Shown in pieces: positions 1 through 64,000 of a stretch of 64,000 bases of DNA. Under the pieces are notes generated by a model that ran no database searches, was not told the origin of the DNA, and was given only the letters and a program-made list of their open reading frames with translations. The stretch lies in contig NZ_JAODOO010000001.1 of assembly GCF_025398335.1 (NCBI RefSeq), forward strand, positions 124,001 through 188,000, read 5' to 3'. The first letter of the stretch is position 1; every line of letters starts with the position of its first letter. Origin of the DNA: Clostridium sp. CX1. GTDB taxonomy: Bacteria; Bacillota; Clostridia; Clostridiales; Clostridiaceae. The translations under genes were made by a program, and so were the position numbers.

Positions 1-18
1 ATCTTCAAAAGTAGCCAT
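1..18 (-). CDS. 5' end of an unidentified gene (partial)
   Basis: Only the first six codons (M-A-T-F-E-D) lie in the window, reading leftward out of it. The start is supported by an AGGAG ribosome binding site about 10 bases upstream (complement of 28-32). Nothing can be said about function. It is divergent from greA, so the 19-276 gap holds both upstream regions. Confidence 0.5.
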
Positions 19-276
19 AATAAATTCCTCCTAAAAATGTTATTAAAATGTAATAGATCATAATCACCTATTTGTCTAATTATATATCAAGTAAATGAAA
101 AGTTACAAATATTTAGCATAAACTGTCTCTCTAACTCTAAAGCCTTTTACTTTTATATGGAAATGAGATGTATATTACATAATTCTTGCCTAATTAATGA
201 CTTACTATTAAAATAATAATAATATAGGCTATTGTATAATAGTAACGTAATATATCTTAAGGAGGGATACCTTATT

Positions 277-741
277 ATGAATAATATACTGACACAAGAA
301 AATATGAATAAATTAAAAGAAGAATTAGAATATAGAATGACAGTAAAAAGAGCGGAAATAGCAAAGGAGAAATTAGTGGCTGCTGCACATGGGGATAGGT
401 CGGAAAATGCAGAGTATAAAGAAGCTTGTGCAAACTACAGAGAAAATGATAACAGAATCCAATATTTATTGACTATGATTTCAACTGCAACTGTAATAGA
501 CGATAAAAGTTTAGATAAATCAGTACTTGGGGTTAACAGTAAGTTTATTGCTAAATTTATAGAGGATGAATACGAAGAAACTATGTCATTAGTAACCACT
601 ATCGATGCAGATCCAGAAAATATGCTTATAAGTGTAGAATCAGATTTAGGTAAAGCATTGATGGGGAAAAAGGCTGGGGATATAGTTGAAGTTAATGCTC
701 CAAGTGAAAATTATACAGTAGAAATATTAAAGATACTATAA
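277..741 (+). CDS. greA: GreA/GreB-family transcription elongation factor
   Basis: 154-residue Gre factor, the usual length for GreA. The N-terminal coiled coil (about residues 5-75) carries the acidic tip motif D-R-S-E-N-A-E-Y, which enters the RNA polymerase secondary channel and stimulates cleavage of backtracked transcripts. The C-terminal FKBP-like domain (about 80-154) contains the typical A-L-M-G-K-K-A-G-D segment. The start is the ATG preceded by AAGGAGGG at 259-265; an upstream in-frame ATG at 232 has no ribosome binding site. A TATAAT box lies at 235-240. It stands alone, and many clostridia carry more than one greA, so this may be a paralogue. Confidence 0.9.
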   Translation: MNNILTQENMNKLKEELEYRMTVKRAEIAKEKLVAAAHGDRSENAEYKEACANYRENDNRIQYLLTMISTATVIDDKSLDKSVLGVNSKFIAKFIEDEYEETMSLVTTIDADPENMLISVESDLGKALMGKKAGDIVEVNAPSENYTVEILKIL

Positions 742-856
742 GGGCTTGCAAAACTCTAAGTGAGTCCTCCATTTACAAAATTGAGGTTGACATATATAAA
801 ATAGTTTTAGACAAAATAATATATAATCATTAAAAGGGTGAAAGGAAGTTATTATT

Positions 857-1510
857 ATGAATGTTGTTGTTAAAGAGTCAAATATTTACGAAGATTTACA
901 CCAGTTTAGTTCCTATGTTCCACCTATAGACCTTACATTTCACCAGTATCTGTTATTAGCCGATGAGCCTATATTAGTTCATACAGGTAGCATGGAGCAG
1001 ACAGAGGTTCTTATACCGCAGTTAAAAGAGATTCTTAATGGAAGAACATTAAAATATATTTTTGTTTCTCACTTTGAATCAGATGAATGCGGAGGTCTAT
1101 CCCTAATATTAAAGCATTTTCCTGAGGTAAAACCAATCTGTTCTGAGGTTACAGCAAGACAATTAAGTGGATTTGGAATAGCAAAGGATGTACTAGTTAA
1201 AAAGCCAGGAGAGAAGCTAATTTCCAGTGACTATGAGCTTGAGTTCATTAACTATCCATCTGAAATGCACCTGTGGGAAGGGTTATTATTAATAGAAAAC
1301 AAAAGGGGAATATTCTTTAGCAGTGATTTAGTATTTGGCTTTGGAGAATCCCATAATACAGTAATAGAAGGTAATTGGAAAGTAGAAATAGACAGTATTA
1401 CTCCGCAGCAGGTGTCAGACTCTGAAGCAAGAGCAAAACTGCAGCAAACTTTGATGCAGTTAAATCCTAAATTTGTGGCTACCGGTCACGGTCCGTGTCT
1501 TAAATTTTAA
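857..1510 (+). CDS. MBL-fold protein of the diiron oxygen-reductase (ODP/FprA) type
   Basis: 217-residue metallo-beta-lactamase-fold protein. The first metal motif reads S-H-F-E-S-D-E, i.e. H-x-E-x-D, the form seen in flavodiiron proteins (FprA/ROO) rather than the HxHxDH of hydrolases. Further putative ligands are H in E-M-H-L-W-E-G, D in F-S-S-D-L-V-F and H in T-G-H-G-P. It lacks the C-terminal flavodoxin domain of full flavodiiron proteins, so it is a stand-alone ODP domain, possibly an oxygen- or NO-scavenging or sensing protein. The family assignment is supported by the motifs; the physiological role is inference. Confidence 0.75.
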   Translation: MNVVVKESNIYEDLHQFSSYVPPIDLTFHQYLLLADEPILVHTGSMEQTEVLIPQLKEILNGRTLKYIFVSHFESDECGGLSLILKHFPEVKPICSEVTARQLSGFGIAKDVLVKKPGEKLISSDYELEFINYPSEMHLWEGLLLIENKRGIFFSSDLVFGFGESHNTVIEGNWKVEIDSITPQQVSDSEARAKLQQTLMQLNPKFVATGHGPCLKF

Positions 1511-1551
1511 CAATATAGGTAGTTGTAACTAATAATTCAGTTGCGAAAAAG

Positions 1552-1587
1552 CTGTACTATAGCATAATGCTAAATTACAGTTTTTTT
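1552..1587 (+). terminator. Rho-independent terminator
   Basis: Imperfect hairpin CTGTACTATAGCAT / ATGCTAAATTACAG (1552-1580) followed by seven T. It lies 40 bases after the MBL-fold gene. Confidence 0.8.
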
Positions 1588-1789
1588 ATTATAATCAGTC
1601 TTTTAGGCATTTTTTTGTAGTAAATCCAAGAAATTAATCCACTTTAATTATAATTTAAAATTTAATGTAGTTTCCCTAATAATAATTTTAATATTTATAT
1701 ATTTATTTTAAATAAAATGTTAAAATATAAAAGGTATTTTAAAGATAAAATTTTGCATATTAACAATAATTAAAGGGATGATATTTATT

Positions 1790-3178
1790 ATGAGGAAAAA
1801 AAGAAACAAACATATGAGTGATAAGAAAAAGATTATAGTAGGATTAAGTGCTTTAGCTTTTATGTATCTAGCAGCAACAATATTTTTTGCTAATCATTTT
1901 TTCTTTCGTTCACAAATTAATGGCATTGATGTTTCGCTTAAAACTACAAAACAAGCGGAGGAAAAAATAATATCAGTTATTTCTAAATATTCGTTGGAAA
2001 TAGAGGGACAAGATGGAATTAAAGGGAAAATCAATGGGAAAGAGATTGGATTAGCAATTAATGAGGGGAATAAAATTAAAGAATTTAAAAGTAAGCAAGA
2101 TTCATTTAAATGGATCTCTTCCATTTTTAATAAAAATCATGAGCAGATAGAGGGTTTAATAACCTTTGACAAAGAGTTATTGAAAGAAAAATTAAATAAG
2201 GAAAATTTCTTTAGCAGTAAAGAGGTAAATGAACCTAAAGATGTTTCCTTTGAGTATTCAGATAATGGTTATAAGATGATACCTGAGGTTAACGGAAACA
2301 AAATAAAAAAAGAAGCTGTTTATGAAAGTGTACAAAATGCAATTTTAAATCAAAATAATCTATTAAATCTAGAGCAGGCTAATTGTTATGAAAAGCCAAA
2401 ATACACTTCAAAATCTAAAGAAGCTAAAGAAGCTATGGAACTTCTAAACAAATATACAAATTTAAAGGTTACCTATAATTTTGGCAGCAATGAAGAAATT
2501 TTAGATGGGTCAACTATAAACAAGTGGCTTTATGTAGATGAAAATATGAAGGTTGGATTTAATGAAAAAAAGGTTAGAACCTATGTAGATTCATTGGCTG
2601 TTAAATATAATACCTTTGGAGAAACAAGAAAGTTTGCTGCATCAACAGGAAAAATTGTACAAGTAGATGGTGGTAACTACGGATGGGTTATTAGCAAGGC
2701 AGAAGAAGTAAGGAGTTTAATTGAAGTGATAAAAAAGGGCAAAGATGCAAAGAAAGAACCAATATATTCACAAAAGGCAGTATCCCATGATAAAAACGAT
2801 ATTGGAAGTACCTATGTAGAAATCAATTTAACAAGACAGCATATGTGGTTTTATAAGAATGGAGCTCTTGTTACAGAAGGCGATATTGTTACTGGAAATA
2901 CAAGCGCAAATTTCGGAACACCTGCAGGAACATATGTATTAAATTATAAAGAAAGAAATGCTACATTGAAGGGAGAAGGCTATAGTTCACCAGTTGATTT
3001 CTGGATGCCCTTTAACGGAAATATAGGTATTCACGATGCAACATGGAGAACAGAGTTTGGAAAAGATATTTATGTGAAAAACGGTTCTCATGGATGCATT
3101 AATTCACCATATTATTTAGCAAATGCCATATATAATAACATCACACCAGGAACGCCTATCGTTTGTTATACTGAGTAA
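1790..3178 (+). CDS. L,D-transpeptidase (YkuD) with N-terminal PG-binding-like region
   Basis: About 462 residues. A basic N-terminus and one hydrophobic segment (about residues 17-35) predict a membrane anchor with an extracytoplasmic body. Residues about 40-330 resemble the paired domains that precede YkuD in clostridial L,D-transpeptidases. The C-terminal YkuD domain carries the catalytic motif in G-I-H-D-A ... S-H-G-C-I-N, with Cys as nucleophile making 3-3 peptidoglycan cross-links. AAAGGG at 1772-1777 is well spaced for ATG 1790 but abuts an in-frame ATG at 1778, so 1790 is preferred. It is monocistronic. Confidence 0.88.
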   Translation: MRKKRNKHMSDKKKIIVGLSALAFMYLAATIFFANHFFFRSQINGIDVSLKTTKQAEEKIISVISKYSLEIEGQDGIKGKINGKEIGLAINEGNKIKEFKSKQDSFKWISSIFNKNHEQIEGLITFDKELLKEKLNKENFFSSKEVNEPKDVSFEYSDNGYKMIPEVNGNKIKKEAVYESVQNAILNQNNLLNLEQANCYEKPKYTSKSKEAKEAMELLNKYTNLKVTYNFGSNEEILDGSTINKWLYVDENMKVGFNEKKVRTYVDSLAVKYNTFGETRKFAASTGKIVQVDGGNYGWVISKAEEVRSLIEVIKKGKDAKKEPIYSQKAVSHDKNDIGSTYVEINLTRQHMWFYKNGALVTEGDIVTGNTSANFGTPAGTYVLNYKERNATLKGEGYSSPVDFWMPFNGNIGIHDATWRTEFGKDIYVKNGSHGCINSPYYLANAIYNNITPGTPIVCYTE

Positions 3179-3188
3179 TTAATAATAG

Positions 3189-3213
3189 GGTATGGAAGAC
3201 TATCTTCTATACC
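3189..3213 (+). terminator. Weak terminator hairpin after the L,D-transpeptidase
   Basis: GGTATGGAAGA / TCTTCTATACC inverted repeat followed by TTATTTG. The T-run is poor, so efficiency is uncertain. Confidence 0.5.
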
Positions 3214-3303
3214 TTATTTGCATTAAGCAGTTTTCACTGGTGTATGTATGGAAACCAGGCTGAAAGAAGTAATTACAGTATACTATGTTCTTTGGTGAGG
3301 AGT

Positions 3304-4812
3304 TCAATGAGGTTCGCCTCCACCATTGATATGTACAAAAAAGAGGATAAGGTTAATGTCAACCTTATCTTCATGTACTAAAACTGATTCTACATAAGTG
3401 TTAATGATTGTTTTTAGATCATTAGCACTTTTTTCATTTATAGCAGTTATATCTTTAATTAAATACTGCTCGATAAGTTTTTCATTAAGTTCGCTACTAT
3501 TCATTGTAGCTTTTATTTCATTTATATAGCTGGATATTCTAGTTTTTTCAGCTTCGAGGTTGTCCATCTTTTCTTTAAAGGAGTTGTGAAACATTCCTTG
3601 AGAGATAGCATTGACAATATTGCCAATTTCAAAATCTATTTCTTTTAGGCGTTTATCTAGACTTTTTAATTCATCATTATTAGAATTTAACATCTTGTTA
3701 TAGTGTTCTATAAGTTTTTTCGTAAGTCTTTTTATTGAGGAAGGATTTAAGATTTTGCTTTTTATTTCATTAAGTACAAGTTCTTCAACAAAGTTCTTCT
3801 GTATATTTTTCATACCACATTGTTTTGTTCTATATCTAGAGCTGCAATTATAAGTAGAGTACTTTGCTTTATTCCTTCCAGAATAACTAGTATGACCTAC
3901 CATAGAAGCTCCACAGCAGCCACAAACCATTTTCCCAGACAATAGATAAACTTCTTTAGCCTTATTTGTAGCATTTCTTTTATTATTAAGCATTCTTTTT
4001 TGAACTTTATCAAAAATATCCTTTGAAATAATAGCAGGTAATCCATTTTCTATTTTTATAATCTCCTCAGGACTTTTGGTTCTATGTGAATTACGCTTAC
4101 CATTGAAGGACTTAGGTGCCTTATTAAATATAAAAGTACCTATGTATTTTTCATTTCTTAGTATTTCTGATATGCTGTTTTTACCAAAGCTTCTTCCTAT
4201 TTTGGTCTTATAGCCTAATAGGTTAAGTCTGTCTACGATAGTATTGTAGCCATGTCCTTCAGAATACATCTCAAAAATTAACTTTACTGATTTTGCTTCT
4301 TGTTCATTTATAATATATTTCTTTGTTTCAGGATCTACATCGTAACCTAATGGGGGAAGACCTCCTGTGTGTTTACACTGCAGTGCAGTTTCTTTCATAC
4401 CTTTCATAACTTCTCTAGCTAAGTTCTTAGAATAATATTCAGCCATGCCTTGAAGAACTGATTCAAGTATTATGCTTTCAGGACTGTCATCCAAATGTTC
4501 TAGCACAGATATAAGCCTTACATTATTCTTTTTGAGAATTCTTTTATAATGAGCACTATCATATCTATCTCTTGAAAAACGATCAAGCTTATGTACTATT
4601 ACAGCATCGAATAGTCCATACTCACTATCTTTTATCATTTCAAGAAATTTAGGCCTATTATCTGTTGTTGCTGATCTTGCTTCATCAGTGTATACCTTAG
4701 TAATTATTATTCCACTTTTATCTGCATATTCTTTTATAGCACGGATTTGTGCATCAATTGACTCTTCACGCTGATTATCTGAACTATATCTCGCATATAT
4801 TGCTCCATTCAA
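3304..4812 (-). CDS. Large serine recombinase (integrase/excisionase of the element)
   Basis: 502 residues. The N-terminal resolvase domain (about 1-150) begins A-I-Y-A-R-Y-S-S-D with the catalytic Ser, and contains H-K-L-D-R-F-S-R-D. The middle 'recombinase' domain (about 160-260) is followed by a zinc beta-ribbon (C-G-C-C-G ... C-S-S-R-Y-R-T-K-Q-C-G), then a coiled coil typical of large serine integrases. The start is a TTG: the same frame has a TGA two codons upstream, and AGGAAGGG lies at a suitable distance. The last residues (N-G-G-G-E-P-H) are encoded across the att core, so the C-terminus depends on whether the element is integrated. Confidence 0.93.
   Translation of the reverse strand: MNGAIYARYSSDNQREESIDAQIRAIKEYADKSGIIITKVYTDEARSATTDNRPKFLEMIKDSEYGLFDAVIVHKLDRFSRDRYDSAHYKRILKKNNVRLISVLEHLDDSPESIILESVLQGMAEYYSKNLAREVMKGMKETALQCKHTGGLPPLGYDVDPETKKYIINEQEAKSVKLIFEMYSEGHGYNTIVDRLNLLGYKTKIGRSFGKNSISEILRNEKYIGTFIFNKAPKSFNGKRNSHRTKSPEEIIKIENGLPAIISKDIFDKVQKRMLNNKRNATNKAKEVYLLSGKMVCGCCGASMVGHTSYSGRNKAKYSTYNCSSRYRTKQCGMKNIQKNFVEELVLNEIKSKILNPSSIKRLTKKLIEHYNKMLNSNNDELKSLDKRLKEIDFEIGNIVNAISQGMFHNSFKEKMDNLEAEKTRISSYINEIKATMNSSELNEKLIEQYLIKDITAINEKSANDLKTIINTYVESVLVHEDKVDINLILFFVHINGGGEPH
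3311..3326. other. attL core (left attachment site)
   Basis: 16-bp sequence GGTTCGCCTCCACCAT identical to 35404-35419. It overlaps the 3' end of the recombinase gene, whose stop codon (3304-3306) lies outside the core in chromosomal DNA. Confidence 0.88.
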
Positions 4813-4828
4813 AAAACATCATCCCTTC

Positions 4829-5590
4829 CTAAATCTTTGTTCTTATCTTTATATGCTCAACAGTACCTAAAATAGTTATTTTAGAATTTTTAAGATCATT
4901 ATTTGTTAATGCGAAGCTATCAAAATCGTTGCTTTCAGCTTGGAATAAGTGTACATTACTCAATTTCTTATATCTTCTTAAAAAAGCTTCACCATCTTTT
5001 AATAAAAGCACAATGTCATTATGCTTATAAGTTATATTGGGAATTATAAACACAGCATCACCATCATGGATTCGTGCATTAGACATACTATCATCTTCTG
5101 CTATATAGTAGAAGCATTTCGAAGCATCGTAAGCTAAAGTACTAGGTACATATTCATAGCTAATTACATTCTCATCATCATTAGAAATTATGTTTTTATC
5201 ATCAATAAAAGACAAAACAGGAACTCTAATTGGGATACTGCTACTTGTGTTGTTTTCAAGATACAATTTGTTTATTTTGCTTCTAGTATCTGAAACAGGA
5301 TTATTTAGAGAACCATCTTCAATAGCAGCCTCAAAAGTTAGATTAAAGTGATCAATATCACTTATCTCGTAACCAGCAGCAAGTAAAAGGTCAGCCTCCT
5401 TTATATTATTATAAGCAACACTAGAAAACTTTTTTATTATTTCAGGAGAGGGGGCTTTTTCTAATTTACAATTTAAAAATTTAGATATGTAAGGTCTTGC
5501 AACCCCGCATTCCTTTGAGAAGTCAGTAATACTTCTGTTTGCACCAATAGAAGCTTTTAATAATTCACTAAATTTTTCTTTATTAAACAT
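4829..5590 (-). CDS. Phage-type repressor, XRE HTH plus S24 (LexA-like) domain
   Basis: About 253 residues. The N-terminal HTH (about 10-70; F-S-K-E-C-G-V-A-R-P-Y-I-S-K-F) is followed by a linker and a C-terminal S24 domain (about 130-253). The serine site E-D-D-S-M and the I-H-D-G-D segment are present. At the place of the catalytic lysine (V-K-R in LexA) the sequence reads F-L-R-R-Y, i.e. Arg, so autocleavage may be impaired. ATG 5588-5590 has GAGGTG upstream; a GTG nine bases earlier is less likely. The gene lies 17 bp upstream of the recombinase and diverges from the small-gene operon. It is probably the master repressor of the element. Confidence 0.88.
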   Translation of the reverse strand: MFNKEKFSELLKASIGANRSITDFSKECGVARPYISKFLNCKLEKAPSPEIIKKFSSVAYNNIKEADLLLAAGYEISDIDHFNLTFEAAIEDGSLNNPVSDTRSKINKLYLENNTSSSIPIRVPVLSFIDDKNIISNDDENVISYEYVPSTLAYDASKCFYYIAEDDSMSNARIHDGDAVFIIPNITYKHNDIVLLLKDGEAFLRRYKKLSNVHLFQAESNDFDSFALTNNDLKNSKITILGTVEHIKIRTKI

Positions 5591-5609
5591 AATATTCACC
5601 TCAAAAAAT

Positions 5610-5735
5610 ATTATATACTAAAATAATCCAGGATACAAATAAAATATTTTTTGTATCCTGGTTTACAAGTGAAAAAATATATGCTAATATGTAAAACAAG
5701 AACGAAATATAAATATAAATGTAACTTGGATTACA
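5610..5735. promoter_or_regulatory. Divergent promoters with three repressor-type operators
   Basis: Leftward promoter: TTGTAT (complement of 5633-5638), 17-bp spacer, TATAAT (complement of 5610-5615). Rightward promoter: TTTACA 5662-5667, 17-bp spacer, TAATAT 5685-5690. Three related dyads overlap or flank these boxes: ATAATCCAGGATACA (5623-5637, reverse), TGTATCCTGGTTTACA (5652-5667) and TGTAACTTGGATTACA (5720-5735). The layout is that of a lambdoid-type switch. The likely ligand is the adjacent S24 repressor (inference). Confidence 0.75.
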
Positions 5736-5745
5736 AAAACTAGAG

Positions 5746-5759
5746 TGTCAAATCCGACA
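5746..5759. promoter_or_regulatory. TGTCAAATCCGACA palindrome, copy 1
   Basis: One of five copies of a TGTCAAATYYGACA-type dyad in the element. This copy lies in the 5' leader of the small-gene operon, 26 bp before its first start codon. Confidence 0.6.
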
Positions 5760-5785
5760 GCTAAGTTGTAAGAGGAGGTGATATT

Positions 5786-5980
5786 TTGGAAGTTTCAATA
5801 GTTACTATCAGCTATGATAGAAAGTCAAAAGAAAGAGTAAAGGAGGAGTTATTGACCCAAAAGAGTGTAGATGCTGAATTTGAAAATCAGTTCGTTAAGA
5901 CTCTAGCAGAAGAGCTTAGAGAGAAGTTTATTTTTAGAACAGATATTAATAAAAAGCATTCACTAGATTATGCTGCTTAG
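5786..5980 (+). CDS. Small protein of unknown function (64 aa)
   Basis: Starts with TTG behind AGAGGAGGTG (5771-5780), a very strong ribosome binding site that fixes the start. The product is 64 residues, charged, with a predicted helical middle (S-K-E-R-V-K-E-E-L-L) and no motif I recognise. It is the first gene of the rightward operon under the divergent promoter, so it is probably expressed when the element is derepressed; an excision or replication accessory role is only a guess from position. Confidence 0.6.
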   Translation: MEVSIVTISYDRKSKERVKEELLTQKSVDAEFENQFVKTLAEELREKFIFRTDINKKHSLDYAA

Positions 5981-5994
5981 AAAGGAGAATAGAA

Positions 5995-6282
5995 ATGTTA
6001 ATAAGAACTACAAGAGATGAATATGAAAAAATAACTTATGACTACGATGAAAAAAATCATTCTATTATGGGAGCTAGTAATATTTGTGACTTATTTAAGC
6101 CTGAAGCATTAAATAATGATTCAGATAAGGTTTCAGATTTTGTAGACAAGCTTGTTAGCTTTATAAGGGCAGAAAGATCAGACTGGGGGAACAAAGAAGT
6201 GTATCTAAACTTTGAAGAGATAGAATACCTTATAACTAGTGCAAAGATTCTATACGATAGGTATAATGCTGGAATCTTTTAG
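5995..6282 (+). CDS. Small acidic protein of unknown function (95 aa)
   Basis: ATG preceded by AAAGGAG (5980-5986), 14 bp after the previous stop. The acidic product has no recognised domain; its C-terminal part (L-N-F-E-E-I-E-Y-L-I-T-S-A-K) looks helical. Second gene of the rightward early operon. Confidence 0.6.
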   Translation: MLIRTTRDEYEKITYDYDEKNHSIMGASNICDLFKPEALNNDSDKVSDFVDKLVSFIRAERSDWGNKEVYLNFEEIEYLITSAKILYDRYNAGIF

Positions 6283-6296
6283 TTGGGGTGACTTAA

Positions 6297-6602
6297 ATGT
6301 TGTTTTGCAATAGCGTGTGTGAAATTAATAAGGATGAGCTAATAGATAAGATAGAAAATGTTGTCTTAAGTAATATTGAAAAACAAGGCTATGTAAAGGA
6401 GCTAGATATTTTTCAGTCAATAGAAGCGAAGGATGCTTATTCTGAATTTGAAACCAAAAAAGCTCTAAAAGAAATAGTAGAGAAATATAAGCTTATGAGG
6501 CTAAAGTATAACTGCAATAATCAGAAATCAAAATATAAAGCTTCCAAAACATATATTATAACAAAAATGGTTAAGGAAGATTACACTAAGGAAATTGCTT
6601 AA
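6297..6602 (+). CDS. Small protein of unknown function (101 aa)
   Basis: ATG 14 bp after the previous stop with GGGGTG upstream. The sequence is rich in Lys/Glu, with predicted helices (E-T-K-K-A-L-K-E-I-V-E-K-Y-K-L-M-R-L) that could form a winged-helix-like fold. I do not recognise the family. Third gene of the operon. Confidence 0.6.
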   Translation: MLFCNSVCEINKDELIDKIENVVLSNIEKQGYVKELDIFQSIEAKDAYSEFETKKALKEIVEKYKLMRLKYNCNNQKSKYKASKTYIITKMVKEDYTKEIA

Positions 6603-6617
6603 AAGGAGTACTGGTTT

Positions 6618-6788
6618 ATGAAAAGAAATTATTGGGTAAAAGTTATGAAAGAAGAGTTTTTTAGAAATACATGTTTTGAAAGAGTCTTGGCAAACGTTAA
6701 AGCCATTAATGAAGCTGTTAAATTTTTAGAAGAAATAGCTGAATCATGTGAATTTGAAAAATTATTAGTAAAATGTAATGTTGCTTGA
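6618..6788 (+). CDS. Small protein of unknown function (56 aa)
   Basis: Short frame M-K-R-N-Y-W-V-K-V ... ending C-N-V-A. It has a clear ribosome binding site (AAAAGGAG, 6601-6608), starts 15 bp after the previous stop and is followed by a strong terminator. Fourth gene of the small operon; function unknown. Confidence 0.6.
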   Translation: MKRNYWVKVMKEEFFRNTCFERVLANVKAINEAVKFLEEIAESCEFEKLLVKCNVA

Positions 6789-6812
6789 TTTCGAAGCTGG
6801 ACAAGAGAATAC

Positions 6813-6853
6813 TTAAGACTCCTTTGCGGTTATGCAGATGAGTCTTAATTTTT
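6813..6853 (+). terminator. Terminator of the small-gene operon
   Basis: Perfect 9-bp stem TTAAGACTC (6813-6821) / GAGTCTTAA (6840-6848) followed by TTTTTAG. Confidence 0.8.
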
Positions 6854-6945
6854 AGAAAAAATATATGAAAGAGCACTTGCAAAGGTATGCAAGCTATTAA
6901 GAAAAACTAATAGATATACTAGTTTTAGAAAGGGAGACTAATTTT

Positions 6946-8481
6946 ATGAATAATAATATAAATGAAATAAAAACACCAGACCAGATCACGTTAACTAATA
7001 TGTATACTTTTAAAGATGAAGAGAGTGAGATAATCAGTAATTGTGATAACAAGCAAAGACAAAAAACTAATATAAAGGATGTATTAGTAAAAGATATTTT
7101 GAGAGAAGCTCATTTGTTTATAGATGATAGAAAGGAGGCTCATGCTATTATACCTGTAGGTGCTCATAAAGAGATACTTGCTGTCAAAGGTGAAGACTTT
7201 TCTAGTTGGCTAATTAAAAAGGTATGGGATACCTATGAAACAACAATATCAACTATGGCAATAAGAGATATTGTAAACTCAATAGAGGCTCATGCAAAAT
7301 TTGATGGGATTCAATATAAACTGAATCTTCGTGTAGCAGGTGATGACAAAAGTATATATTATGATTTGGTAAATAGGAATTGGGAGATTGTTGAGATTGA
7401 TGCATCTGGTTGGAGGATAAATAGTAATCCATTAGCATTTTTTAAAAGATATAAGACGCAAAATGAGCAGGTAAGACCGGTAGGCGGTGGAGATATAAAT
7501 TCAATATTTAGATATATTAATATTAAAGAGGAGGATAAACTATTATTTTTGGTATACCTAATTAGTTGCTTTATTCCTGAAATTGCTCATCCAATAGGAG
7601 TATTTTACGGTGAAAAGGGTTCGGCAAAGACTACAGCTTCTAAAGTAATGAAGATGATAATTGATCCTTCAATTATGCCAACAATAACATTTCCTAAAAA
7701 CAATGAAGAGCTTATACAGAATCTAGCTCATAATTGGTTTTGTAACTTTGATAATATATCCAATATAGGAGATGTAACAAGCGATACCTTATGTAGAGCT
7801 GTTACTGGAGAAGGATATTCCAAGAGAGGAATATATACTAATGAAGATGATGTTGTATTTACTTACAAACGCTGTGTTTCCTTAAATGGTATAGATGTTA
7901 TTCCAAAGAAGGATGATTTGCTTGATAGATCAATTCTATTTGAATTAGATAGAATTCAAGATTCAAATAGAAAAAGTGAGTATAAGTTGTTGGAAGAATT
8001 AAGACTTGTAATGCCAGAGATATTAGGAGGCATTTTTGACATATTATCAAAAGCAATAAGAGTGTATTCTTATTCATCAACAATAAAATTAAATAGAATG
8101 GCTGACTTCACTTCTTGGGGGTATGCAATAGCAGAAGCCATTGGTGGCTTGGGTAATGAATTTTTATCAAGGTATGAAAGAAATATAAACAAACAGAATT
8201 CAGAAGCAATTAATTCTAATTCATTTGCTTCAGCAGTTGTAGCTCTGCTAGATAGCAATCAAAGTTGGAGTGGAAAAGCTAGTGATTTAATAGCAGTTTT
8301 AGAAACGGTAGCCGCTAAAGAAAAGATATACACTTGTTCTTCAGATTTCCCAACAACCTCAAATATGGTAAGCAAAAAACTGAAATCTATAAAAAGTAAC
8401 TTAGAAAGATTAGGAATAGAATTTGAGATTAAACGTACTAATACAAATAATATAATCCATTTAAGAAGAACAGTCCATTAA
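6946..8481 (+). CDS. Replication ATPase/helicase of phage-plasmid type (SF3/D5-like)
   Basis: 511 residues. A Walker A in G-E-K-G-S-A-K-T-T-A (about residue 224) is followed by a hydrophobic Walker-B-like strand with acidic residues (W-F-C-N-F-D-N-I) and a segment (V-S-L-N-G-I) resembling sensor motifs of superfamily-3 helicases on integrated elements and phages. No primase active site is obvious in the first 200 residues. The ATG has AAAGGGAG 10 bp upstream. It sits immediately before an origin-like array, a usual arrangement in satellite-like elements. An alternative label is DUF927-type ATPase; the fold class is likely, exact family uncertain. Confidence 0.72.
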   Translation: MNNNINEIKTPDQITLTNMYTFKDEESEIISNCDNKQRQKTNIKDVLVKDILREAHLFIDDRKEAHAIIPVGAHKEILAVKGEDFSSWLIKKVWDTYETTISTMAIRDIVNSIEAHAKFDGIQYKLNLRVAGDDKSIYYDLVNRNWEIVEIDASGWRINSNPLAFFKRYKTQNEQVRPVGGGDINSIFRYINIKEEDKLLFLVYLISCFIPEIAHPIGVFYGEKGSAKTTASKVMKMIIDPSIMPTITFPKNNEELIQNLAHNWFCNFDNISNIGDVTSDTLCRAVTGEGYSKRGIYTNEDDVVFTYKRCVSLNGIDVIPKKDDLLDRSILFELDRIQDSNRKSEYKLLEELRLVMPEILGGIFDILSKAIRVYSYSSTIKLNRMADFTSWGYAIAEAIGGLGNEFLSRYERNINKQNSEAINSNSFASAVVALLDSNQSWSGKASDLIAVLETVAAKEKIYTCSSDFPTTSNMVSKKLKSIKSNLERLGIEFEIKRTNTNNIIHLRRTVH

Positions 8482-8542
8482 TCATATAGGGTCCCCCTCC
8501 TTTTAAAGTATACATGAGTGTATTTAATAGGGGTAAGAGTAT

Positions 8543-8664
8543 AGTGGAGGCAGTGGAGGTTGTGGAGGGTCAATTTTAATATTTTACTAGTTTCTATATA
8601 GTAATCTATAGTTAATATATAAAAAAGAGTTAATTAGCCTTCCACAGCTTCCACACCTTTCACG
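8543..8664. other. Putative replication origin with inverted iteron sets
   Basis: Three tandem 9-bp repeats, AGTGGAGGC, AGTGGAGGT, TGTGGAGGG (8543-8569), are followed by 68 bp of very AT-rich DNA. Three tandem 9-bp repeats in inverted orientation follow: CCTTCCACA, GCTTCCACA, CCTTTCACG (8638-8664). It lies about 60 bp downstream of the replication ATPase. Two iteron sets around an AT-rich core is the arrangement known for SaPI origins; the assignment here is by analogy. Confidence 0.65.
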
Positions 8665-8707
8665 GTATTAGATGCAGCTTAAAGCAACATGAGTATTAGA
8701 GAAAAAG

Positions 8708-8742
8708 CCTCCTCACCAATATATATACATGAGGAGGTTTTT
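8708..8742. terminator. Terminator hairpin
   Basis: CCTCCTCA (8708-8715) / TGAGGAGG (8730-8737) followed by TTTTTA. On the opposite strand the stem is followed by GCTTTTT, so it may work both ways. Confidence 0.7.
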
Positions 8743-8863
8743 ACCTTTATAATTGCTTCTAAGTTACATTGCTGTTGAGAAGCAGGTATTATATATATCA
8801 TGGCTAAATTTGAACCGGTAGTAAGTATTACATAGAAATGTATATAATTATTCAGCATATTTG

Positions 8864-8967
8864 TGTCATTTTGATACATTGGTTCATTTTGATCATCAGT
8901 ACATCCTAGTGTTAAGAGAGTAGTTATAAAGACATTATCACAAAACACCAGAAGGTCATTTTGAACC
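8864..8967. promoter_or_regulatory. Cluster of TCATTTTGA dyads
   Basis: Three near-palindromic sites: TGTCATTTTGATACA (8864-8877 region), GGTTCATTTTGATC (8881-8894) and GGTCATTTTGAACC (8954-8967). Two more, GGTCAAAATGAACC, occur at 9888-9901 and 10281-10294. All share a TCA-N3-TGA core. Probably binding sites of one regulator; which one is not known. Confidence 0.5.
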
Positions 8968-8986
8968 AATTCTATGTTTATATATG

Positions 8987-9051
8987 TCTATAAACATTTG
9001 TATATAAATATTCATCTATAAATGTTTGTCTACCTTATAGACATTTGTAGA
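8987..9051. repeat. Three iteron-like 18-bp repeats
   Basis: TCTATAAACATTTGTATA (8987-9004), TCTATAAATGTTTGTCTA (9015-9032) and CTTATAGACATTTGTAGA (9034-9051) share an ATARACATTTGTA-like core. They could be a second iteron set or operators upstream of nearby leftward transcription. Confidence 0.5.
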
Positions 9052-9179
9052 TGCTTATAAAGGAACCACATTTTTGATATTACGATAAAATCATAAGAGT
9101 TTGGATTTTTGATTATAGTAAGTGGAATGGAGTTTTCAGAGATTAATGCTTAAGCCATTATAATAGCTATAAACGTATT

Positions 9180-9659
9180 TTAAGAAGTAGTAGTATCATT
9201 TTGATTCTCATTGAAACCATATATTTCTTCAATAAGTTTAGAGAAGAATTTATAGGATTCAATTATCATCGACTTGAACTCCTTCATTTTTATTTCTAAT
9301 TCTTCTCTTCCAAGCTCAGTAAGGGCATAATACTTTTTATCGTCCTCTATCTTTATGTTCTCAATAAGGTTGTTTGCTGTAAGCTTGTTTAAAATAGGAT
9401 AGAGAGTTCCATGTGAGGGCTTCCAAACAGCAGAGCCTATTGTGTCTTGCAGGAATGCTAGTATTTCTTTGCCATATAGAGGCCTGTTTTGTTTGTTTAA
9501 TACATGAAGGGTGTAGAAAGATAAGAAGTTTGAACTAGACATCTTGGTAGGGAAAAGTCTTGTGTATTCAGCCTTGTAGTCATGCTTAGGATTAATCTTT
9601 TTAAGACCTTTCTGATTGATAAGATTAGAAGTTTTAATAGATTTTTCAGTTGATTTCAT
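9180..9659 (-). CDS. PadR-family transcriptional regulator
   Basis: 159 residues, with an N-terminal extension of about 40 residues ahead of the PadR winged helix. The diagnostic stretch W-K-P-S-H-G-T-L-Y-P-I-L-N-K-L is present, followed by the wing (D-K-K-Y-Y-A-L-T-E-L-G) and a C-terminal dimerisation helix. ATG preceded by AAGGAGG. It is encoded alone, opposite to its neighbours, on the side of the element that carries many dyads; its ligand and target are unknown. Confidence 0.88.
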   Translation of the reverse strand: MKSTEKSIKTSNLINQKGLKKINPKHDYKAEYTRLFPTKMSSSNFLSFYTLHVLNKQNRPLYGKEILAFLQDTIGSAVWKPSHGTLYPILNKLTANNLIENIKIEDDKKYYALTELGREELEIKMKEFKSMIIESYKFFSKLIEEIYGFNENQNDTTTS

Positions 9660-9887
9660 TATGAATCCTCCTTTAGATATAAATATTAATGGTTATTCAA
9701 TACTTTAAATAAGGTTGAGCTTTATAAAGGTTTAAGCATACTTATAAAAAGTTAAAAAAGAACCACCAGTGCCCTGCTAAGGGCTAAATCTTTAATCTGA
9801 AAAAGGAAGATGAATAGTTAAAAAAGGGTTTAAGGTATAAGCCAAATTAGATTAAGCTGTTGTGAATTAAGCCGAAGGCTTTGGATA

Positions 9888-10020
9888 GGTCAAAATGAAC
9901 CATGTAATTCAATAAAGGGGTGGGGCATGAAACTAAGAATTGGATTTTGATTTATATAGCCTGGTACCGAGAGAAAATATATGTGATTTTATAGATATAT
10001 AAGTGAAGTGGGATATTATA
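9888..10020 (+). repeat. Paralogous intergenic module, copy 1
   Basis: Starts with the dyad GGTCAAAATGAACC, then AGGGGTGGGGC directly before ATGAAACTAAGAA (short frame 9927-9950), then an AT-rich tail resembling copy 2 at 10281 and, more weakly, copy 3 at 15801. After a 1-base frame change the tail would read F-D-L-Y-S-L-V-P-R-E-N-I, similar to F-D-N-V-N-L-V-S-D-K-N-I in copy 3. This suggests decayed copies of a small gene or a repeated RNA unit. Confidence 0.5.
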
Positions 10021-10119
10021 AGGTTCATGATATTAATACAAGCGGTGAATCATTTTTAAAAGACAAAATACATTGGTATTTGTCACTAGAGCATATAGGA
10101 AATTTAGTTGAGAGGGGTG

Positions 10120-10133
10120 CGTCAAATTTGACG
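10120..10133. promoter_or_regulatory. CGTCAAATTTGACG palindrome, copy 2
   Basis: Perfect 14-bp dyad of the TGTCAAATYYGACA group, inside the non-coding stretch downstream of paralogous module copy 1. Confidence 0.55.
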
Positions 10134-10280
10134 AAGGGTACAGAATACACGGGATCATCTCTATGTAAACTAATACTATTGATATGATTCTTACAGATAC
10201 TAACCGTAAGAAAGCATAGATGAGAGAGATGTATATTAGTTTTTGTCATTTGATTACTATTTATTATACATTTTCATTTG

Positions 10281-10410
10281 GGTCAAAATGAACCACTCAT
10301 ATCTTTAGAGGGGTGGGGCATGAAACTAAGAAATACATTTTAATTGATATAGCCTGGTACTAGGAAAAAAATATACGTAATTTTATAACTAAATAAGCGA
10401 ATTGAAGCTA
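10281..10410 (+). repeat. Paralogous intergenic module, copy 2
   Basis: Same order as copy 1: GGTCAAAATGAACC, then AGGGGTGGGGC and ATGAAACTAAGAA (frame 10320-10343, ends after seven codons), then a related tail ending near 10410. A terminator-like hairpin follows at 10510, which would fit a short transcript. Confidence 0.5.
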
Positions 10411-10509
10411 TATATTATTAAAATAGATATTTATAATTTTAACTATTTTGATATAATAATAAGTGGATAGAGCCGTTGGCTTCTGTCAGTGCTGTAAAAT
10501 TAATCCGAG

Positions 10510-10541
10510 AACAAGTAGTTGGAGCTACTTGTTTTCTTTTT
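10510..10541 (+). terminator. Terminator in the non-coding stretch
   Basis: Perfect 9-bp stem AACAAGTAG (10510-10518) / CTACTTGTT (10525-10533) with a 6-base loop, followed by TTCTTTTT. There is no protein gene upstream, so it implies a non-coding or decayed transcript. Confidence 0.75.
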
Positions 10542-10617
10542 AGTTATATATTTTTTAAGATAAAACATATTGATAGTTGCTGTTAGAGAATATCGAGAAT
10601 ATATTGTGTAAGTGGTG

Positions 10618-10631
10618 TGTCAAATTTGACA
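10618..10631. promoter_or_regulatory. TGTCAAATTTGACA palindrome, copy 3
   Basis: Perfect 14-bp dyad, extended to GTGTCAAATTTGACAC. About 80 bp on its right are similar to the sequence after copy 2, so the dyad belongs to the duplicated module. Confidence 0.6.
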
Positions 10632-10741
10632 CAGGGGATAGCTGAGGACATTTCTTTAAAAAAGTATTCATATTAATATGATTAATACAGATAATAAATG
10701 TAAGAAACCAAAACTGTAATTAATTATAATAGAAATGGTTA

Positions 10742-10755
10742 TGTCGGATTTGACA
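10742..10755. promoter_or_regulatory. TGTCGGATTTGACA palindrome, copy 4
   Basis: Reverse orientation of the TGTCAAATCCGACA dyad; lies just beyond the original end of the initiator-like gene. Confidence 0.55.
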
Positions 10756-10810
10756 TTTAATTTATACAGGAAAACATTTAGAAGCTAATTGCTTTCCTGT
10801 GTAAATTAAA
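10756..10810 (-). terminator. Long hairpin after the original end of the initiator-like gene
   Basis: 18-base arms TTTAATTTATACAGGAAA (10756-10773) and TTTCCTGTGTAAATTAAA (10793-10810), almost perfectly complementary. It lies 17 bp beyond the reconstructed stop (10827-10829) of the gene at 14083-14982, so it was probably its terminator, although the T-run on that strand is weak. Confidence 0.55.
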
Positions 10811-10989
10811 AACTATATGGGATACTTTATATTACTTCAATTTTATATTTATTATCAGGTAAGTATAAAACATTAAATGGGAGCGTAAATAGATTTGTGT
10901 AAATTCAAATCTATTTACGCTTCTTTCTGTATAGATAGCTGGTATTTATGGAAAAAATAACATAAATGTTTTTGAGAGGAGAAAAGGAA

Positions 10990-12216
10990 ATGAAACAACT
11001 ACAAATACCAGATATAGATTTAAATAAGGAACTTAATAAATGCAAAAGCATGGAGGACCTAGTTGGAAAAAATGGATTGATGCAACGGTTATTTGGAAAC
11101 ATAATTCAGCAGTTCTTAGAAGCTGAGATGGAAGAACATCTCGGCAGAGAGAAGTATGAGAGGAATAGTAACGGCGGTAGGAATTATAGAAATGGTTATA
11201 GCCAAAAGAATATTAGAACAAGTTTTGGAGAAGTTGACGTAAATGTTCCGAGGGATCGAAAGTCGGAATTTGAGCCTAGAATTGTGAAGAAATATGAAAC
11301 GGTTTGTAATGAACTTGATAAGAAGGTTATAGGCTTATATGCAAGAGGCATGTCTGTGGATGATATTAAGTCAGAAATTGATGAACTCTACGGTGTAGAC
11401 ATATCTCCTACAATGATTTCGAAAATAACAGATAAGGTAATGGAGACGGCTATCGCCTGGCAGAACAGGTCGTTAGACCCTGTATACCCTATAGTCTATA
11501 TGGATGCTGTTCATTTTAAGGTTAGAGAAGAGCATAGAATTGTAAGTAAGGCTGCATACATTTGTATGGCTTTAGATACAAAAGGTTATAAAGATATACT
11601 TGGCATTTGGATTGGAGAACAGGAGGGAGCTAAGTTTTGGTTATCAGTTTGCAACGACCTTAAAAACAGAGGGGTAAGAGATATACTAATTGCCTGTATG
11701 GATGGTCTTAAAGGTTTACCTGACGCTATAAAAGCTGTATTTCCTAATGTAAGTATACAAAATTGCATAATACATCAAATTAGAAATTCTATAAGGTATG
11801 TAGCTTCAAAAGATATCAAGGCTTTTATGAAGGATTTAAAATCTGTATATCAAGCAACAGGTGAACAGGTAGCTCTAAACTCTCTTCAAACTCTGGAAGA
11901 TACTTGGGGAGAAAAGTATTCAATAGTTATACAGTCTTGGAGGAATAACTGGGAGAATTTATCTACATACTTTGCTTTCCCACCAGAGATTAGAAGAATA
12001 ATATACACTACAAATGCCTTAGAGGGATTCAATAGACAGCTAAGAAAATTTACTAAGATTAGAACATCCTTTCCTACGGATGATTCATTAATGAAGGCTC
12101 TATATTTAGCTACAGAGCAGATTATGACTAAATGGACTTCGCCTAGCCAGAATTGGTCTTTAACATTAGCTCAACTTAGTATAATGTTTGAAGATAGGCT
12201 TGAACAGTTTATCTAA
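10990..12216 (+). CDS. IS256-family (mutator-type) transposase
   Basis: 408 residues, full length for the family. DDE-type catalytic residues lie in Y-M-D-A-V-H-F, A-C-M-D-G-L-K-G-L and T-N-A-L-E-G-F-N. The N-terminal motif E-M-E-E-H-L-G-R-E-K-Y-E-R is typical. The ATG is preceded by GAGAGGAGAAAAGGAA; an in-frame ATG at 10966 lacks that spacing. A hairpin between the left end and the gene (10883-10920, GCGTAAATAGATTTG and its complement) may limit outside transcription. Looks intact. Confidence 0.93.
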   Translation: MKQLQIPDIDLNKELNKCKSMEDLVGKNGLMQRLFGNIIQQFLEAEMEEHLGREKYERNSNGGRNYRNGYSQKNIRTSFGEVDVNVPRDRKSEFEPRIVKKYETVCNELDKKVIGLYARGMSVDDIKSEIDELYGVDISPTMISKITDKVMETAIAWQNRSLDPVYPIVYMDAVHFKVREEHRIVSKAAYICMALDTKGYKDILGIWIGEQEGAKFWLSVCNDLKNRGVRDILIACMDGLKGLPDAIKAVFPNVSIQNCIIHQIRNSIRYVASKDIKAFMKDLKSVYQATGEQVALNSLQTLEDTWGEKYSIVIQSWRNNWENLSTYFAFPPEIRRIIYTTNALEGFNRQLRKFTKIRTSFPTDDSLMKALYLATEQIMTKWTSPSQNWSLTLAQLSIMFEDRLEQFI

Positions 12217-12417
12217 AAAGCTACGCTTGTACTTTTTTGGAATAGAGTGAATAATATTAGAGATTTTGCAAATTATAATAATAAATATAAGCTATACTAT
12301 CTCAGTATTTAGTCATTCCCTAAAAAATAAAAATTACTACAGAAAGCGTTGATATGCTCCCTTTAAAGTAGACAGATTAAAAAATAAAAATCTTTTACTT
12401 TAAGGAGGAGCATTTTT

Positions 12418-13101
12418 ATGTCCAGAAGAACTAAGTATACAGCAGAAGAAAAGTATAAAATCTTAATGGCATATGAGGATGGAATTGGATCAATGGTGAA
12501 GATTGCTTCTATGTATAAAATCAATGAAGCTACTCTTAAAAAGTGGATATATAATTTTGAAAAATATGGTTTAGATGGGCTAAAAGAATCAAAAACATGG
12601 AAATCATATTCAAAAGAGCTGAAGGAACAGGCTGTAATAGACTATTCCTCAGGAGAATATTCACTAACAGAAGTTGTGCAGAAGTACGAAATATCAGACA
12701 AATCATTACTGAAACATTGGATAAAGAAGTATAATAGTCATAGAGAAATAGCGTCACCTACGAAAGGAATGAACCAATCTATGACAAAGAGCAGAACTAC
12801 TTCTTTAGAAGAAAGAATTGAAATTGTCTTTTACTGCATAGATAGAAACAAAAACTATCAAAATACTGCTGAAGCTTATAATGTCTCCTACCAACAAGTA
12901 TACCAATGGGTAAAGAAATATGAATCTGGTGGAGAGGACGCCTTGAAAGACCGACGAGGTCGGAATAAGGACGAAGAGGAACTGACACCTGAAGATAGAG
13001 TAAATCTTGAAATGAAAAAATTAAAAATAGAAAACGAAAGATTAAGGGCAGAGAATGAATTCTTAAAAAAATTGAAGGAACTAGAAAGGGGGCGATCTTA
13101 A
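12418..13101 (+). CDS. IS3-family transposase OrfA (DNA-binding part)
   Basis: 227 residues with two helix-turn-helix modules (about 1-60 and 125-185) and a C-terminal leucine-zipper-like helix (K-I-E-N-E-R-L-R-A-E-N-E-F-L-K-K-L). ATG after TTTAAGGAGGAGC. A run of seven A at 13065-13071, in the codons for L-K-K-L, is a likely -1 slippery site giving the OrfAB fusion transposase. Confidence 0.9.
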   Translation: MSRRTKYTAEEKYKILMAYEDGIGSMVKIASMYKINEATLKKWIYNFEKYGLDGLKESKTWKSYSKELKEQAVIDYSSGEYSLTEVVQKYEISDKSLLKHWIKKYNSHREIASPTKGMNQSMTKSRTTSLEERIEIVFYCIDRNKNYQNTAEAYNVSYQQVYQWVKKYESGGEDALKDRRGRNKDEEELTPEDRVNLEMKKLKIENERLRAENEFLKKLKELERGRS

Positions 13102-13190
13102 GCCGTCTACGACAAGAGAATAAGTATATTGCAATCTCACAACTTCATAAAAAAAGTAAATTTTCAATATCTCTATTATGCGAGATAGCA

Positions 13191-13979
13191 ATGGTTTCAC
13201 GCTCTTCATACTATAAGTGGCTAAATCGTGAAGAATCTGCCACAGAAACTGAAAACAAGATGTTAATAACAAAGATTGTTGAACTCTACGAGGAAGTTGA
13301 CGGTATTTATGGCTATAGAAGAATTATGATGAATTTAAACCGAAGGCTGGACAAGGCTTTCAACCATAAACGCATCTATAGACTTATGAAGCTTTTGAGT
13401 CTACAGTCTGTTATTAGAAGTAAAAAGAGTCGTTACATAAAATCTAAACCTCAACATGTAGCAGAAAACCTGCTCAACCGCGAATTTACTGCTACCAATC
13501 CAAATGAGAAGTGGGTTACAGACGTTACTGAATTCAAATATGGGAACTCCCAGAAAGCGTATTTAAGTGCTATTTTGGATCTGTATGATAAAAGTATTGT
13601 TGCATATGTACTTGGACACTCTAATAATAATAACCTTGTATTTAAAACTCTTGATATGGCTCTAGAGGTTTCTCATGGAGCAAGTCCAATGATTCACAGT
13701 GATCGTGGTTTTCAGTATACCTCCAATAGATTCAAACGAAAATTAGATGTAGTAGGAATGACTCAAAGCATGTCACGAGTTGGTCGATGTATTGATAATG
13801 GCCCTATGGAAGGGTTTTGGGGAATTCTTAAGTGTGAAAAGTATTACTTACATAAATATCAAACATATGAGGAGCTCTCTAATGGGGTTGATGAATATAT
13901 GCTTTTCTACAATAACAAAAGATTACAAAAAAAATTAAACGGCCTCAGCCCAATGGAATATCGGGCTTTGACCGCTTAG
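13191..13979 (+). CDS. IS3-family transposase OrfB (catalytic part)
   Basis: 262 residues counted from ATG 13191, but the frame is open further upstream, through S-R-L-R-Q-E-N-K-Y-I and across the end of orfA. The active protein is therefore probably made by -1 frameshifting. HTH_21 region (G-I-Y-G-Y-R-R-I) followed by an rve integrase core with the DDE residues in W-V-T-D-V-T-E-F, I-H-S-D-R-G-F-Q-Y and D-N-G-P-M-E-G-F-W-G. Full length, no disruption seen. Confidence 0.9.
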   Translation: MVSRSSYYKWLNREESATETENKMLITKIVELYEEVDGIYGYRRIMMNLNRRLDKAFNHKRIYRLMKLLSLQSVIRSKKSRYIKSKPQHVAENLLNREFTATNPNEKWVTDVTEFKYGNSQKAYLSAILDLYDKSIVAYVLGHSNNNNLVFKTLDMALEVSHGASPMIHSDRGFQYTSNRFKRKLDVVGMTQSMSRVGRCIDNGPMEGFWGILKCEKYYLHKYQTYEELSNGVDEYMLFYNNKRLQKKLNGLSPMEYRALTA

Positions 13980-14082
13980 ATCCTTTTTATTATTTCCACT
14001 GTCTACTTGACAGGGTGCAGTTCACGTTTCCTGTAGTAATTTCCAATTAAAATTAATCTTATCTATTTAATTTTACACAAAA

Positions 14083-14982
14083 CTACGGACATTCTCCATT
14101 AAATATTTTTCGTTCATGTAATATATTTAAAGCTTTTTTTATATATTGCCTTTGGTATTTTAATTCACTTTGTGCTACTGGTACAAATTCTATTAAATCA
14201 TCAATTGATACAGTTAAACTGCTTTTAGTATGCATCCACAGTGAAATTAGCAAATAAAGTTTCCTTGCAGTAAGATTATTAGTTAATCTTAAATTTTCTC
14301 TATTATATACAAGAAAATGTCCATTAATAATCATATCATAGAAGAAGCTATTTAGCTTTATTTTACTTATATTATTAAGCTTCAAGTTATCTGTTGTATT
14401 TGAATTATAGTAATTTGGACATCTTTCTATGTACTTATACTTTGTTGAAGTATCTTTAATATAATTTTTGCTTTTGATGTTGTATATTCCGCCATCATAA
14501 CAATTAACAATGTTTGTTGCCAAAAGAGTTTCTATACTATTTTGTATATTATTACGAACCGTATTATTTATAAAACTTTTATAGCCTAATTCTTTTGCTA
14601 AAGCATTAATTGTAAAATCTATGGTTAGATCTTCTTCAAAGATGAAATCTGTCTTTAATATGCAGATACCGTTCTTTGTTTTATTTTTTATAAATATGCT
14701 TTGCAATGCAGCTAAGATGTCTAAATCTCTTAAAGTAGGAACTCCAAATTCTTCATGTCCAGAAACATAGGTACCTCTTTGAGCAGGTTTCCCTGTTCGA
14801 TTAATCCATTTATAGTATATACTTTTTAACTTTTCGCCTTTATATTCAGCTATGAACGGAAGTTGAACACTATTAATTTCTATAATAGATTCTTCAGTCT
14901 TTAGTTTTATTGCTCTTGATTTGCCAGTAGTGCTTTTGTGTCCATTAAACATTGTTTCAAAATTTTCATTTCTTTTTGGCAC
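14083..14982 (-). CDS. Replication-initiator-like protein, C-terminus replaced by an IS end
   Basis: 299 residues from a GTG start (GGAG nine bases upstream). The middle region (F-G-V-P-T-L-R-D-L-D-I-L-A-A-L) and a C-terminal winged-helix-like part resemble TrfA/RPA-type plasmid initiators, at family level only. The last four residues (G-E-C-P) and the stop come from the inverted repeat of the IS256 element. The original frame resumes at 10870-10827 on the other side of the IS and would end V-L-Y-L-P-D-N-K-Y-K-I-E-V-I. So about 14 residues are lost; the body may still be functional. Cotranscribed with the RNase H-SWIM gene 28 bp upstream. Confidence 0.65.
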   Translation of the reverse strand: MPKRNENFETMFNGHKSTTGKSRAIKLKTEESIIEINSVQLPFIAEYKGEKLKSIYYKWINRTGKPAQRGTYVSGHEEFGVPTLRDLDILAALQSIFIKNKTKNGICILKTDFIFEEDLTIDFTINALAKELGYKSFINNTVRNNIQNSIETLLATNIVNCYDGGIYNIKSKNYIKDTSTKYKYIERCPNYYNSNTTDNLKLNNISKIKLNSFFYDMIINGHFLVYNRENLRLTNNLTARKLYLLISLWMHTKSSLTVSIDDLIEFVPVAQSELKYQRQYIKKALNILHERKIFNGECP

Positions 14983-15010
14983 TTAATATTTCTCCTTTAT
15001 ATATTGAAGT

Positions 15011-15637
15011 CTAAAGATTATTTGTATAGTTTTCAGCAGCAATGATATGCTTGCACTTTTTTCTTTCCCACCAATGTTGCAATTTAAAGAAGCGGCAGGT
15101 GCATGTGCAAAGCTCTAAATCAACAATATAATATATATTTTTATCTTTACTACTTTGAGCTAAAAAAGTATTATCGTTGATGTAGTTAACATTGATTTTC
15201 TTTGCTCTATACTCAATGTACTTATCTAAGAATGGTTCTTGGCTTAGATAGTGAGCTTTGCGATTAAGATTTCTTGGAATCCATTTTAATTCTATATTTT
15301 GAAAATTAGACATAAGATTGATGATATTAAGTACATATTGAGGTGGCTTTCTTTTGGCCTTTTTCATGCCTCGAATTATTATTTTATTCACTTTACCAAT
15401 TACATCTTGGTTGTCACCATAGATAGTAATAATATCATCCTTTTTACAAAGTTCTGCAAGCTTTAATAAAGACTTAATAATGGCTTGACCTTCGGCGAAA
15501 TTAGAATCCCCAAAAGGTCCAATACATTCAGAAAAAAGAAACTCTTCTGATGTTTTTGCGTTCATTATTTGAAGGCCTATAGTCATTCCTATTGCTTCAT
15601 TGTTGCTTGCATCACATTTACAAATCCATTCGGTCAT
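15011..15637 (-). CDS. RNase H-like domain fused to a SWIM zinc finger
   Basis: About 208 residues; ATG after AGGAGGTG. The N-terminal RNase HI fold (about 1-145) has acidic residues at the family positions: D in K-C-D-A-S, E in F-A-E-G-Q-A-I and D in Y-G-D-N-Q-D-V. The usual fourth Asp (A-D-x-L-A) is His here (R-K-A-H-Y-L-S). The C-terminal part (about 165-205) is a SWIM finger: C-T-C-x-C ... K-K-C-K-H-I-I-A-A. First gene of the leftward operon with the initiator-like gene, so a role in RNA-primer or R-loop processing during element replication is plausible but unproven. Confidence 0.75.
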   Translation of the reverse strand: MTEWICKCDASNNEAIGMTIGLQIMNAKTSEEFLFSECIGPFGDSNFAEGQAIIKSLLKLAELCKKDDIITIYGDNQDVIGKVNKIIIRGMKKAKRKPPQYVLNIINLMSNFQNIELKWIPRNLNRKAHYLSQEPFLDKYIEYRAKKINVNYINDNTFLAQSSKDKNIYYIVDLELCTCTCRFFKLQHWWERKKCKHIIAAENYTNNL

Positions 15638-15734
15638 CAAACACCTCCTAGGTTATTAAAATAATATTTTGAATATGATACAGCAGCTTAATAATAAATC
15701 GCATTACAACAAAAGTCAAGAATGTAAAATAATG

Positions 15735-15748
15735 TGTCAAATCCGACA
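15735..15748. promoter_or_regulatory. TGTCAAATCCGACA palindrome, copy 5
   Basis: Identical 14-mer to the copy at 5746-5759. It lies about 100 bp upstream of the leftward RNase H/initiator operon and 250 bp upstream of the BREX operon, so it could control either. Confidence 0.6.
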
Positions 15749-15800
15749 GGCTTAAATGATTTATGGTATTAAAGCTAAATGTAGAAGTATAAGGCTTCTA

Positions 15801-15890
15801 TGCTTGGGCATGAAAATAAAAAGTACTTTTGATAATGTAAACTTAGTATCTGATAAAAATATAGTTATTTTTATACCTATATTTACATAA
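15801..15890 (+). repeat. Paralogous intergenic module, copy 3 (diverged, short frame open)
   Basis: GCTTGGGC precedes an ATG (15810) that opens a 26-codon frame (M-K-I-K-S-T-F-D-N-V-N-L-V-S-D-K-N-I ...) ending at 15890. Aligned with copies 1 and 2 (M-K-L-R...F), this is the only one whose frame is not interrupted early. The rest of 15641-16001 shows no gene. Confidence 0.4.
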
Positions 15891-16001
15891 ACTAACAAAA
15901 TATTAGCTCCAGGAAGGATTTTTAAAATAAATAAAGAATATATAACAAGATATAGATTAATAAGTGACTAATTCTATAAATAAGTAGATAGTAGGTGAGG
16001 T

Positions 16002-16460
16002 ATGGAAGCTGAAAAATTAATTTATAGGATGACAGATGCTGTAGCTGCAGCTAAATCAAAAAGAAATAAACTTATCATTGTTAATACTAAAAAGGTAGCC
16101 TTTGAAAAAGCTATAGCGGCAATAGGATTAGATTGTATAAACCTTAATTTATTATTAAGTGAAAAATTACTAGAAATACCTGTTAGTAAAAGAAGTAGAA
16201 GTGTAGATAGTTTTATTAAGGACTTAATTAAAAGCAATAATATGAACACTTTAGCCTTAAGTAATTATGAGCTTCTTTTTTTGCCCGAATTAAAACAAGA
16301 CCCAATTAGACTTTTTGAAGACTTAAGTAAAGAAAGAGTTATCCTTATTGTCTGGGAAGGCAGGTATGAAAATAACAGTTTATATTATGCGGAGCCTTGG
16401 CATAGAGAATATAGAGAATATAAAGATTTAGATGCTATAATAGTACAAGGAAATATTTGA
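16002..16460 (+). CDS. brxF: BrxF-like protein of a BREX type 3 system
   Basis: 152 residues, the length of BrxF. The N-terminal part (S-K-R-N-K-L-I-I-V-N-T) is where the annotated family has a P-loop, but no classical GxxxxGKT is visible. The C-terminal A-E-P-W-H-R-E-Y-R-E-Y matches the conserved tail I associate with BrxF. It is the first gene of the operon, overlapping the region just before brxC, which is the expected type 3 position. The assignment rests on length, tail motif and context. Confidence 0.7.
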   Translation: MEAEKLIYRMTDAVAAAKSKRNKLIIVNTKKVAFEKAIAAIGLDCINLNLLLSEKLLEIPVSKRSRSVDSFIKDLIKSNNMNTLALSNYELLFLPELKQDPIRLFEDLSKERVILIVWEGRYENNSLYYAEPWHREYREYKDLDAIIVQGNI

Positions 16461-16474
16461 AAGGTGGAAGTTAT

Positions 16475-19400
16475 ATGAAATACAGTGAATTGATTCATTT
16501 TGAACCTGTTGAGTCTATAGTTCAGTTAAGAGAAACCTCTCAGCAGGATTATGCTTTTAATTTAATTGATACTTATGTAATATCAGACAGAATGGCAGAA
16601 CTAATAGATGAAGTAATTATTGAACAATTGCAATTTGAAAAACCTGCAGACAATAAAGGATTATTAGTAGTTGGTAACTATGGTACAGGTAAATCACACT
16701 TAATGAGTGTTATTTCTACTATTGCTGAAACTGAGGGAACCAGTGACAGAATTAATAATGCCAGGGTAGCTAAAAGAGCAAAGGAAATAGAAGGTAAGTT
16801 TAAAGTTATACGCTCTGAAATTGGTGCTACTACTATGACTTTAAGAGATTTTATCTGTGAAGAGATAAGTTATCAGCTTCAAGAGATGGGAATAGATTTT
16901 ACTTTTCCACCTATGGATAAGGTAAGAAGTAATAAAGATGCCTTTGTAGAGATGATGGGTAAATTCAATGAAATGTATCCAGAGCAAGGGTTACTTGTAG
17001 TTGTGGATGAGTTACTAGATTATTTAAGAACAAGAAGAACACAAGAACTAATACTAGACTTAGGTTTTTTACGTGAGCTAGGTGAAATTTGTAGGTTTAC
17101 ACGCTTTAGATTTATTTCTGGTGTTCAGGAGATGCTTTTTGATAATCCAAAGTTTCAGTTTGTGGCTGAGCAATTAAGAAGAGTTAAAGAGCGTTTTGAA
17201 CAAGTTAATATAGTAAGAGAAGATATAGCTTATGTTGTAACCCAAAGACTTTTAAAGAAGGATGAAAAGCAAAAGGCAATTATAAGAGAGCATCTTCAAA
17301 AGTTTACTAAGTTTTATGATAAGTTAAATGAAAGAATGGAAGAGTATGTTTCGTTATTCCCTATCCATCCTTCCTATATATCAACCTTTGAAAAGGTAAT
17401 AGTGGCAGAAAAAAGAGTAATACTTAAGACGATTAGTAATGAAATGAAAAAGCTACTGAATACCGAAGTGCCTGAAGATAGACCAGGTTTGATTTCTTAC
17501 GATAGCTACTGGCAATATATTGAGGCAGATACCTCTTTAAAGAGTAATCCTGATATTAGAGAAGTAATGACTAAGTCAAAAATTCTACAGGATAGAATTG
17601 AAAATGCTTTTACTAGACCAACTTATAAGACTGTTGCTTTAAGGATAGTATATGCTTTATCAGTAAATAGGTTAACTACTGGTGATATTTATACTAAGCT
17701 AGGTGTTACTTCAGAAGAATTAAGGGATGGATTATTTTTGTTTCATCCTAGTGTAGCTGATGAGGATGGTGACTTTCTTAGAACTTCAATAGAGTCTATA
17801 TTAAAAGAAATATTAAAAACTGTTAGCTGGCAGTTCATATCCTTCAATGATGCTAACGGTCAGTATTACATAGATATAAATAAGGATATAGCTGTAGATG
17901 ATCTTATTGAACAAAGAGCAGAAAGTTTGGTAGGAGATCAGCTAGATAGATATTATTTTGAGGTGCTAGAGCAGTTAACAGAAAGATCTAAAAATACTTA
18001 TATAACTGGCTATAGAATATGGACTTATGAACTACCTTGGTGGACCTGTAAAGTAACTAGACAAGGTTATTTATTCTTTGGAGCACCAAATGATCGTTCA
18101 ACTGCACAACCACCAAGAGACTTTTATATATATATGCTGCAGATTTTCGAAGTTCCTAAATTTAAAGATGAGAATAAGGCTGATGAAGTATTCTTTAAGC
18201 TAAAAGTAAAGGATGAAAGTTTTATTCGTTCACTAAAATTTTATGCTGGAAGTAGAGAAATGGCAGCCTCAGCTCCTTCAGGAACAAAAAATTTGTATGA
18301 GGAAAAAGCTAAAGAGTATCTACAGAGACTTACTAGGTGGCTTAGAGATAATTTCTTAAGCGCCTTTGAGGTTACCTATAAGGGAGTGACTAAAAAAGTG
18401 GTTGAAGGAACTAAAGCTTTACCACCACAGGCAAGTGTTAAAGAAATAATTGATAATGTAGCTGCTACATATCTATCCTCAAATTTTGATGAAAAATATC
18501 CGCTATATCCTCATTTTTCTAAACTTAACACTGTTATGACTAAAGATAATAGGCCAGTATATCTTCAAGAAGCTATAAAATATTTGGCTGGAAACAAAAC
18601 TAAGAGTGGTGCAGCAATATTAGAAGGTTTGGTAATGCTTCAGGAGGAAAAGGTGAAGCTTGATAATTCTGGCTTTGCAAAATGGGTAACTGATATTTTA
18701 GAAGCAAAAGGTCAAGGGCAAGTAGTAAATAGAGATGAACTTATAGAAGTTATCTATACTATGCAGGGAACAGAGGATGTTGAATTAGTAAAAGAATTGA
18801 AAATTGAACCTGAATTATTTGCTGTTGTACTTGTTGCCTTAGTTTATAATGGAGATATTGTGCTAACTATAAATGGAACTCAATATGATGCTATGAAGCT
18901 AGATCAGCTTGTGAAGTTATCTATAACTGATATTATTAATTTCAGCCATATTAAAAGACCGAGCGGACTTCCTATGCCTGCCTTGAAGGCACTTTTCGAG
19001 TTGCTTGATTTAGCTGAATATATGCTTCAGCAACAGAATTTAAACTATGGAGTAATTCAACTGAATGAAAAAGTAAATAAGCTGCTTAATGAGGTTGTTA
19101 TAACCCTACAGACTGTAAAAACTGGTATACCTTGTTGGGAGGGAACGGTTTTAAATGTAGCAGAACAACAACAATACAGTGAACTTTTAAGTAAGTTAAA
19201 AACTTTCCTTGAAGCTTTACTTGTGTTCAATGCACCAGCAAAACTGAATAATTTTAAATTTACAATTGAAGAAATTAAGGAACAAAAGGCAGGGTTAGAT
19301 TTACTTGAGAAAGTTAAGAGACTACAACAAAAAGTAAATGAAGCTCAAGGGCTAGCTAATTATATTCTAACTGCTTCACAGCATTTGGCTTCTGACCATG

Positions 19401-20164
19401 AGTGGCAGGAAGAAGCTTTAATAGCTTTAGAAGATTTGTTAGAAGCAATAAAGAAAGAAACAGGTTATCAAACAGAACTTGTTAGGATTCAAGACATAAA
19501 AAAGAAATATCAAGATATTTACCTGGAGCTGCATAGTAAAGCACGCTTAAATGCTGCTGATGATAGTAGAAAAACTGCTCTTATGAACGATAAAAGACTT
19601 TCAGCACTTAGACAGTTAGCTACTATTGAATTACTACCTAAAGCTCATTTTGAAAGTTTGGTAAAGAATATTACAGCTTTAAAAACCTGCTGGAGTCTTA
19701 CAAAGGTTCAGCTTGACACTCAGGCTTATTGTCCATCTTGCAAATTTAGACCTAAAGATGAGGTAGTATTCAAGGGAGACAGACTTTCAAACTATGAAGA
19801 ACAACTACAGACTATGTTGGAGCAATGGACAGAGTTATTGTTGAATAACTTTAAAGATAAAGAAGTAAAAGCAAATATAAGTTTATTAAGTCCTGTGCAA
19901 CAAAACTTGACCAAAGAGTTATTGGATAAAGGCGAATTTACCTTGCCAATTGATAATAAATTAATTGAGGCAATAAAGCTATTACTTCAAGGAATAGAGA
20001 AGGTAGAAATAAAAATAGAAGAATTAAAGGAGTTAATGGGAAAGGGAAGCCCAATGACAGTAGAGGACATAAGATTCAGATTTGAGCAAATGCTAAAGCA
20101 GAAAGTAGGAACTAATCAAACAAGCAGAGTAAGAATTATGCTTGAGCATGAACAAAAGCAATAA
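16475..20164 (+). CDS. brxC: BrxC/PglY-type ATPase (DUF6079-like)
   Basis: About 1229 residues. Walker A in G-N-Y-G-T-G-K-S-H-L (about 67-76) and Walker B in L-L-V-V-V-D-E-L-L-D (about 170-180) define an AAA-like domain; the rest is helical, with a late C-P-S-C half zinc knuckle near residue 1090. BrxC/PglY is an essential ATPase of BREX and forms complexes with the other components. The ATG at 16475 follows AAAGGTGGAAG; the TTG at 16457 overlapping brxF is less likely. The short spacing implies translational coupling with brxF. Confidence 0.85.
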   Translation: MKYSELIHFEPVESIVQLRETSQQDYAFNLIDTYVISDRMAELIDEVIIEQLQFEKPADNKGLLVVGNYGTGKSHLMSVISTIAETEGTSDRINNARVAKRAKEIEGKFKVIRSEIGATTMTLRDFICEEISYQLQEMGIDFTFPPMDKVRSNKDAFVEMMGKFNEMYPEQGLLVVVDELLDYLRTRRTQELILDLGFLRELGEICRFTRFRFISGVQEMLFDNPKFQFVAEQLRRVKERFEQVNIVREDIAYVVTQRLLKKDEKQKAIIREHLQKFTKFYDKLNERMEEYVSLFPIHPSYISTFEKVIVAEKRVILKTISNEMKKLLNTEVPEDRPGLISYDSYWQYIEADTSLKSNPDIREVMTKSKILQDRIENAFTRPTYKTVALRIVYALSVNRLTTGDIYTKLGVTSEELRDGLFLFHPSVADEDGDFLRTSIESILKEILKTVSWQFISFNDANGQYYIDINKDIAVDDLIEQRAESLVGDQLDRYYFEVLEQLTERSKNTYITGYRIWTYELPWWTCKVTRQGYLFFGAPNDRSTAQPPRDFYIYMLQIFEVPKFKDENKADEVFFKLKVKDESFIRSLKFYAGSREMAASAPSGTKNLYEEKAKEYLQRLTRWLRDNFLSAFEVTYKGVTKKVVEGTKALPPQASVKEIIDNVAATYLSSNFDEKYPLYPHFSKLNTVMTKDNRPVYLQEAIKYLAGNKTKSGAAILEGLVMLQEEKVKLDNSGFAKWVTDILEAKGQGQVVNRDELIEVIYTMQGTEDVELVKELKIEPELFAVVLVALVYNGDIVLTINGTQYDAMKLDQLVKLSITDIINFSHIKRPSGLPMPALKALFELLDLAEYMLQQQNLNYGVIQLNEKVNKLLNEVVITLQTVKTGIPCWEGTVLNVAEQQQYSELLSKLKTFLEALLVFNAPAKLNNFKFTIEEIKEQKAGLDLLEKVKRLQQKVNEAQGLANYILTASQHLASDHEWQEEALIALEDLLEAIKKETGYQTELVRIQDIKKKYQDIYLELHSKARLNAADDSRKTALMNDKRLSALRQLATIELLPKAHFESLVKNITALKTCWSLTKVQLDTQAYCPSCKFRPKDEVVFKGDRLSNYEEQLQTMLEQWTELLLNNFKDKEVKANISLLSPVQQNLTKELLDKGEFTLPIDNKLIEAIKLLLQGIEKVEIKIEELKELMGKGSPMTVEDIRFRFEQMLKQKVGTNQTSRVRIMLEHEQKQ

Positions 20165-20175
20165 GGAGAGATAAG

Positions 20176-22980
20176 ATGGCTAAAGAATATACTGAACAGC
20201 TAGAACTATTTGAAGATAAATCTAGTAAAGAAGGACCTGTAACATGTTTAGGTATGACCTTTGAAAGTGATGAAGCTAGAAGATCATATTTTACTGAGGA
20301 ACTAAGGAAAAAGCTACCTGAATTAAGGGAAATTGAAGGATTTCCAATAGGTGAGGATGAAGATATCCTCGCCTTGTCAGATCCTCCATATTATACAGCG
20401 TGTCCTAATCCGTTTATAAATGATTTTATAAATGTTTGGGAGAATGAAAAGAAAGAATTAAATGAAGGTTATGAAGAAGAATATCATAGACAACCTTTTG
20501 CAGCAGATGTGAGTGAAGGCAAGAATGATCCCATATATACTGCACATAGTTATCATACTAAAGTTCCACACAAAGCAATAATGCGATATATTTTACATTA
20601 TACTAATCCAGGAGATATAGTCTTAGATGCTTTTTCAGGAACTGGTATGACTGGTGTTGCTGCACAATTTTGTGAGGATAAAAAATATATTGAAAGTCTT
20701 GGAATTAATGTTTTAGAAAATGATGATATAGTTGATGGCGAAGGAGCAGTAAGTTCAAAAGTTGGAAAAAGAAACTCGATTTTATATGATTTATCGCCAT
20801 TAGCTACTCATATTTCATCGACTTTTAATAGTAGTATAAATTTGAATGAATTTCAAAGATATGCATTAAAATTAATTGAAGATGTAAATCAAAAATATGG
20901 ATGGATGTATTTAACTAATCATACTTTAGAGAATAAAACGTCCATAAATTTAGGTAGTGAAGTTGTAAAAGGAGAAATAAATTATGTAGTTTGGAGCGAA
21001 GTATTTATTTGTCCAAATTGTCAAGAAGAAGTAATATTTTGGGATGTTGCAGTAGATTTAGAAAATGAAAATGTTAAAGATAGTTTTTATTGTAAAAAAT
21101 GCAATTCCAATTTAACTAAAGATAATATGGATAGAGCATTTGAAGTGAAGTTTGATGAATTGTCTAAAAAAACATATAAGCAAGTAAAACGTGTACCTAT
21201 TCTAATAAATTATAGTGTAGGTTCTAAAAGGTATGAAAAAAGACCTGATCAAGATGATTTGAAACTGATTAGCACTATTGAAGAATTTCAAACAGATATT
21301 TTTTATCCTACTAATAATTTAATTAATGGAGATGAAATAGGAAGGTTATCAGCACTTGGAATAGAGTATACATTTCAATTTATGTCAAGAAGAAATAATA
21401 TAATTATTGGTGAATTATTAAATCAAATTAAGAAATCAAAGTTTTCGAAAATTGGGTTATTTTTGCTCACGGCATCTATACCAAATTTGACTTGGATGTA
21501 TAGGTGGAGAGCCAATAAAAAAGGAGGAACAACATCTGGAACTTACTACATATGTTCAACTCCCCAAGAGAATAATCCTTTAAATCAAGTAAGCAGAAAA
21601 TTGATGGATATTATGAAAGCATTAAATAATGGAAGGGTACCAGTAATTTCAACACAATCTTCATCAAATTTGAATATTAAAAAGAACTCAGTAGATTACA
21701 TTTTTACTGATCCACCATTTGGAGCAAATTTAATGTATTCAGAATTAAATTATCTATGGGAGTCCTGGCTCAACTTATATACAAATAACGAACGTGAGGC
21801 AATAGTTAATAGGTTTCAAGGAAAAAAATTAGATAATTATAAGGAATTGATGAGAGATTGTTTTGAAAATATGTATTATGTGTTAAAACCTGGAAGATGG
21901 ATGACGGTTGCATTTAGTAATTCACAAGCTAGTGTTTGGAATGCTATTCAGGAATCAATTGAAAATGCTGGATTTATAATAGCTAATGTAGCTGCTCTTG
22001 ATAAAAAACAGCTTAGTTTCAAAGCTTTAACAACTACAACTGCAGTCAAGCAAGATTTAGTTATATCTGCATATAAACCATCAGAGCAAATGTTTATTGA
22101 GATTAAAGAAGGAAGTAATAATGAAATTTCTGTATGGAGTTTCATAAGAAACCATTTGCAACAACTACCTATATTTATAGGTAGTAAAGGTAATGCAGAA
22201 TTAATAGTTGAACGTACACCAAGAGTTTTATTTGATCGAATGATAGCATATTATGTGCGAAATGGATATAGTGTGCCAATATCTTCAGCAGAATTCCAAG
22301 CTGGAGTAGTTCAACGTTTTCCAGTGCGTGATGGAATGGTATTTTTAGAAAATCAAGTCGCTGAATATGATAAAAAAAGAATTTTAGCTAAAGAATTTGT
22401 TCAAATGAGTTTATATGTTTCAGATGAAAACTCTGCAATTGAATGGTTAAGGCAACAGCTTATGAAGAAACCTCAGACAAGGCAAGATTTACATCCAAAC
22501 TTTATGAAGGAACTACAACATATTTCTAAGTATGAAAAACTTCCAGAACTTGATACATTATTAGAACAAAACTTTTTAAAGTATGATGGAATTGGTCCTG
22601 TGCCAAGTCAGATACATGCATATTTAAGTACAAACTTCAAGGATTTACGTGAACTTAGTAAAGAAGATCCTAAGCTCCAACAAAAAGCAAAGGATAGATG
22701 GTATGTACCTGATCCAAATAAACAAGCGGACTTAGAAAAACTTCGTGAAAAATCTCTACTTAGAGAGTTTAATTCTTATGTAGAGGAAATAGGAAAAAGT
22801 AAGAAGAAGCTAAAGCAGTTTAGGCTTGAAGCTATTAGAGCTGGTTTTAAGAAGGCTTGGGGAGAGAAAGATTATAAGACTATAGTTGAAGTTGGAGGAA
22901 AGATACCTGAAAATGTACTTCAGGAAGACGATAAACTATTAATGTATTATGATAATGCTCAAATAAGGCTTGGCATGTAG
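20176..22980 (+). CDS. pglX: PglX-type DNA methyltransferase of BREX (PglXI, DUF1156-like)
   Basis: 934 residues. S-D-P-P-Y-Y near residue 70, the SAM-binding motif D-A-F-S-G-T-G-M-T-G near 150 and a second T-D-P-P-F-G near 512 place it with adenine-specific DNA methyltransferases of the DUF1156/PglXI group. A zinc-ribbon-like pair (C-P-N-C ... C-K-K-C) sits near 280-315. In BREX this enzyme marks host DNA and is also needed for defence. AAGGAGAG precedes the ATG, 12 bp after brxC. The reading frame is intact. Confidence 0.85.
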   Translation: MAKEYTEQLELFEDKSSKEGPVTCLGMTFESDEARRSYFTEELRKKLPELREIEGFPIGEDEDILALSDPPYYTACPNPFINDFINVWENEKKELNEGYEEEYHRQPFAADVSEGKNDPIYTAHSYHTKVPHKAIMRYILHYTNPGDIVLDAFSGTGMTGVAAQFCEDKKYIESLGINVLENDDIVDGEGAVSSKVGKRNSILYDLSPLATHISSTFNSSINLNEFQRYALKLIEDVNQKYGWMYLTNHTLENKTSINLGSEVVKGEINYVVWSEVFICPNCQEEVIFWDVAVDLENENVKDSFYCKKCNSNLTKDNMDRAFEVKFDELSKKTYKQVKRVPILINYSVGSKRYEKRPDQDDLKLISTIEEFQTDIFYPTNNLINGDEIGRLSALGIEYTFQFMSRRNNIIIGELLNQIKKSKFSKIGLFLLTASIPNLTWMYRWRANKKGGTTSGTYYICSTPQENNPLNQVSRKLMDIMKALNNGRVPVISTQSSSNLNIKKNSVDYIFTDPPFGANLMYSELNYLWESWLNLYTNNEREAIVNRFQGKKLDNYKELMRDCFENMYYVLKPGRWMTVAFSNSQASVWNAIQESIENAGFIIANVAALDKKQLSFKALTTTTAVKQDLVISAYKPSEQMFIEIKEGSNNEISVWSFIRNHLQQLPIFIGSKGNAELIVERTPRVLFDRMIAYYVRNGYSVPISSAEFQAGVVQRFPVRDGMVFLENQVAEYDKKRILAKEFVQMSLYVSDENSAIEWLRQQLMKKPQTRQDLHPNFMKELQHISKYEKLPELDTLLEQNFLKYDGIGPVPSQIHAYLSTNFKDLRELSKEDPKLQQKAKDRWYVPDPNKQADLEKLREKSLLREFNSYVEEIGKSKKKLKQFRLEAIRAGFKKAWGEKDYKTIVEVGGKIPENVLQEDDKLLMYYDNAQIRLGM

Positions 22981-24961
22981 CAAGGATGTGAGTAATAAGT
23001 TGAAGAGTTGGAGAGATAATATAATGCTGCTGTTTGGAGAACCGATTCCGGTTCTCTCTTTCATTGCAGACCCTGATGGGTTATTAAAAGATAATGAGCT
23101 TGAAAAAAGACTAAAAGATAAAAATATTACAGTAGTAGAATATAGGGAGCCTATATTTTTTAGATATATCTATGAGAGAAAATATAGCAAGCTTGTAGAG
23201 GCTAAGAAAATAAATTTAGCAGTAATCTGTGAAGCAGAGGTTTTAAATTCTATTCCTTATGATCTTTTAGTTAAAGGAGTAGGAAGACATATAAGTGTTG
23301 GAGATTTATTTCCAAGCTTATCACCAACTATAGTGAGGGCTTTAGATAAAGAGGAACTTGATCTTTTGTATGAAGTTTATAAAGACTATAGTAGTTCTAA
23401 TTCTGATAGTGCTACCCTTGAGTTTGTTTTAAAGAAGTTATATGGGTTTCATTATGAGTTTATTAAAACTAAAGAGGAACTAATAAAATTTCTCTTATCA
23501 AAGCACTATAAAAATAAGGATTATCCTGAGATCATAAACAACTATATTATAGATAAACTTTCAAGTATAAATACTATAAAAGAATTGCCGCTAAAAGAAC
23601 TACTCACGTCTTCTAATTATTTTTATAACTACTTACAAGAGGCTTGGGGAGCTTTTATCGTGGAGTTGGTTAAAACAGGAACACAAATACAGGAAAGTGA
23701 ACTTGTAACAACAATTGAAAAGGATAAAGTTTTTTTCTTTGATACTGATGTGAGATTATTACTCGATAACCTGTTTGCTGAGGGAAAGCTTGAAGCAGTA
23801 AAAGTAGAGGCAAAAGGAGCTCTTCCAGGCTGGACAGAGTTTGGTGTAGTAGTTGATTATGCTGGAGCTGAAAAGAGTAAGCTGGTTGAAAAGATTTTTC
23901 ATTTGTCTGAGAAACTCAGTAGTAAAATGGCATATAGGGATTGGATAGATTCGGCTTACATTTATGCTGATATAATAAAAAAGAATTTAGAAATCAATGA
24001 AGGGGAAGATGAGGAACTAAATAATAATCTAAAGCAATTACAGCTGCAGATAGATAAAAGTTTTCAAGAATGGTTAGTTATTAACTATGAAGGTTTGGTA
24101 AACAGACCATATTTGCCACAACCGGTTATGCTTCAGCATATTCCTCATTATTTAGCTAGTAAAAAAGCTAAGAAGATTGCTTTAGTTGTTTTGGATTGTA
24201 TGAGTTTGCTCCAATGGTCTCAGATAAAAGATAGTATGAAGGATTTTTTTGAATTTGAAGAAAATGGAGTGTTTGCTTGGATACCAACTATAACTTCTAT
24301 ATCAAGGCAAGCTATTTTTGCTGGAGAACTACCAGTGTATTATTCAAAGTCAATTAATACTACTTCAAAGGAGAGTAATTATTGGCAGCTATTCTGGGAG
24401 AATCAGGGTATATTAAAGTTTTATGTAGATTATAAAAAGATTGTTAACACTTTAGATAGTGAAGATGAAATAATTTCTTTTAAAGCTAATAATAAGGTGC
24501 TTGCTGTGGTTATAGATACATTTGATGAATTTGTTCATTCAGCAACACAAGGTTACAAGGGCATACAGGCTGAAATAAGTATTTGGCTTAAGAAAGGCTA
24601 CTTAAAAGAACTGTTTGAAAGGTTATTAGAGCAAAATTATGAGCTTTATATTGTTTCAGATCATGGAAATAGAGAGTGTAGAGGTGTTGGAAAAATTACA
24701 GAGGGAATTTTAGCTTATACAAGAGGTGAACGCTTAAGGTTATATAACAGTAAGGTGCTACGGGATGAAGCGGCAGAAAAGTATAAGGCCCTAGCCTGGG
24801 ATAGTGCAGCTCTTCCTGAAGGAATGTACCCACTATTGGCTAAAGCTGGAGAGGCTTTTGTAGCAGAAGGGAAGACAGTTGTTAGTCACGGTGGAATGAG
24901 TATAGAAGAGGTAATTGTACCTTTTATAAAAATCGTAGGAAAAAACAAAAAGGAGAATTAA
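22970..24961 (+). CDS. pglZ: PglZ-family alkaline-phosphatase-superfamily protein (BREX)
   Basis: About 660 residues. The C-terminal PglZ domain (about 395-655) shows the metal-site motifs of the alkaline phosphatase superfamily: V-V-L-D-C-M-S (about 405), I-T-S-I-S-R-Q-A, V-S-D-H-G-N-R (about 562) and V-S-H-G-G-M-S-I-E-E-V (about 639). The start is uncertain: TTG 22970 overlaps the pglX stop, GTG 22988 is in frame just after it. PglZ is the signature BREX gene; its overlap with pglX shows a tight operon. Confidence 0.87.
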   Translation: MACSKDVSNKLKSWRDNIMLLFGEPIPVLSFIADPDGLLKDNELEKRLKDKNITVVEYREPIFFRYIYERKYSKLVEAKKINLAVICEAEVLNSIPYDLLVKGVGRHISVGDLFPSLSPTIVRALDKEELDLLYEVYKDYSSSNSDSATLEFVLKKLYGFHYEFIKTKEELIKFLLSKHYKNKDYPEIINNYIIDKLSSINTIKELPLKELLTSSNYFYNYLQEAWGAFIVELVKTGTQIQESELVTTIEKDKVFFFDTDVRLLLDNLFAEGKLEAVKVEAKGALPGWTEFGVVVDYAGAEKSKLVEKIFHLSEKLSSKMAYRDWIDSAYIYADIIKKNLEINEGEDEELNNNLKQLQLQIDKSFQEWLVINYEGLVNRPYLPQPVMLQHIPHYLASKKAKKIALVVLDCMSLLQWSQIKDSMKDFFEFEENGVFAWIPTITSISRQAIFAGELPVYYSKSINTTSKESNYWQLFWENQGILKFYVDYKKIVNTLDSEDEIISFKANNKVLAVVIDTFDEFVHSATQGYKGIQAEISIWLKKGYLKELFERLLEQNYELYIVSDHGNRECRGVGKITEGILAYTRGERLRLYNSKVLRDEAAEKYKALAWDSAALPEGMYPLLAKAGEAFVAEGKTVVSHGGMSIEEVIVPFIKIVGKNKKEN

Positions 24962-24963
24962 AT

Positions 24964-25668
24964 ATGCATAAACCTGTAGGTTTTGATCAAAAAATTGAAT
25001 TAAAGCATTTAGATGTAACAATAAAAGAAGCAAGAGTTTCTGACAGAAAAGATATGTATGGTAAGCTTGATGAGTATCTTAAACAAGATATAAAAGGAGA
25101 TAAGTCTAGAAAAAATGCTATTACTATGCTTATGAAGATTTGGTACTTAGTTGATAAGGAGCAGGAGTCTATTAAGGAACAGGCTTATGAATTATATCCA
25201 ATTTTAGAAGAAGAACAGCGATTAATTTTACATTGGGGAATGACTCTACTAGCGTATCCTTTTTTTAAAGATGTTATTGAAGAAATGGGTAACCTTTTTA
25301 GATTACAGAATGAGGTTTCCAGTCAACAGCTGGGCAGAAGGATTAAAATGTTATATGGAGATAGAAGACGTGTTGAAGTTGCAACTAGTGCAGTTCTGAT
25401 GAGCTTAAAAACCTGGGGGATTATTGAACGTGGCAAAAATCAGGTTTATACCTTAAACAAAAAAACAGCTTTGGAAGAGGTTAAGTTAAAAAACTGGTTA
25501 TTGAAGGTGCTCTTAAGTGTGTCTGAATATAAAACTATGCCTTTAACGATGATTAGTAATTTGAACTTATTATTTCCTTTTGATTTAAAGCTGAATATAA
25601 ATGAAATAGATACAACAGAAATAAAAATTGACAGACAAGGTCTAGATACGTACATGTTGAGCCTTTAA
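24964..25668 (+). CDS. BREX-operon protein of unknown family (234 aa)
   Basis: ATG two bases after the pglZ stop, with GGAG upstream. I do not recognise the sequence as DUF1819 (BrxA), although size and position would suit a BrxA-like accessory. The part around residues 110-160 (L-G-R-R-I-K-M-L-Y-G-D-R-R-R-V ... V-L-M-S-L-K-T-W-G-I-I-E-R) looks like a winged helix with many Arg/Lys, suggesting DNA binding. The N-terminal 100 residues are helical. Fully embedded in the operon, so very likely part of the defence system. Confidence 0.6.
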   Translation: MHKPVGFDQKIELKHLDVTIKEARVSDRKDMYGKLDEYLKQDIKGDKSRKNAITMLMKIWYLVDKEQESIKEQAYELYPILEEEQRLILHWGMTLLAYPFFKDVIEEMGNLFRLQNEVSSQQLGRRIKMLYGDRRRVEVATSAVLMSLKTWGIIERGKNQVYTLNKKTALEEVKLKNWLLKVLLSVSEYKTMPLTMISNLNLLFPFDLKLNINEIDTTEIKIDRQGLDTYMLSL

Positions 25669-25682
25669 AAGGGGGAAGAATT

Positions 25683-28600
25683 ATGCTGAAGCAGGGGGAT
25701 ACAATTAGAGGAGTGCAATTTCCTGAAACTGTAGAAATTAAGCATTTTGAAAAGGTAAGTGAGGATTATTATTTAATTGAAGCCTTAGGAAGAGAAAGTC
25801 AAAAATTTTATGAATTAATGATAGACAAGAATGAAATTCTTGCCTTAGAAAAGTTAAATTCTTCTGAAGAACAGCAAGTTCAGTTAACAGCCTCAGAACT
25901 TCAACATTTTCTTCAATTTAAAAACTTTCTAATAGAAGAAAAGTACTCAGAGAGCCGAGCTCTTGGAGGAAGAAATTTAATGCCTTTACCTCACCAGATA
26001 GAAGCGGTTTACGGAAGATTTCTTCAAATGCCCAAGCTGCGCTTTTTATTAGCAGATGATCCTGGTGCTGGAAAGACAATAATGGCTGGGATGCTTATAA
26101 AGGAACTGCTAGCAAGAAAACTGCTACAACGTGTTTTAATATTGGTTCCTCCACTTGTATTAACCCAGTGGCAAAATGAACTCTACGAAAAGTTTGGTTT
26201 AAGCTTTGATATTATTACAAGGGAGACTCTAAAAAGTAGAAGACATAATCCTTTTGCAGAGAACAATTTTTGCTTGGCCTCTATGTTCTGGGTTATTAGA
26301 GAGGATGTAAAGGTACTTTTAAGTGAAGCTGATTATGATTTAGTTATAATTGATGAGGCTCATAAACTAGCAGCTTATACTCATGGTAAAGTAAAGAAAA
26401 AGGTAACTAGAACAAAACTCTATCAATTAGGTGAAAGCTTACTTAGACAAGTAGAGAATTGTTTGCTATTAACTGCAACTCCACATAAGGGGGATGCCGA
26501 AAATTTTAGGCACCTTATGAGTTTGCTGGACTATGATATCTTTGCAAATGTGTCTGCAAGAGAGTCTTTAAAGGATAAAAGTAATCCTTTTATCGTTAGA
26601 AGACTTAAAGAGAACTTAAAAAATTTTGACGGTACACCTTTGTTTCCTAAAAGAACAACTAAAACTATTGAATATAACTTATCTGATAAGGAGAAAGAGT
26701 TATACGAAGAGGTTACGGATTATGTAAGGTTTTATTTTAATAAGGCGATGAATAATGGCAATAATAGTACTGCTTTTGCAATGATGTTGCTCCAAAGAAG
26801 ATTAAGTTCCTCAATAGAGGCTATCTATTTATCCTTAAAACGTAGAAGTGAGAGATTGAAGGAACTTCTTAATGTAACTCTTGAGGAAAGAAAGAAATTA
26901 TTGAAATCTACTGAGGAAGCTGAAGTTGAACAATATGAGGAAGAAGACTATGGTACTCAGGAAAAGTTAGAGACTTTAATGGAGAAGGCTATAATAAATA
27001 TTGACCTCGATGAGTTGAGAGTAGAATTGGAAGTATTAGAAGGCTTAATTGAAAAAGCAGAAGTGCTTAAATTTTCCTCAGTAGAAAGAAAGTATGAGGA
27101 ACTTGAAAAAACTCTTTTTGGTGAAGAGGGCTTACTAAATAAAGGTGAGAAAATACTTATTTTTACTGAATCTGTGGATACACTGCTATATCTTGAAGGG
27201 AAGCTCCTTAATCATGTAGATATAATAGCTAAAATTACCGGTAAGTATTCTATTGAAGAAAGAAGAAAACAAGTGGAACTTTTCAGAGGGGCTTGCAAGA
27301 TTATGTTAGCTACTGATGCTGGTGGTGAGTCTATAAATCTGCAGTTTTGTAATCAGATGATTAACTATGATATTCCTTGGAATCCTAACAAATTAGAGCA
27401 GAGAATGGGTCGTATACATAGAATAGGTCAGAACAATGAGGTTTTTGTCTTCAATCTTGTAGCAAAAAATACAAGAGAGGGAGAGGTTATGACCAGGCTT
27501 CTTGATAAGATGGAACAAATGCGAGAAGATTTAGGTACAGATTTAGTCTATGATTTTATTGGTGAGGTTTTAGAGGATAATGATTTTGACTTACCAACCT
27601 TGATGCAGCAAGCAGTTTTAAATAGGGAGAAGCTAGAGTCTGTGCTTATTAATATGGATAAAGTGCTTTCAGAGGAACATAAGAAGTTATTAGAATTTTA
27701 TAAGAAAGAAAAAATTGACGAGGAAGCTATCGATTTAACAAGCCTAAGAAGAGAGCAGTATGAACTTTCTGTAGAACATACACCTGTAAGAGTTTACAGT
27801 AATTTCAGTAAAAATATTTTAACTAAAAAAAGAGTACGTCTTAGTGAAACTAATGATAATAAAATTATTAGAATAGATAGACTGCCAAAGTTTATAAAAG
27901 ACTTTGCAAAAAAGAATAAAATTAACCTTCAGGATAACCTAGAGTCCTATAAATTTACTGCGCATAAAGCCCTTGAAGCAGAGGAAGTAGCATTAATTAA
28001 CCAAGATCATCCTTTATTTAAACTAAGTATAGAACTTACAAGGGCTGAGTATGAAAAAATTGCCTTTGATAGATGCATGGTTAAATATCCCTGCAAGGAT
28101 CCACTATCAGTCGAGATTTATCAAGTTGGGATAGGTGATGGAACTGGAAAAGAATTAATTAGTAAAGTTTTTTATTTTGCTAAGAGAAGTAGTGGCAAAA
28201 TTGAGAGTCTAGACAACTATTGGTTACAAGGCTTTAATTTTAGTGGAGATTGTATTCAATTAGAAAAAGTTGAAAGCAAGGAAGCTTTAGCTTATGTTTA
28301 TAAAGAACTTGCAGAATTGAAAAAAAATATAAAAGCTAAGCGAGATAAACAGCTTGAGAAGTTAAGTGATTTCTTGAATAAGACCTTCCAAAGACAGTAC
28401 AATGATACACTTGAAAGACTTGCTCAATATCAGCAGGATAATATAGACAACAAAAATACTATACTAATTAACCAAATGAATGCTGCTTTAATTGATATAG
28501 AGGCAAGAAAAGAAGAAAGAATATCAGAGGTAGAACACCAAAGAAATATCACAATGAAACCTCCTAAACTTATTGCTAAGCTTGAATTAGTTCCTGATGG

Positions 28601-28904
28601 TACAGGTAATAGGGAGTTTCCTGAAGATTTTAAGGAAGTAGTTGAAAAGTATGAACATCATAATGGACGAAGTAATTTTAAAAGCTTCAAGGCCTATGCT
28701 TTAGTGGATTTCTACAGTGAAAGATATAATGGTGAACCAAGGTTTATTATAGTAGCAACAGATAGAAATGTTCTTTATTCGAAGGATTATTTAGAAGACC
28801 TAGGAGATATTCTTAACTATACCTATGTTTATTTTATTGATGCTAGTAATAATATTACAGAACATTCTCTGAAAGATGAATGGATGTTATTTTTTAGAGA
28901 TTGA
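25683..28904 (+). CDS. brxHII: BrxHII-type SF2 helicase (BREX type 3)
   Basis: 1073 residues. Walker A in D-D-P-G-A-G-K-T-I-M-A-G (about 122), D-E-A-H box (about 222), T-A-T-P-H-K-G (motif III) and the C-terminal helicase motif E-Q-R-M-G-R-I-H-R-I-G-Q (about 573) show an SNF2/DEAH-like helicase. A long C-terminal extension ends in a region (Y-A-L-V-D-F-Y-S ... F-I-I-V-A-T-D-R-N) that resembles DUF3883-like nuclease-fold tails. AAGGGGGAAG precedes the ATG. A helicase of this type is part of the described type 3 BREX gene set. Confidence 0.82.
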   Translation: MLKQGDTIRGVQFPETVEIKHFEKVSEDYYLIEALGRESQKFYELMIDKNEILALEKLNSSEEQQVQLTASELQHFLQFKNFLIEEKYSESRALGGRNLMPLPHQIEAVYGRFLQMPKLRFLLADDPGAGKTIMAGMLIKELLARKLLQRVLILVPPLVLTQWQNELYEKFGLSFDIITRETLKSRRHNPFAENNFCLASMFWVIREDVKVLLSEADYDLVIIDEAHKLAAYTHGKVKKKVTRTKLYQLGESLLRQVENCLLLTATPHKGDAENFRHLMSLLDYDIFANVSARESLKDKSNPFIVRRLKENLKNFDGTPLFPKRTTKTIEYNLSDKEKELYEEVTDYVRFYFNKAMNNGNNSTAFAMMLLQRRLSSSIEAIYLSLKRRSERLKELLNVTLEERKKLLKSTEEAEVEQYEEEDYGTQEKLETLMEKAIINIDLDELRVELEVLEGLIEKAEVLKFSSVERKYEELEKTLFGEEGLLNKGEKILIFTESVDTLLYLEGKLLNHVDIIAKITGKYSIEERRKQVELFRGACKIMLATDAGGESINLQFCNQMINYDIPWNPNKLEQRMGRIHRIGQNNEVFVFNLVAKNTREGEVMTRLLDKMEQMREDLGTDLVYDFIGEVLEDNDFDLPTLMQQAVLNREKLESVLINMDKVLSEEHKKLLEFYKKEKIDEEAIDLTSLRREQYELSVEHTPVRVYSNFSKNILTKKRVRLSETNDNKIIRIDRLPKFIKDFAKKNKINLQDNLESYKFTAHKALEAEEVALINQDHPLFKLSIELTRAEYEKIAFDRCMVKYPCKDPLSVEIYQVGIGDGTGKELISKVFYFAKRSSGKIESLDNYWLQGFNFSGDCIQLEKVESKEALAYVYKELAELKKNIKAKRDKQLEKLSDFLNKTFQRQYNDTLERLAQYQQDNIDNKNTILINQMNAALIDIEARKEERISEVEHQRNITMKPPKLIAKLELVPDGTGNREFPEDFKEVVEKYEHHNGRSNFKSFKAYALVDFYSERYNGEPRFIIVATDRNVLYSKDYLEDLGDILNYTYVYFIDASNNITEHSLKDEWMLFFRD

Positions 28905-28907
28905 TAA

Positions 28908-29225
28908 ATACAACAGACAACTATAGTAGAGGCAAAATCAATAATCGGAGTAAAACGTGAGGTAACTTTTCCTAATGTACCAATGGAGAGAGCTATTCAC
29001 CAATTAGAGAAGCTTGGAGAGCTACTTAATAAAGGGTATAGAGTACAGTATTATTTTGTTTCTCTTAGTCCTATAGTAAGAAAGGTAATTATAGACGACT
29101 ACTATAAGGAATATAAAGAACTTTTAAGAACTTGTGTTGAGGAAGGCCTAAGCATTAAGGGGATAACTTTGCAATATAATGGGAGTGAAATTATAGCTAG
29201 AGAAGGCTTAAAAATTGAGTTTTAA
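28908..29225 (+). pseudogene. sfsA: 5'-truncated sfsA relic (C-terminal nuclease domain)
   Basis: The frame between the helicase genes, read from just after a TAA at 28905, gives V-E-A-K-S-I-I-G-V ... F-P-N-V-P-M-E-R-A ... Y-Y-F-V-S-L-S-P and ends at 29225. This aligns along its length with the C-terminal half of SfsA (E. coli: V-K-S-V-T, F-P-D-A-V-T-E-R-G, I-F-F-A-V). The usual N-terminal half is missing, and there is no credible start: ATG 28983 has no ribosome binding site and would remove the E-x-K motif. So a relic of about 105 codons rather than an 80-residue gene. Confidence 0.72.
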
Positions 29226-29246
29226 ATAATATGAGGGGGTATAAAA

Positions 29247-32200
29247 TTGGGTAAGAAGATAATTAAACATATATCTATAAGAGTGCCTTGGCATGATAAT
29301 GGGTGGTCAGGAACAGTATGTCTTAATCCAAGCCATAATGACTCCTGCTTAAGGTTAAGGAGAATAGCAGAGCAAAGAGAAGATGAACTTGAAGAAGAGG
29401 TAGCTGGTAAATCTATAGAGTTTCTTGAACAAAATAAATGGCCATGCTGTATTGCAGAAAGAGGAACTTTTATGGCTCCTTTTGAATTTGAAAGGTTTGT
29501 ATCACATCCTTACAAGGATTCTTCACCAGAAACGCATGGTCACTTTGCACCAACTTTGCTAAAGTATCCAGCTTATTCTGCAGCAGCAGTTCCTTTTGGT
29601 TGGATGATGAAGGAAAATTATAAGTATTTAAAAGAAGAATTAGGACTAAAAGTTGATATTTCAAAGGAGCCTGAGCTTCCCTTTAAAACTATTTGGTATC
29701 AATCTAAATATAATCAAAGAGAGATTATGAATTACTTTTTCTCGGAAATAGAAGTTGGAGAATCTCTTTGTATATTTTATGCTAAACAAGTACCTTTTGT
29801 AGAGGATTCAAAAAGAGTCATCATAGGTATCGGAAAAGTAAAGGGAATGCTTCCAGCTAAAGAGTATGATTATACAGAGGCAAGAGATACAAAAGCTATG
29901 TTGTGGGAAACCATGATAAAGCACTCAATAAGACCAGATTTTAAGGAAGGCTTTATTATGCCCTATGCAGAGCTTATAGAATATTCAAAAGAAAATCCAA
30001 CTTTTGATATAAATGAAGTTGTAGCCTTTGCACCAGATGAAAGAAGAGAGGAGTTTTCTTATGCCACTGAACATGTTACTCATGATGCAGCTATAAATGC
30101 TTTACTTTCCTGTGCTAGTGCTTTAACTAAGATTAAAGACTACATAAGTGGTCCTTGGGATAGAGGTTTAAATTGGATAAATGAACAACTCTCTGAAGTA
30201 TGGCAGATGAGAGGAGCTTATCCTGGCTTGGGAGCAGCATTAAATGCCTTTGGAATTGAACTTGGTATGTTTGTTGCAAAAGAAATAATGGAGAAGATTG
30301 GAGAAGAGGAAGATCCTTGGCTATATATAGATAAAATGTTTATGGATCCGAAAAAGCATCTTTCACCACAATTAGCCTCAAGAATAGGTAAAACCTTGCA
30401 AGAAACCTGGAGTGTACTATCTGAAGAGAGAAAGTCCTTATTAAAGCTTCTGAGCAGATTTGAGTTAACCTCACTACAAGCACAGCTGCTTTATGTCCAA
30501 GAAGAAAGAGAGCAAAAATTAATTAAAGGTACTGATAGTGAACTACTTGCTAATCCTTATCTAATTTACGAGTCAACTAGAAATTGCATTGAGAAGGTTA
30601 GTTTATCCACTATTGATATGGGAGTGTTTCCTATAGAAAGTATTCAAAAGAAGTTTCCGCTTCAAGAACCTTCAGCTGTTGATACAGGTACAGATAAAAG
30701 AAGAGTTAGGGCGCTTACTATTAACTTACTTGAAACTGCTGCTTTAGAAGGACATACACTTCAGCCAAAAGGACTTATTATACAAAAAATAAGAAATCTT
30801 TCAATTGAGCCTGCTTGCCAAATTAATAGTGATATTATGCAGGTTGTTGAAAATTACTTTGAGGGCGCAATTGAACTAGTAGAAATGGTAGATGGCTCTA
30901 GAGCCTATCAACTTAAAAGGCTTGCTCAAATGGATGATATTATAAGAAGGGAAATTACTAAGAGATTAGGTGGTAAACGAATTAGTATAAATGAAGACTG
31001 GAGAGCAGCAGTTGACCGTGCCTTTGGATCTTTGGCTAGTATGCCTATTAAGGAACGAGATAAGGAAGAAAGAGCAAGAGTAGAGAAAACTAAAATTTTA
31101 GAGGAATTGTCACAGTCAAGATTTTCAATATTAATAGGACCAGCTGGTACTGGTAAAACTACGTTATTATCAATATTATGCAGTCAAAAAGATATAGCAG
31201 CAGGCGGAGTGTTACTTCTAGCACCAACAGGAAAAGCAAGAGTTCGTGTAGAAGAAGTAATAAAAGAATTAGGAGAAAAACTTACTGGCAATATTGATAT
31301 TAAGGCATGTACTTTGGCACAACATCTAGGTAAAAGTAAAAGATTTGATTATAGAACACAACAGTATAAATTGTCTGATAGACCGGCAGAGGAGGCACCA
31401 AGGACAGTAATAATTGATGAAAGTTCCATGCTAACAGAAGAAATGCTTGCAGCTTTGATTCAATCTTTAAAAGGGGTTCATAGGTTAATACTTGTAGGCG
31501 ATCCAAGTCAATTGCCTCCAATTGGACCGGGTAGACCTTTTGTTGATATAGTAGCAAAGTTGAAGCCTAGTAATATAGAAACTATATTTCCTAAAGTCGC
31601 ACAAGGTTATGGAGAATTAACCATTCCTAGAAGACAGACAGGAGAGGATAGATCAGATTTAAGAATGGCTGAATGGTTTAGCGGCAGATCAATGGCAGCT
31701 GCAGAAGATGATATCTTTGAGGAAGTTTTGAAAAACAATTCATCCTCAAGAATACAATTTATTAAATGGGATACCAATGAGCAACTCGAAAGTCTTTTAC
31801 TTGAAACCTTAGTGAAGGAACTTAAACTAAAAGATAAAGAGGATATTGTTAACTTTGATAAATCTTTAGGAGCAATTGAAGCCAATGGTTATACTTACTT
31901 TAATAAAGGCACAGCAAAGACTGCAGAAAAATGGCAGATTTTATCACCAGTTAAAACCATGCCACAAGGTGTATTTCAAATAAATAGGCTTATACATGAG
32001 ACTTTTAAGAGAAGTACTGTTGAGTCTGCAAATTATAAATGGAGAAAGATACCTAAACCTATGGGTATAGAGGAGATAGTGTATGGTGATAAAGTAATTA
32101 ATGTTGCTAATCACAGAAGAGATAATGTATGGCCTGAAGAAGGTGCGCAAGAGTATTTGGCAAATGGAGAAATTGGAGTTGTTCAAGGACAATTTAAGAC

Positions 32201-32951
32201 TAAAAACATGAAAGGATTACCTTGGGAACTTAAGGTTGAATTTTCTTCCCAAATTGGTTATCACTATGGCTTTTCAGATAAAGATTTTGGAGAAGAGAGA
32301 GAAGCTACACTTGAATTAGCTTATGCTCTTACGGTTCATAAGGCTCAAGGAAGTCAGTTTGGTATAGTTGTACTTGTATTGCCTAATCCTTGTAGGCTTT
32401 TATCAAGAGAATTATTATATACAGCTCTTACAAGACAAGAGGAAAGAATTATAGTTTTACATCAAGGAGTAATTTCTGATCTGAAGAAGTATGCTTCTGA
32501 AGTCTATTGTGAGGCTGCTAAAAGATATACAAACCTCTTTGAAGCTCCTTCAATAGTTGAAGTTCAAAATACTTTCCTTGAGGAAAGACTTATACATCGT
32601 ACAGCTAGAGGAGAGCTTGTTAGATCTAAATCTGAGGTCATTATTGCAGATCATTTATTTGAAAAAGGCATAGATTATTCCTACGAAAAGCCACTAATTG
32701 TAGGTGGCGTTACCCGTTATCCAGATTTCACTATTGAAGATGATGCTTCAGGAGAAACTTATTATTGGGAGCATTGCGGAATGATGTTTGATACTGATTA
32801 TAGACAAAGATGGGAAGCTAAGAAAGAGCTCTATAGGGAAAATGGTATAGTACCTGTAGAAGAAGGTGGAAATCTTATAATAACTGAAGATACTGAAAAT
32901 GGCGGTATTGATTCTAAGAAGATTAGGGATATAATCGATGAATTGTTTTAG
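29247..32951 (+). CDS. RecD-like helicase with C-terminal PD-(D/E)XK-like nuclease domain
   Basis: 1234 residues, TTG start after GAGGGGG. The N-terminal about 500 residues are an unrecognised domain beginning R-V-P-W-H-D-N-G-W. The SF1 helicase core has Walker A G-P-A-G-T-G-K-T-T (about 631), I-I-D-E-S-S-M (about 722), G-D-P-S-Q-L-P and V-H-K-A-Q-G-S-Q-F-G (about 1030), closest to RecD. The C-terminal 110 residues hold S-K-S-E-V-I-I-A, Y-P-D-F-T-I and Y-Y-W-E-H-C-G-M, a PD-(D/E)XK-like pattern. It is not in the basic type 3 BREX set I know but is cotranscribed with it, so probably an added effector or processing enzyme. Confidence 0.78.
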   Translation: MGKKIIKHISIRVPWHDNGWSGTVCLNPSHNDSCLRLRRIAEQREDELEEEVAGKSIEFLEQNKWPCCIAERGTFMAPFEFERFVSHPYKDSSPETHGHFAPTLLKYPAYSAAAVPFGWMMKENYKYLKEELGLKVDISKEPELPFKTIWYQSKYNQREIMNYFFSEIEVGESLCIFYAKQVPFVEDSKRVIIGIGKVKGMLPAKEYDYTEARDTKAMLWETMIKHSIRPDFKEGFIMPYAELIEYSKENPTFDINEVVAFAPDERREEFSYATEHVTHDAAINALLSCASALTKIKDYISGPWDRGLNWINEQLSEVWQMRGAYPGLGAALNAFGIELGMFVAKEIMEKIGEEEDPWLYIDKMFMDPKKHLSPQLASRIGKTLQETWSVLSEERKSLLKLLSRFELTSLQAQLLYVQEEREQKLIKGTDSELLANPYLIYESTRNCIEKVSLSTIDMGVFPIESIQKKFPLQEPSAVDTGTDKRRVRALTINLLETAALEGHTLQPKGLIIQKIRNLSIEPACQINSDIMQVVENYFEGAIELVEMVDGSRAYQLKRLAQMDDIIRREITKRLGGKRISINEDWRAAVDRAFGSLASMPIKERDKEERARVEKTKILEELSQSRFSILIGPAGTGKTTLLSILCSQKDIAAGGVLLLAPTGKARVRVEEVIKELGEKLTGNIDIKACTLAQHLGKSKRFDYRTQQYKLSDRPAEEAPRTVIIDESSMLTEEMLAALIQSLKGVHRLILVGDPSQLPPIGPGRPFVDIVAKLKPSNIETIFPKVAQGYGELTIPRRQTGEDRSDLRMAEWFSGRSMAAAEDDIFEEVLKNNSSSRIQFIKWDTNEQLESLLLETLVKELKLKDKEDIVNFDKSLGAIEANGYTYFNKGTAKTAEKWQILSPVKTMPQGVFQINRLIHETFKRSTVESANYKWRKIPKPMGIEEIVYGDKVINVANHRRDNVWPEEGAQEYLANGEIGVVQGQFKTKNMKGLPWELKVEFSSQIGYHYGFSDKDFGEEREATLELAYALTVHKAQGSQFGIVVLVLPNPCRLLSRELLYTALTRQEERIIVLHQGVISDLKKYASEVYCEAAKRYTNLFEAPSIVEVQNTFLEERLIHRTARGELVRSKSEVIIADHLFEKGIDYSYEKPLIVGGVTRYPDFTIEDDASGETYYWEHCGMMFDTDYRQRWEAKKELYRENGIVPVEEGGNLIITEDTENGGIDSKKIRDIIDELF

Positions 32952-33122
32952 GAATAATTAATAAAGCTATATGTGATAATTATATAAATTTTTAATCACT
33001 TGGTTTAAGATGGTGCGATTAATAATTTATTACTATACATTAATTAAAATGTACAAGCGTTTGATTAAGAGAATAACGTTATGATTGTTTTATATTAATT
33101 TATAATATTTTATAACAATTTA

Positions 33123-33151
33123 TTGTACAAAATCACTTTAAGGTGTATATT
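33123..33151 (+). promoter_or_regulatory. Probable promoter of the DUF4258/YgiT pair
   Basis: TTGTAC (33123-33128), 17-bp spacer, TATATT (33146-33151), 24 bp before the first start codon. The gap 32952-33122 holds nothing else recognisable. Confidence 0.55.
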
Positions 33152-33174
33152 ATATATAGAAGAGGTAATAATTT

Positions 33175-33534
33175 ATGATAGATGAGTTAGCAAAGCTTAG
33201 AAGTGTAATGGCTGAAAAAAACATAAGACAGAAGGTAAGTGAAGGTTATTATGTAGTCAGTACGCATGCACATAATAGAATGGCAGAACGGAGGATTCCT
33301 GAAGAGAAGGTTATTGAATGTATAACTGAGGGCAAAAGTATTGAAGTTCAAATAGGAAAAGAAATAAATGATTTTAAAGTCTTATTTCAAGAAGGAAATA
33401 AAGAAAAGCCTGAAGTTTATACTGTAGTTGCAGATAGAGAAAGACCTGTTATAGTTACAGTTTGTAGAACAAAAGATGAAGTGTGGGAATGTGTAGGTAA
33501 TGTTTTAAAGAGAAGGGAGATGCATAAACCATGA
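33175..33534 (+). CDS. DUF4258-domain protein, possible toxin
   Basis: 119 residues. The core H-A-H-N-R-M-A-E-R-R-I-P (about 33-44) and V-V-A-D-R-E-R-P-V-I-V-T-V-C are typical of DUF4258, a small RelE/BrnT-like fold often encoded beside YgiT-type zinc-finger antitoxins. It overlaps the next gene by four bases (ATGA), which fits a toxin-antitoxin pair. GAAGAGG before the ATG. Toxic activity has not been shown for this sequence. Confidence 0.7.
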   Translation: MIDELAKLRSVMAEKNIRQKVSEGYYVVSTHAHNRMAERRIPEEKVIECITEGKSIEVQIGKEINDFKVLFQEGNKEKPEVYTVVADRERPVIVTVCRTKDEVWECVGNVLKRREMHKP

Positions 33535-33968
33535 GTATGAAATGTTATATTTGTGATCATGATATGGAAGAAAAAATCACTTCAATCAATACTGGATGGG
33601 GCGATTATAAGCTGACTGTAAATGGTGTAAGTGCATATGTATGTCCGGAATGTGGAGAGATGGTTTTAGACAGTAAGGATGCTAATATGCTTCAGAAGCT
33701 TAGTAGAAGCTTAGTGGATACAGAGGTTGAAAGCAAGCCAGATGTTTTAAATTTGACAGAGGTTGCTGACTTATTAAGAGTTAGTAATCAAACTATATAC
33801 AATATGATAAAAGATGGTAGAATAAAGGCTGTAAAGTTTGGTAGAGAGTGGAGATTTAATAGAAAAGATATTGATGCATATATTAACGGATCATATGATA
33901 TAGCAGCAAGAAATAAAAAAGGTGAAATAGATTCTAGAGTTGCAGAAGCTATTGAAAAATATAAATAA
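33531..33968 (+). CDS. YgiT-type zinc finger plus excisionase-type HTH, probable antitoxin
   Basis: 145 residues. The N-terminal zinc finger uses C-Y-I-C (about 5-8) and C-P-E-C (about 38-41). A MerR/excisionase-like HTH_17 follows (about 70-120; L-N-L-T-E-V-A-D-L-L-R-V-S-N-Q-T-I-Y) with V-K-F-G-R-E-W-R-F. This is the architecture of MqsA/YgiT-like antitoxins with an added DNA-binding domain. Coupled to the DUF4258 gene by overlap. It could also act as an element regulator or directionality factor, since excisionases share the HTH. Confidence 0.72.
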   Translation: MSMKCYICDHDMEEKITSINTGWGDYKLTVNGVSAYVCPECGEMVLDSKDANMLQKLSRSLVDTEVESKPDVLNLTEVADLLRVSNQTIYNMIKDGRIKAVKFGREWRFNRKDIDAYINGSYDIAARNKKGEIDSRVAEAIEKYK

Positions 33969-33969
33969 A

Positions 33970-34761
33970 ATGAGTAAATATATATACAACTATCCTGAGC
34001 AATATGCTCAGGATATTGTTTCATCATTTAATCTAACTCCACCAATAGATTTAAATAAAATATGCGAAAAATTAGATATAAAGGTTAATTATGAACCACT
34101 AGGTTCAGTTGAGGCATTGTTGATGGTATCATCTGGTAAAAGAAATATAATAATAGATAACTGTAGAAATATATATAGACCAAGAGAAAGGTTTACTATT
34201 GCTCATGAGATTGGGCATTATATAATACCGTGGCATGAAAACCTACAACAATGTGATGAGATAGTGGATTTTAAGTCTGAAGATACCATAGAATGTGAAG
34301 CAAATGATTTTGCATCTGAATTATTAGTTCCCAAAAGCAATTTACTAGAGGATATAAAGAGAAAGAAAGTAACCTTATCATTAATAAAGTCCTTAGCTGA
34401 AAAGTATGATGTATCTTTGGTAGTAATGGCAAGAAGAATTTTGGAATATACAGATAACGAAGCAGTTGTATTAATTTATTACGCTAATGGAAATAAATAT
34501 ATTCAAATGAAGTCAAAGACTTTTAATAAAAAAATAAAGGATGGATGTATTACAAAATCTTCTGCACATAAATTATTGACTTCCTATAATACTAGTGCTG
34601 AAATAAAAGATGTTATTGATAGTAGCATTTGGTTTCAAAATGATAATATATGTTGTAAAATAGTAGAGGAATCAATGTTCCAAAATAATCTTAATAGAGT
34701 ATTTACGTTGTTAAGAGTAGCTGATGATGATGATATTTTAGATTTGGAATGGGAGTTTTAG
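33970..34761 (+). CDS. ImmA/IrrE-family metallopeptidase
   Basis: About 263 residues. Zinc site A-H-E-I-G-H (HExxH, about residue 78) and the third-ligand region F-A-S-E-L-L-V-P match the family (PF06114). ImmA-type peptidases cleave phage or element repressors on derepression. Start chosen at ATG 33970, one base after the previous stop; the TTG at 33940 would overlap it. Its natural target could be the XRE protein encoded just downstream or the S24 repressor at the left end. Residues after about 150 show no further domain. Confidence 0.83.
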   Translation: MSKYIYNYPEQYAQDIVSSFNLTPPIDLNKICEKLDIKVNYEPLGSVEALLMVSSGKRNIIIDNCRNIYRPRERFTIAHEIGHYIIPWHENLQQCDEIVDFKSEDTIECEANDFASELLVPKSNLLEDIKRKKVTLSLIKSLAEKYDVSLVVMARRILEYTDNEAVVLIYYANGNKYIQMKSKTFNKKIKDGCITKSSAHKLLTSYNTSAEIKDVIDSSIWFQNDNICCKIVEESMFQNNLNRVFTLLRVADDDDILDLEWEF

Positions 34762-34851
34762 TTTAGAAATTAAGTATGAAAATAAAGATTAATATACAGT
34801 TATTAGTATGATATATATGTTAATAAACAGAAATGGTTAAGGGTAACTATT

Positions 34852-35199
34852 ATGAGAAAAATAGATTTAGTTAGATTATCACTAGCTATGAAGCAAAAAA
34901 GAAAAGAAAAAGATATGACGCAAGTTCAGTTAGGTAAATTAACAGGAATTAATAAGCAAGTAATATGTAGAATTGAATTAGGCAAAACAGTTCCTTCTAT
35001 TAGTGAGCTTCATAAGTTATTAAATGTATTAGAAATAGATTTTAATAGTATTTTAGAAGATGAACATGTTGAAGATGTTTTTATGTTTATAAAGAGCCAA
35101 GCAATAGATGATGAGGAACGAAAAGGCATTGAAACTATGATATCTATGATGCTATGCTTAAATAAGCATGAACAATTAAGACGAATTTATAATAGATAA
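34852..35199 (+). CDS. XRE-family transcriptional regulator
   Basis: 115 residues, N-terminal Cro/CI-type HTH (about 10-65; M-T-Q-V-Q-L-G-K-L-T-G-I-N-K-Q-V-I-C-R) and a helical C-terminus. It follows the ImmA-like gene by 90 bp in the same direction, the ImmR/ImmA kind of pairing seen on integrative elements, though here the order is reversed. Confidence 0.82.
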   Translation: MRKIDLVRLSLAMKQKRKEKDMTQVQLGKLTGINKQVICRIELGKTVPSISELHKLLNVLEIDFNSILEDEHVEDVFMFIKSQAIDDEERKGIETMISMMLCLNKHEQLRRIYNR

Positions 35200-35328
35200 C
35201 TTAATGAATTAAAATCATGATTCTATTAAGGTTTAAACAGCGTAATAATCCTAAATAATATGAATAAAATAAATATTAAAGCTTCAATAACAACCAGGTA
35301 TTAAGGTAAGATAATATTTAAAAATAGA

Positions 35329-35355
35329 GTGGGAGTAATTAAACTCCCACAAATT
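35329..35355 (+). terminator. Hairpin after the last gene of the element
   Basis: Perfect stem GTGGGAGT (35329-35336) / ACTCCCAC (35343-35350); followed by AAATTTAG, so a weak terminator at best. Confidence 0.5.
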
Positions 35356-35403
35356 TAGTTATGTCTATAATCTTCAATAGATTTTGTACATTTCATACGA
35401 TAC

Positions 35404-35419
35404 GGTTCGCCTCCACCAT
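35404..35419. other. attR core (right attachment site)
   Basis: GGTTCGCCTCCACCAT, exact copy of 3311-3326. Flanks differ on both sides, as expected for recombined attL and attR. Confidence 0.88.
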
Positions 35420-35445
35420 ACATAAACTATAATATTGATACAATA

Positions 35446-35484
35446 GAAAACCCTTGAATTAACTAGTCGAGGGTTTTCTTATTG
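35446..35484. terminator. Bidirectional terminator hairpin outside attR
   Basis: GAAAACCCTTGA (35446-35457) / TCGAGGGTTTTC (35467-35478) followed by TTATTG; leftward the stem is followed by TATTG. It lies downstream of the ABC-F gene. Confidence 0.65.
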
Positions 35485-35489
35485 TTTAG

Positions 35490-35575
35490 TGAATACCACC
35501 GGTTATCGGTGGTCATAATTTGGAAGCTGCCTAAATCTCCCAGGTGCTAGAGGGGAGCGAAAGGCTCCTCTTGCT
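35490..35575. ncRNA. GC-rich structured segment, possible RNA or 3' UTR
   Basis: Two compact hairpins, ACCACCGGTTATCGGTGGT (35495-35513) and AGAGGGGAGC-GAAA-GGCTCCTCTT (35549-35572, GNRA-type loop), joined by a mixed-composition linker in an otherwise very AT-rich neighbourhood. The family is not recognised. It may just be the 3' end of the ABC-F transcript. Confidence 0.35.
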
Positions 35576-35586
35576 ACTTACTAAAT

Positions 35587-37326
35587 TTAGAGTAATTTAA
35601 TCAGTTTTTCTAACTCTTCAGATAAAGCTTTTGCAAGGGTAAAATCAGTATTTTTTAAAGCCAATTCTATTTTTGTTTCAACTAATTTTTTCTTTTGTTC
35701 AATTTCTAAATAGTCTTTGTCAAAATGACTAGCATAAATCATCTTTCTAAATTTTCGTATACTCATTTTTCTAACTGTCTTATCTTCAATGATTAAAACA
35801 AAATCCATACAGTTTACTACAGTATAGAAATCATGAGAAATCATTAAAATTGCACCGTTATAGTTTTCTATGGCTTTTTCCAGTGCCATTTGTGAATAGG
35901 TGTCTAAATGACTTGTGGGTTCATCAAGAAGCAACAGGTTTGCTTTGCTAGCAGAAACTTTAGCCAATTGAAGCATATTTTTTTCCCCACCAGATAAAGA
36001 CCCTATCTTTTGATTAATGGCTTCTTCTTCAAAGCCATAGTTTGAAATATATGCTCTAATCTCCTCATAGGTTTTAAAACCAGCATCTAAAAACTCTTCA
36101 AGTATCGTATTGGACTCATTTAGTGTTTTACCTTGAAGTTGAGATAAATAAGCCATTTTAACCTGTTCATTTATCTCAATAGAATCATGATTGTTTTCAA
36201 AGATTTCTCGTAGTAAAGTCGTTTTACCAGTACCATTTGAACCGATAAGGGCTACTTTGTCAGTAGATTTAATCTCAAAGTTAACATTTTCTAGAAGCAT
36301 ATCATCAAAGGCAACACTGTAATCATTAACTTTTAAAACAGTGGTTTCTTCCAATTTATTATTTGTAAAAAACCTAATATTAGGCTGTTTAATATTTATA
36401 AATGGCGCTTTAATTCTACGCTTTTCTAATCTTTCTTGAATTTTAACTCTAGCATTTAGAGACCTACCTTTAGCAGATTCAGAATTTTCAGTTGCAATAA
36501 TTCTTAGTTTTTTTATTAACTTCTCGTTTCTCTCAAGTTCTTCATTATCAGCAATTGCTAGTTCCTGTAACTCAATTTTAGTTTGAAGTAATGTGAAGTT
36601 ATAATCAATATAGCTTCCATCAAACTCTTGGAGCTCCATGTTCTCAAGGTGCAGAATTTTGTTAAAACAATGATTCAATAGATATCTATTGTGGGTAATA
36701 ATTAACATTGTTCCTTTGTGTGAATTAATTAAGTTTTTAAGAGAATTAAGGTTTTCAAAGTCTAAAAACACATCCGGTTCATCCATAATTATTAAGTCTG
36801 GACGATTTAGCATTTCCTTAATTACTTGAATAAGCTTAAATTCTCCACCACTAAGCTCAGATATCATTAGATCTTTACACTTCATTAAGTTTGCAAGATT
36901 TAGGTTTTTATTAATGCTGTTTTCGAAATCATTCCCGTTAATTGCATCAAATGCATCTAAAGCTTGCTGGTACTTTTCTAGTAAAGAATCAATATCTGTG
37001 GATGTTTCCATTTCAGCACAAATAGATGTTATTTCATTTTGAAGTCTAATAAATTCTTGACTTATATATTGAAAAACCGTAGTGTCTTTTGTTTTGTCTA
37101 GTTGTAAGAATTGACTTACATACCCAATTCTACAATTTGGGTCTATCTCCAGCTTTCCATCAAACATATATTTTTCTGGATCCATAATTATATCTATAAG
37201 TGTACTTTTTCCACTGCCATTTGTTCCTATAAAGGCACAATGCTGACCATCCTCTAATGTAAATGAAATGTTATGAAATAGGTCCTTTTGCGGAAATGAG
37301 TAGGACAAGTTATCAACTTTTATCAT
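35587..37326 (-). CDS. ABC-F family ATP-binding protein (ribosome-associated type)
   Basis: About 579 residues, two ABC domains in one chain and no membrane segments. Walker A motifs G-T-N-G-S-G-K-S-T and G-S-N-G-T-G-K-T-T; signature S-G-G-E in both halves; D-E-P before each H-loop (T-H-N-R, S-H-D-F). The inter-domain linker (about 240-320) is charged and helical, as in ABC-F proteins that dislodge antibiotics from the ribosome. The start is the ATG after AGAGAGG; an upstream in-frame GTG is rejected. The attenuator-like leader upstream supports an antibiotic-protection role (inference). Confidence 0.85.
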   Translation of the reverse strand: MIKVDNLSYSFPQKDLFHNISFTLEDGQHCAFIGTNGSGKSTLIDIIMDPEKYMFDGKLEIDPNCRIGYVSQFLQLDKTKDTTVFQYISQEFIRLQNEITSICAEMETSTDIDSLLEKYQQALDAFDAINGNDFENSINKNLNLANLMKCKDLMISELSGGEFKLIQVIKEMLNRPDLIIMDEPDVFLDFENLNSLKNLINSHKGTMLIITHNRYLLNHCFNKILHLENMELQEFDGSYIDYNFTLLQTKIELQELAIADNEELERNEKLIKKLRIIATENSESAKGRSLNARVKIQERLEKRRIKAPFINIKQPNIRFFTNNKLEETTVLKVNDYSVAFDDMLLENVNFEIKSTDKVALIGSNGTGKTTLLREIFENNHDSIEINEQVKMAYLSQLQGKTLNESNTILEEFLDAGFKTYEEIRAYISNYGFEEEAINQKIGSLSGGEKNMLQLAKVSASKANLLLLDEPTSHLDTYSQMALEKAIENYNGAILMISHDFYTVVNCMDFVLIIEDKTVRKMSIRKFRKMIYASHFDKDYLEIEQKKKLVETKIELALKNTDFTLAKALSEELEKLIKLL

Positions 37327-37348
37327 ATTATTACCTCTCTTTATCACT

Positions 37349-37376
37349 AAAAAAGAGCTTATAAAAATAAGCTCTT
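37349..37376 (-). promoter_or_regulatory. Attenuator-type terminator in the ABC-F leader
   Basis: On the minus strand a perfect 10-bp stem AAGAGCTTAT / ATAAGCTCTT with a 4-base loop is followed by six T, ending about 22 bases before the ABC-F start codon. A full terminator between promoter and start codon means expression requires read-through. Confidence 0.75.
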
Positions 37377-37449
37377 AATATATTCTCTTATCATTTGCAA
37401 TTTTATACTTGATTTTTATGCAGTAAAGATACTCTATTGAGTTTAACAT
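37375..37449 (-). CDS. Possible leader peptide (24 codons) ahead of the attenuator
   Basis: A 24-codon frame M-L-N-S-I-E-Y-L-Y-C ... R-I-Y starts four bases after the -10 box and its TAA overlaps the first bases of the terminator stem, a position suited to ribosome-controlled attenuation. No Shine-Dalgarno is present, so it would be leaderless or not translated at all. Confidence 0.35.
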   Translation of the reverse strand: MLNSIEYLYCIKIKYKIANDKRIY

Positions 37450-37453
37450 TGAT

Positions 37454-37482
37454 AGCATAACACTTTTTTCGACTAAGTTCAA
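37454..37482 (-). promoter_or_regulatory. Promoter of the ABC-F gene
   Basis: Minus strand TTGAAC (37477-37482), 17-bp spacer, TATGCT (37454-37459). Confidence 0.65.
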
Positions 37483-37921
37483 TCATTTCATATCAGCAAC
37501 TAGCTAAGAGACTAGGTTATGTGGTGAAAAAATAATATTGAATATAAATATGATTTAGTATTAAAATATTGTATTATAAAGTCAAAATTATAGTTTTTTT
37601 GGCTTTATTTAATACATTTCCAGAAATTATGTCTGTTAATTTGTTAAAAAATGCTTTATTATAATTATTGGTAAAATATGCAGAACCTACTTTTGTAGAT
37701 TTCTCATGAAAATTTATTTAACCAAAAGATATTCTTTTTTCATTATTAAATTCTTTCCAGTGTCAACAAGTATTTATTTGTAGGTAAGGTATGAATATGC
37801 TAATTTTTGTTATAGAAGTAACATTGAATAATGGAATTGAGAATACTTCATATAGTATAAATCCAGTGATTTTTATCTAAAATTTTTTAGTTTGAGCTTT
37901 ATTTTTCATTGAGATGGAGGC
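37483..37921. other. Intergenic gap between divergent ABC-F and degS-like genes
   Basis: About 440 bases, very AT-rich, no open frame of interest on either strand, no repeats or clear hairpins. Presumably holds the promoter of the degS/degU-like operon, but I see no convincing -35/-10 pair. Confidence 0.5.
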
Positions 37922-39121
37922 ATGATTGGCAATATGGACTTGGCTGTTAATGAAATCAATAAAATAATTAAGAATATAATAGAAAAGGTAAATTCAAGCA
38001 GAGGACAAATACTTGATATTGTGGACAACATAAGAAGGAATCAAGACAACTTAATGTTTGAATTGGACCAAGTTAGAAGTGAAGTTACTAAGGTTATTGA
38101 TGAGGTTGATGAACTAGAAAAACAAGATAGGGCTTGTAGAAGAAGACTGGCTGAGGTCTCTGCAAATTTTTTAAAATTTACTGAAAATGATATTAAGGAG
38201 GCTTACGAAGAGGCATCAAATATAAGAGTTAAATTTCTTACAAAACAAAATGCAGAAAAATCATTAAGAGAACGAAGAGATAGTTTGGAAAGAGCCCTTA
38301 AAGATACAATTATGAATGTTAAGAACGGGGAAAACGTGATTAATCAAATAAGTATAGCTATTGGTTGTTTGGAAGGAGATATTTTTTCCGTTCTAGAAGG
38401 AGCAGATAAAAATTCGGAAATGTTTATTGGTATAAAGGTTTTAGAGGCTCAAGAAAATGAAAGAAAGAGAATTGCAAGGGATGTTCATGACGGGCCTGCT
38501 CAGCATATGGCCAATGTAATTATGAAAGTTGATATTTGCAATATGGTCATTCAAAGAGATTTGCAAGAAGGGCTTAAGGAATTGGCAGATTTAAAGGAAA
38601 GTGCTAAGGTAGCTTTAAGGGAAGTAAGAAGTATTATATTTGACTTAAGACCAATGTCTTTAGATGATTTGGGGTTAAGTGAAACTATTTACCAAATTGT
38701 AAATGCAATTTCTCAAGAATTAGATATTGATGTAAAATTAGACCTAAAGCCTATTAATACAGAAATAGAACACATTATTCAGATTGCAGTATATAGAATT
38801 GTTCAAGAGATATTCAACAATATTAGAAAGCACTCTAAGGCAAAGCATGTAGAAGTAAGGCTAGATTATGGGACAAAATATCTAATACTAATTATAACCG
38901 ATGATGGTGTTGGATTTGATGTAGAGGAAACTTTAAAGACAGTAAAAACACAGGGATCTTCCTATGGACTTATTAGCATTTTAGATAGAGTGAATCAGCT
39001 TCAAGGGAAGGTTGAAATTAGATCTGCAGAGGGAGCAGGTACCGCTTATATTGTTAAGCTTCCCATTAATCGAGAGGTGATAAAGGATGAAAAACGTGAT
39101 GATAAGAATATTAATTGCTGA
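37922..39121 (+). CDS. degS: DegS-like sensor histidine kinase (cytoplasmic)
   Basis: 399 residues, no membrane segment. The N-terminal half is a long coiled-coil sensor region (about 1-170). The dimerisation/phosphoacceptor region reads R-K-R-I-A-R-D-V-H-D-G-P-A-Q-H (about 180-194), the HisKA_3 pattern of DegS, followed by an HATPase domain with N-N-I-R-K-H-S and D-D-G-V-G-F-D. Start ATG 37922 is close to GGAGG (37915-37919); ATG 37934 is possible. Overlaps the response regulator gene. Confidence 0.88.
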   Translation: MIGNMDLAVNEINKIIKNIIEKVNSSRGQILDIVDNIRRNQDNLMFELDQVRSEVTKVIDEVDELEKQDRACRRRLAEVSANFLKFTENDIKEAYEEASNIRVKFLTKQNAEKSLRERRDSLERALKDTIMNVKNGENVINQISIAIGCLEGDIFSVLEGADKNSEMFIGIKVLEAQENERKRIARDVHDGPAQHMANVIMKVDICNMVIQRDLQEGLKELADLKESAKVALREVRSIIFDLRPMSLDDLGLSETIYQIVNAISQELDIDVKLDLKPINTEIEHIIQIAVYRIVQEIFNNIRKHSKAKHVEVRLDYGTKYLILIITDDGVGFDVEETLKTVKTQGSSYGLISILDRVNQLQGKVEIRSAEGAGTAYIVKLPINREVIKDEKRDDKNINC

Positions 39122-39758
39122 TGATCATGACATAGTAAGGCAGGGGGTAAGGAGAATTATAAGCTTTGAAGATGATATGGTTGTTGCCTTTGATGCAAAA
39201 AATGGAGAAGAGGCTCTGAAGCTTTTAACGGAGCATCAGATAGATGTTGTTCTCTTAGATTGCAATATGCCTATTATGAATGGTATCCAGGCTCTTGAAA
39301 GTATAAGGGATCAGGGAATTAATACTAAAGTTATAATGCTAACTGTTGAAAATGACAGAAAGACTATTAATACAGCAATAGAAATTGGAGCAGATGGCTA
39401 TATGCTTAAGGATTCTGCAGGAACAGAGATTGTAAATGCAATTCGATTAGTATATAATGGTGAAAAATATATTGATAAATCATTAGTGTCCATTCTTTTT
39501 TCACATATAAAAATTAAGGAAGAGAAAACACTAAGTGTTTTAGATAACCTCTCCAAAAGAGAAGTTGAAGTGCTTATTGAAATCTCCAAAGGACTTAGCA
39601 ACAAGGAAATTGGACAACAGCTGTATATTTCTGAAAAAACAGTTAAAAACTATGCTACAAACCTTTTTAAAAAGATAAATGTAAATGATAGAGTTCAAGC
39701 GACAATCCTCGCACTACAAAATAATATTGAGGAATATTACATAAATAAATATAGATAA
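39087..39758 (+). CDS. degU: DegU-like response regulator (NarL/LuxR type)
   Basis: 223 residues. Receiver domain (about 5-120) with D-D-H near the start and the phosphoacceptor in L-L-D-C-N-M-P, then a LuxR-type HTH (about 150-210; L-S-K-R-E-V-E-V-L ... S-N-K-E-I-G-Q). Its start lies 35 bp inside the kinase gene, typical of a coupled two-component operon. In related bacteria DegU controls secreted enzymes, motility and surface behaviour; the secreted protein gene just downstream may be a target (inference). Confidence 0.88.
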   Translation: MKNVMIRILIADDHDIVRQGVRRIISFEDDMVVAFDAKNGEEALKLLTEHQIDVVLLDCNMPIMNGIQALESIRDQGINTKVIMLTVENDRKTINTAIEIGADGYMLKDSAGTEIVNAIRLVYNGEKYIDKSLVSILFSHIKIKEEKTLSVLDNLSKREVEVLIEISKGLSNKEIGQQLYISEKTVKNYATNLFKKINVNDRVQATILALQNNIEEYYINKYR

Positions 39759-39769
39759 GCGATTAATAG

Positions 39770-39845
39770 GCTTGACTTACAGGTCGGAATATATTTGCCG
39801 TAACAAAGGATAGTGAATATATCCCTAGTATAAGTCAAGCTTTTA
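39770..39845 (+). terminator. Long hairpin terminator after degU
   Basis: GCTTGACTTA (39770-39779) and TAAGTCAAGC (39831-39840) followed by TTTTATG. The 50-base interior contains a second pairing, GGAATATATT and GAATATATCC, so it is a branched or extended structure. Confidence 0.65.
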
Positions 39846-40035
39846 TGTTATTTATCTGCATCAATCTTAAGGGACTTTAGTCCCTATTTTTTGTGACTTT
39901 TTTACTTATGGGATGTGACTTTTGCAGTCTGCAAAACTAACAGTGGACAGGGCTATAATAAAAGCAGCGGAAAATATTAAAAATTGTCGAAGGGAAAATA
40001 TATTATTGACAATTTGTTTTAAGGAGGAGCAACTT

Positions 40036-41700
40036 ATGAAGAGCACAAAAAAGTTATTAATAGCAGCATCCATAGTAACTGGAGTAGCTTTAGGAAGTAA
40101 AACTGCACATGCACAGCAAGTAATAGATAGTAAAATACCTAAACTAGATATATATAATTATAGTGATTATTCTAAAGTAACCATTAAGTTAAATACAAAA
40201 GGTGATATTGTTAAAAACGTACAGGGGGTTTTAAATTTATATTTTGGAGCTGGACTTTCTGAAGATGGGGTGTATGGAAAGTATACAGAAGATGCCGTTA
40301 AGAGTGTACAAAAAAAGTTAGGTATAAATGCTGATGGAGTCTTTGGACCTAGGACAGCTAAAGCTTTACTAGATTATGTTAATAATACTTCATCCAATAA
40401 TAATAGTAAAGTTACTTCAGTGCCTGCAGGTGTGGAAAAAAATACAGAATCTGAAATAACTTTAGAAAAAAAAGCTGTAGAAGCACAGCAGGGACAAACT
40501 ACTAAAGTACCTAAATCAGCTACATATAATTATAATGACTACTCTAAAGCAAATATTAAGTTAAATGAAAAAGGGGTTGCTGTTAAAAATATTCAAGAGA
40601 CTTTAAATTCATATTTTGGAGCTAAACTTTCTACAGATGGGATATATGGAAAGCGCACAGAAGATGCTGTTAAGAGTGTACAGAAAAGGTTAGGCATAAA
40701 TGCCGATGGAATCTTTGGACCTAAGACAGCCAAAGCATTACTAGATTATACTCATAATAAGGCTTCATTAAATGATGATAGTAAATCTAGCCAAGTATCT
40801 GTGGACACCGGAAAAAACGTAGAATCTTCAGTAACTTCAGCAAAACAAACTGTGGATTCACAGCAAGCAAAAACTACTAAAGTATCTAAAACAACTATAT
40901 ATAATTATAATGATTATTCTAAAGTAACTATTAAGTTAAATACAAAAGGGGATATTGTTAAAAACATACAGGGGGTTTTAAATTCATATTTTGCGGTTAA
41001 ACTTCCTGAAGATGGGATATATGGAAAGCGCACAGAAGATGCTGTTAAGAGTGTACAGAAAAAGTTAGGCATAAGTACAGATGGAGTCTTTGGGCCTAAA
41101 ACAGCTAAAGCCTTACTAGGTTATATTAATAATAACTATTATGATTCTGTGGATGATAATAATGGATTTAGTCCAATATCTTTAGATATTCAAAAAAAAC
41201 TTATTGCTTTAGGTTATAAACTAAAGTTAGATGGAAATTTAAACAGTTATGATACTATATCAGCAGTAAAACAATTTCAAAAAGAAAATAGTTTACCTAT
41301 AAGTGGTAAGATAGATACAAATTTAGCAGATAAACTATATAAAGATGATAAGGTAAAGGCTGATGGAAGGGCAGAATTTAAATCAGATACGGATTATTAC
41401 ATATTAGTAAGTTCTTTGGATCGCATAGGTAAGGTTTATCAAGAAATAAATAACAAATGGAAAGAGATTAAGAGTTTTGATATTCTTTCAGGAAAAGTTA
41501 ATAAAGGGGATTACAAATCTGGACTCCAAGGTAAATATGCGAAGTTTAATGAAGTGGAAATGAGAAACTTTACTCAAATCGATGGTGTAAATGTTTTCTA
41601 TTCTGCTGAAAAAGAATCGGGATATGGATTAAGAATTTTAGATGAAAATGCTAAATTTTTAAGTGGAATACCATATAAAACAACTATAAAAGTATTTTAA
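40036..41700 (+). CDS. Secreted protein with repeated peptidoglycan-binding domains
   Basis: About 554 residues from ATG 40036 (AAGGAGGAGC upstream); the longer frame to 39922 has no ribosome binding site. Signal peptide with A-H-A-Q-Q cleavage region. Three near-identical PG_binding_1 units (about 30-110, 165-245, 295-375), each with D-G-x-Y-G-K and F-G-P-x-T-A-K-A-L-L, then a fourth, more diverged unit (about 395-450). The C-terminal 100 residues resemble a YkuD-like fold but lack the S-H-G-C motif, so probably no transpeptidase activity. Likely wall-bound and possibly under DegU control. Confidence 0.85.
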   Translation: MKSTKKLLIAASIVTGVALGSKTAHAQQVIDSKIPKLDIYNYSDYSKVTIKLNTKGDIVKNVQGVLNLYFGAGLSEDGVYGKYTEDAVKSVQKKLGINADGVFGPRTAKALLDYVNNTSSNNNSKVTSVPAGVEKNTESEITLEKKAVEAQQGQTTKVPKSATYNYNDYSKANIKLNEKGVAVKNIQETLNSYFGAKLSTDGIYGKRTEDAVKSVQKRLGINADGIFGPKTAKALLDYTHNKASLNDDSKSSQVSVDTGKNVESSVTSAKQTVDSQQAKTTKVSKTTIYNYNDYSKVTIKLNTKGDIVKNIQGVLNSYFAVKLPEDGIYGKRTEDAVKSVQKKLGISTDGVFGPKTAKALLGYINNNYYDSVDDNNGFSPISLDIQKKLIALGYKLKLDGNLNSYDTISAVKQFQKENSLPISGKIDTNLADKLYKDDKVKADGRAEFKSDTDYYILVSSLDRIGKVYQEINNKWKEIKSFDILSGKVNKGDYKSGLQGKYAKFNEVEMRNFTQIDGVNVFYSAEKESGYGLRILDENAKFLSGIPYKTTIKVF

Positions 41701-41732
41701 GCATTAATTTTTAAAATACTTTTATAGTTTTC
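41683..41732. terminator. Strong terminator overlapping the stop codon
   Basis: Perfect 18-bp stem: 41683-41700 pairs with 41711-41728 (TTAAAATACTTTTATAGT), followed by TTTT. The stem includes the last codons and stop of the PG-binding gene. Confidence 0.85.
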
Positions 41733-41842
41733 ACCACTCAGTATCAGTAATAGGTCTCTCTGATAATTTTGCAAGAGAAAGACTTGTTGTCCTATTTCTG
41801 TCTTGGGATTGTTGGGTACAAGATTCCTGTAAAAAGAATAAT

Positions 41843-42877
41843 TTATAGAAGAACAGTTATTAGCACAATAGCCGATAGGATCTGAACTGTAGCAATCCCT
41901 AATGCATATATTGAAGCTTTAGCCCCTTGCTTTATAAGCTCTCTAAAATTTACTCTCATTCCTATACCTGCAAGGGCAATTATTTCAAAGTTGTTGCTTA
42001 TCAATTTAAATATTTTAGAAAGCTCTAGGGAAAACACACCCATTGTAAATAAGGAACACATCATAAAGAAACCTATTACATACCAAGGTACCTTTACCTT
42101 TGAATTAGAATTTTTACAACCTGTTGTAGAAGATTTTTTCTTCATTGTACCAAAGCTTAATACAACAAAAATCAAGAATATTATACGAACTATCTTAAAT
42201 ATAGTAGACAAGTCTTTAACCTGTTCATTTACTAAACTACCACTTGCAACAACTTGACCTACAGACTGAAGTATACCTCCTATTAAAGCAGAAGTTTTTA
42301 TTGTTTCAGTAGAAAATACTACTGCAGCGATAAATGGCAGTAGCAGCATTAAAACTGTTCCAGTAACATTTACTATTGTTATAGCTATGCCTTTTTCATT
42401 ATCATCTGCGTCTATAACAGGAGCAGTAGCTGCTATAGCAGAAGAACCACATACCGCATTACCGCTTGCCATTAAAAAACGGAAGTTTTCTGAAAAGCCA
42501 AGTTTTTTTCCTATAAGTATTGCAAAAGTAATTGTTATAACCATTTGTAATGCTATGAAAGCAACTCCTGAAAATCCTAGTTTAAGAAGAGTTTGAGCAC
42601 TTAATGTGCCACCAAGTAAAACTATAGAATAAGATAACAAATCACTTTCAGCAAATTTAGCTCCTGCTGAATATATTTTTTTGTTTCCTAATGTATTTCC
42701 AAATGCCATACCTATAAATATTGCCATAGATGCACCGCCTATGCTAGGCACATAATTTCCTATAAGCTTTCCTATCCAAGCAATAATTACACATATGATA
42801 AGTCCCGGTAAAATCTTAATAACTTTATCTGCCTTTTTAAAAGCATTTTTATTAGATGCAAATGAATTTAATTGCAT
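41843..42877 (-). CDS. YeiH/UPF0324-family putative sulfate/sulfite exporter
   Basis: 344 residues with about ten hydrophobic segments and the family stretch A-S-G-N-A-V-C-G-S-S-A-I-A-A. The UPF0324/PSE family includes YeiH, regulated by LysR proteins and linked to sulfur oxyanion or taurine-sulfonate metabolism. Divergent from a LysR gene and near a sulfite reductase gene, so export of sulfite or sulfate is the likely role. GGAAGGATG precedes the start. Confidence 0.83.
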   Translation of the reverse strand: MQLNSFASNKNAFKKADKVIKILPGLIICVIIAWIGKLIGNYVPSIGGASMAIFIGMAFGNTLGNKKIYSAGAKFAESDLLSYSIVLLGGTLSAQTLLKLGFSGVAFIALQMVITITFAILIGKKLGFSENFRFLMASGNAVCGSSAIAATAPVIDADDNEKGIAITIVNVTGTVLMLLLPFIAAVVFSTETIKTSALIGGILQSVGQVVASGSLVNEQVKDLSTIFKIVRIIFLIFVVLSFGTMKKKSSTTGCKNSNSKVKVPWYVIGFFMMCSLFTMGVFSLELSKIFKLISNNFEIIALAGIGMRVNFRELIKQGAKASIYALGIATVQILSAIVLITVLL

Positions 42878-42978
42878 TTATATCATCCTTCCAAATTTTA
42901 CTCTTCATATGAAGTGATTTTTCTTACATGTTTGAGTATAATAGATATATAACCATAAGTAAAATATATATATATCAT

Positions 42979-43007
42979 GATAACCATTAAAATATTTAAT
43001 GGTTATC
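42979..43007. promoter_or_regulatory. Perfect inverted repeat between yeiH-like and lysR genes
   Basis: GATAACCATTAA (42979-42990) and TTAATGGTTATC (42996-43007) with a 5-bp spacer, 18 bp before the LysR start. The likely autoregulatory LysR site; a related half, ATAACCATAAG, lies at 42950. Confidence 0.7.
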
Positions 43008-43024
43008 AGAAAGGATAAAACTTT

Positions 43025-43927
43025 ATGATAGAGGAACTTAAGACATTTATATCAGTTGTGGAATATAAAAATTTTACTAAAGCAGCTGAGGCTATTAATT
43101 TATCTCAACCTAGTGTAAGTTTACATATTAAACATCTTGAAGAGTATTTTAATGCAACACTAATACAACGTTCAATTAAGCAAAAAAACATACATATAAC
43201 CGAATCAGGAAACTTACTTTATGAACGTTCAAAACAAATTATTAAGCTATTAGAGGACACAAAGGATGACTTGTTGGATTATGGAAATATTGTGAAGGGC
43301 AGACTGCGTATAGGAGCTAGTTTTACTATAGGAGAGTATTTTTTGCCACACTTTTTAGGTCAATTTACTAAAGCCTATCCGGATTTAGAACTAGAAATTG
43401 CAATTGAAAACACCCATAATATTTGTGAGAAGGTAAAAAATTTTCAAGTTGATTTGGCACTAGTTGAAGGTACTGTTCCATCTTCTAATTTTGTAACTAA
43501 TAATTTCTACAAAGATAAAATGGTAGTTGCTGTTCCTTATAATCATTATTTAGTTAATAGAAAATTTTCAGTTGAAGAGTTAGGAAATCAAACCTGGATT
43601 AGCAGGGAGATTGGTTCTGGAACAAGGGAATATTTAGAACTTTTTTTATCTACTAATAATATTAATGCAAAAAATGTCATTGTATTTGGAAGCAATTATT
43701 CTGTAAAAGAAGCAGTTAAAAATAACTTAGGAATTACATTTATATCTTCCCTTGTTACTGAAACTGCATTAATAAATAAAGAACTTTCTATTTTAAAAAC
43801 TCCTCAGCAATATATCCGTCCCTTTTCGTATATTTTACAAAAGGGAATCACTCCATCAAAGGGGGCGCTAGTATTTATAGACATGTTAAAAAATTATAAA
43901 AAAAGTCCTTGTGATCAAAAATATTAA
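43025..43927 (+). CDS. LysR-family regulator (divergent from yeiH-like gene)
   Basis: 300 residues. N-terminal winged HTH (F-T-K-A-A-E-A-I-N-L-S-Q-P-S-V-S-L-H-I-K-H-L-E) and a substrate-binding domain (about 90-295; G-S-G-T-R-E-Y-L as ligand loop). YeiE/CysL-like in type. The geometry suggests it controls the exporter. It converges with the next LysR gene; the stops overlap by four bases. Confidence 0.88.
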   Translation: MIEELKTFISVVEYKNFTKAAEAINLSQPSVSLHIKHLEEYFNATLIQRSIKQKNIHITESGNLLYERSKQIIKLLEDTKDDLLDYGNIVKGRLRIGASFTIGEYFLPHFLGQFTKAYPDLELEIAIENTHNICEKVKNFQVDLALVEGTVPSSNFVTNNFYKDKMVVAVPYNHYLVNRKFSVEELGNQTWISREIGSGTREYLELFLSTNNINAKNVIVFGSNYSVKEAVKNNLGITFISSLVTETALINKELSILKTPQQYIRPFSYILQKGITPSKGALVFIDMLKNYKKSPCDQKY

Positions 43928-44844
43928 ATATCCACTAAGCTTCCAGTGGATATTCCACTTAAAATATGCTTGTCCTTATATTTCTCTAATATGTGCATCA
44001 GGTTCTTCATGTTGTCATTAACAAATTTATTTTTGTAGTATACTACACTAAAAGACCTATCTAAGGCTTGATCATTACTTTTTATCACATAAAGCAAACC
44101 TTTTTTTGCTTCTTCCTCAACTAATCTTGCAGATATAGCTGTAAGGCAGTTGTTTGCAATCACTACTTTCTTCATCATATCTGGACAGTTCACTTCCCAT
44201 TTAATCTTTATATTTGCTCCACACTTAGAAATATAATTCTCAAAAAGTTCCCTAGTACCGCTTCCTTCTTCACGCATTACAAAAGGTTCCTTTTCTAAAT
44301 CTTTAATAGAAACATTTCCGCACCCTGAAAGTCTGTGATTCTTGCTGCATACAATCACAAGATAATCATTTATCACTGGAGTGACGACTAAATCTTGATT
44401 TTTAATTTTACCTTCTACAATGCCAATATCTAATTCGGATTTGAGCAACTTTTCTTCTATAGACTTGGTGTTATTAATGTAAGCGAAAGTTTCCACTTGA
44501 GGTGCTATTTTTTTATATTCATTTATAAGCTCAGGCATAATACAAGCCCCTACAGTTATGGTAGCACCAATGCGGAGTTTTTCTGAAAACCCCTTTAACA
44601 TGTTATCTTCTAGTTCATCAAACTGATTTACTACCATTTTAGCATAGGTAAATAAGTTTCTTCCTGCATCTGTAATATATAGCTTTTTACAAATTCTTTC
44701 AAACAATAACACACCATAGTGATCTTCTAATTCCCTAATTGCCTGGCTAACGGTTGGTTGTGAAATATAATATAGATCTGCAGCTGTACTCATTTTACCT
44801 GTTTCTACTACAGCTATAAAGATTTTTAAATGGCGAATTGTCAT
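43924..44844 (-). CDS. LysR-family regulator (divergent from CoA-disulfide reductase)
   Basis: 306 residues, HTH (M-S-T-A-A-D-L-Y-Y-I-S-Q-P-T-V-S-Q-A-I-R-E-L-E) and a substrate-binding domain with R-E-E-G-S-G-T-R-E-L-F. It is a paralogue of the previous regulator and divergent from the oxidoreductase/sulfite reductase genes, which it probably controls. The 190-bp gap to 45034 holds several AT-rich dyads (for example around 44920-44950) but no single clear site. Confidence 0.88.
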   Translation of the reverse strand: MTIRHLKIFIAVVETGKMSTAADLYYISQPTVSQAIRELEDHYGVLLFERICKKLYITDAGRNLFTYAKMVVNQFDELEDNMLKGFSEKLRIGATITVGACIMPELINEYKKIAPQVETFAYINNTKSIEEKLLKSELDIGIVEGKIKNQDLVVTPVINDYLVIVCSKNHRLSGCGNVSIKDLEKEPFVMREEGSGTRELFENYISKCGANIKIKWEVNCPDMMKKVVIANNCLTAISARLVEEEAKKGLLYVIKSNDQALDRSFSVVYYKNKFVNDNMKNLMHILEKYKDKHILSGISTGSLVDI

Positions 44845-45033
44845 ATTGATTATAAACCTTTCTTTATAAATTTATTTTATTATCTTTATAATACCTAAAA
44901 CTTAGTAGGTTTTACCTATCATTATTATAAAATAATACCATTTTTATTATTTAATAACAAGTGGTATGATAAAGACAAGTAGTACTACTATACAGATAGA
45001 ATTATAAATATAGATGAAGGAAGATGTTATATT

Positions 45034-46656
45034 ATGAAAATATTAGTTATAGGTGGAGTAGCTGCTGGAACGAAAGCAGCAGCAAAGCTAAAACGGGAAA
45101 ATAGACAAGATGAAGTTACTATCTTAACAATGAGTAAAGATATTTCTTATGCCGGATGTGGACTTCCTTATTATATTGGAAATGTTATTAAGGATCGAGA
45201 AGAATTAATTGTAAATACACCAGAGAAATTTTCTATGCTTACAGGTGTCAATGTTTTAACAGAAACAGAAGTAATTGCAATTCATAGTAGCAAAAAAATA
45301 GTAGAAGCCGTAAATTTAAATACAAAAGAAGTTTCCAGCTATTCATATGATAAACTTATTCTGGCAACAGGTGCAAAGCCAATAAAACCTCCCTTTGAAG
45401 GAATAGATTTAAAGGGTGTATTTGTATTGCGTACACCAGATGATGCCATTGGTATAAAAGAATCATTAGAAGCTGGCGATATAAAGCGTGCAGTTGTAGT
45501 AGGCGGCGGATTTATTGGTCTAGAAGTTGCTGAAAACCTTGCCAATCAAAAGGTAAAAGTATCGGTTATTGATGCAGCAGAGCACATTTTACCAGGATTT
45601 GATCCTGAAATTGCAGAGTATGTAGAAAACCATCTAGCTGACAGAGGAATTATGACTTTTACCGGCACAAAACTGGAAGCCATTATAGGAGAAGGAAAAG
45701 TCGAAAGGATTCGAACTGATAAACAAAAAATAAAAGCAGATATAGTTATTCTCTCTATTGGCATTAAACCAAATACTGATTTTTTAAAGGATTCCCATAT
45801 TGAATTGATGCCAAATGGAACAATTAAGGTAGACGAACATCTCCAAACAAATGTAAAGGATATCTTTGCTGTTGGAGATTGTGCCTGTGTAACAAATAGG
45901 ATAAGCAAATTGCCAGCATGGTCACCAATGGGTTCCTCTGCAAACATGGAAGGTCGTATAGTAGCTAAGAATATAAACAATAAAAACATATCTTACCCAG
46001 GTGTTCTTGGTACAGGTGTAGCAAAATTGCCGGAACTTAATGTTGGAAAAACAGGACTATCAGAAGTAGATGCAATAAAGCATGGCTATGATCCCATAAG
46101 CGTTATAGCTGTGGTAGATGATAAAGCTCACTACTACCCAGGCTCTTCATTCTTCATTATAAAAATGGTTGCAGATAAGGCTACTCATAAGTTTTTAGGT
46201 ATACAAGTGCTTGGTAAAGGTGCAGTTGATAAAATAGTTGATATTGCAGTAACAGCACTTACTTTAAATGCTACCTTAGAGAACTTAGAGAATATGGATA
46301 TGGCCTATGCACCACCTTTTTCAACGGCAATTCATCCTTTTACGAACACAGTAAATATTTTGTTAAATAAAATAAAGGGCGAGTTTACAACAATTACACC
46401 TACTGCTTATAAAAGAGGGGAAGCTTCTGATTATAAAATTATAGATGTTTCTCTTCAACCTACAATCCAATCAGCAGAATACCTTGATCTAACGAAAGTA
46501 AAGGGAGAGGTGGAAGGTCTTAATAAGGATGATAAGCTACTGCTTGTATGTGCGAAAGGTAAACGTGGGTACCTGTTGCAGAACCGATTAAAATTTTATG
46601 GATATACCAATACATTGGTTCTTGAAGGCGGCTTAACCTTGAATTCTATTGAATAA
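45034..46656 (+). CDS. CoA-disulfide reductase-like flavoprotein with rhodanese domain
   Basis: 540 residues. FAD-binding G-G-V-A-A-G-T-K-A-A at the N-terminus, the redox-active Cys in Y-A-G-C-G-L-P-Y-Y (about 44), NAD-binding G-G-G-F-I-G-L-E, and a dimerisation domain. The C-terminal about 85 residues are a shortened rhodanese domain whose loop reads V-C-A-K-G-K-R-G, with the active Cys. Such fusions handle per- or polysulfides. It precedes the sulfite reductase gene in the same direction; ATG after GAAGGAAGATG. Confidence 0.87.
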   Translation: MKILVIGGVAAGTKAAAKLKRENRQDEVTILTMSKDISYAGCGLPYYIGNVIKDREELIVNTPEKFSMLTGVNVLTETEVIAIHSSKKIVEAVNLNTKEVSSYSYDKLILATGAKPIKPPFEGIDLKGVFVLRTPDDAIGIKESLEAGDIKRAVVVGGGFIGLEVAENLANQKVKVSVIDAAEHILPGFDPEIAEYVENHLADRGIMTFTGTKLEAIIGEGKVERIRTDKQKIKADIVILSIGIKPNTDFLKDSHIELMPNGTIKVDEHLQTNVKDIFAVGDCACVTNRISKLPAWSPMGSSANMEGRIVAKNINNKNISYPGVLGTGVAKLPELNVGKTGLSEVDAIKHGYDPISVIAVVDDKAHYYPGSSFFIIKMVADKATHKFLGIQVLGKGAVDKIVDIAVTALTLNATLENLENMDMAYAPPFSTAIHPFTNTVNILLNKIKGEFTTITPTAYKRGEASDYKIIDVSLQPTIQSAEYLDLTKVKGEVEGLNKDDKLLLVCAKGKRGYLLQNRLKFYGYTNTLVLEGGLTLNSIE

Positions 46657-46737
46657 ATAAATTTAAAATGAAATAAAACAGTAAAAGCTTACAGTTTAAA
46701 GAGAAAAACAATATTGTATAAGGGGGAAGCAAATATT

Positions 46738-47691
46738 ATGGCTACATTAACAATTAGTGCAGAAAATGAAAAAAGAGTAAAAGCTCTTGGCTTTTTAAGC
46801 AACAAAGGCACAGATAATTTTTCAGGAAGGGTAATTACGGTAAATGGTAAAATCACTTCTGATCAAATAAAATGTATAGCAGAAGCAGCTCAATTATATG
46901 GTAACGGTATTGTTACTATGACTACACGTCTTACAATTGAATGTCAAGGAATTCCTTATGATAAAATTGAGGATTTTAGAAATTATATTGCAAAAGAAGG
47001 TCTGGTTACTGGTGGTACAGGCTCTAAGGTTCGTCCAATAGTAAGCTGCAAAGGAACAACTTGCCAATATGGTCTCATTGACACTTATGCTCTATCAGAG
47101 GAAATTCATGAAAGATTTTATAAGGGATATTCAGATGTAAAATTACCTCATAAATTTAAAATTGCAGTAGGAGGATGCCCAAATAACTGTGTAAAGCCGG
47201 ACTTAAATGATTTAGGAATTATAGGACAAAGAATACCTAATTTTGATGAAGACAGCTGTAATGGATGTAAAAAGTGTTATGTAGCAGAAGCTTGCCCTAT
47301 GAAAGCTGCCAAAATAGCAGACAGTATATTGAATATAGATAAGGATATATGTAACAATTGCGGACGCTGTATTGGAAAGTGTCATTTTGATGTAATGGAA
47401 GATGGCACCATAGGTTATAAAATTTATATAGGAGGTCGTTGGGGTAAACTCACAGCAAAAGGAAAAGCATTAAATAAAATTTTTACGGATAAGGAAGAAG
47501 CATTAAGTATTATAGAAAAAACACTTTTATTATACAGAGAAAAAGGAAGAACCGGTGAGCGCCTTTCTGACACAATTGAAAGAATTGGATTTGAAAATAT
47601 AGAAGCTGAATTATTATCAAATGAAATACTAGAAAGAAAAGATGAAATATTACAGGCAAAACTTCATTTAGTTGGTGGAGCTACTTGTTAA
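46738..47691 (+). CDS. Siroheme/[4Fe-4S] sulfite (or nitrite) reductase with ferredoxin domain
   Basis: About 317 residues. The siroheme/4Fe-4S ligands appear as C-K-G-T-T-C-Q and G-G-C-P-N-N-C, inserted after which is a two-cluster ferredoxin domain (C-N-G-C-K-K-C ... C-P and C-N-N-C-G-R-C ... C). This is the layout of AsrC-type anaerobic sulfite reductase subunits, but AsrA and AsrB are absent nearby; the flavoprotein upstream could supply electrons. Start at the ATG after AAGGGGGAAGC; an ATG at 46714 is upstream of that site. Confidence 0.83.
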   Translation: MATLTISAENEKRVKALGFLSNKGTDNFSGRVITVNGKITSDQIKCIAEAAQLYGNGIVTMTTRLTIECQGIPYDKIEDFRNYIAKEGLVTGGTGSKVRPIVSCKGTTCQYGLIDTYALSEEIHERFYKGYSDVKLPHKFKIAVGGCPNNCVKPDLNDLGIIGQRIPNFDEDSCNGCKKCYVAEACPMKAAKIADSILNIDKDICNNCGRCIGKCHFDVMEDGTIGYKIYIGGRWGKLTAKGKALNKIFTDKEEALSIIEKTLLLYREKGRTGERLSDTIERIGFENIEAELLSNEILERKDEILQAKLHLVGGATC

Positions 47692-48200
47692 TAAATAATA
47701 ATATCTCAATCACTGCATAAAGTCTCCATAATAGCAGAAGTTTAATTATTTAAGCAACTTTGGTTTTATGGATACAAAAACAGAGGTGTTTTAGAGGACG
47801 TTAATAGTTTTATGTAAATTAAATAGACAAGATGGGATTTAATTTGAAATTGCTACAGGGTTTGTTCTCTGTAGCATATTTTATTTTTTTCAAGGAGGAG
47901 CTCGTATACTAGCAATACAAGTCACTATGAAGTATAAGTTTATAGGTTGCCTTTGTTGTGGGGAGTCTTAAGTACATTAGTAAAGATTGTTTTTCTGATA
48001 AGTGTTTTATAGTAATGAAATTAAAAATAAAGGAATTTAAGCTAATTTGTAGAATAATGAAATTAATGGAAACGGCGTATAAGACATTATGTCTATAATG
48101 GGAAGTTGAATAAAACGAAAATATTTAGTTAAAAGAACATTTTGGGTTAATTAATTATATGTGATATAAATTTTTCAAAATTTATGGAGGTATTATTAAG
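47692..48200. other. Intergenic gap after the sulfite reductase
   Basis: About 500 bases with one clear terminator (47851-47892), a well-formed AGGAGGAGC at 47895-47903 with no worthwhile frame behind it, and otherwise AT-rich sequence. It may mark a lost gene. Confidence 0.5.
47851..47892 (+). terminator. Rho-independent terminator
   Basis: TGCTACAG (47851-47858) / CTGTAGCA (47869-47876) followed by TATTTTATTTTTTT. Confidence 0.8.
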
Positions 48201-48512
48201 ATGGATAAGAGAGATTCTGAAAGGATAGTTCAACTTGCAAGGGAGGGAAAGCAAATATCAAAAATATGGGAAGAAGACTTTCCGCAGTATGATTATTGGG
48301 ACATTTATATTGAAGTGTATGCAGCGGGCGAAAAAAGTTCTTTAGGGACTAAAAGAATGATTACCAATAGACTCTACAAACTCACGTCGCTGCCCAAAAA
48401 AGAACAAGATGAATTAATAAAAGAAATTGATGAGTTAGTATGTTACCTATACAATAGATACAAGGAAAGTCAACAGAAGTTGGATGATATTAGAGGAGTT
48501 ATTAATAGGTAA
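48201..48512 (+). CDS. Small helical protein of unknown function (103 aa)
   Basis: ATG after GGAGG. The N-terminal part (R-D-S-E-R-I-V-Q-L-A-R-E-G-K-Q-I-S-K-I-W-E-E) looks like a resolvase-type helix-turn-helix, and the C-terminus is coiled coil. No family recognised. It sits just upstream of recombinase-like relics, so may be a survivor of an old mobile element. Confidence 0.55.
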   Translation: MDKRDSERIVQLAREGKQISKIWEEDFPQYDYWDIYIEVYAAGEKSSLGTKRMITNRLYKLTSLPKKEQDELIKEIDELVCYLYNRYKESQQKLDDIRGVINR

Positions 48513-48616
48513 ATTAGTTTATTATATTAAATTTAACTTACATGAAAGTATTTTGATTATTATACCAGAGTTCTTTAAAAGTAAGTGATAGAAAGAAAGG
48601 ACAAAAAGGTATGTGA

Positions 48617-49100
48617 TTGGTATTAGATTGTATAGAAGATAAAAGCCTAGCGCAGCTGTATAGCTATCTTGACACTCTTTTTAGGTATACAGCACGTAGA
48701 AATGGAAATTATAACGAGGCTTTAGATGCTTATAGTAAAGGGAATTTTAAAAGCAACTGATGAGCATGTTACTGACAATGGAGCAGAAATAATTAGTAAA
48801 AATAAGATTTTTAAATATTGGTTAGAACGCAATAAAGATGTTAATAGATATAGGGTTATGACTACTTTATATAACGCTATGAGTAACTTCCATAAGCTAC
48901 TAGAAATTACTGCCCCAGAAGATAAAAAAACTTTGCTACAATTGATTATAAATAAGATAACTATAAAAAACAAGAAAGATATAGATAGCATAGAGTTACA
49001 TTTTGATGAAAAGGCACAGAAATATTTCATAAATAATAAAGAAGGAGAATCCTCAGATGATGGGGGTTCTTCTTTTATTTTATTTACTATAAAGGTGTAG
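48617..49100 (+). pseudogene. Frameshifted relic, C-terminus of a serine-recombinase-like protein
   Basis: Two overlapping frames: 48617-48760 (L-D-C-I-E-D-K-S-L-A-Q-L-Y ... K-G-N-F-K) and 48726-49100, which ends K-K-T-L-L-Q-L-I-I-N-K-I-T-I-K-N ... I-E-L-H-F. The second resembles the C-terminal coiled coil and beta strands of large serine recombinases. Neither has a good start, and no catalytic domain remains. Read as one broken gene; the recombinase identity is tentative. Confidence 0.4.
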
Positions 49101-49150
49101 TTGACAAAGATAAAGAAAGAATGTTATCATGTCTATGAAATTAATAGACA
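49101..49150 (+). promoter_or_regulatory. Promoter with overlapping dyad ahead of the DUF2087 gene
   Basis: TTGACA (49101-49106), 17-18-bp spacer, TTATCAT (49124-49130). TGTCTAT (49130-49136) / ATAGACA (49144-49150) forms a dyad right at the expected transcription start, a position suited to repression. Confidence 0.65.
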
Positions 49151-49160
49151 ATAGAAAGGT

Positions 49161-50129
49161 ATGGATGAGTTTATTCGTAATACAACTATAGAAGATTTTA
49201 AAAGAGGTTATGTAAGGGATGGTAAAAAAGCAGAATTTATTTGTTTGGTATGTGGAGAATATATTGGTGAAAATGAAGATAGTGTAAATATTCACACTAC
49301 AAACCATGAAAATCCTATTGAGAGGCTGCTGATGCTGGACAAGAAATACACAGAGTTGACTGAAATTCAAAAAGAGTTTTTAGATAGGGTATCTAATAAA
49401 TATAGTGATAAAGAAATAGCGATGAAGCTTGCATGTGCAGAATCCACAGTAAGAAATATGGAATTTGCATTGCGAGAAGGGGCAAGACAAGCACGGGCAT
49501 TTTTGGCGGTTATGGAATTAGCTGAGGAAAAGATGCCTAAAATAACAAATCCTAAGCTACGTGCTTTCCCTGTTAAAGAAGAGAAGAGAAAAGCGTTATT
49601 ACCAAGGTTTGCTGATTTGTTTGAGTCTGATAGAGAATATACGGAAGCTGAAGTAAAGAAAATCATTAAAACTATTTATGAAGACGATGCAATAATACGA
49701 CGGTATCTGGTAGACTATGGATACTTGAGCAGAACCAATGATGGAAGCAAATATTATAAGAATTGCGAGGAAAGTGTTGTGATGAATGTGAATAAAAGGG
49801 AAATTATAAAAAACTATAAGCAGCAGGAAATAGAGATGGGTATAATTCAAATATATAATGCGGGTAACGGATATTCTTATGTAGATATATGTACAAATTT
49901 ATATAAGCCTTTTGAATCAATTAAGTTTCAATTAAATTTGGGTAGGACTAAAATTAAAAAATTACAAGAGGATTGGGCTGCTTACGGAGAAAATGCCTTT
50001 GAATTCAAAGTTGTAGAAAAACTTAAACCTAATGAAGGCTCTACAGATAAGGAAAAGGTTGATGATTTAAAGGAACTTTTAAATATGTGGATTGAAAGTC
50101 AAGGAGAGAACCTAAAGTTATATAAATAA
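49161..50129 (+). CDS. DUF2087 protein with degenerate GIY-YIG-like C-terminus
   Basis: 322 residues. The N-terminus (about 1-50) has a Cys/His cluster, C-L-V-C ... H-T-T-N-H, looking like a zinc finger. A LuxR-like HTH follows (about 70-105; Y-S-D-K-E-I-A-M-K-L-A-C-A-E-S-T-V-R-N). DUF2087 comes next (about 145-205; F-E-S-D-R-E-Y-T-E-A-E-V, R-R-Y-L-V-D-Y-G-Y-L-S-R). The C-terminal M-G-I-I-Q-I-Y ... D-W-A-A-Y-G-E-N-A-F-E-F matches the GIY-YIG fold, but the tyrosines of the active site are changed. Probably a transcription regulator. Confidence 0.75.
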   Translation: MDEFIRNTTIEDFKRGYVRDGKKAEFICLVCGEYIGENEDSVNIHTTNHENPIERLLMLDKKYTELTEIQKEFLDRVSNKYSDKEIAMKLACAESTVRNMEFALREGARQARAFLAVMELAEEKMPKITNPKLRAFPVKEEKRKALLPRFADLFESDREYTEAEVKKIIKTIYEDDAIIRRYLVDYGYLSRTNDGSKYYKNCEESVVMNVNKREIIKNYKQQEIEMGIIQIYNAGNGYSYVDICTNLYKPFESIKFQLNLGRTKIKKLQEDWAAYGENAFEFKVVEKLKPNEGSTDKEKVDDLKELLNMWIESQGENLKLYK

Positions 50130-50171
50130 ATATAGAAAAAGCATAAAAAATGAAGGTGAGGAAATAGAATA

Positions 50172-50834
50172 ATGAAAATTGCTGTAATTAATGGTAGTTC
50201 AAAAGGCAAGTCAGGTAATACAAATATAATGGTTAGTGCATTTCTCAAGGGGGTAGAAGAAGCAGGGGCAGAAACTGTAAATATATTTTTAGCAGAAAAA
50301 GATATCAAACACTGCAGAGGTTGTCATTCATGCTGGTTCAAAAGTCCAGGACAATGTGTAATTAAAGATGACATGATGGAGGTTTTGAGTGCTGTTGGTG
50401 GAGCAAATATTATTGTATTAGCTACACCAGTATATTTTGAAAACATTTCAGGTATGCTGAAGGTATTCATGGATAGAATGACAATGACAGGTAATCCTCA
50501 TTCAAGAAAAGATGTAAAAGAGGAAAGTGGACATATAAAGCCAATAGAGCCGCAATCCCCTAAGATAGTTATGATATCCAGCTGTGGATTTTCAGATAGG
50601 TCTGAATTCCAAGTAGTATCACTTTGGATTAACAGGGTTGTATCTAAGATGCGTACAGAGCTAGTTGGAGAGATTTATGCGACACAAGGAAAGCTTTTGA
50701 GTAGTGAAACAGAAGAATTACAACCAATTATTACTCAGTATATGCATAATTTAGAAGAGGCAGGAAAGGAAGTTGCGATTAACATGAAAATATCAGAGGA
50801 AACTAATAAATTATTAGAGCAATTCTGTATTTAA
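50172..50834 (+). CDS. Flavodoxin-family / NADPH-dependent FMN reductase
   Basis: 220 residues. FMN-binding loop N-G-S-S-K-G-K-S-G-N-T-N at the N-terminus; C-R-G-C-H-S-C-W is the usual Cys-rich segment of multimeric flavodoxin (WrbA-like, iron-sulfur flavoprotein-like) proteins; later A-T-P-V-Y-F-E-N-I-S-G. AGGTGAGGAAATAGA precedes the ATG, 42 bp after the DUF2087 gene, so the two may be an operon. The substrate is unknown. Confidence 0.85.
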   Translation: MKIAVINGSSKGKSGNTNIMVSAFLKGVEEAGAETVNIFLAEKDIKHCRGCHSCWFKSPGQCVIKDDMMEVLSAVGGANIIVLATPVYFENISGMLKVFMDRMTMTGNPHSRKDVKEESGHIKPIEPQSPKIVMISSCGFSDRSEFQVVSLWINRVVSKMRTELVGEIYATQGKLLSSETEELQPIITQYMHNLEEAGKEVAINMKISEETNKLLEQFCI

Positions 50835-51124
50835 TAAAAATAGATAAGAGGCAGTATTCCCTGCTAAATCTTATAACAATAAGAAGTCTACGTTATACCT
50901 GTTACGGTGAACCATATCATAAGCAAGCACATTACAGTAAGTTGCACTTCCTATTATCCATATAATTGGAAGTGCTGTTGTCATTCTCATAAGGCTAATA
51001 ATGTTCAGTTATTATATTATGGCATGCAACATATTTGCAATTATAGAAGTTACCATCATAAAGGAGGTTGAGTAGAAATTTGCAAGAGTTATTCCAGTTA
51101 AGAACTAGATAAGAGAGTCTAATT
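50835..51124. other. Gap with possible decayed gene
   Basis: Minus-strand fragments such as M-R-M-T-T-A-L-P-I-I-W-I-I-G-S-A look like a piece of a membrane protein, but stops break the frame and no family can be named. May be the ruined end of a transporter gene related to the next one. Confidence 0.3.
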
Positions 51125-51610
51125 TTAAGTAATTACACTCTCTCTTTTATTAGGCAAATTGAGTTGATTTTGTTTATAGTTTTCATTAGATTTTGCATTA
51201 AGTATAATACCTACCAAGAATAGAATACATCCTATTACCTTCCCCATAGAAAAAATATTTAAATACCAATAGTGTATAATTGCACTTGTAAGCATTTGAC
51301 CTATAAAACGAAGTATAACGGTATATACTGTTGATACTTTATGAACTATAACATTAAATAAATAAGTTGTTAAAACGCCTAGAGCTCCTCCCAAAAAATA
51401 AATTAAGGGAATATTTGATATGGAAGAATAGCTAGGTATAGAATCTACCATAAAAAAGCATAAAAGAAGAGAAGAGATTGCAGCTGTTAAATAATTTATA
51501 AAGATACTATTTATCATTTCTATGCGTTTAGATAATTCTCCATTTAACATCATGCTTACAACAATTAATATTCCTGTAAAAAATGAAAAAAATATATACA
51601 TTACATTCAC
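51125..51610 (-). CDS. DMT-family small transporter (YdcZ/DUF606-like)
   Basis: 161 residues with five hydrophobic segments, and the family pattern N-G-E-L-S-K-R near the first loop and F-L-G-G-A-L-G-V in the middle. This is the size of YdcZ-type half transporters, which usually act as dimers. Substrate unknown. Divergent from the Crp-like gene at 51735. Confidence 0.78.
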   Translation of the reverse strand: MNVMYIFFSFFTGILIVVSMMLNGELSKRIEMINSIFINYLTAAISSLLLCFFMVDSIPSYSSISNIPLIYFLGGALGVLTTYLFNVIVHKVSTVYTVILRFIGQMLTSAIIHYWYLNIFSMGKVIGCILFLVGIILNAKSNENYKQNQLNLPNKRESVIT

Positions 51611-51734
51611 ATCCTTTTAAAACAGCTAAGGTTCCGTATTTATTCAAATTGATTCACCTCTTTACAAGTCGTTATAAATAAAATAATATATTTATAACCA
51701 TTAGGACATGACATTGGTCAGGTTAGGAGGATTT

Positions 51735-52424
51735 ATGAGAAAAATCTCGGATAACAAGCTTTTAAATAAGTATATTAAAAAACACAATATAGAAAAGATA
51801 TTTGATGATGAAGTATTAAAATATGCACAACTTCATTTCTATGAAAAAGAAGAGTATATATTAGAATCAGGAGAAACTCTTGAGTATTATTATTTACTTG
51901 TGGAGGGTAAAATCAAGATTTATTATCCTTTTGAAAATGGGAAATCGATGCTTTTAAAATTTTATAAAGATTTTAATACTGTAGGGGATATAGAACTTTT
52001 TAAAGGCATTCCTGTACTTTGCAATGTTGATGCAGTAGAAGATAGTTATTTACTAGCAATCCCTTCTGCAATACTCAGAGAAAAATATTTTAATAATATA
52101 AAGTTTTTGCATCACTTGGTGGATTCTTTGAGTGAAAAGCTTTATGGAACTATTAATAATAGCTCATATAATTTTGTATACCCGCTTATTAATAGATTAT
52201 CTAGTTATTTAGTTGAACATTTAACGGATGAGAACTACATGATTTTAAATTCATCATATCTAGATATTGCACAATTCTTAGGTACAACATATAGACATTT
52301 AAACAGAACACTTAAAGAAATGGAAGCAGAATCAATTATAAAATGTGATGATAAAAAAATACACATATTAGACCTAGATAAGCTTAGGCAATTGTCTAAA
52401 AATATTTATGTAAAACCACTTTAA
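51735..52424 (+). CDS. Crp/Fnr-family regulator
   Basis: About 229 residues from the ATG after AGGAGG. Cyclic-nucleotide-binding-like domain (about 20-130) and a C-terminal Crp-type HTH (S-S-Y-L-D-I-A-Q-F-L-G-T-T-Y-R-H-L-N-R-T-L-K-E-M). No Cys cluster for an iron-sulfur sensor. Probably controls the adjacent divergent transporter, as in YeiL-like regulators (inference). Confidence 0.85.
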   Translation: MRKISDNKLLNKYIKKHNIEKIFDDEVLKYAQLHFYEKEEYILESGETLEYYYLLVEGKIKIYYPFENGKSMLLKFYKDFNTVGDIELFKGIPVLCNVDAVEDSYLLAIPSAILREKYFNNIKFLHHLVDSLSEKLYGTINNSSYNFVYPLINRLSSYLVEHLTDENYMILNSSYLDIAQFLGTTYRHLNRTLKEMEAESIIKCDDKKIHILDLDKLRQLSKNIYVKPL

Positions 52425-52437
52425 GATACTATGGGTA

Positions 52438-52466
52438 GATTTATGCCTAATATATTGGCATAAATC
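52438..52466. terminator. Hairpin between convergent genes
   Basis: GATTTATGCC (52438-52447) / GGCATAAATC (52457-52466). The T-run is poor on both strands, but it lies between two convergent genes. Confidence 0.5.
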
Positions 52467-52490
52467 CAAATTGATAAGGAAATAAGGTAG

Positions 52491-53078
52491 TTATACATCA
52501 CAATTGCGGTATAAATCTAGACCCTTCATTACATAGGGGCGGACAATATCTACAAGTAAATCCATTCGATCATTTTCACCAGACATAAACCAAGAATAAG
52601 TAGCACTGTAGATGGCTGAGCATGTCATGGCTGAAATGATTTTTATATTTAGGTTGTCTTTTATACAGAAAGTATTCCCTTTCAAAAATATGCCTTCTAT
52701 CATTTGTTGTAGCATCCTTTTTATCTTTTCGTCAACAAGCGTAGCAATAGATTTGGAATTCCATCTACATATCTTATAAAAAGTTACTATGTAATTGTGT
52801 GTCAATAAGATTAACTTGTTACATATTTCATCCGTAAATTCCTGAGAATACATAAGTTCTTCAGGAATCATTTTATAAAAAGCCTGTTTTGTAATTTCTT
52901 CTAACAAAGCATATTTATCTTCATAGTGTGCATAAAAGGTAGCACGGTTAATGGAAGCTCTCTGCGCAATATCTTTTATGGTAATTGCATCAAATTCTTT
53001 TTTCTGTAATAAAATGCTAAAGGCTTCCCTTATTAATTGTCGTGTGCGTAAGACTCTTGGGTCTTCTTGATTTACCAT
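52491..53078 (-). CDS. TetR-family regulator
   Basis: About 195 residues from the ATG after GGAAAGGAAG; an upstream ATG extends the frame but lacks a site. HTH in I-T-I-K-D-I-A-Q-R-A-S-I-N-R-A-T-F-Y-A-H-Y. Divergent from the ketopantoate-reductase-like gene, with two matching operators between them. Confidence 0.87.
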   Translation of the reverse strand: MVNQEDPRVLRTRQLIREAFSILLQKKEFDAITIKDIAQRASINRATFYAHYEDKYALLEEITKQAFYKMIPEELMYSQEFTDEICNKLILLTHNYIVTFYKICRWNSKSIATLVDEKIKRMLQQMIEGIFLKGNTFCIKDNLNIKIISAMTCSAIYSATYSWFMSGENDRMDLLVDIVRPYVMKGLDLYRNCDV

Positions 53079-53116
53079 ACATATCTTCCTTTCCAAAACA
53101 TCAAATATCAAAATCT

Positions 53117-53206
53117 GTTGTTTAAGCAACTTTTCATTTTATCTGCTGGTTGTATTCATAAGGATATCGTACTATTATACTATCATACAGATGTTGCTTA
53201 AACAAC
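53117..53206. promoter_or_regulatory. Pair of TetR operators
   Basis: GTTGTTTAAGCAAC (53117-53130) and GTTGCTTAAACAAC (53193-53206) are exact reverse complements, 62 bp apart, in the divergent promoter region. Probably sites of the TetR protein. Confidence 0.78.
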
Positions 53207-53238
53207 ATGTAACTAATTTTATGAAGGGAAGGATAGTA

Positions 53239-54132
53239 GTGAACATAAAACAAAAAAGAATTTTAATATTTGGTGCCGGTGTAGTTGGTAGTATATATGC
53301 ACTCAGATTTGCACAGTCTGGACTGGATGTAACATTATTGGCTCGAGGAAAGAGATTGGAAGAACTTAAAAAGAATAGACTACGATATAATGATAACGGA
53401 ACCATAAAGCACATATCTATCAAGACAATAGAAAAATTGGAAGACAACGATATTTATGATTTTATCTTTGTTCCAGTGCGCTATGACCAAGCGGAATCAG
53501 CGCTGACTGCAATTAAGAGTAATAACAGTAAAACTATCATCACCTTAACCAACACCATGGGATATGATAGTTGGCTTGAAATCGTAGGAGATAGGTTGCT
53601 TCCTGGATTTCCAGGCGCAGGTGGAGACATGAAAGATGGTATTCTATACGCCCAATTCGGTTCCGAAAAGCATCAAGGAACAATTTTTGGCGAGATAAAT
53701 GGACAGATTACCGAAAGAGTGAAAGAGCTTGCTCAAATATTTAGAGCATCAAATTTGCATTATGAAATACAAGAAAATATTAAAGCATTCCATATTTCCC
53801 ATACCGCAACCGCTATAGTTATAAAACATTTTTATACCAATACTGGCATGATGGATATAGAGACCGCAAAAAGTGAAAGCACTTTAACTAAGATTGCCAA
53901 AGAATTGAAAGAAAATATACACCAAGTAGAGCAAGCAGGAATTCCGGTAATCCCGCCAGAAACCAAGTCAATAGGAGAAATGCCAGAAAAGGATATTATT
54001 GCTATGTACCGGAATATGCTGAGCAATGATTTTACCATTGATGTTTTGCTGGGAAACCATGCTGTAAGCGCAAAAGAAGAATTAATGTTGCTAGATGAGA
54101 TATTTAATAAAAAGATACCTGTTCGACCATGA
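53239..54132 (+). CDS. Ketopantoate reductase-family (ApbA/PanE) oxidoreductase
   Basis: About 297 residues from a GTG after GAAGGGAAGGATA. NAD(P)-binding G-A-G-V-V-G-S-I-Y near the start; the typical T-L-T-N-T-M-G and catalytic-region Lys follow. Being under its own TetR regulator and away from pantothenate genes, it is more likely a family member with another 2-keto acid or an unknown substrate than PanE itself. Confidence 0.8.
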   Translation: MNIKQKRILIFGAGVVGSIYALRFAQSGLDVTLLARGKRLEELKKNRLRYNDNGTIKHISIKTIEKLEDNDIYDFIFVPVRYDQAESALTAIKSNNSKTIITLTNTMGYDSWLEIVGDRLLPGFPGAGGDMKDGILYAQFGSEKHQGTIFGEINGQITERVKELAQIFRASNLHYEIQENIKAFHISHTATAIVIKHFYTNTGMMDIETAKSESTLTKIAKELKENIHQVEQAGIPVIPPETKSIGEMPEKDIIAMYRNMLSNDFTIDVLLGNHAVSAKEELMLLDEIFNKKIPVRP

Positions 54133-54223
54133 AACAAACCTTCAATTGATAAATAAAGGAAAACAGCGGATGCTATCTCAAACCTCATCTACTTGATTTT
54201 TATTTACCTCTATGATATCATGA

Positions 54224-54244
54224 AAACAAATAAACAATTTGTTT
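54224..54244. promoter_or_regulatory. Dyad upstream of the second TetR gene
   Basis: AAACAAAT (54224-54231) / ATTTGTTT (54237-54244), 34 bp before the TetR start; likely autoregulatory operator. Confidence 0.6.
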
Positions 54245-54277
54245 TTGTATTTATGATATATGGAGGTACTTTATGCT

Positions 54278-54877
54278 ATGGCTAAATTTACAGAGTTAGA
54301 AAAAGAAAAAATTCGAGAAGAATTGCTTGAAGTTGCCTATCGTTTCTTTATAGATAAAGGTTTTAAGAGTACCTCTTTTGAGGATATTACTTCCTCAGTT
54401 GGCATTGCAAAGAGTTCTTTTTATCTATTTTTCCAGTCAAAAGAAATGTTATATATGGAATTGTTAGCACATGAGGGAGAGCAAATTGAAAAGGAGATTT
54501 GGCCAAAGGTTATGGCTGCTGAGGATATACGTTCAGCTATAAAGGCGTACTTAAATACGATGACTTTGGAACTAGAATCTAAGATTTTAACCCAAAGGCT
54601 GGTTTATGACCTTGAGGAGTACAAACTTGTATCTAGAAAGCTAAATCCAGAGTATGTTGGTTCAGAGAATCTAAGAAGCATTGTCCCTCTTATGGAGTTT
54701 ATAAAGTCACGTCAAGAATCTAAGGAGATTATCGATGAAGACCCAGGCGTTATAGCTGGAGTTTTAAGATCAGCTTTATTAATAGGTTCTCAAAAGGGAG
54801 ATTTACAGCAATATAATTATGAGAGAGTTAGAGAGTTATTATTCGAAGCTGTTGCTAATCAAATTGCTCGGCCTTAA
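54278..54877 (+). CDS. TetR-family regulator of the macrolide phosphotransferase operon
   Basis: About 199 residues; ATG after GGAGGT. HTH S-F-E-D-I-T-S-S-V-G-I-A-K-S-S-F-Y-L-F-F. It is followed by a hydrolase and a macrolide phosphotransferase gene in the same direction, and has a dyad in its own promoter region. Confidence 0.87.
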   Translation: MAKFTELEKEKIREELLEVAYRFFIDKGFKSTSFEDITSSVGIAKSSFYLFFQSKEMLYMELLAHEGEQIEKEIWPKVMAAEDIRSAIKAYLNTMTLELESKILTQRLVYDLEEYKLVSRKLNPEYVGSENLRSIVPLMEFIKSRQESKEIIDEDPGVIAGVLRSALLIGSQKGDLQQYNYERVRELLFEAVANQIARP

Positions 54878-54930
54878 TTGAGTCTAAGTAATGATATTAT
54901 CAAATGAAAGTAGAAAAGTGGTGATAAGTT

Positions 54931-55770
54931 ATGGCAGAAAAAATAATTCGCTTTAAGGATGTTCATATCTGTACTGAGAGTTTTGGGAATATTAATAATC
55001 CAACTATTTTGTTAATTATGGGAGCTACTGCATCAATGATCTGGTGGGAAGAAGACTTTTGTAAGAGGCTAAGCAATCAGGGGCTTCACATTATACGATA
55101 TGATAACAGAGATGTAGGTAAATCAATTACCTATGAGTATGGTCATCCAGAGTATACCTTTGAGGATTTGGCTGATGATGCAATTCAGGTACTAGATGCG
55201 TATAAGGTTGATAAGGCTCACATAGTTGGTATGTCTATGGGTGGAATCATTACGCAGATAATAGCTCTTAAACACCCAAGCAGGGTTCTTACTATTTCAT
55301 TAATTATGACATCAAATTTCGATTCTAGTCTACCTAGAAAGGATAGTAAAGTAACAGAAGCTTTAGGTGAACTTAAAATCAAAAATTGGCAAAATAAAGA
55401 TGAAGTGATAGAGTACTTTATGAAAAAAAGCAAAGTTCTTATAGGATCTAAACATATATTTGATGAAAAGAGAATAAGAAGACTGAATGAAGAAGAGTTT
55501 GATAGAGCTAGCAATTTGCAGAGTAGGGAGAATCACGGATTTATAAGGGGATGGGGTTCGTATTTGTCAAGAACTGATGAAATAAATGCTCCTACACTGG
55601 TAATTCACGGAACAGAAGACCCTATTATTCCCTACGAGCATGGAGTTCATCTTTCTGAAATTATACCAAATTCTGTATTGGTTACCTTAGATGGTGCTGG
55701 GCATGAGCTTCACCATAATGATTGGGACGAAATTATTAATGCTATATCAAAGCATATAGCAAATTTATAA
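54931..55770 (+). CDS. Alpha/beta hydrolase
   Basis: 279 residues. Nucleophile elbow G-M-S-M-G-G (about 107), oxyanion region I-M-G-A-T-A-S, acidic member probably D in G-T-E-D-P, and His in G-A-G-H-E-L-H. Resembles AB-hydrolase_1 esterases, including aklavinone-esterase-like proteins. Its place between a TetR and a macrolide phosphotransferase suggests a role in drug or ester detoxification, which is inference. Confidence 0.83.
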   Translation: MAEKIIRFKDVHICTESFGNINNPTILLIMGATASMIWWEEDFCKRLSNQGLHIIRYDNRDVGKSITYEYGHPEYTFEDLADDAIQVLDAYKVDKAHIVGMSMGGIITQIIALKHPSRVLTISLIMTSNFDSSLPRKDSKVTEALGELKIKNWQNKDEVIEYFMKKSKVLIGSKHIFDEKRIRRLNEEEFDRASNLQSRENHGFIRGWGSYLSRTDEINAPTLVIHGTEDPIIPYEHGVHLSEIIPNSVLVTLDGAGHELHHNDWDEIINAISKHIANL

Positions 55771-55805
55771 CTAAAGTTTGAAAGTTTTAGGTAGGAGTGA
55801 TTTGA

Positions 55806-56705
55806 ATGAGTAAAGATATGAAACAAGTTATGGAAACAGCTAAAAAACATAGTCTTATTTTAAAGGAAGAAACAATGCAGTCTAATGAATCTGGACTTGA
55901 TTTTCAAGTTGTATTTGCACAAGATGAAAGTGGAACTGATTGGGTTCTTAGATTACCTAGGCGGCAAGATGTTATGCCCAGAACAAAGGTAGAAAAACAA
56001 GCATTAGATTTGATTAATCAGTATGGGAAATCTTTTCAGGCACCAAACTGGATCGTTTACACAGATGAGCTAATAGCATATAAGAAGTTGGATGGTGTGC
56101 CAGCAGGAACTATAGATCATAATATAGGTAACTATGTTTGGGAGATAGATATTAACAATGTTCCAGAATCATTTCACAAGTCTCTTGGCAGAGTGTTAGC
56201 AGAGATTCATAGCATACCTAGTGATAAAGCTGCGGAACTTGGCCTAGTAGTGCAAACACCAGAAGAAGCAAGAATTTTAATGAAGCAGCGTATGGATAAC
56301 GTAAAAGCAAAGTTTGGTGTAGGTGACAAGCTATGGAACAGATGGCAGGCATGGATTAATGATGAAGAAATGTGGCCTAAGAAAACTGGACTAATTCATG
56401 GAGATGTACATGCCGGACATACTATGATTGATAAAGGGGGTAATGTGACTGGATTAATCGACTGGACTGAAGCTAAGGTTGCAGATATTTCAAATGATTT
56501 TATTTTCAACTATAAGGCCTTTGGAGAAGAAGGACTAAAAGCTTTGATTCTTGCTTATAAAGAAGCTGGTGGATATTACTGGCCTAAGATGGAAGAGCAT
56601 ATTATTGAACTGGTAGCTGCATATCCGGTTTCAATTGCTGAGTTTGCAATGGTATCTGGTATTGAGGAATATATTCAGATGGCTAAAAAAGCACTGGAAG
56701 TATAA
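55806..56705 (+). CDS. mph: Macrolide 2'-phosphotransferase-like (Mph family)
   Basis: 299 residues, usual length for Mph enzymes. APH-type kinase with [10 protein letters not shown] (catalytic Asp) near residue 198 and L-I-D-W-T-E-A (metal-binding Asp) near 218. The N-terminal ATP lobe has W-V-L-R-L-P-R-R, close to Mph sequences. GTP-dependent phosphorylation of the macrolide desosamine is the known reaction of the family. Chromosomal mph genes of Bacillota can have narrow activity, so resistance is not certain. Confidence 0.8.
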
Positions 56706-56707
56706 GA

Positions 56708-56755
56708 ATGCTCTTTACTTTGACAATTATGTTATCAAAGTAAAGAGCATTTTCT
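56708..56755. terminator. Strong bidirectional terminator
   Basis: Perfect 16-bp stem ATGCTCTTTACTTTGA (56708-56723) / TCAAAGTAAAGAGCAT (56735-56750) followed by TTTCTG, between convergent genes. Confidence 0.82.
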
Positions 56756-56756
56756 G

Positions 56757-58670
56757 TTATTCTTGGTTTCCTACAGGAATATTGCTGTCTCCTATATAAT
56801 ATTGATTATTGTGGATTCTTAACTTATATATATCTATAGAATTATCTATTTTTATTTCATTAGAGCCATCAGTATCCATTCTAAAAAGCCCACTAATATT
56901 TTTTGTAAAATATATATATCCATCTTTTATAAAGTAATGTTCAGCAACTCCTACTTTTTCCTTATCTTTTCCATTAAATCTTATTCTATACAGGTTACTA
57001 TCAAATAAAACTTTATAGTAAACCCATCCGTCCGTTACACTCAGATCAATAGCACAATCATAGCTATTGCTTTCCTTTTCTTTCGGTAATAAAAACTTGG
57101 ATAAAGTTAATACATTACTACCATCTAAATTTGACCTGTTTAAACTCCAGGTTTTTCCTGGAATACTATAATATATATAGTTTCCATCAATGGTAAAATC
57201 GAAGGCACTACCACTTATTAATTTCGTTAACTCTGTTCCATCTGTCTTTATTCTATAGATGCCAGTAATAGATGGCAATTTAGCTTCCGAGTCTACATCT
57301 GAAAAGTATATATAATCCTGAGCAACACGTATATCTCCAGAGACATTTTCTTTTAATTTTGTTCTATTAGTACCGTCTGTTTTTATCTTATATAGTCCTA
57401 AATCTGTATTGTCGGCAGATGGTGAATCAGCTTTTTTAATATAGTATATCCAATCACCTACTATATTGAGGCTTGAAGTAGTATCATCGCAGAGTTTTAT
57501 TTTTTCTGATCCATCCTTTTTAATTTTATAGATTCCTCTTAAGCCTGTCTCCATTGGAAGATCATACTGTCCAACATAAAGCCAGTCTCCACTGGAAGTT
57601 CCATATTCACTACTTACAAATTCACTATCACTATTAGAATAACTTAAATTAGAGTTATTTACATCTAAGTTGTAATCTAAGTCTTCTTCTACATCCTTAG
57701 ATACAACACCTACTCCTCCTAAAATTATTCCTTTTTTTATCTTATTACTGTTAAGGTATTTTTTTCCTTCTTCAATATTTGTCCCATTTGTCAGTATTAT
57801 AGGAGCATTTAATTTAGCAGCTAGTGCACTTCCTGATAAAGCATCTGGAAATAATTCTCCGTTTGCGAAGACCACATTGCTAGGGTCTTCATCGAAGTAT
57901 TTACATATGCTCATAGAAGTTTTATACCTATCATCACCATAAATCCTAATAAGGTTTGTGTCATCTAAGCTAGCTGCGGTTTTTATTCTAGACATTACCT
58001 CATCACTTACTACTCCCTTTCCACCAATAACATATACTTTTGAAGGTTTAAGTTCAGAGATCTTATCTTCAGCTGACTTAGGCAGTTTTTTAGACTCAGT
58101 AAGTAAAATAGGGTAACCTTTATTAGCAGCAATACTAGATATACTCAATGCATCAGCAAAGTTTTCTCCATTTACAACAACCATAGGGGTTCCCTTTGAG
58201 ATATTCATACTATTAATTATAATCTTATTTGTATCGTATCTATCTTGGCCGCCCATTCTAAAAATATTAGTAAATCCTTGTTTTTTTAGGTACTCTATAA
58301 ACTCATCACTAACAGATGAAGTTCCTCCTAATATATATATATTTCCATCCTTTTTTAAATGGTTTTTTATATAATCTAGAGGCGCTAGACTTGAATTTAT
58401 AGATTTATCAACTAAAAGCATAGGTGCATTTAGTGATTTAGAGAGTCCACTACCTGCAAGTGCATCAGCGAAACCGTTACCACTAGCTATAACCACATTG
58501 TCCAACTGTCCGCTTGAATAGTAGTTTGCTATACTGACTGAGGTTCCGTATCTATCCTGACCATATAACCTGTCCAGGTTTCCTTGAGCATGAACAACAG
58601 GTGCCTTAATGAAAGAAATACCTACTGCAAAACCAATAACATACTTGACCATTGCATTTTTATTAAACAT
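56757..58670 (-). CDS. Surface protein with three CWB2 repeats and a DUF5050-type propeller
   Basis: 637 residues. Signal peptide (about 1-28, ending H-A-Q-G). Three cell-wall-binding CWB2 (PF04122) repeats at about 33-325, each with D-R-Y-x-T-S and an internal A-D-A-L-S/A-G-S. In C. difficile this module binds the anionic polymer PSII. The C-terminal about 280 residues consist of repeats (Y-Y-I-K-K, L-Y-K-I-K-T-D-G) typical of DUF5050 beta-propellers. GGGGGTAAATC precedes the ATG. Function outside wall attachment unknown. Confidence 0.87.
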   Translation of the reverse strand: MFNKNAMVKYVIGFAVGISFIKAPVVHAQGNLDRLYGQDRYGTSVSIANYYSSGQLDNVVIASGNGFADALAGSGLSKSLNAPMLLVDKSINSSLAPLDYIKNHLKKDGNIYILGGTSSVSDEFIEYLKKQGFTNIFRMGGQDRYDTNKIIINSMNISKGTPMVVVNGENFADALSISSIAANKGYPILLTESKKLPKSAEDKISELKPSKVYVIGGKGVVSDEVMSRIKTAASLDDTNLIRIYGDDRYKTSMSICKYFDEDPSNVVFANGELFPDALSGSALAAKLNAPIILTNGTNIEEGKKYLNSNKIKKGIILGGVGVVSKDVEEDLDYNLDVNNSNLSYSNSDSEFVSSEYGTSSGDWLYVGQYDLPMETGLRGIYKIKKDGSEKIKLCDDTTSSLNIVGDWIYYIKKADSPSADNTDLGLYKIKTDGTNRTKLKENVSGDIRVAQDYIYFSDVDSEAKLPSITGIYRIKTDGTELTKLISGSAFDFTIDGNYIYYSIPGKTWSLNRSNLDGSNVLTLSKFLLPKEKESNSYDCAIDLSVTDGWVYYKVLFDSNLYRIRFNGKDKEKVGVAEHYFIKDGYIYFTKNISGLFRMDTDGSNEIKIDNSIDIYKLRIHNNQYYIGDSNIPVGNQE

Positions 58671-58915
58671 TAAGATTTACCCCCAATTTAGAATAGAATC
58701 AATCTATAATTAATTCTATAGCCTTTAAGTATAGCTGTAAACAAGAACTATTTTACATATTAATTAAAATTGTTAGCAGGAAATAATTTTTACTTGAATA
58801 GTATACTAAGGCTAAAGAAATTATATCTTTCTTTTTAAAGAATTGACAAAAGTAATTAACATCTATATAATTATAGATAAAATGAGTCTGTAATATCTTT
58901 TAAAGGAGGGTTACT

Positions 58916-59332
58916 TTGAAATATTCGAAAGCTACAAACTATGCACTACATACCGTTGCATATATGACTGCACATGATAAGACTGATAATTTAGGTTTAC
59001 AAATGCTAGCAAGCCACTTCAATATATCAGCTACCTATCTTTCAAAGATTTTAACGCAGTTAGTAAAGGCCGGCTTGGTTCAATCAACTCCAGGTGTAAA
59101 TGGCGGTTATGTTTTGCGTAAAAAGAAAGAGGACATTTCATTTATGGATGTAATCAAAGCAATTGAGGGGACTGGAGCATTATTTAATTGTGAACTCCAT
59201 GAGGAAGATGGTAATTGCCGCATTCTCAAAGTAATGGCAGAAGCAGAAAATGTTATGGAGACATATCTTCAAAACAAGAAGATTTATGAAGTAGTTCAAA
59301 AGACAACAACGGATGAAATAGGTAAAGAATAA
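58916..59332 (+). CDS. Rrf2-family transcriptional regulator
   Basis: 138 residues from a TTG after AAAGGAGGG. Winged HTH with L-G-L-Q-M-L-A-S-H-F-N-I-S-A-T-Y-L-S-K-I-L. Two Cys (F-N-C-E and G-N-C-R) rather than the three-Cys cluster of IscR/NsrR, closer to YwnA-like members. Targets unknown; the methyltransferase downstream is a candidate. Confidence 0.85.
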   Translation: MKYSKATNYALHTVAYMTAHDKTDNLGLQMLASHFNISATYLSKILTQLVKAGLVQSTPGVNGGYVLRKKKEDISFMDVIKAIEGTGALFNCELHEEDGNCRILKVMAEAENVMETYLQNKKIYEVVQKTTTDEIGKE

Positions 59333-59554
59333 TTTTTTACCTATATAGTCTATTATACAGCTTTTTATATTTTAATTATGGATATTATATATCTTTAATG
59401 TATATATTATAATCTGTAATATATGATCAATTATAGGACTATAGGAAGTAACTAGTAACTTTCTCTGGCAAAGGGATAGGGTTTTGATTTGTTATAAATT
59501 AATAATTATGCTTACTGAGATACTATTAAAATAAAACATAAAGGAGAGATATAT

Positions 59555-60184
59555 ATGACAGAATTCTGGGAATCAAGTTTTATAGAAAAGCAAATGATGT
59601 GGGGACTTGAGCCTGCAGACTCCGCAATCCTAGCAAAGGACTTTTTCCTTGAGAAAAAGGCTAAGGACATATTAATTCCAGGTATTGGCTACGGCAGAAA
59701 TGCAAAGATTTTTTTAGACAACGGAATTAATGTAACAGGTATTGAGATATCAAAAACAGCCATTGATTTGGCAAAGCAAATGGGACTTGATACTAAAATC
59801 TATCATGGTTCAGTAACTGATATGCCCTTTGATAACAAGCTTTATGATGGAATATTTTGCTTTGCACTCATCCATTTATTGAATAGTGATGAAAGGGAAA
59901 AATTAATTAAGGATTGTTATAATCAGCTAAAACCTAATGGACATATGATTTTTACAGCTATTTCAAAAAAAGCGCCGATGTATGGAAAGGGAAAACAACT
60001 GAGTAAGGACCGATTTGAGATAATGGAAGGCGTAAAAATGTTTTTTTACGATTCTGATTCAGTAAAACAGGAATTTGGGAATTATGGACTAATAGAATTT
60101 GAAGAAATTGATGAGCCAGCTAAGAATAAGGAAAATAAACCTCCATTGAAATTTACAATTATAAAATGTAAAAAAGAGCTGTAA
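59555..60184 (+). CDS. Class I SAM-dependent methyltransferase
   Basis: 209 residues. Motif I reads I-L-I-P-G-I-G-Y-G-R-N-A, followed by G-I-E-I-S (acidic strand 2) and D-G-I-F-C-F-A-L-I-H-L. Resembles TehB-like and thiol methyltransferases acting on small molecules. Strong AAAGGAGAG before the ATG. The substrate cannot be read from the sequence. Confidence 0.82.
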   Translation: MTEFWESSFIEKQMMWGLEPADSAILAKDFFLEKKAKDILIPGIGYGRNAKIFLDNGINVTGIEISKTAIDLAKQMGLDTKIYHGSVTDMPFDNKLYDGIFCFALIHLLNSDEREKLIKDCYNQLKPNGHMIFTAISKKAPMYGKGKQLSKDRFEIMEGVKMFFYDSDSVKQEFGNYGLIEFEEIDEPAKNKENKPPLKFTIIKCKKEL

Positions 60185-60240
60185 AAATAGCACTGCTGCA
60201 ACTTCTTATTATTTATATAATATAGTGTTATTAAACAAAA

Positions 60241-60277
60241 ATCACCATAGAAAATACCTTTCTATGGTGATTTTTTG
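60241..60277. terminator. Rho-independent terminator
   Basis: Perfect 13-bp stem ATCACCATAGAAA (60241-60253) / TTTCTATGGTGAT (60259-60271) followed by TTTTT. Confidence 0.85.
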
Positions 60278-60437
60278 ATGTCAACATCAGGTTTACTTGT
60301 GAATTATTAAGATGTTTGTCACACTTAGAAATCGTCATTAGGCAGATTTAAGTATAGTAAAGCGGTCTTGGTATAAAATACATAATAAGATTTATATTTG
60401 TGATAGTTACATTCAGAATATATTGGAGGTTACCTAA

Positions 60438-61484
60438 ATGAAAAACAAGAAAGGCATTTGGATATTTACAGTTATCGTTCTGGTTTTTATTATGGGAGGA
60501 TTTCTACTTATTAAAAACCTAGCAGCAACAAGTTATGGTAAGGTTAACACCAAGGTTGCAACAGTATTAAAGGCTAATAAATATTTCAACCCTAACTCAA
60601 TTAAGGGAAAACCAATGAATCAAATACGAGAAATTTTAAATAAGGATTCTATTTTATGGAGTGCAAAACCTATACCTTTTTCCAATATAAAAGATACCAA
60701 TATAGAGATATCTTCCTTAAAGATACCTGTACGAATATATAGGCCTGAAGGTGGCAGCAAGCTTCCTATAGTTATTTATTCCCATGGTGGCTTTTGGATT
60801 GCAGGAAATCCAGATACCAGTGACAATATTTGCAGGAAGCTTTCAAAAAATACAAAGGCAATAGTAATATCAGTAGGCTATCGTCTTGCACCGGAAAACC
60901 CTTTTCCTGCTGGAGTTGATGATGTGTACAATGTAGTTCAGTGGGCTCATAAAAACGCTGAAAGTATTAATGGAGATTCAAAGCATATAGCCATTGCAGG
61001 AGATAGTTCCGGTGGAAATATTACAGCTGCAGTTTCTCAAATGATACGGGATAAAAATGGACCTCAGATAACTTGTCAGGTATTGATATACCCATCTACA
61101 AACCTGTCTCAATTAAACAGTAACTCTTGGTCTCAATTATCCAGTAAATTTAATATTTCTAAGGAAGATATGGAGAAATATATATCACTGTATATACCTA
61201 AGAAAGAAGATAGGAAAAATCCCTATGCATCTCCTTTATTAGCTAAAGATCTTAAGGGATTACCTAAAACCCTTATGATAATAGCTGAAATTGATCCTTT
61301 ACGAGATGAGGGAGAAGCCTATGGTAAAAAATTAAAGGAAGCTGGTAATGAGGTTGTTATTAGTAAATATAAAGGCTCTGTACATGGCTTTATTGCAATG
61401 GATAAGATTTCAACAGCAGGGGATAAGGCCTTAAATGAAATTTGTTCATATCTTCAAAAAGAGTTTCAGAAAGATAACATATAA
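60438..61484 (+). CDS. Membrane-anchored or secreted alpha/beta hydrolase (HSL/acetyl-esterase type)
   Basis: 348 residues. An N-terminal hydrophobic helix (about 6-26) suggests export or anchoring. Oxyanion motif H-G-G-F-W (about 115), nucleophile G-D-S-S-G-G (about 185), acid in E-I-D-P-L-R-D and His in V-H-G-F complete the hormone-sensitive-lipase set. GGAGG upstream. The substrate is probably a short-chain ester. Confidence 0.85.
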   Translation: MKNKKGIWIFTVIVLVFIMGGFLLIKNLAATSYGKVNTKVATVLKANKYFNPNSIKGKPMNQIREILNKDSILWSAKPIPFSNIKDTNIEISSLKIPVRIYRPEGGSKLPIVIYSHGGFWIAGNPDTSDNICRKLSKNTKAIVISVGYRLAPENPFPAGVDDVYNVVQWAHKNAESINGDSKHIAIAGDSSGGNITAAVSQMIRDKNGPQITCQVLIYPSTNLSQLNSNSWSQLSSKFNISKEDMEKYISLYIPKKEDRKNPYASPLLAKDLKGLPKTLMIIAEIDPLRDEGEAYGKKLKEAGNEVVISKYKGSVHGFIAMDKISTAGDKALNEICSYLQKEFQKDNI

Positions 61485-61499
61485 GTGTTACTGCCTATA

Positions 61500-61576
61500 T
61501 TGTATAAAAAACTATAAAGTGGTATATTATGATATATAAGCCCTAAGTTTAGAATATATTCCTAGACTTAGGGCTA
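61500..61576 (+). repeat. Duplicated 3' segment, copy 1 (includes terminator)
   Basis: About 77 bp nearly identical to 63402-63480. It begins with TTGTATAAAAAACTATAAA, which in the other copy is the last codons and stop of the 71-residue gene. It then has a terminator hairpin GCCCTAAGTTTAG / CTAGACTTAGGGC. Confidence 0.72.
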
Positions 61577-61638
61577 TTATAAGCTAAAAATTTAGACGTA
61601 ATGTCTATATAAAGTCTCTTGCAACATTCAGGAGATAT

Positions 61639-62136
61639 ATGAAGGAGCAAATGAATATGAAAAAATTAAACATTGATTTAGAATTACTTTTTCAGTCCCT
61701 TTCCTTTGATGATGATACCCTAGGTTCTGAGTATTTAGACACTGAAACAGGAGACATAATGAACATTCCCTATGAAGTGACTAAGGTAGTTAAGGGAGAA
61801 CTTGATGAAGAAGCTTTAGCAGACTGGCAAAAGGAACTATTAAAGGATGCCTATGCTATTGAAGAAGATTCTGAAGACCGTTATATAATGATACCTAATA
61901 TTGATGATTCCTTTTTTTACGATGCAATGGTTCAGTTCTCAGAGTATGAAGTGGAATCGGAAATCTTAGGTGAGAAGCTCTTAGATGCTTTAAATGGAAG
62001 AAACCCTATGAGAAACTTTAAAAATGTAATATGTCAGTATCCAGAGGAATTAGATAAATGGTATGCTTATGAAGATCAAAAGGCTAAAGAATATGTAATT
62101 GACTGGCTCAGAGGCGAAGGAATTGAGCTTGAGTAA
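61639..62136 (+). CDS. UPF0158-family protein
   Basis: 165 residues or slightly fewer: ATGs at 61639, 61651 and 61657 are all in frame, and AAGGAG at 61641-61646 suits the last best. Highly acidic. The patterns Y-L-D-T-E-T-G-D-I and the C-terminal F-K-N-V-I-C-Q-Y-P-E-E-L-D-K-W-Y match the UPF0158 family, for which no function is established. Confidence 0.78.
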   Translation: MKEQMNMKKLNIDLELLFQSLSFDDDTLGSEYLDTETGDIMNIPYEVTKVVKGELDEEALADWQKELLKDAYAIEEDSEDRYIMIPNIDDSFFYDAMVQFSEYEVESEILGEKLLDALNGRNPMRNFKNVICQYPEELDKWYAYEDQKAKEYVIDWLRGEGIELE

Positions 62137-62160
62137 AATGAAATCTAGAAGGGGATCTCT

Positions 62161-63129
62161 ATGAAATTTATTGGCTATAGAACATTAAAAACAGGAATTG
62201 GTGCAGCAGTTGCAATGATTATAGCTAAAGAACTGGGATTAGAATATTCCGTATCAGCAGGTATAATCACTATTTTAAGTATTCAAAGTACAAAGAAGCA
62301 ATCAGTTATAATTGCTGTTCAGAGAATAGGAGCCTTTATCTTAGCACTTTTCCTTTCAATAATTATTTTTAAGCTGCTGGGGTATAACCCCTTGGCTTTC
62401 GGTGTTTTTTTATTAATTTTTATTCCTTTAACGGTAAGGTTTAACTTAGATCAGGGAATTGTTGTAAGCTCCGTGCTTATAACTCATTTATTAGTTCAAA
62501 AATCCACTGAACTATTTTGGATATGGAACGAGTTAAGTTTAATGCTAATTGGAGTTGGGGTGGCATTACTGCTTAATCTCTATATGCCTAGTATAGAAGG
62601 AAAAATCAAAGAGGATCAAAATTACATAGAGGAAAAGATGAAGGAAATTCTCATCCACATGGCTGATACTCTAAAAAATAATGATTTTTCTATAAAAGAA
62701 GATGAGCTGGTTACTAGTCTTGAAAAAAGACTGCATAAAGGAAGAAACAGAGCCTATAATAATTTTAATAATTTTTTTCTTTTAGATACAAGCTATTATG
62801 TGCAGTATATGGAAATGAGAATTCAGCAATTTGAAACAATTAAAAGAATGAGAGAACATTTTCAAAGATTCTTTATGACCTATGAACAAACTATAATGAT
62901 AGCTGATTTTACAGAAAATGTTGCGAATTCCATATATGAAGAAAACACTGCAGAGGGCCTTTTAAATCAATTAAATTTTTTAAGAGATGAGTTTAGAAAA
63001 ATGGCTCTTCCGTCTACAAGAGAAGAGTTTGAAAACAGGGCAATGCTTTTTCAATTTTTAAATGATCTTGAACAATTTTTGCTTATTAAACACAATTTTA
63101 AAAAAGATGTTATGAATGGTAATGAATAG
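62161..63129 (+). CDS. Aromatic acid exporter-family membrane protein (ArAE_1)
   Basis: 322 residues. Five to six hydrophobic segments in the first 145 residues (starting G-I-G-A-A-V-A-M-I-I-A), then a cytoplasmic helical domain of the DUF939-C type. The beginning R-T-L-K-T-G and the size fit the half-length ArAE/FUSC group. Substrate unknown; AAGGGG before the ATG. Confidence 0.82.
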   Translation: MKFIGYRTLKTGIGAAVAMIIAKELGLEYSVSAGIITILSIQSTKKQSVIIAVQRIGAFILALFLSIIIFKLLGYNPLAFGVFLLIFIPLTVRFNLDQGIVVSSVLITHLLVQKSTELFWIWNELSLMLIGVGVALLLNLYMPSIEGKIKEDQNYIEEKMKEILIHMADTLKNNDFSIKEDELVTSLEKRLHKGRNRAYNNFNNFFLLDTSYYVQYMEMRIQQFETIKRMREHFQRFFMTYEQTIMIADFTENVANSIYEENTAEGLLNQLNFLRDEFRKMALPSTREEFENRAMLFQFLNDLEQFLLIKHNFKKDVMNGNE

Positions 63130-63204
63130 CTTTATAAATAATAATCTTTAGATTAGACATAATAGAAATGTAGTCTAAATTATTTATGAAGGAGGACTTC
63201 CATT

Positions 63205-63420
63205 ATGTTGTTAAAAAGCCATGTAGATAAAGATAAGTTAGATAAAGTTCCAGTAGGACAGCCCTTTGTGTATAAAGATATAGTAGATGAAGCTTTTCCA
63301 GATGAGGAGCATACTAGTGATGGTAAAAGGTTTAAGGCAGAGGTTGAAAATGGTGTTTATGAAGGCGTAGAAGTAGTAAAAGATAACGATAAAAATCGTG
63401 TGTTGTATAAAAAACTATAA
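63205..63420 (+). CDS. DUF1413-like small protein
   Basis: 71 residues; AAGGAGG before the ATG. V-P-V-G-Q-P-F-V-Y-K-D and R-F-K-A-E-V-E-N-G ... L-Y-K-K-L resemble the single-domain DUF1413 family, found often on mobile elements and chromosomes of Bacillota. No known function. Its 3' end is duplicated at 61500. Confidence 0.6.
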   Translation: MLLKSHVDKDKLDKVPVGQPFVYKDIVDEAFPDEEHTSDGKRFKAEVENGVYEGVEVVKDNDKNRVLYKKL

Positions 63421-63480
63421 AATGGTATATTAAGATATAGGCCCTAGGTTTAGAATTACATTCCAGACTTAGGGCTGTTA
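63402..63480 (+). repeat. Duplicated 3' segment, copy 2 (end of gene plus terminator)
   Basis: Partner of 61500-61576: last codons of the DUF1413-like gene followed by the hairpin GCCCTAGGTTTAG / CCAGACTTAGGGC. Confidence 0.72.
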
Positions 63481-63547
63481 TATGCTTTTTGTCTACAATG
63501 ACTTTGATATAAGCATTTGCTTATACTTTCATCAGGAGGGAAAATTA

Positions 63548-64000
63548 ATGCAGTTTAATTTAATAAAAGAAATTTTAACTGGGGCAATAACAGGATATAT
63601 AACTAATGCTTTGGCAATAAAAATGATTTTTAGAGAATATGGTATAGGAAAGCTTAAAGTAGGTGGTGTAGTAGTAAAGACAAGAGATGAATTTATTGAA
63701 AATGTAAGTTCATTGGTGGAAAGAGAAATTATTAACTACGACACTTTAAACGGTGTACTTGAGGAAGAAGCTTTTAAAACTAGCTTAGAAAAATTAGTTG
63801 AAGACTTGTTAAATATTCATATTTATAACAACACAGATAACCTATCCTTAGGAGAACTTGAAGGCTTCTCTTCAACAGTAAATAAAACAGGAGAGTACAT
63901 AAAAGCTTCTGTTACTGAACATCTTCCAGAGGTTTTCAATACTATTTCACAAAAGCTTAATTTAAAAGACTTATTTGGTGAAAAACAGCTTCAGCACATA
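63548..64000 (+). CDS. DUF445-family membrane protein (partial, runs off the window)
   Basis: The first 151 codons are in the window, open to the last base. GGAGGG precedes the ATG. The N-terminal G-A-I-T-G-Y-I-T-N-A-L-A-I-K-M-I-F is the signature of DUF445 proteins (YheB-like), implicated in spore-related or membrane functions in Bacillota. Confidence 0.8.
   Translation, partial: MQFNLIKEILTGAITGYITNALAIKMIFREYGIGKLKVGGVVVKTRDEFIENVSSLVEREIINYDTLNGVLEEEAFKTSLEKLVEDLLNIHIYNNTDNLSLGELEGFSSTVNKTGEYIKASVTEHLPEVFNTISQKLNLKDLFGEKQLQHI

Follow-up and report, generated by a model that had tools for sequence, protein, structure and literature searches.

Operon layout and core genes

Eight co-directional open reading frames (ORFs) span positions 16002 to 32951 of the window, the whole 64,000-nucleotide stretch of Clostridium sp. 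CX1 DNA that was analysed, with the coordinates and reading frames given in an earlier, sequence-only reading. By profile, the first five are the core genes of a type 3 BREX system, and all lie on the + strand. The brxF gene (16002..16460, +) matches NF033453 with 114 bits (cut-off 50) and also PDLC02497. It is followed by brxC (16457..20164, +), which encodes a DUF6079 ATPase (PF19557, 1380 bits; PDLC02482, 1565 bits) with the Walker A sequence GNYGTGKS in a motif search. The adenine methyltransferase gene pglXI (BrxXI; 20176..22980, +) matches PDLC02541 with 1303 bits, and its product has the motifs DPPY and FSGTGMT and two CxxC pairs (residues 279 and 306). Type 3 PglXI proteins are defined by an inserted zinc-finger TRD, judged here by the CxxC pairs, the profile and the PglX tree. 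The pglZ gene (22970..24961, +) is of the BREX-3 type (NF033449 BREX_PglZ_3, 603 bits; cut-off 250). Thus, the profile matches confirm BrxF, BrxC, a PglX-type methyltransferase and PglZ as first called. They also settle a doubt about the 234-aa product of the next gene (24964..25668, +), which had been described as standing in place of a clear BrxA and is BrxA by profile (PDLC02437, 179 bits over residues 3–231; PDLC02444, 141 bits).

Type 3 BREX comprises BrxF, BrxC/DUF6079, BrxXI/PglXI, BrxHII, PglZ and BrxA, and the window matches five of these six core proteins. BrxHII is present in 77% of type 3 taxa according to PMC12839542. Whereas the canonical loci of our set have BrxHII between pglX and pglZ, the window has no BrxHII there and carries instead a BREX-related-like SNF2 helicase behind brxA, plus the gene for a 1234-aa protein. 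The resulting order, pglX-pglZ-brxA-helicase, agrees with the earlier observation that pglZ precedes the helicase. As BrxHII is missing, we assigned the window operon to a variant type 3 branch rather than to canonical type 3.

The SNF2 helicase

The gene behind brxA (25683..28904, +) encodes a RapA-like SNF2 helicase that profiles and trees assign to the kind found in BREX-related (DUF499) systems. The initial gene calls thus stood except for the doubt about BrxA and the identification of this helicase as BrxHII: the PADLOC BrxHII and BrxHI|BrxHII models score 282 and 354 bits, far below the 1249 bits of the DrmD-labelled model PDLC02620. Type-1 BREX-related (BR) systems, so named in PMC12839542, consist of a DUF499 ATPase, a methyltransferase identified here as DUF1156 and an SNF2 helicase. 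The window operon shares with them the affinity of its helicase, seen in the trees over a long branch, but their ATPase and methyltransferase differ from those of the window, which are type 3 BREX.

In the tree with an outgroup, the variant helicases (those of the window, L139 and L140) group with the BR helicases against the set labelled CAN (support 100/99.9), and an AU test rejects a single clade of variant helicases and BrxHII (p-AU 3.99e-05). Pairwise scores range from 377 to 493 bits to BR helicases and from 223 to 287 bits to BrxHII. The tree without an outgroup simply separates the three groups, so the description as BR-like is drawn from the outgroup trees and the pairwise scores. The window-type helicase joins BR via long branches, L067 and L225 are long-branch rows, and the helicase trees leave out the G479 helicase and the G910 genes. 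Nine of the ten loci labelled BR carry both DUF499 and DUF1156 genes; L153 bears the label without a confirmed DUF499. Neither family matched in the window, G910, L139–L141, L315 or L316, and L142 gave only a weak match to the DUF1156 query (45 bits) and none to DUF499. To judge from these comparisons, BrxHII appears to have been replaced within type 3 BREX by a BREX-related-like SNF2 helicase.

Recurrence of the variant and loss of BrxHII

The same gene order recurs in L139, L140, L142 and G910, the only four other genomes from which the variant is known, one of them by recent transfer. Two of these four have a broken helicase reading frame, which counts against the reading preferred below: the G479 match, at a contig end, holds two TAA codons, and the G910 frame breaks after about residue 887. 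The five variant PglX proteins (window, L139, L140, L142 and E. faecium L154) form a single clade (100/100) nested within a set of 14 rows that includes eight canonical rows and one without helicase (99/100), in a tree whose outgroup is the BR methyltransferases, whose root rests on the very long BR branch and from which, as from the other trees, the G910 genes are absent. The proposal of a distinct subtype is therefore upheld in the form of a type 3 sub-branch that has its own gene order, another kind of helicase and PglX proteins of a single clade. L154, although in this clade, gave no helicase match, and L228 has no helicase in its annotation; the helicase may therefore be dispensable.

Of 55 PglZ_3 places listed, four are G000, G479, G512 and G553, and ten partial ones were left out (G664, G589, G477, G566, G685, G630:C4, G775, G518:C18, G627 and G802:C19). 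The other 41 gave 39 fetched loci, with two adjoining places merged in each of G802:C37 and G774. A helicase match lies upstream of pglZ in 26 of the 39, ten have pglX and no helicase match between pglX and pglZ, and three (L179, L206 and L219) run into contig ends that prevent a judgement. None of the ten shows a helicase match behind brxA either, where L209, L214 and L224 offer less than 2 kb of readable sequence. The helicase-less loci are scattered in the PglX tree (five changes for eight rows), which suggests that BrxHII was lost repeatedly. Loss as the whole story was rejected, since replacement is one outcome beside it. Two loci outside the 39 (L317 and L318), found with a full pglZ in the order search, which left out two partial places, encode a BrxHII-like helicase between pglX and pglZ, and neither gave a match to PDC-S68. 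The class of G512 is represented by three genomes only.

A mobile block shared between genera

Positions 14861..32954 of the window align by blastn with G910, the genome of another genus of the same family, at 99.72% identity over 18,095 aligned positions. The right edge of this block is the stop codon of the 1234-aa protein gene, and transposase and recombinase genes lie to its left. The alignment indicates that the whole block moved recently between genera as one piece. In G910, a sacsin-ATPase/SF1-helicase (TmtA-like) gene that has no counterpart in the window directly follows the 1234-aa protein gene, and the two products probably work together.

The PDC-S68 protein and its neighborhoods

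The last gene of the operon (29247..32951, +) encodes the 1234-aa protein, a full-length match to the PADLOC candidate PDC-S68 (PDLC05065, 1677 bits, residues 5–1233). It starts with TTG behind GAGGGGG, its own strong ribosome-binding site. The protein has an N-terminal region (about 1–480) that matched no Pfam model, a RecD-like SF1 helicase (about 480–1080) and a C-terminal PD-(D/E)XK-like region (about 1110–1234). Its best PDB matches are RecD chains, in agreement with the first description of a RecD-like helicase extra to the type 3 set. While PDC-S68 shares the helicase core of RecD and RecD2, it falls below the NCBI cut-offs (TIGR01448, RecD2: 184 bits, cut-off 500) and adds the long N-terminal region and the nuclease-like tail. 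In an alignment of 50 sequences, the helicase residues are invariant, as are D1160, E1175, H1176 and K1192 of the tail, with E1130 nearly so. These tail residues may be a PD-(D/E)XK nuclease motif; neither Pfam nor the PDB yielded a match to the tail alone. The literature searched yielded neither the name PDC-S68 nor a tie between it and BREX.

PDC-S68 is present in one of the three other variant operons readable downstream, as the near-identical copy in G910, and absent from the same-order operons L139 and L140, an absence that the earlier reading had named as a refuting result. We therefore rejected it as the effector that sets this variant apart; of the original interpretation, the distinct type 3 branch survives and the 1234-aa gene as its own effector does not. 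Nor was PDC-S68 found in the 39 further type 3 loci, 30 of which have at least 4 kb after brxA. With an E-value of at most 1e-60, its model matched, among 391 genomes of the class, the window's own genome only, and one control genome, that of Methanocaldococcus jannaschii.

Its wider neighborhoods were read from the best 80 of 511 confirmed relatives, many on short contigs, a sample weighted towards proteins closely related to that of the window. Genes for restriction, SNF2 or TmtA proteins lie nearby in 33 of 50 long loci (31 without TmtA) versus none of 40 control stretches. In this comparison, the PDC-S68 loci themselves supplied the neighbor families, the sequences of a given locus being excluded for that locus, and the controls were two stretches from each of 20 genomes of the same phylum as the window genome, although PDC-S68 loci span many phyla. 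The remaining 17 long loci have none of these families. In six type I loci (L040, L052, L054, L056, L089 and L101), PDC-S68 sits between hsdM or hsdS and hsdR, and a long TmtA gene directly follows it in L053, L062, L077 and G910. Plasmids of Rhizobium phaseoli, Vibrio fluvialis and Embleya have no restriction, BREX or SNF2 gene annotated adjoining it; on the Rhizobium plasmid, the next gene encodes a NACHT protein. The context of PDC-S68 changes often along a quick tree of the protein. The window and L067 proteins fall in different starred sets there, which suggests that BREX-3 recruited PDC-S68 twice. PDC-S68 is, in sum, a widespread accessory beside many systems and optional in the variant operons. 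The matches from a broad search of 57 relatives with the 1234-aa protein were mainly RecD-like helicases shorter than it.

Interpretation and alternatives

We give a probability of about two in three to the reading that the window operon is a mobile type 3 BREX belonging to a recurring sub-branch, that this sub-branch exchanged BrxHII for a BREX-related (DUF499-type) SNF2 translocase encoded after brxA, and that PDC-S68 was added. This reading builds on the observed gene content and order, the position of PglX inside type 3, the affinity of the helicase, the optional PDC-S68 and the transfer as one block. PglXI would mark host DNA, while BrxF, BrxC, BrxA and PglZ would recognize invader DNA that lacks the mark and nick it. 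The SNF2 motor would do the remodelling that BrxHII does elsewhere. PDC-S68 may load at the resulting nicks, ends or single-stranded DNA, unwind the DNA as a RecD-like SF1 helicase and cut it with the putative nuclease at its C-terminus, thereby serving as an auxiliary effector in the destruction of the invader DNA.

An ordinary type 3 BREX, with a divergent, relocated BrxHII and PDC-S68 as a chance neighbor in a defense island, is unlikely. The core genes exceed the NCBI BREX-3 cut-offs, the BrxHII, BR and DrmD helicases are homologues of one another, with RapA as the nearest solved protein, PDC-S68 is optional and the genes left of the block suit an island. However, the AU test speaks against a relocated BrxHII (p = 4e-5), and PDC-S68 is co-directional, begins 342 bp behind the helicase with its own ribosome-binding site and moved with the operon. 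Still less credible, and rejected by us, is a hybrid of DISARM and BREX. The helicase is related to DrmD of class 1 DISARM and its top PADLOC model carries that label, yet the NCBI DISARM_DrmD model stays below its cut-off (377 of 610). The PADLOC matches listed for the eight ORFs, at most 25 each for the helicase and PglX, name no DrmB, DrmC or other DISARM component, the DrmA match being the helicase itself. Furthermore, seven of the eight next-best scorers of the DrmD-labelled model whose surroundings were fetched adjoin DUF499 and DUF1156 genes. The DrmD label is probably too broad.

PDC-S68, with TmtA where present, could also act on its own as a one- or two-gene defense system that only rides along on the BREX block, and we counted this against the preferred reading. 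The plasmids described above, the TmtA genes directly behind PDC-S68, its frequent changes of context and the 17 loci without any neighbor family favor such independence, which we regard as possible but rather doubtful given the enrichment over the controls and the positions inside type I operons. Slightly more plausible, though still tentative, is that PDC-S68, with or without TmtA, forms a portable module for DNA destruction, which recognizes a product (nick, end or single-stranded DNA) shared by otherwise unrelated modification-guided defenses. It would combine with restriction systems of types I and III, with SNF2 systems and, in at least two independent events, with type 3 BREX, whose motor would itself be an exchangeable part obtainable from BREX-related systems.

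The mode of phage DNA destruction by BREX is still debated. The apparent motor swap and the portable helicase-nuclease gene suggest that such defenses are built from interchangeable parts, and the recurrence of the added gene near several modification-based systems points to a common DNA intermediate. The natural swap is a test of the motor's dependence on contacts specific to its partners, and because some natural operons carry PDC-S68 and others lack it, the questions of motor and add-on are directly testable.

Minor genes of the mobile block

Divergent from the operon but inside the block lies a gene (15011..15640, - strand) for an RNase H-like (RVT_3) protein with a SWIM zinc finger, assigned by Pfam. 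It is also present in G910, and a check of the remaining variant loci, the E. faecium locus and 38 loci of type 3 found no further copy. The remaining ORF of the operon, of 80 aa (28983-29225), lies between the helicase and PDC-S68 genes and has no differences in G910. It is part of an sfsA-type stretch (28905..29225, +; PF03749, 38.7 bits over 28905-29180) that lies in the helicase frame. We rejected a helicase-SfsA fusion; two stop codons intervene, and the L139 and L140 helicases stop at a similar length (1067 aa). The ORF looks like the remnant of a 5'-truncated SfsA-type nuclease gene, because the SfsA similarity starts right behind the helicase stop and no ribosome-binding site is visible at the first in-frame start.

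Gene content of the operon

The operon at 16002–32951, in which all genes are co-directional, was resolved by profile scans into brxF, brxC (DUF6079), pglXI, pglZ of the BREX-3 kind, brxA, an SNF2 helicase and PDC-S68. The 234-aa protein that a sequence-only reading had placed "in place of a clear BrxA" is BrxA itself (PDLC02437, 179 bits). PglXI retains both the DPPY and the FSGTGMT motif as well as two CxxC pairs; the Walker A motif of BrxC is also kept, as are the motor motifs of the helicase, whose nearest solved relative is RapA. The 1234-aa protein encoded last (29247–32951, + strand) is matched along its entire length by the PADLOC candidate PDC-S68; PADLOC's PDC names reportedly come from a preprint about defence genes that sit inside other systems. 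Genes are tightly spaced as far as the helicase, and PDC-S68 starts 342 bp past the helicase stop at a TTG with GAGGGGG upstream.

An 80-aa ORF in this interval (28983–29225, + strand) is a segment of a longer SfsA-like stretch that starts right behind the helicase stop and has VEAKS. The ORF alone scores 22.4 bits against PF03749 (cut-off 22.8), and positions 28905–29180 score 38.7 bits with one TAA within. The stretch has no start codon upstream of 28983, no ribosome-binding site is visible at the ATG there, and a full-size sfsA match lies elsewhere in the genome (C21, 175.6 bits). We read the ORF, from its sequence, as a putative gene remnant, which perhaps marks the junction where PDC-S68 joined the operon.

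Origin of the helicase

The passages of a 2026 BREX survey consulted here (PMC12839542) record BrxHII for 77% of type 3 taxa, note that other helicases take BrxL's place in types 5 and 6, and describe BREX-related (BR) systems. Those passages do not describe a type 3 helicase swap, and the survey's main text has zero occurrences of RecD, DrmD, SfsA, UvrD or DISARM. Type-1 BR systems combine a DUF499 ATPase, a methyltransferase, assigned to DUF1156 in the present analysis, and an SNF2 helicase. Neither the swap nor a BREX/PDC-S68 association was found in the literature, where our coverage of subscription journals and preprints is thin.

The helicase had initially been taken for BrxHII, an assignment that the phylogeny contradicts. 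In a quick phylogeny covering 58 SNF2 helicases, the 24 canonical BrxHII rows formed one group (98) and the three rows of variant gene order (window, L139 and L140) fell with DUF499-system helicases (100). A more careful tree of 35 rows, outgroup included, joined variant and BR helicases (support 100/99.9) and rejected variant plus BrxHII as one group (p-AU 3.99e-05). DUF499 and DUF1156 genes are both present in nine of the ten loci labelled BR, L153 being without them within its available stretch. The tree without outgroup separates variant, BR and BrxHII into three groups, so the case for an affinity to BR comes from the trees that include an outgroup, together with pairwise scores (377–493 bits to BR, 223–287 to BrxHII). 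Among PglX proteins, the window, L139, L140, L142 and the Enterococcus faecium locus L154 form one clade (100/100), nested in a 14-row set with eight canonical rows (99/100); BR methyltransferases fall outside that set on a long branch. The PglX and helicase trees give different histories: the core is type 3 BREX, and its helicase appears to have been replaced by a motor from elsewhere.

We also identified as BREX helicases the four best scorers of the PADLOC model PDLC02620, labelled DrmD, in a search of 398 genomes; seven of the eight next scorers examined adjoin DUF499/DUF1156 genes. This label may mislead annotation.

Recurrence of the variant order

A search of 398 genomes of the phylum with the PADLOC model matching the helicase most closely recovered three further genomes (G479, G512 and G553; 1128–1290 bits), all with the order pglX-pglZ-brxA-helicase and with helicases 59–60% identical. 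The G479 helicase frame has two TAA and runs into the contig end, and G512 carries an additional fragmentary copy (L151). G910, with a copy near-identical to the window's, is the fourth other genome with the variant.

A PglZ_3 search of the 398 genomes gave matches in 47, and 39 other type 3 loci were fetched. A helicase match lies upstream of pglZ in 26 of them; ten have none between pglX and pglZ (L194, L199, L200, L209, L213, L214, L221, L222, L224 and L226), and three are not judgeable. Since the helicase-less loci included in the PglX tree are scattered, BrxHII seems to have been lost repeatedly. PglX of L224, whose contig stops past brxA, is 72% identical to that of the window. PDC-S68 was seen in none of the 39 loci, 30 of which are readable for at least 4 kb past brxA. 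Three alphaproteobacterial plasmids have the canonical order, two with an additional gene ahead of pglX. Two E. faecium plasmids (L154 and L228) have pglX-pglZ-brxA and then a hypothetical gene, with no helicase seen. These plasmids are conjugative, with insertion sequences around or within BREX-3 and the hypothetical gene at the helicase position.

PDC-S68 as a candidate effector

PDC-S68 has a RecD-like SF1 core, with RecD chains as best PDB matches, and a conserved N-terminal region without a Pfam match. Across 50 sequences the C-terminus keeps D1160, E1175, H1176 and K1192 without exception and E1130 almost always, a pattern that resembles PD-(D/E)XK nucleases; the C-terminal part alone has no match in Pfam models or PDB sequences. 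By extension from published BREX, chiefly type 1 (passages of PMC12839542), PglXI would modify host DNA and the BREX core would recognise and nick unmodified invader DNA. The SNF2 motor presumably fills BrxHII's place, and PDC-S68 would enter at nicks, ends or ssDNA and then degrade the invader. Such an auxiliary-effector role best explains PDC-S68.

The best 80 of 511 relatives confirmed in a genome-contig scan span many bacterial phyla and one archaeon, Methanolobus. One of these 80 adjoins type 3 BREX, at the canonical locus L067 (brxC-pglX-helicase-pglZ-brxA, then PDC-S68). Contexts are intermixed in the PDC-S68 tree (21 changes versus a shuffled mean of 23.5, as low in 18/200), and the window and L067 proteins belong to separate starred sets.

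Neighbours within five genes were counted at 86 loci, comprising those best 80 of 511 and six plasmids. SNF2 genes occur at 25 of the 86, type I restriction genes at 18 (13 with at least two subunits), TmtA-type genes at 15 and type III methyltransferases at 6; 45 loci have a gene from one or more of the SNF2, type I and type III families. For loci of at least 18 kb, neighbour families including TmtA occur in 33/50 versus 0/40 control stretches (31/50 not counting TmtA; type I or III genes in 18/50). Viral contigs hold three relatives (L229–L231, 53–54% identity), a partial one (L232) and one at 32% (L233), other matches among the best 80 listed being far weaker. Type I genes lie upstream in L231 and a type I restriction gene downstream in L230, and SNF2 and TmtA genes lie upstream in L229.

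SNF2 and TmtA are both near PDC-S68 at 10 of the 86 loci. SNF2-TmtA-PDC-S68 sets recur (L031, L043, L051, L059, L078, L081, L105 and L229), apparently as a system of its own.

A mobile block shared with another genus

Window positions 14861–32954 match the genome G910, which belongs to a different genus, at 99.72% identity; none of the 50 differences lies in brxA or the small ORF. In G910 the reading frame of the helicase is interrupted near residue 887. At E ≤ 1e-150, only the window genome and G910, of 206 genomes of the family, have the helicase. The block's right edge is the PDC-S68 stop codon, and 51 bp beyond it in G910 starts a gene directly behind PDC-S68 that PADLOC names TmtA (L315 2578–7332, − strand; 1584 aa, a sacsin-type ATPase with SACS domain fused to an SF1 helicase). 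Because full-length relatives (46–61% identical) directly follow PDC-S68 in L053, L062 and L077, the pair is probably old and its second gene lost from the window, where tblastn found no TmtA other than PDC-S68's own helicase similarity. The two genes possibly form a module. Two IS66 copies in opposite orientations (L315 144–2199 and L316 5564–7948), identical over at least 2292 bp, bracket the G910 block and TmtA gene in the manner of a composite transposon; the window itself gave no match to IS66.

Left of the block, the window carries a serine recombinase (3304–4812, − strand), a Mutator-family transposase (10966–12216) and a transposase/integrase-core pair (12418–13979); positions 3314–3506 (193 bp) are repeated at 98% adjoining the block in G910. 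Within the block, an RNase H-like gene with a SWIM zinc finger (15011–15640, − strand) diverges from the operon; none of the further type 3 loci screened for it gave a match. Directly behind the block lie genes for a DUF4258 protein, an MqsA/HTH-like protein and an M78 peptidase (33175–34761), possibly a regulatory or toxin-antitoxin-like unit; the peptidase matches PADLOC capP (167 bits).
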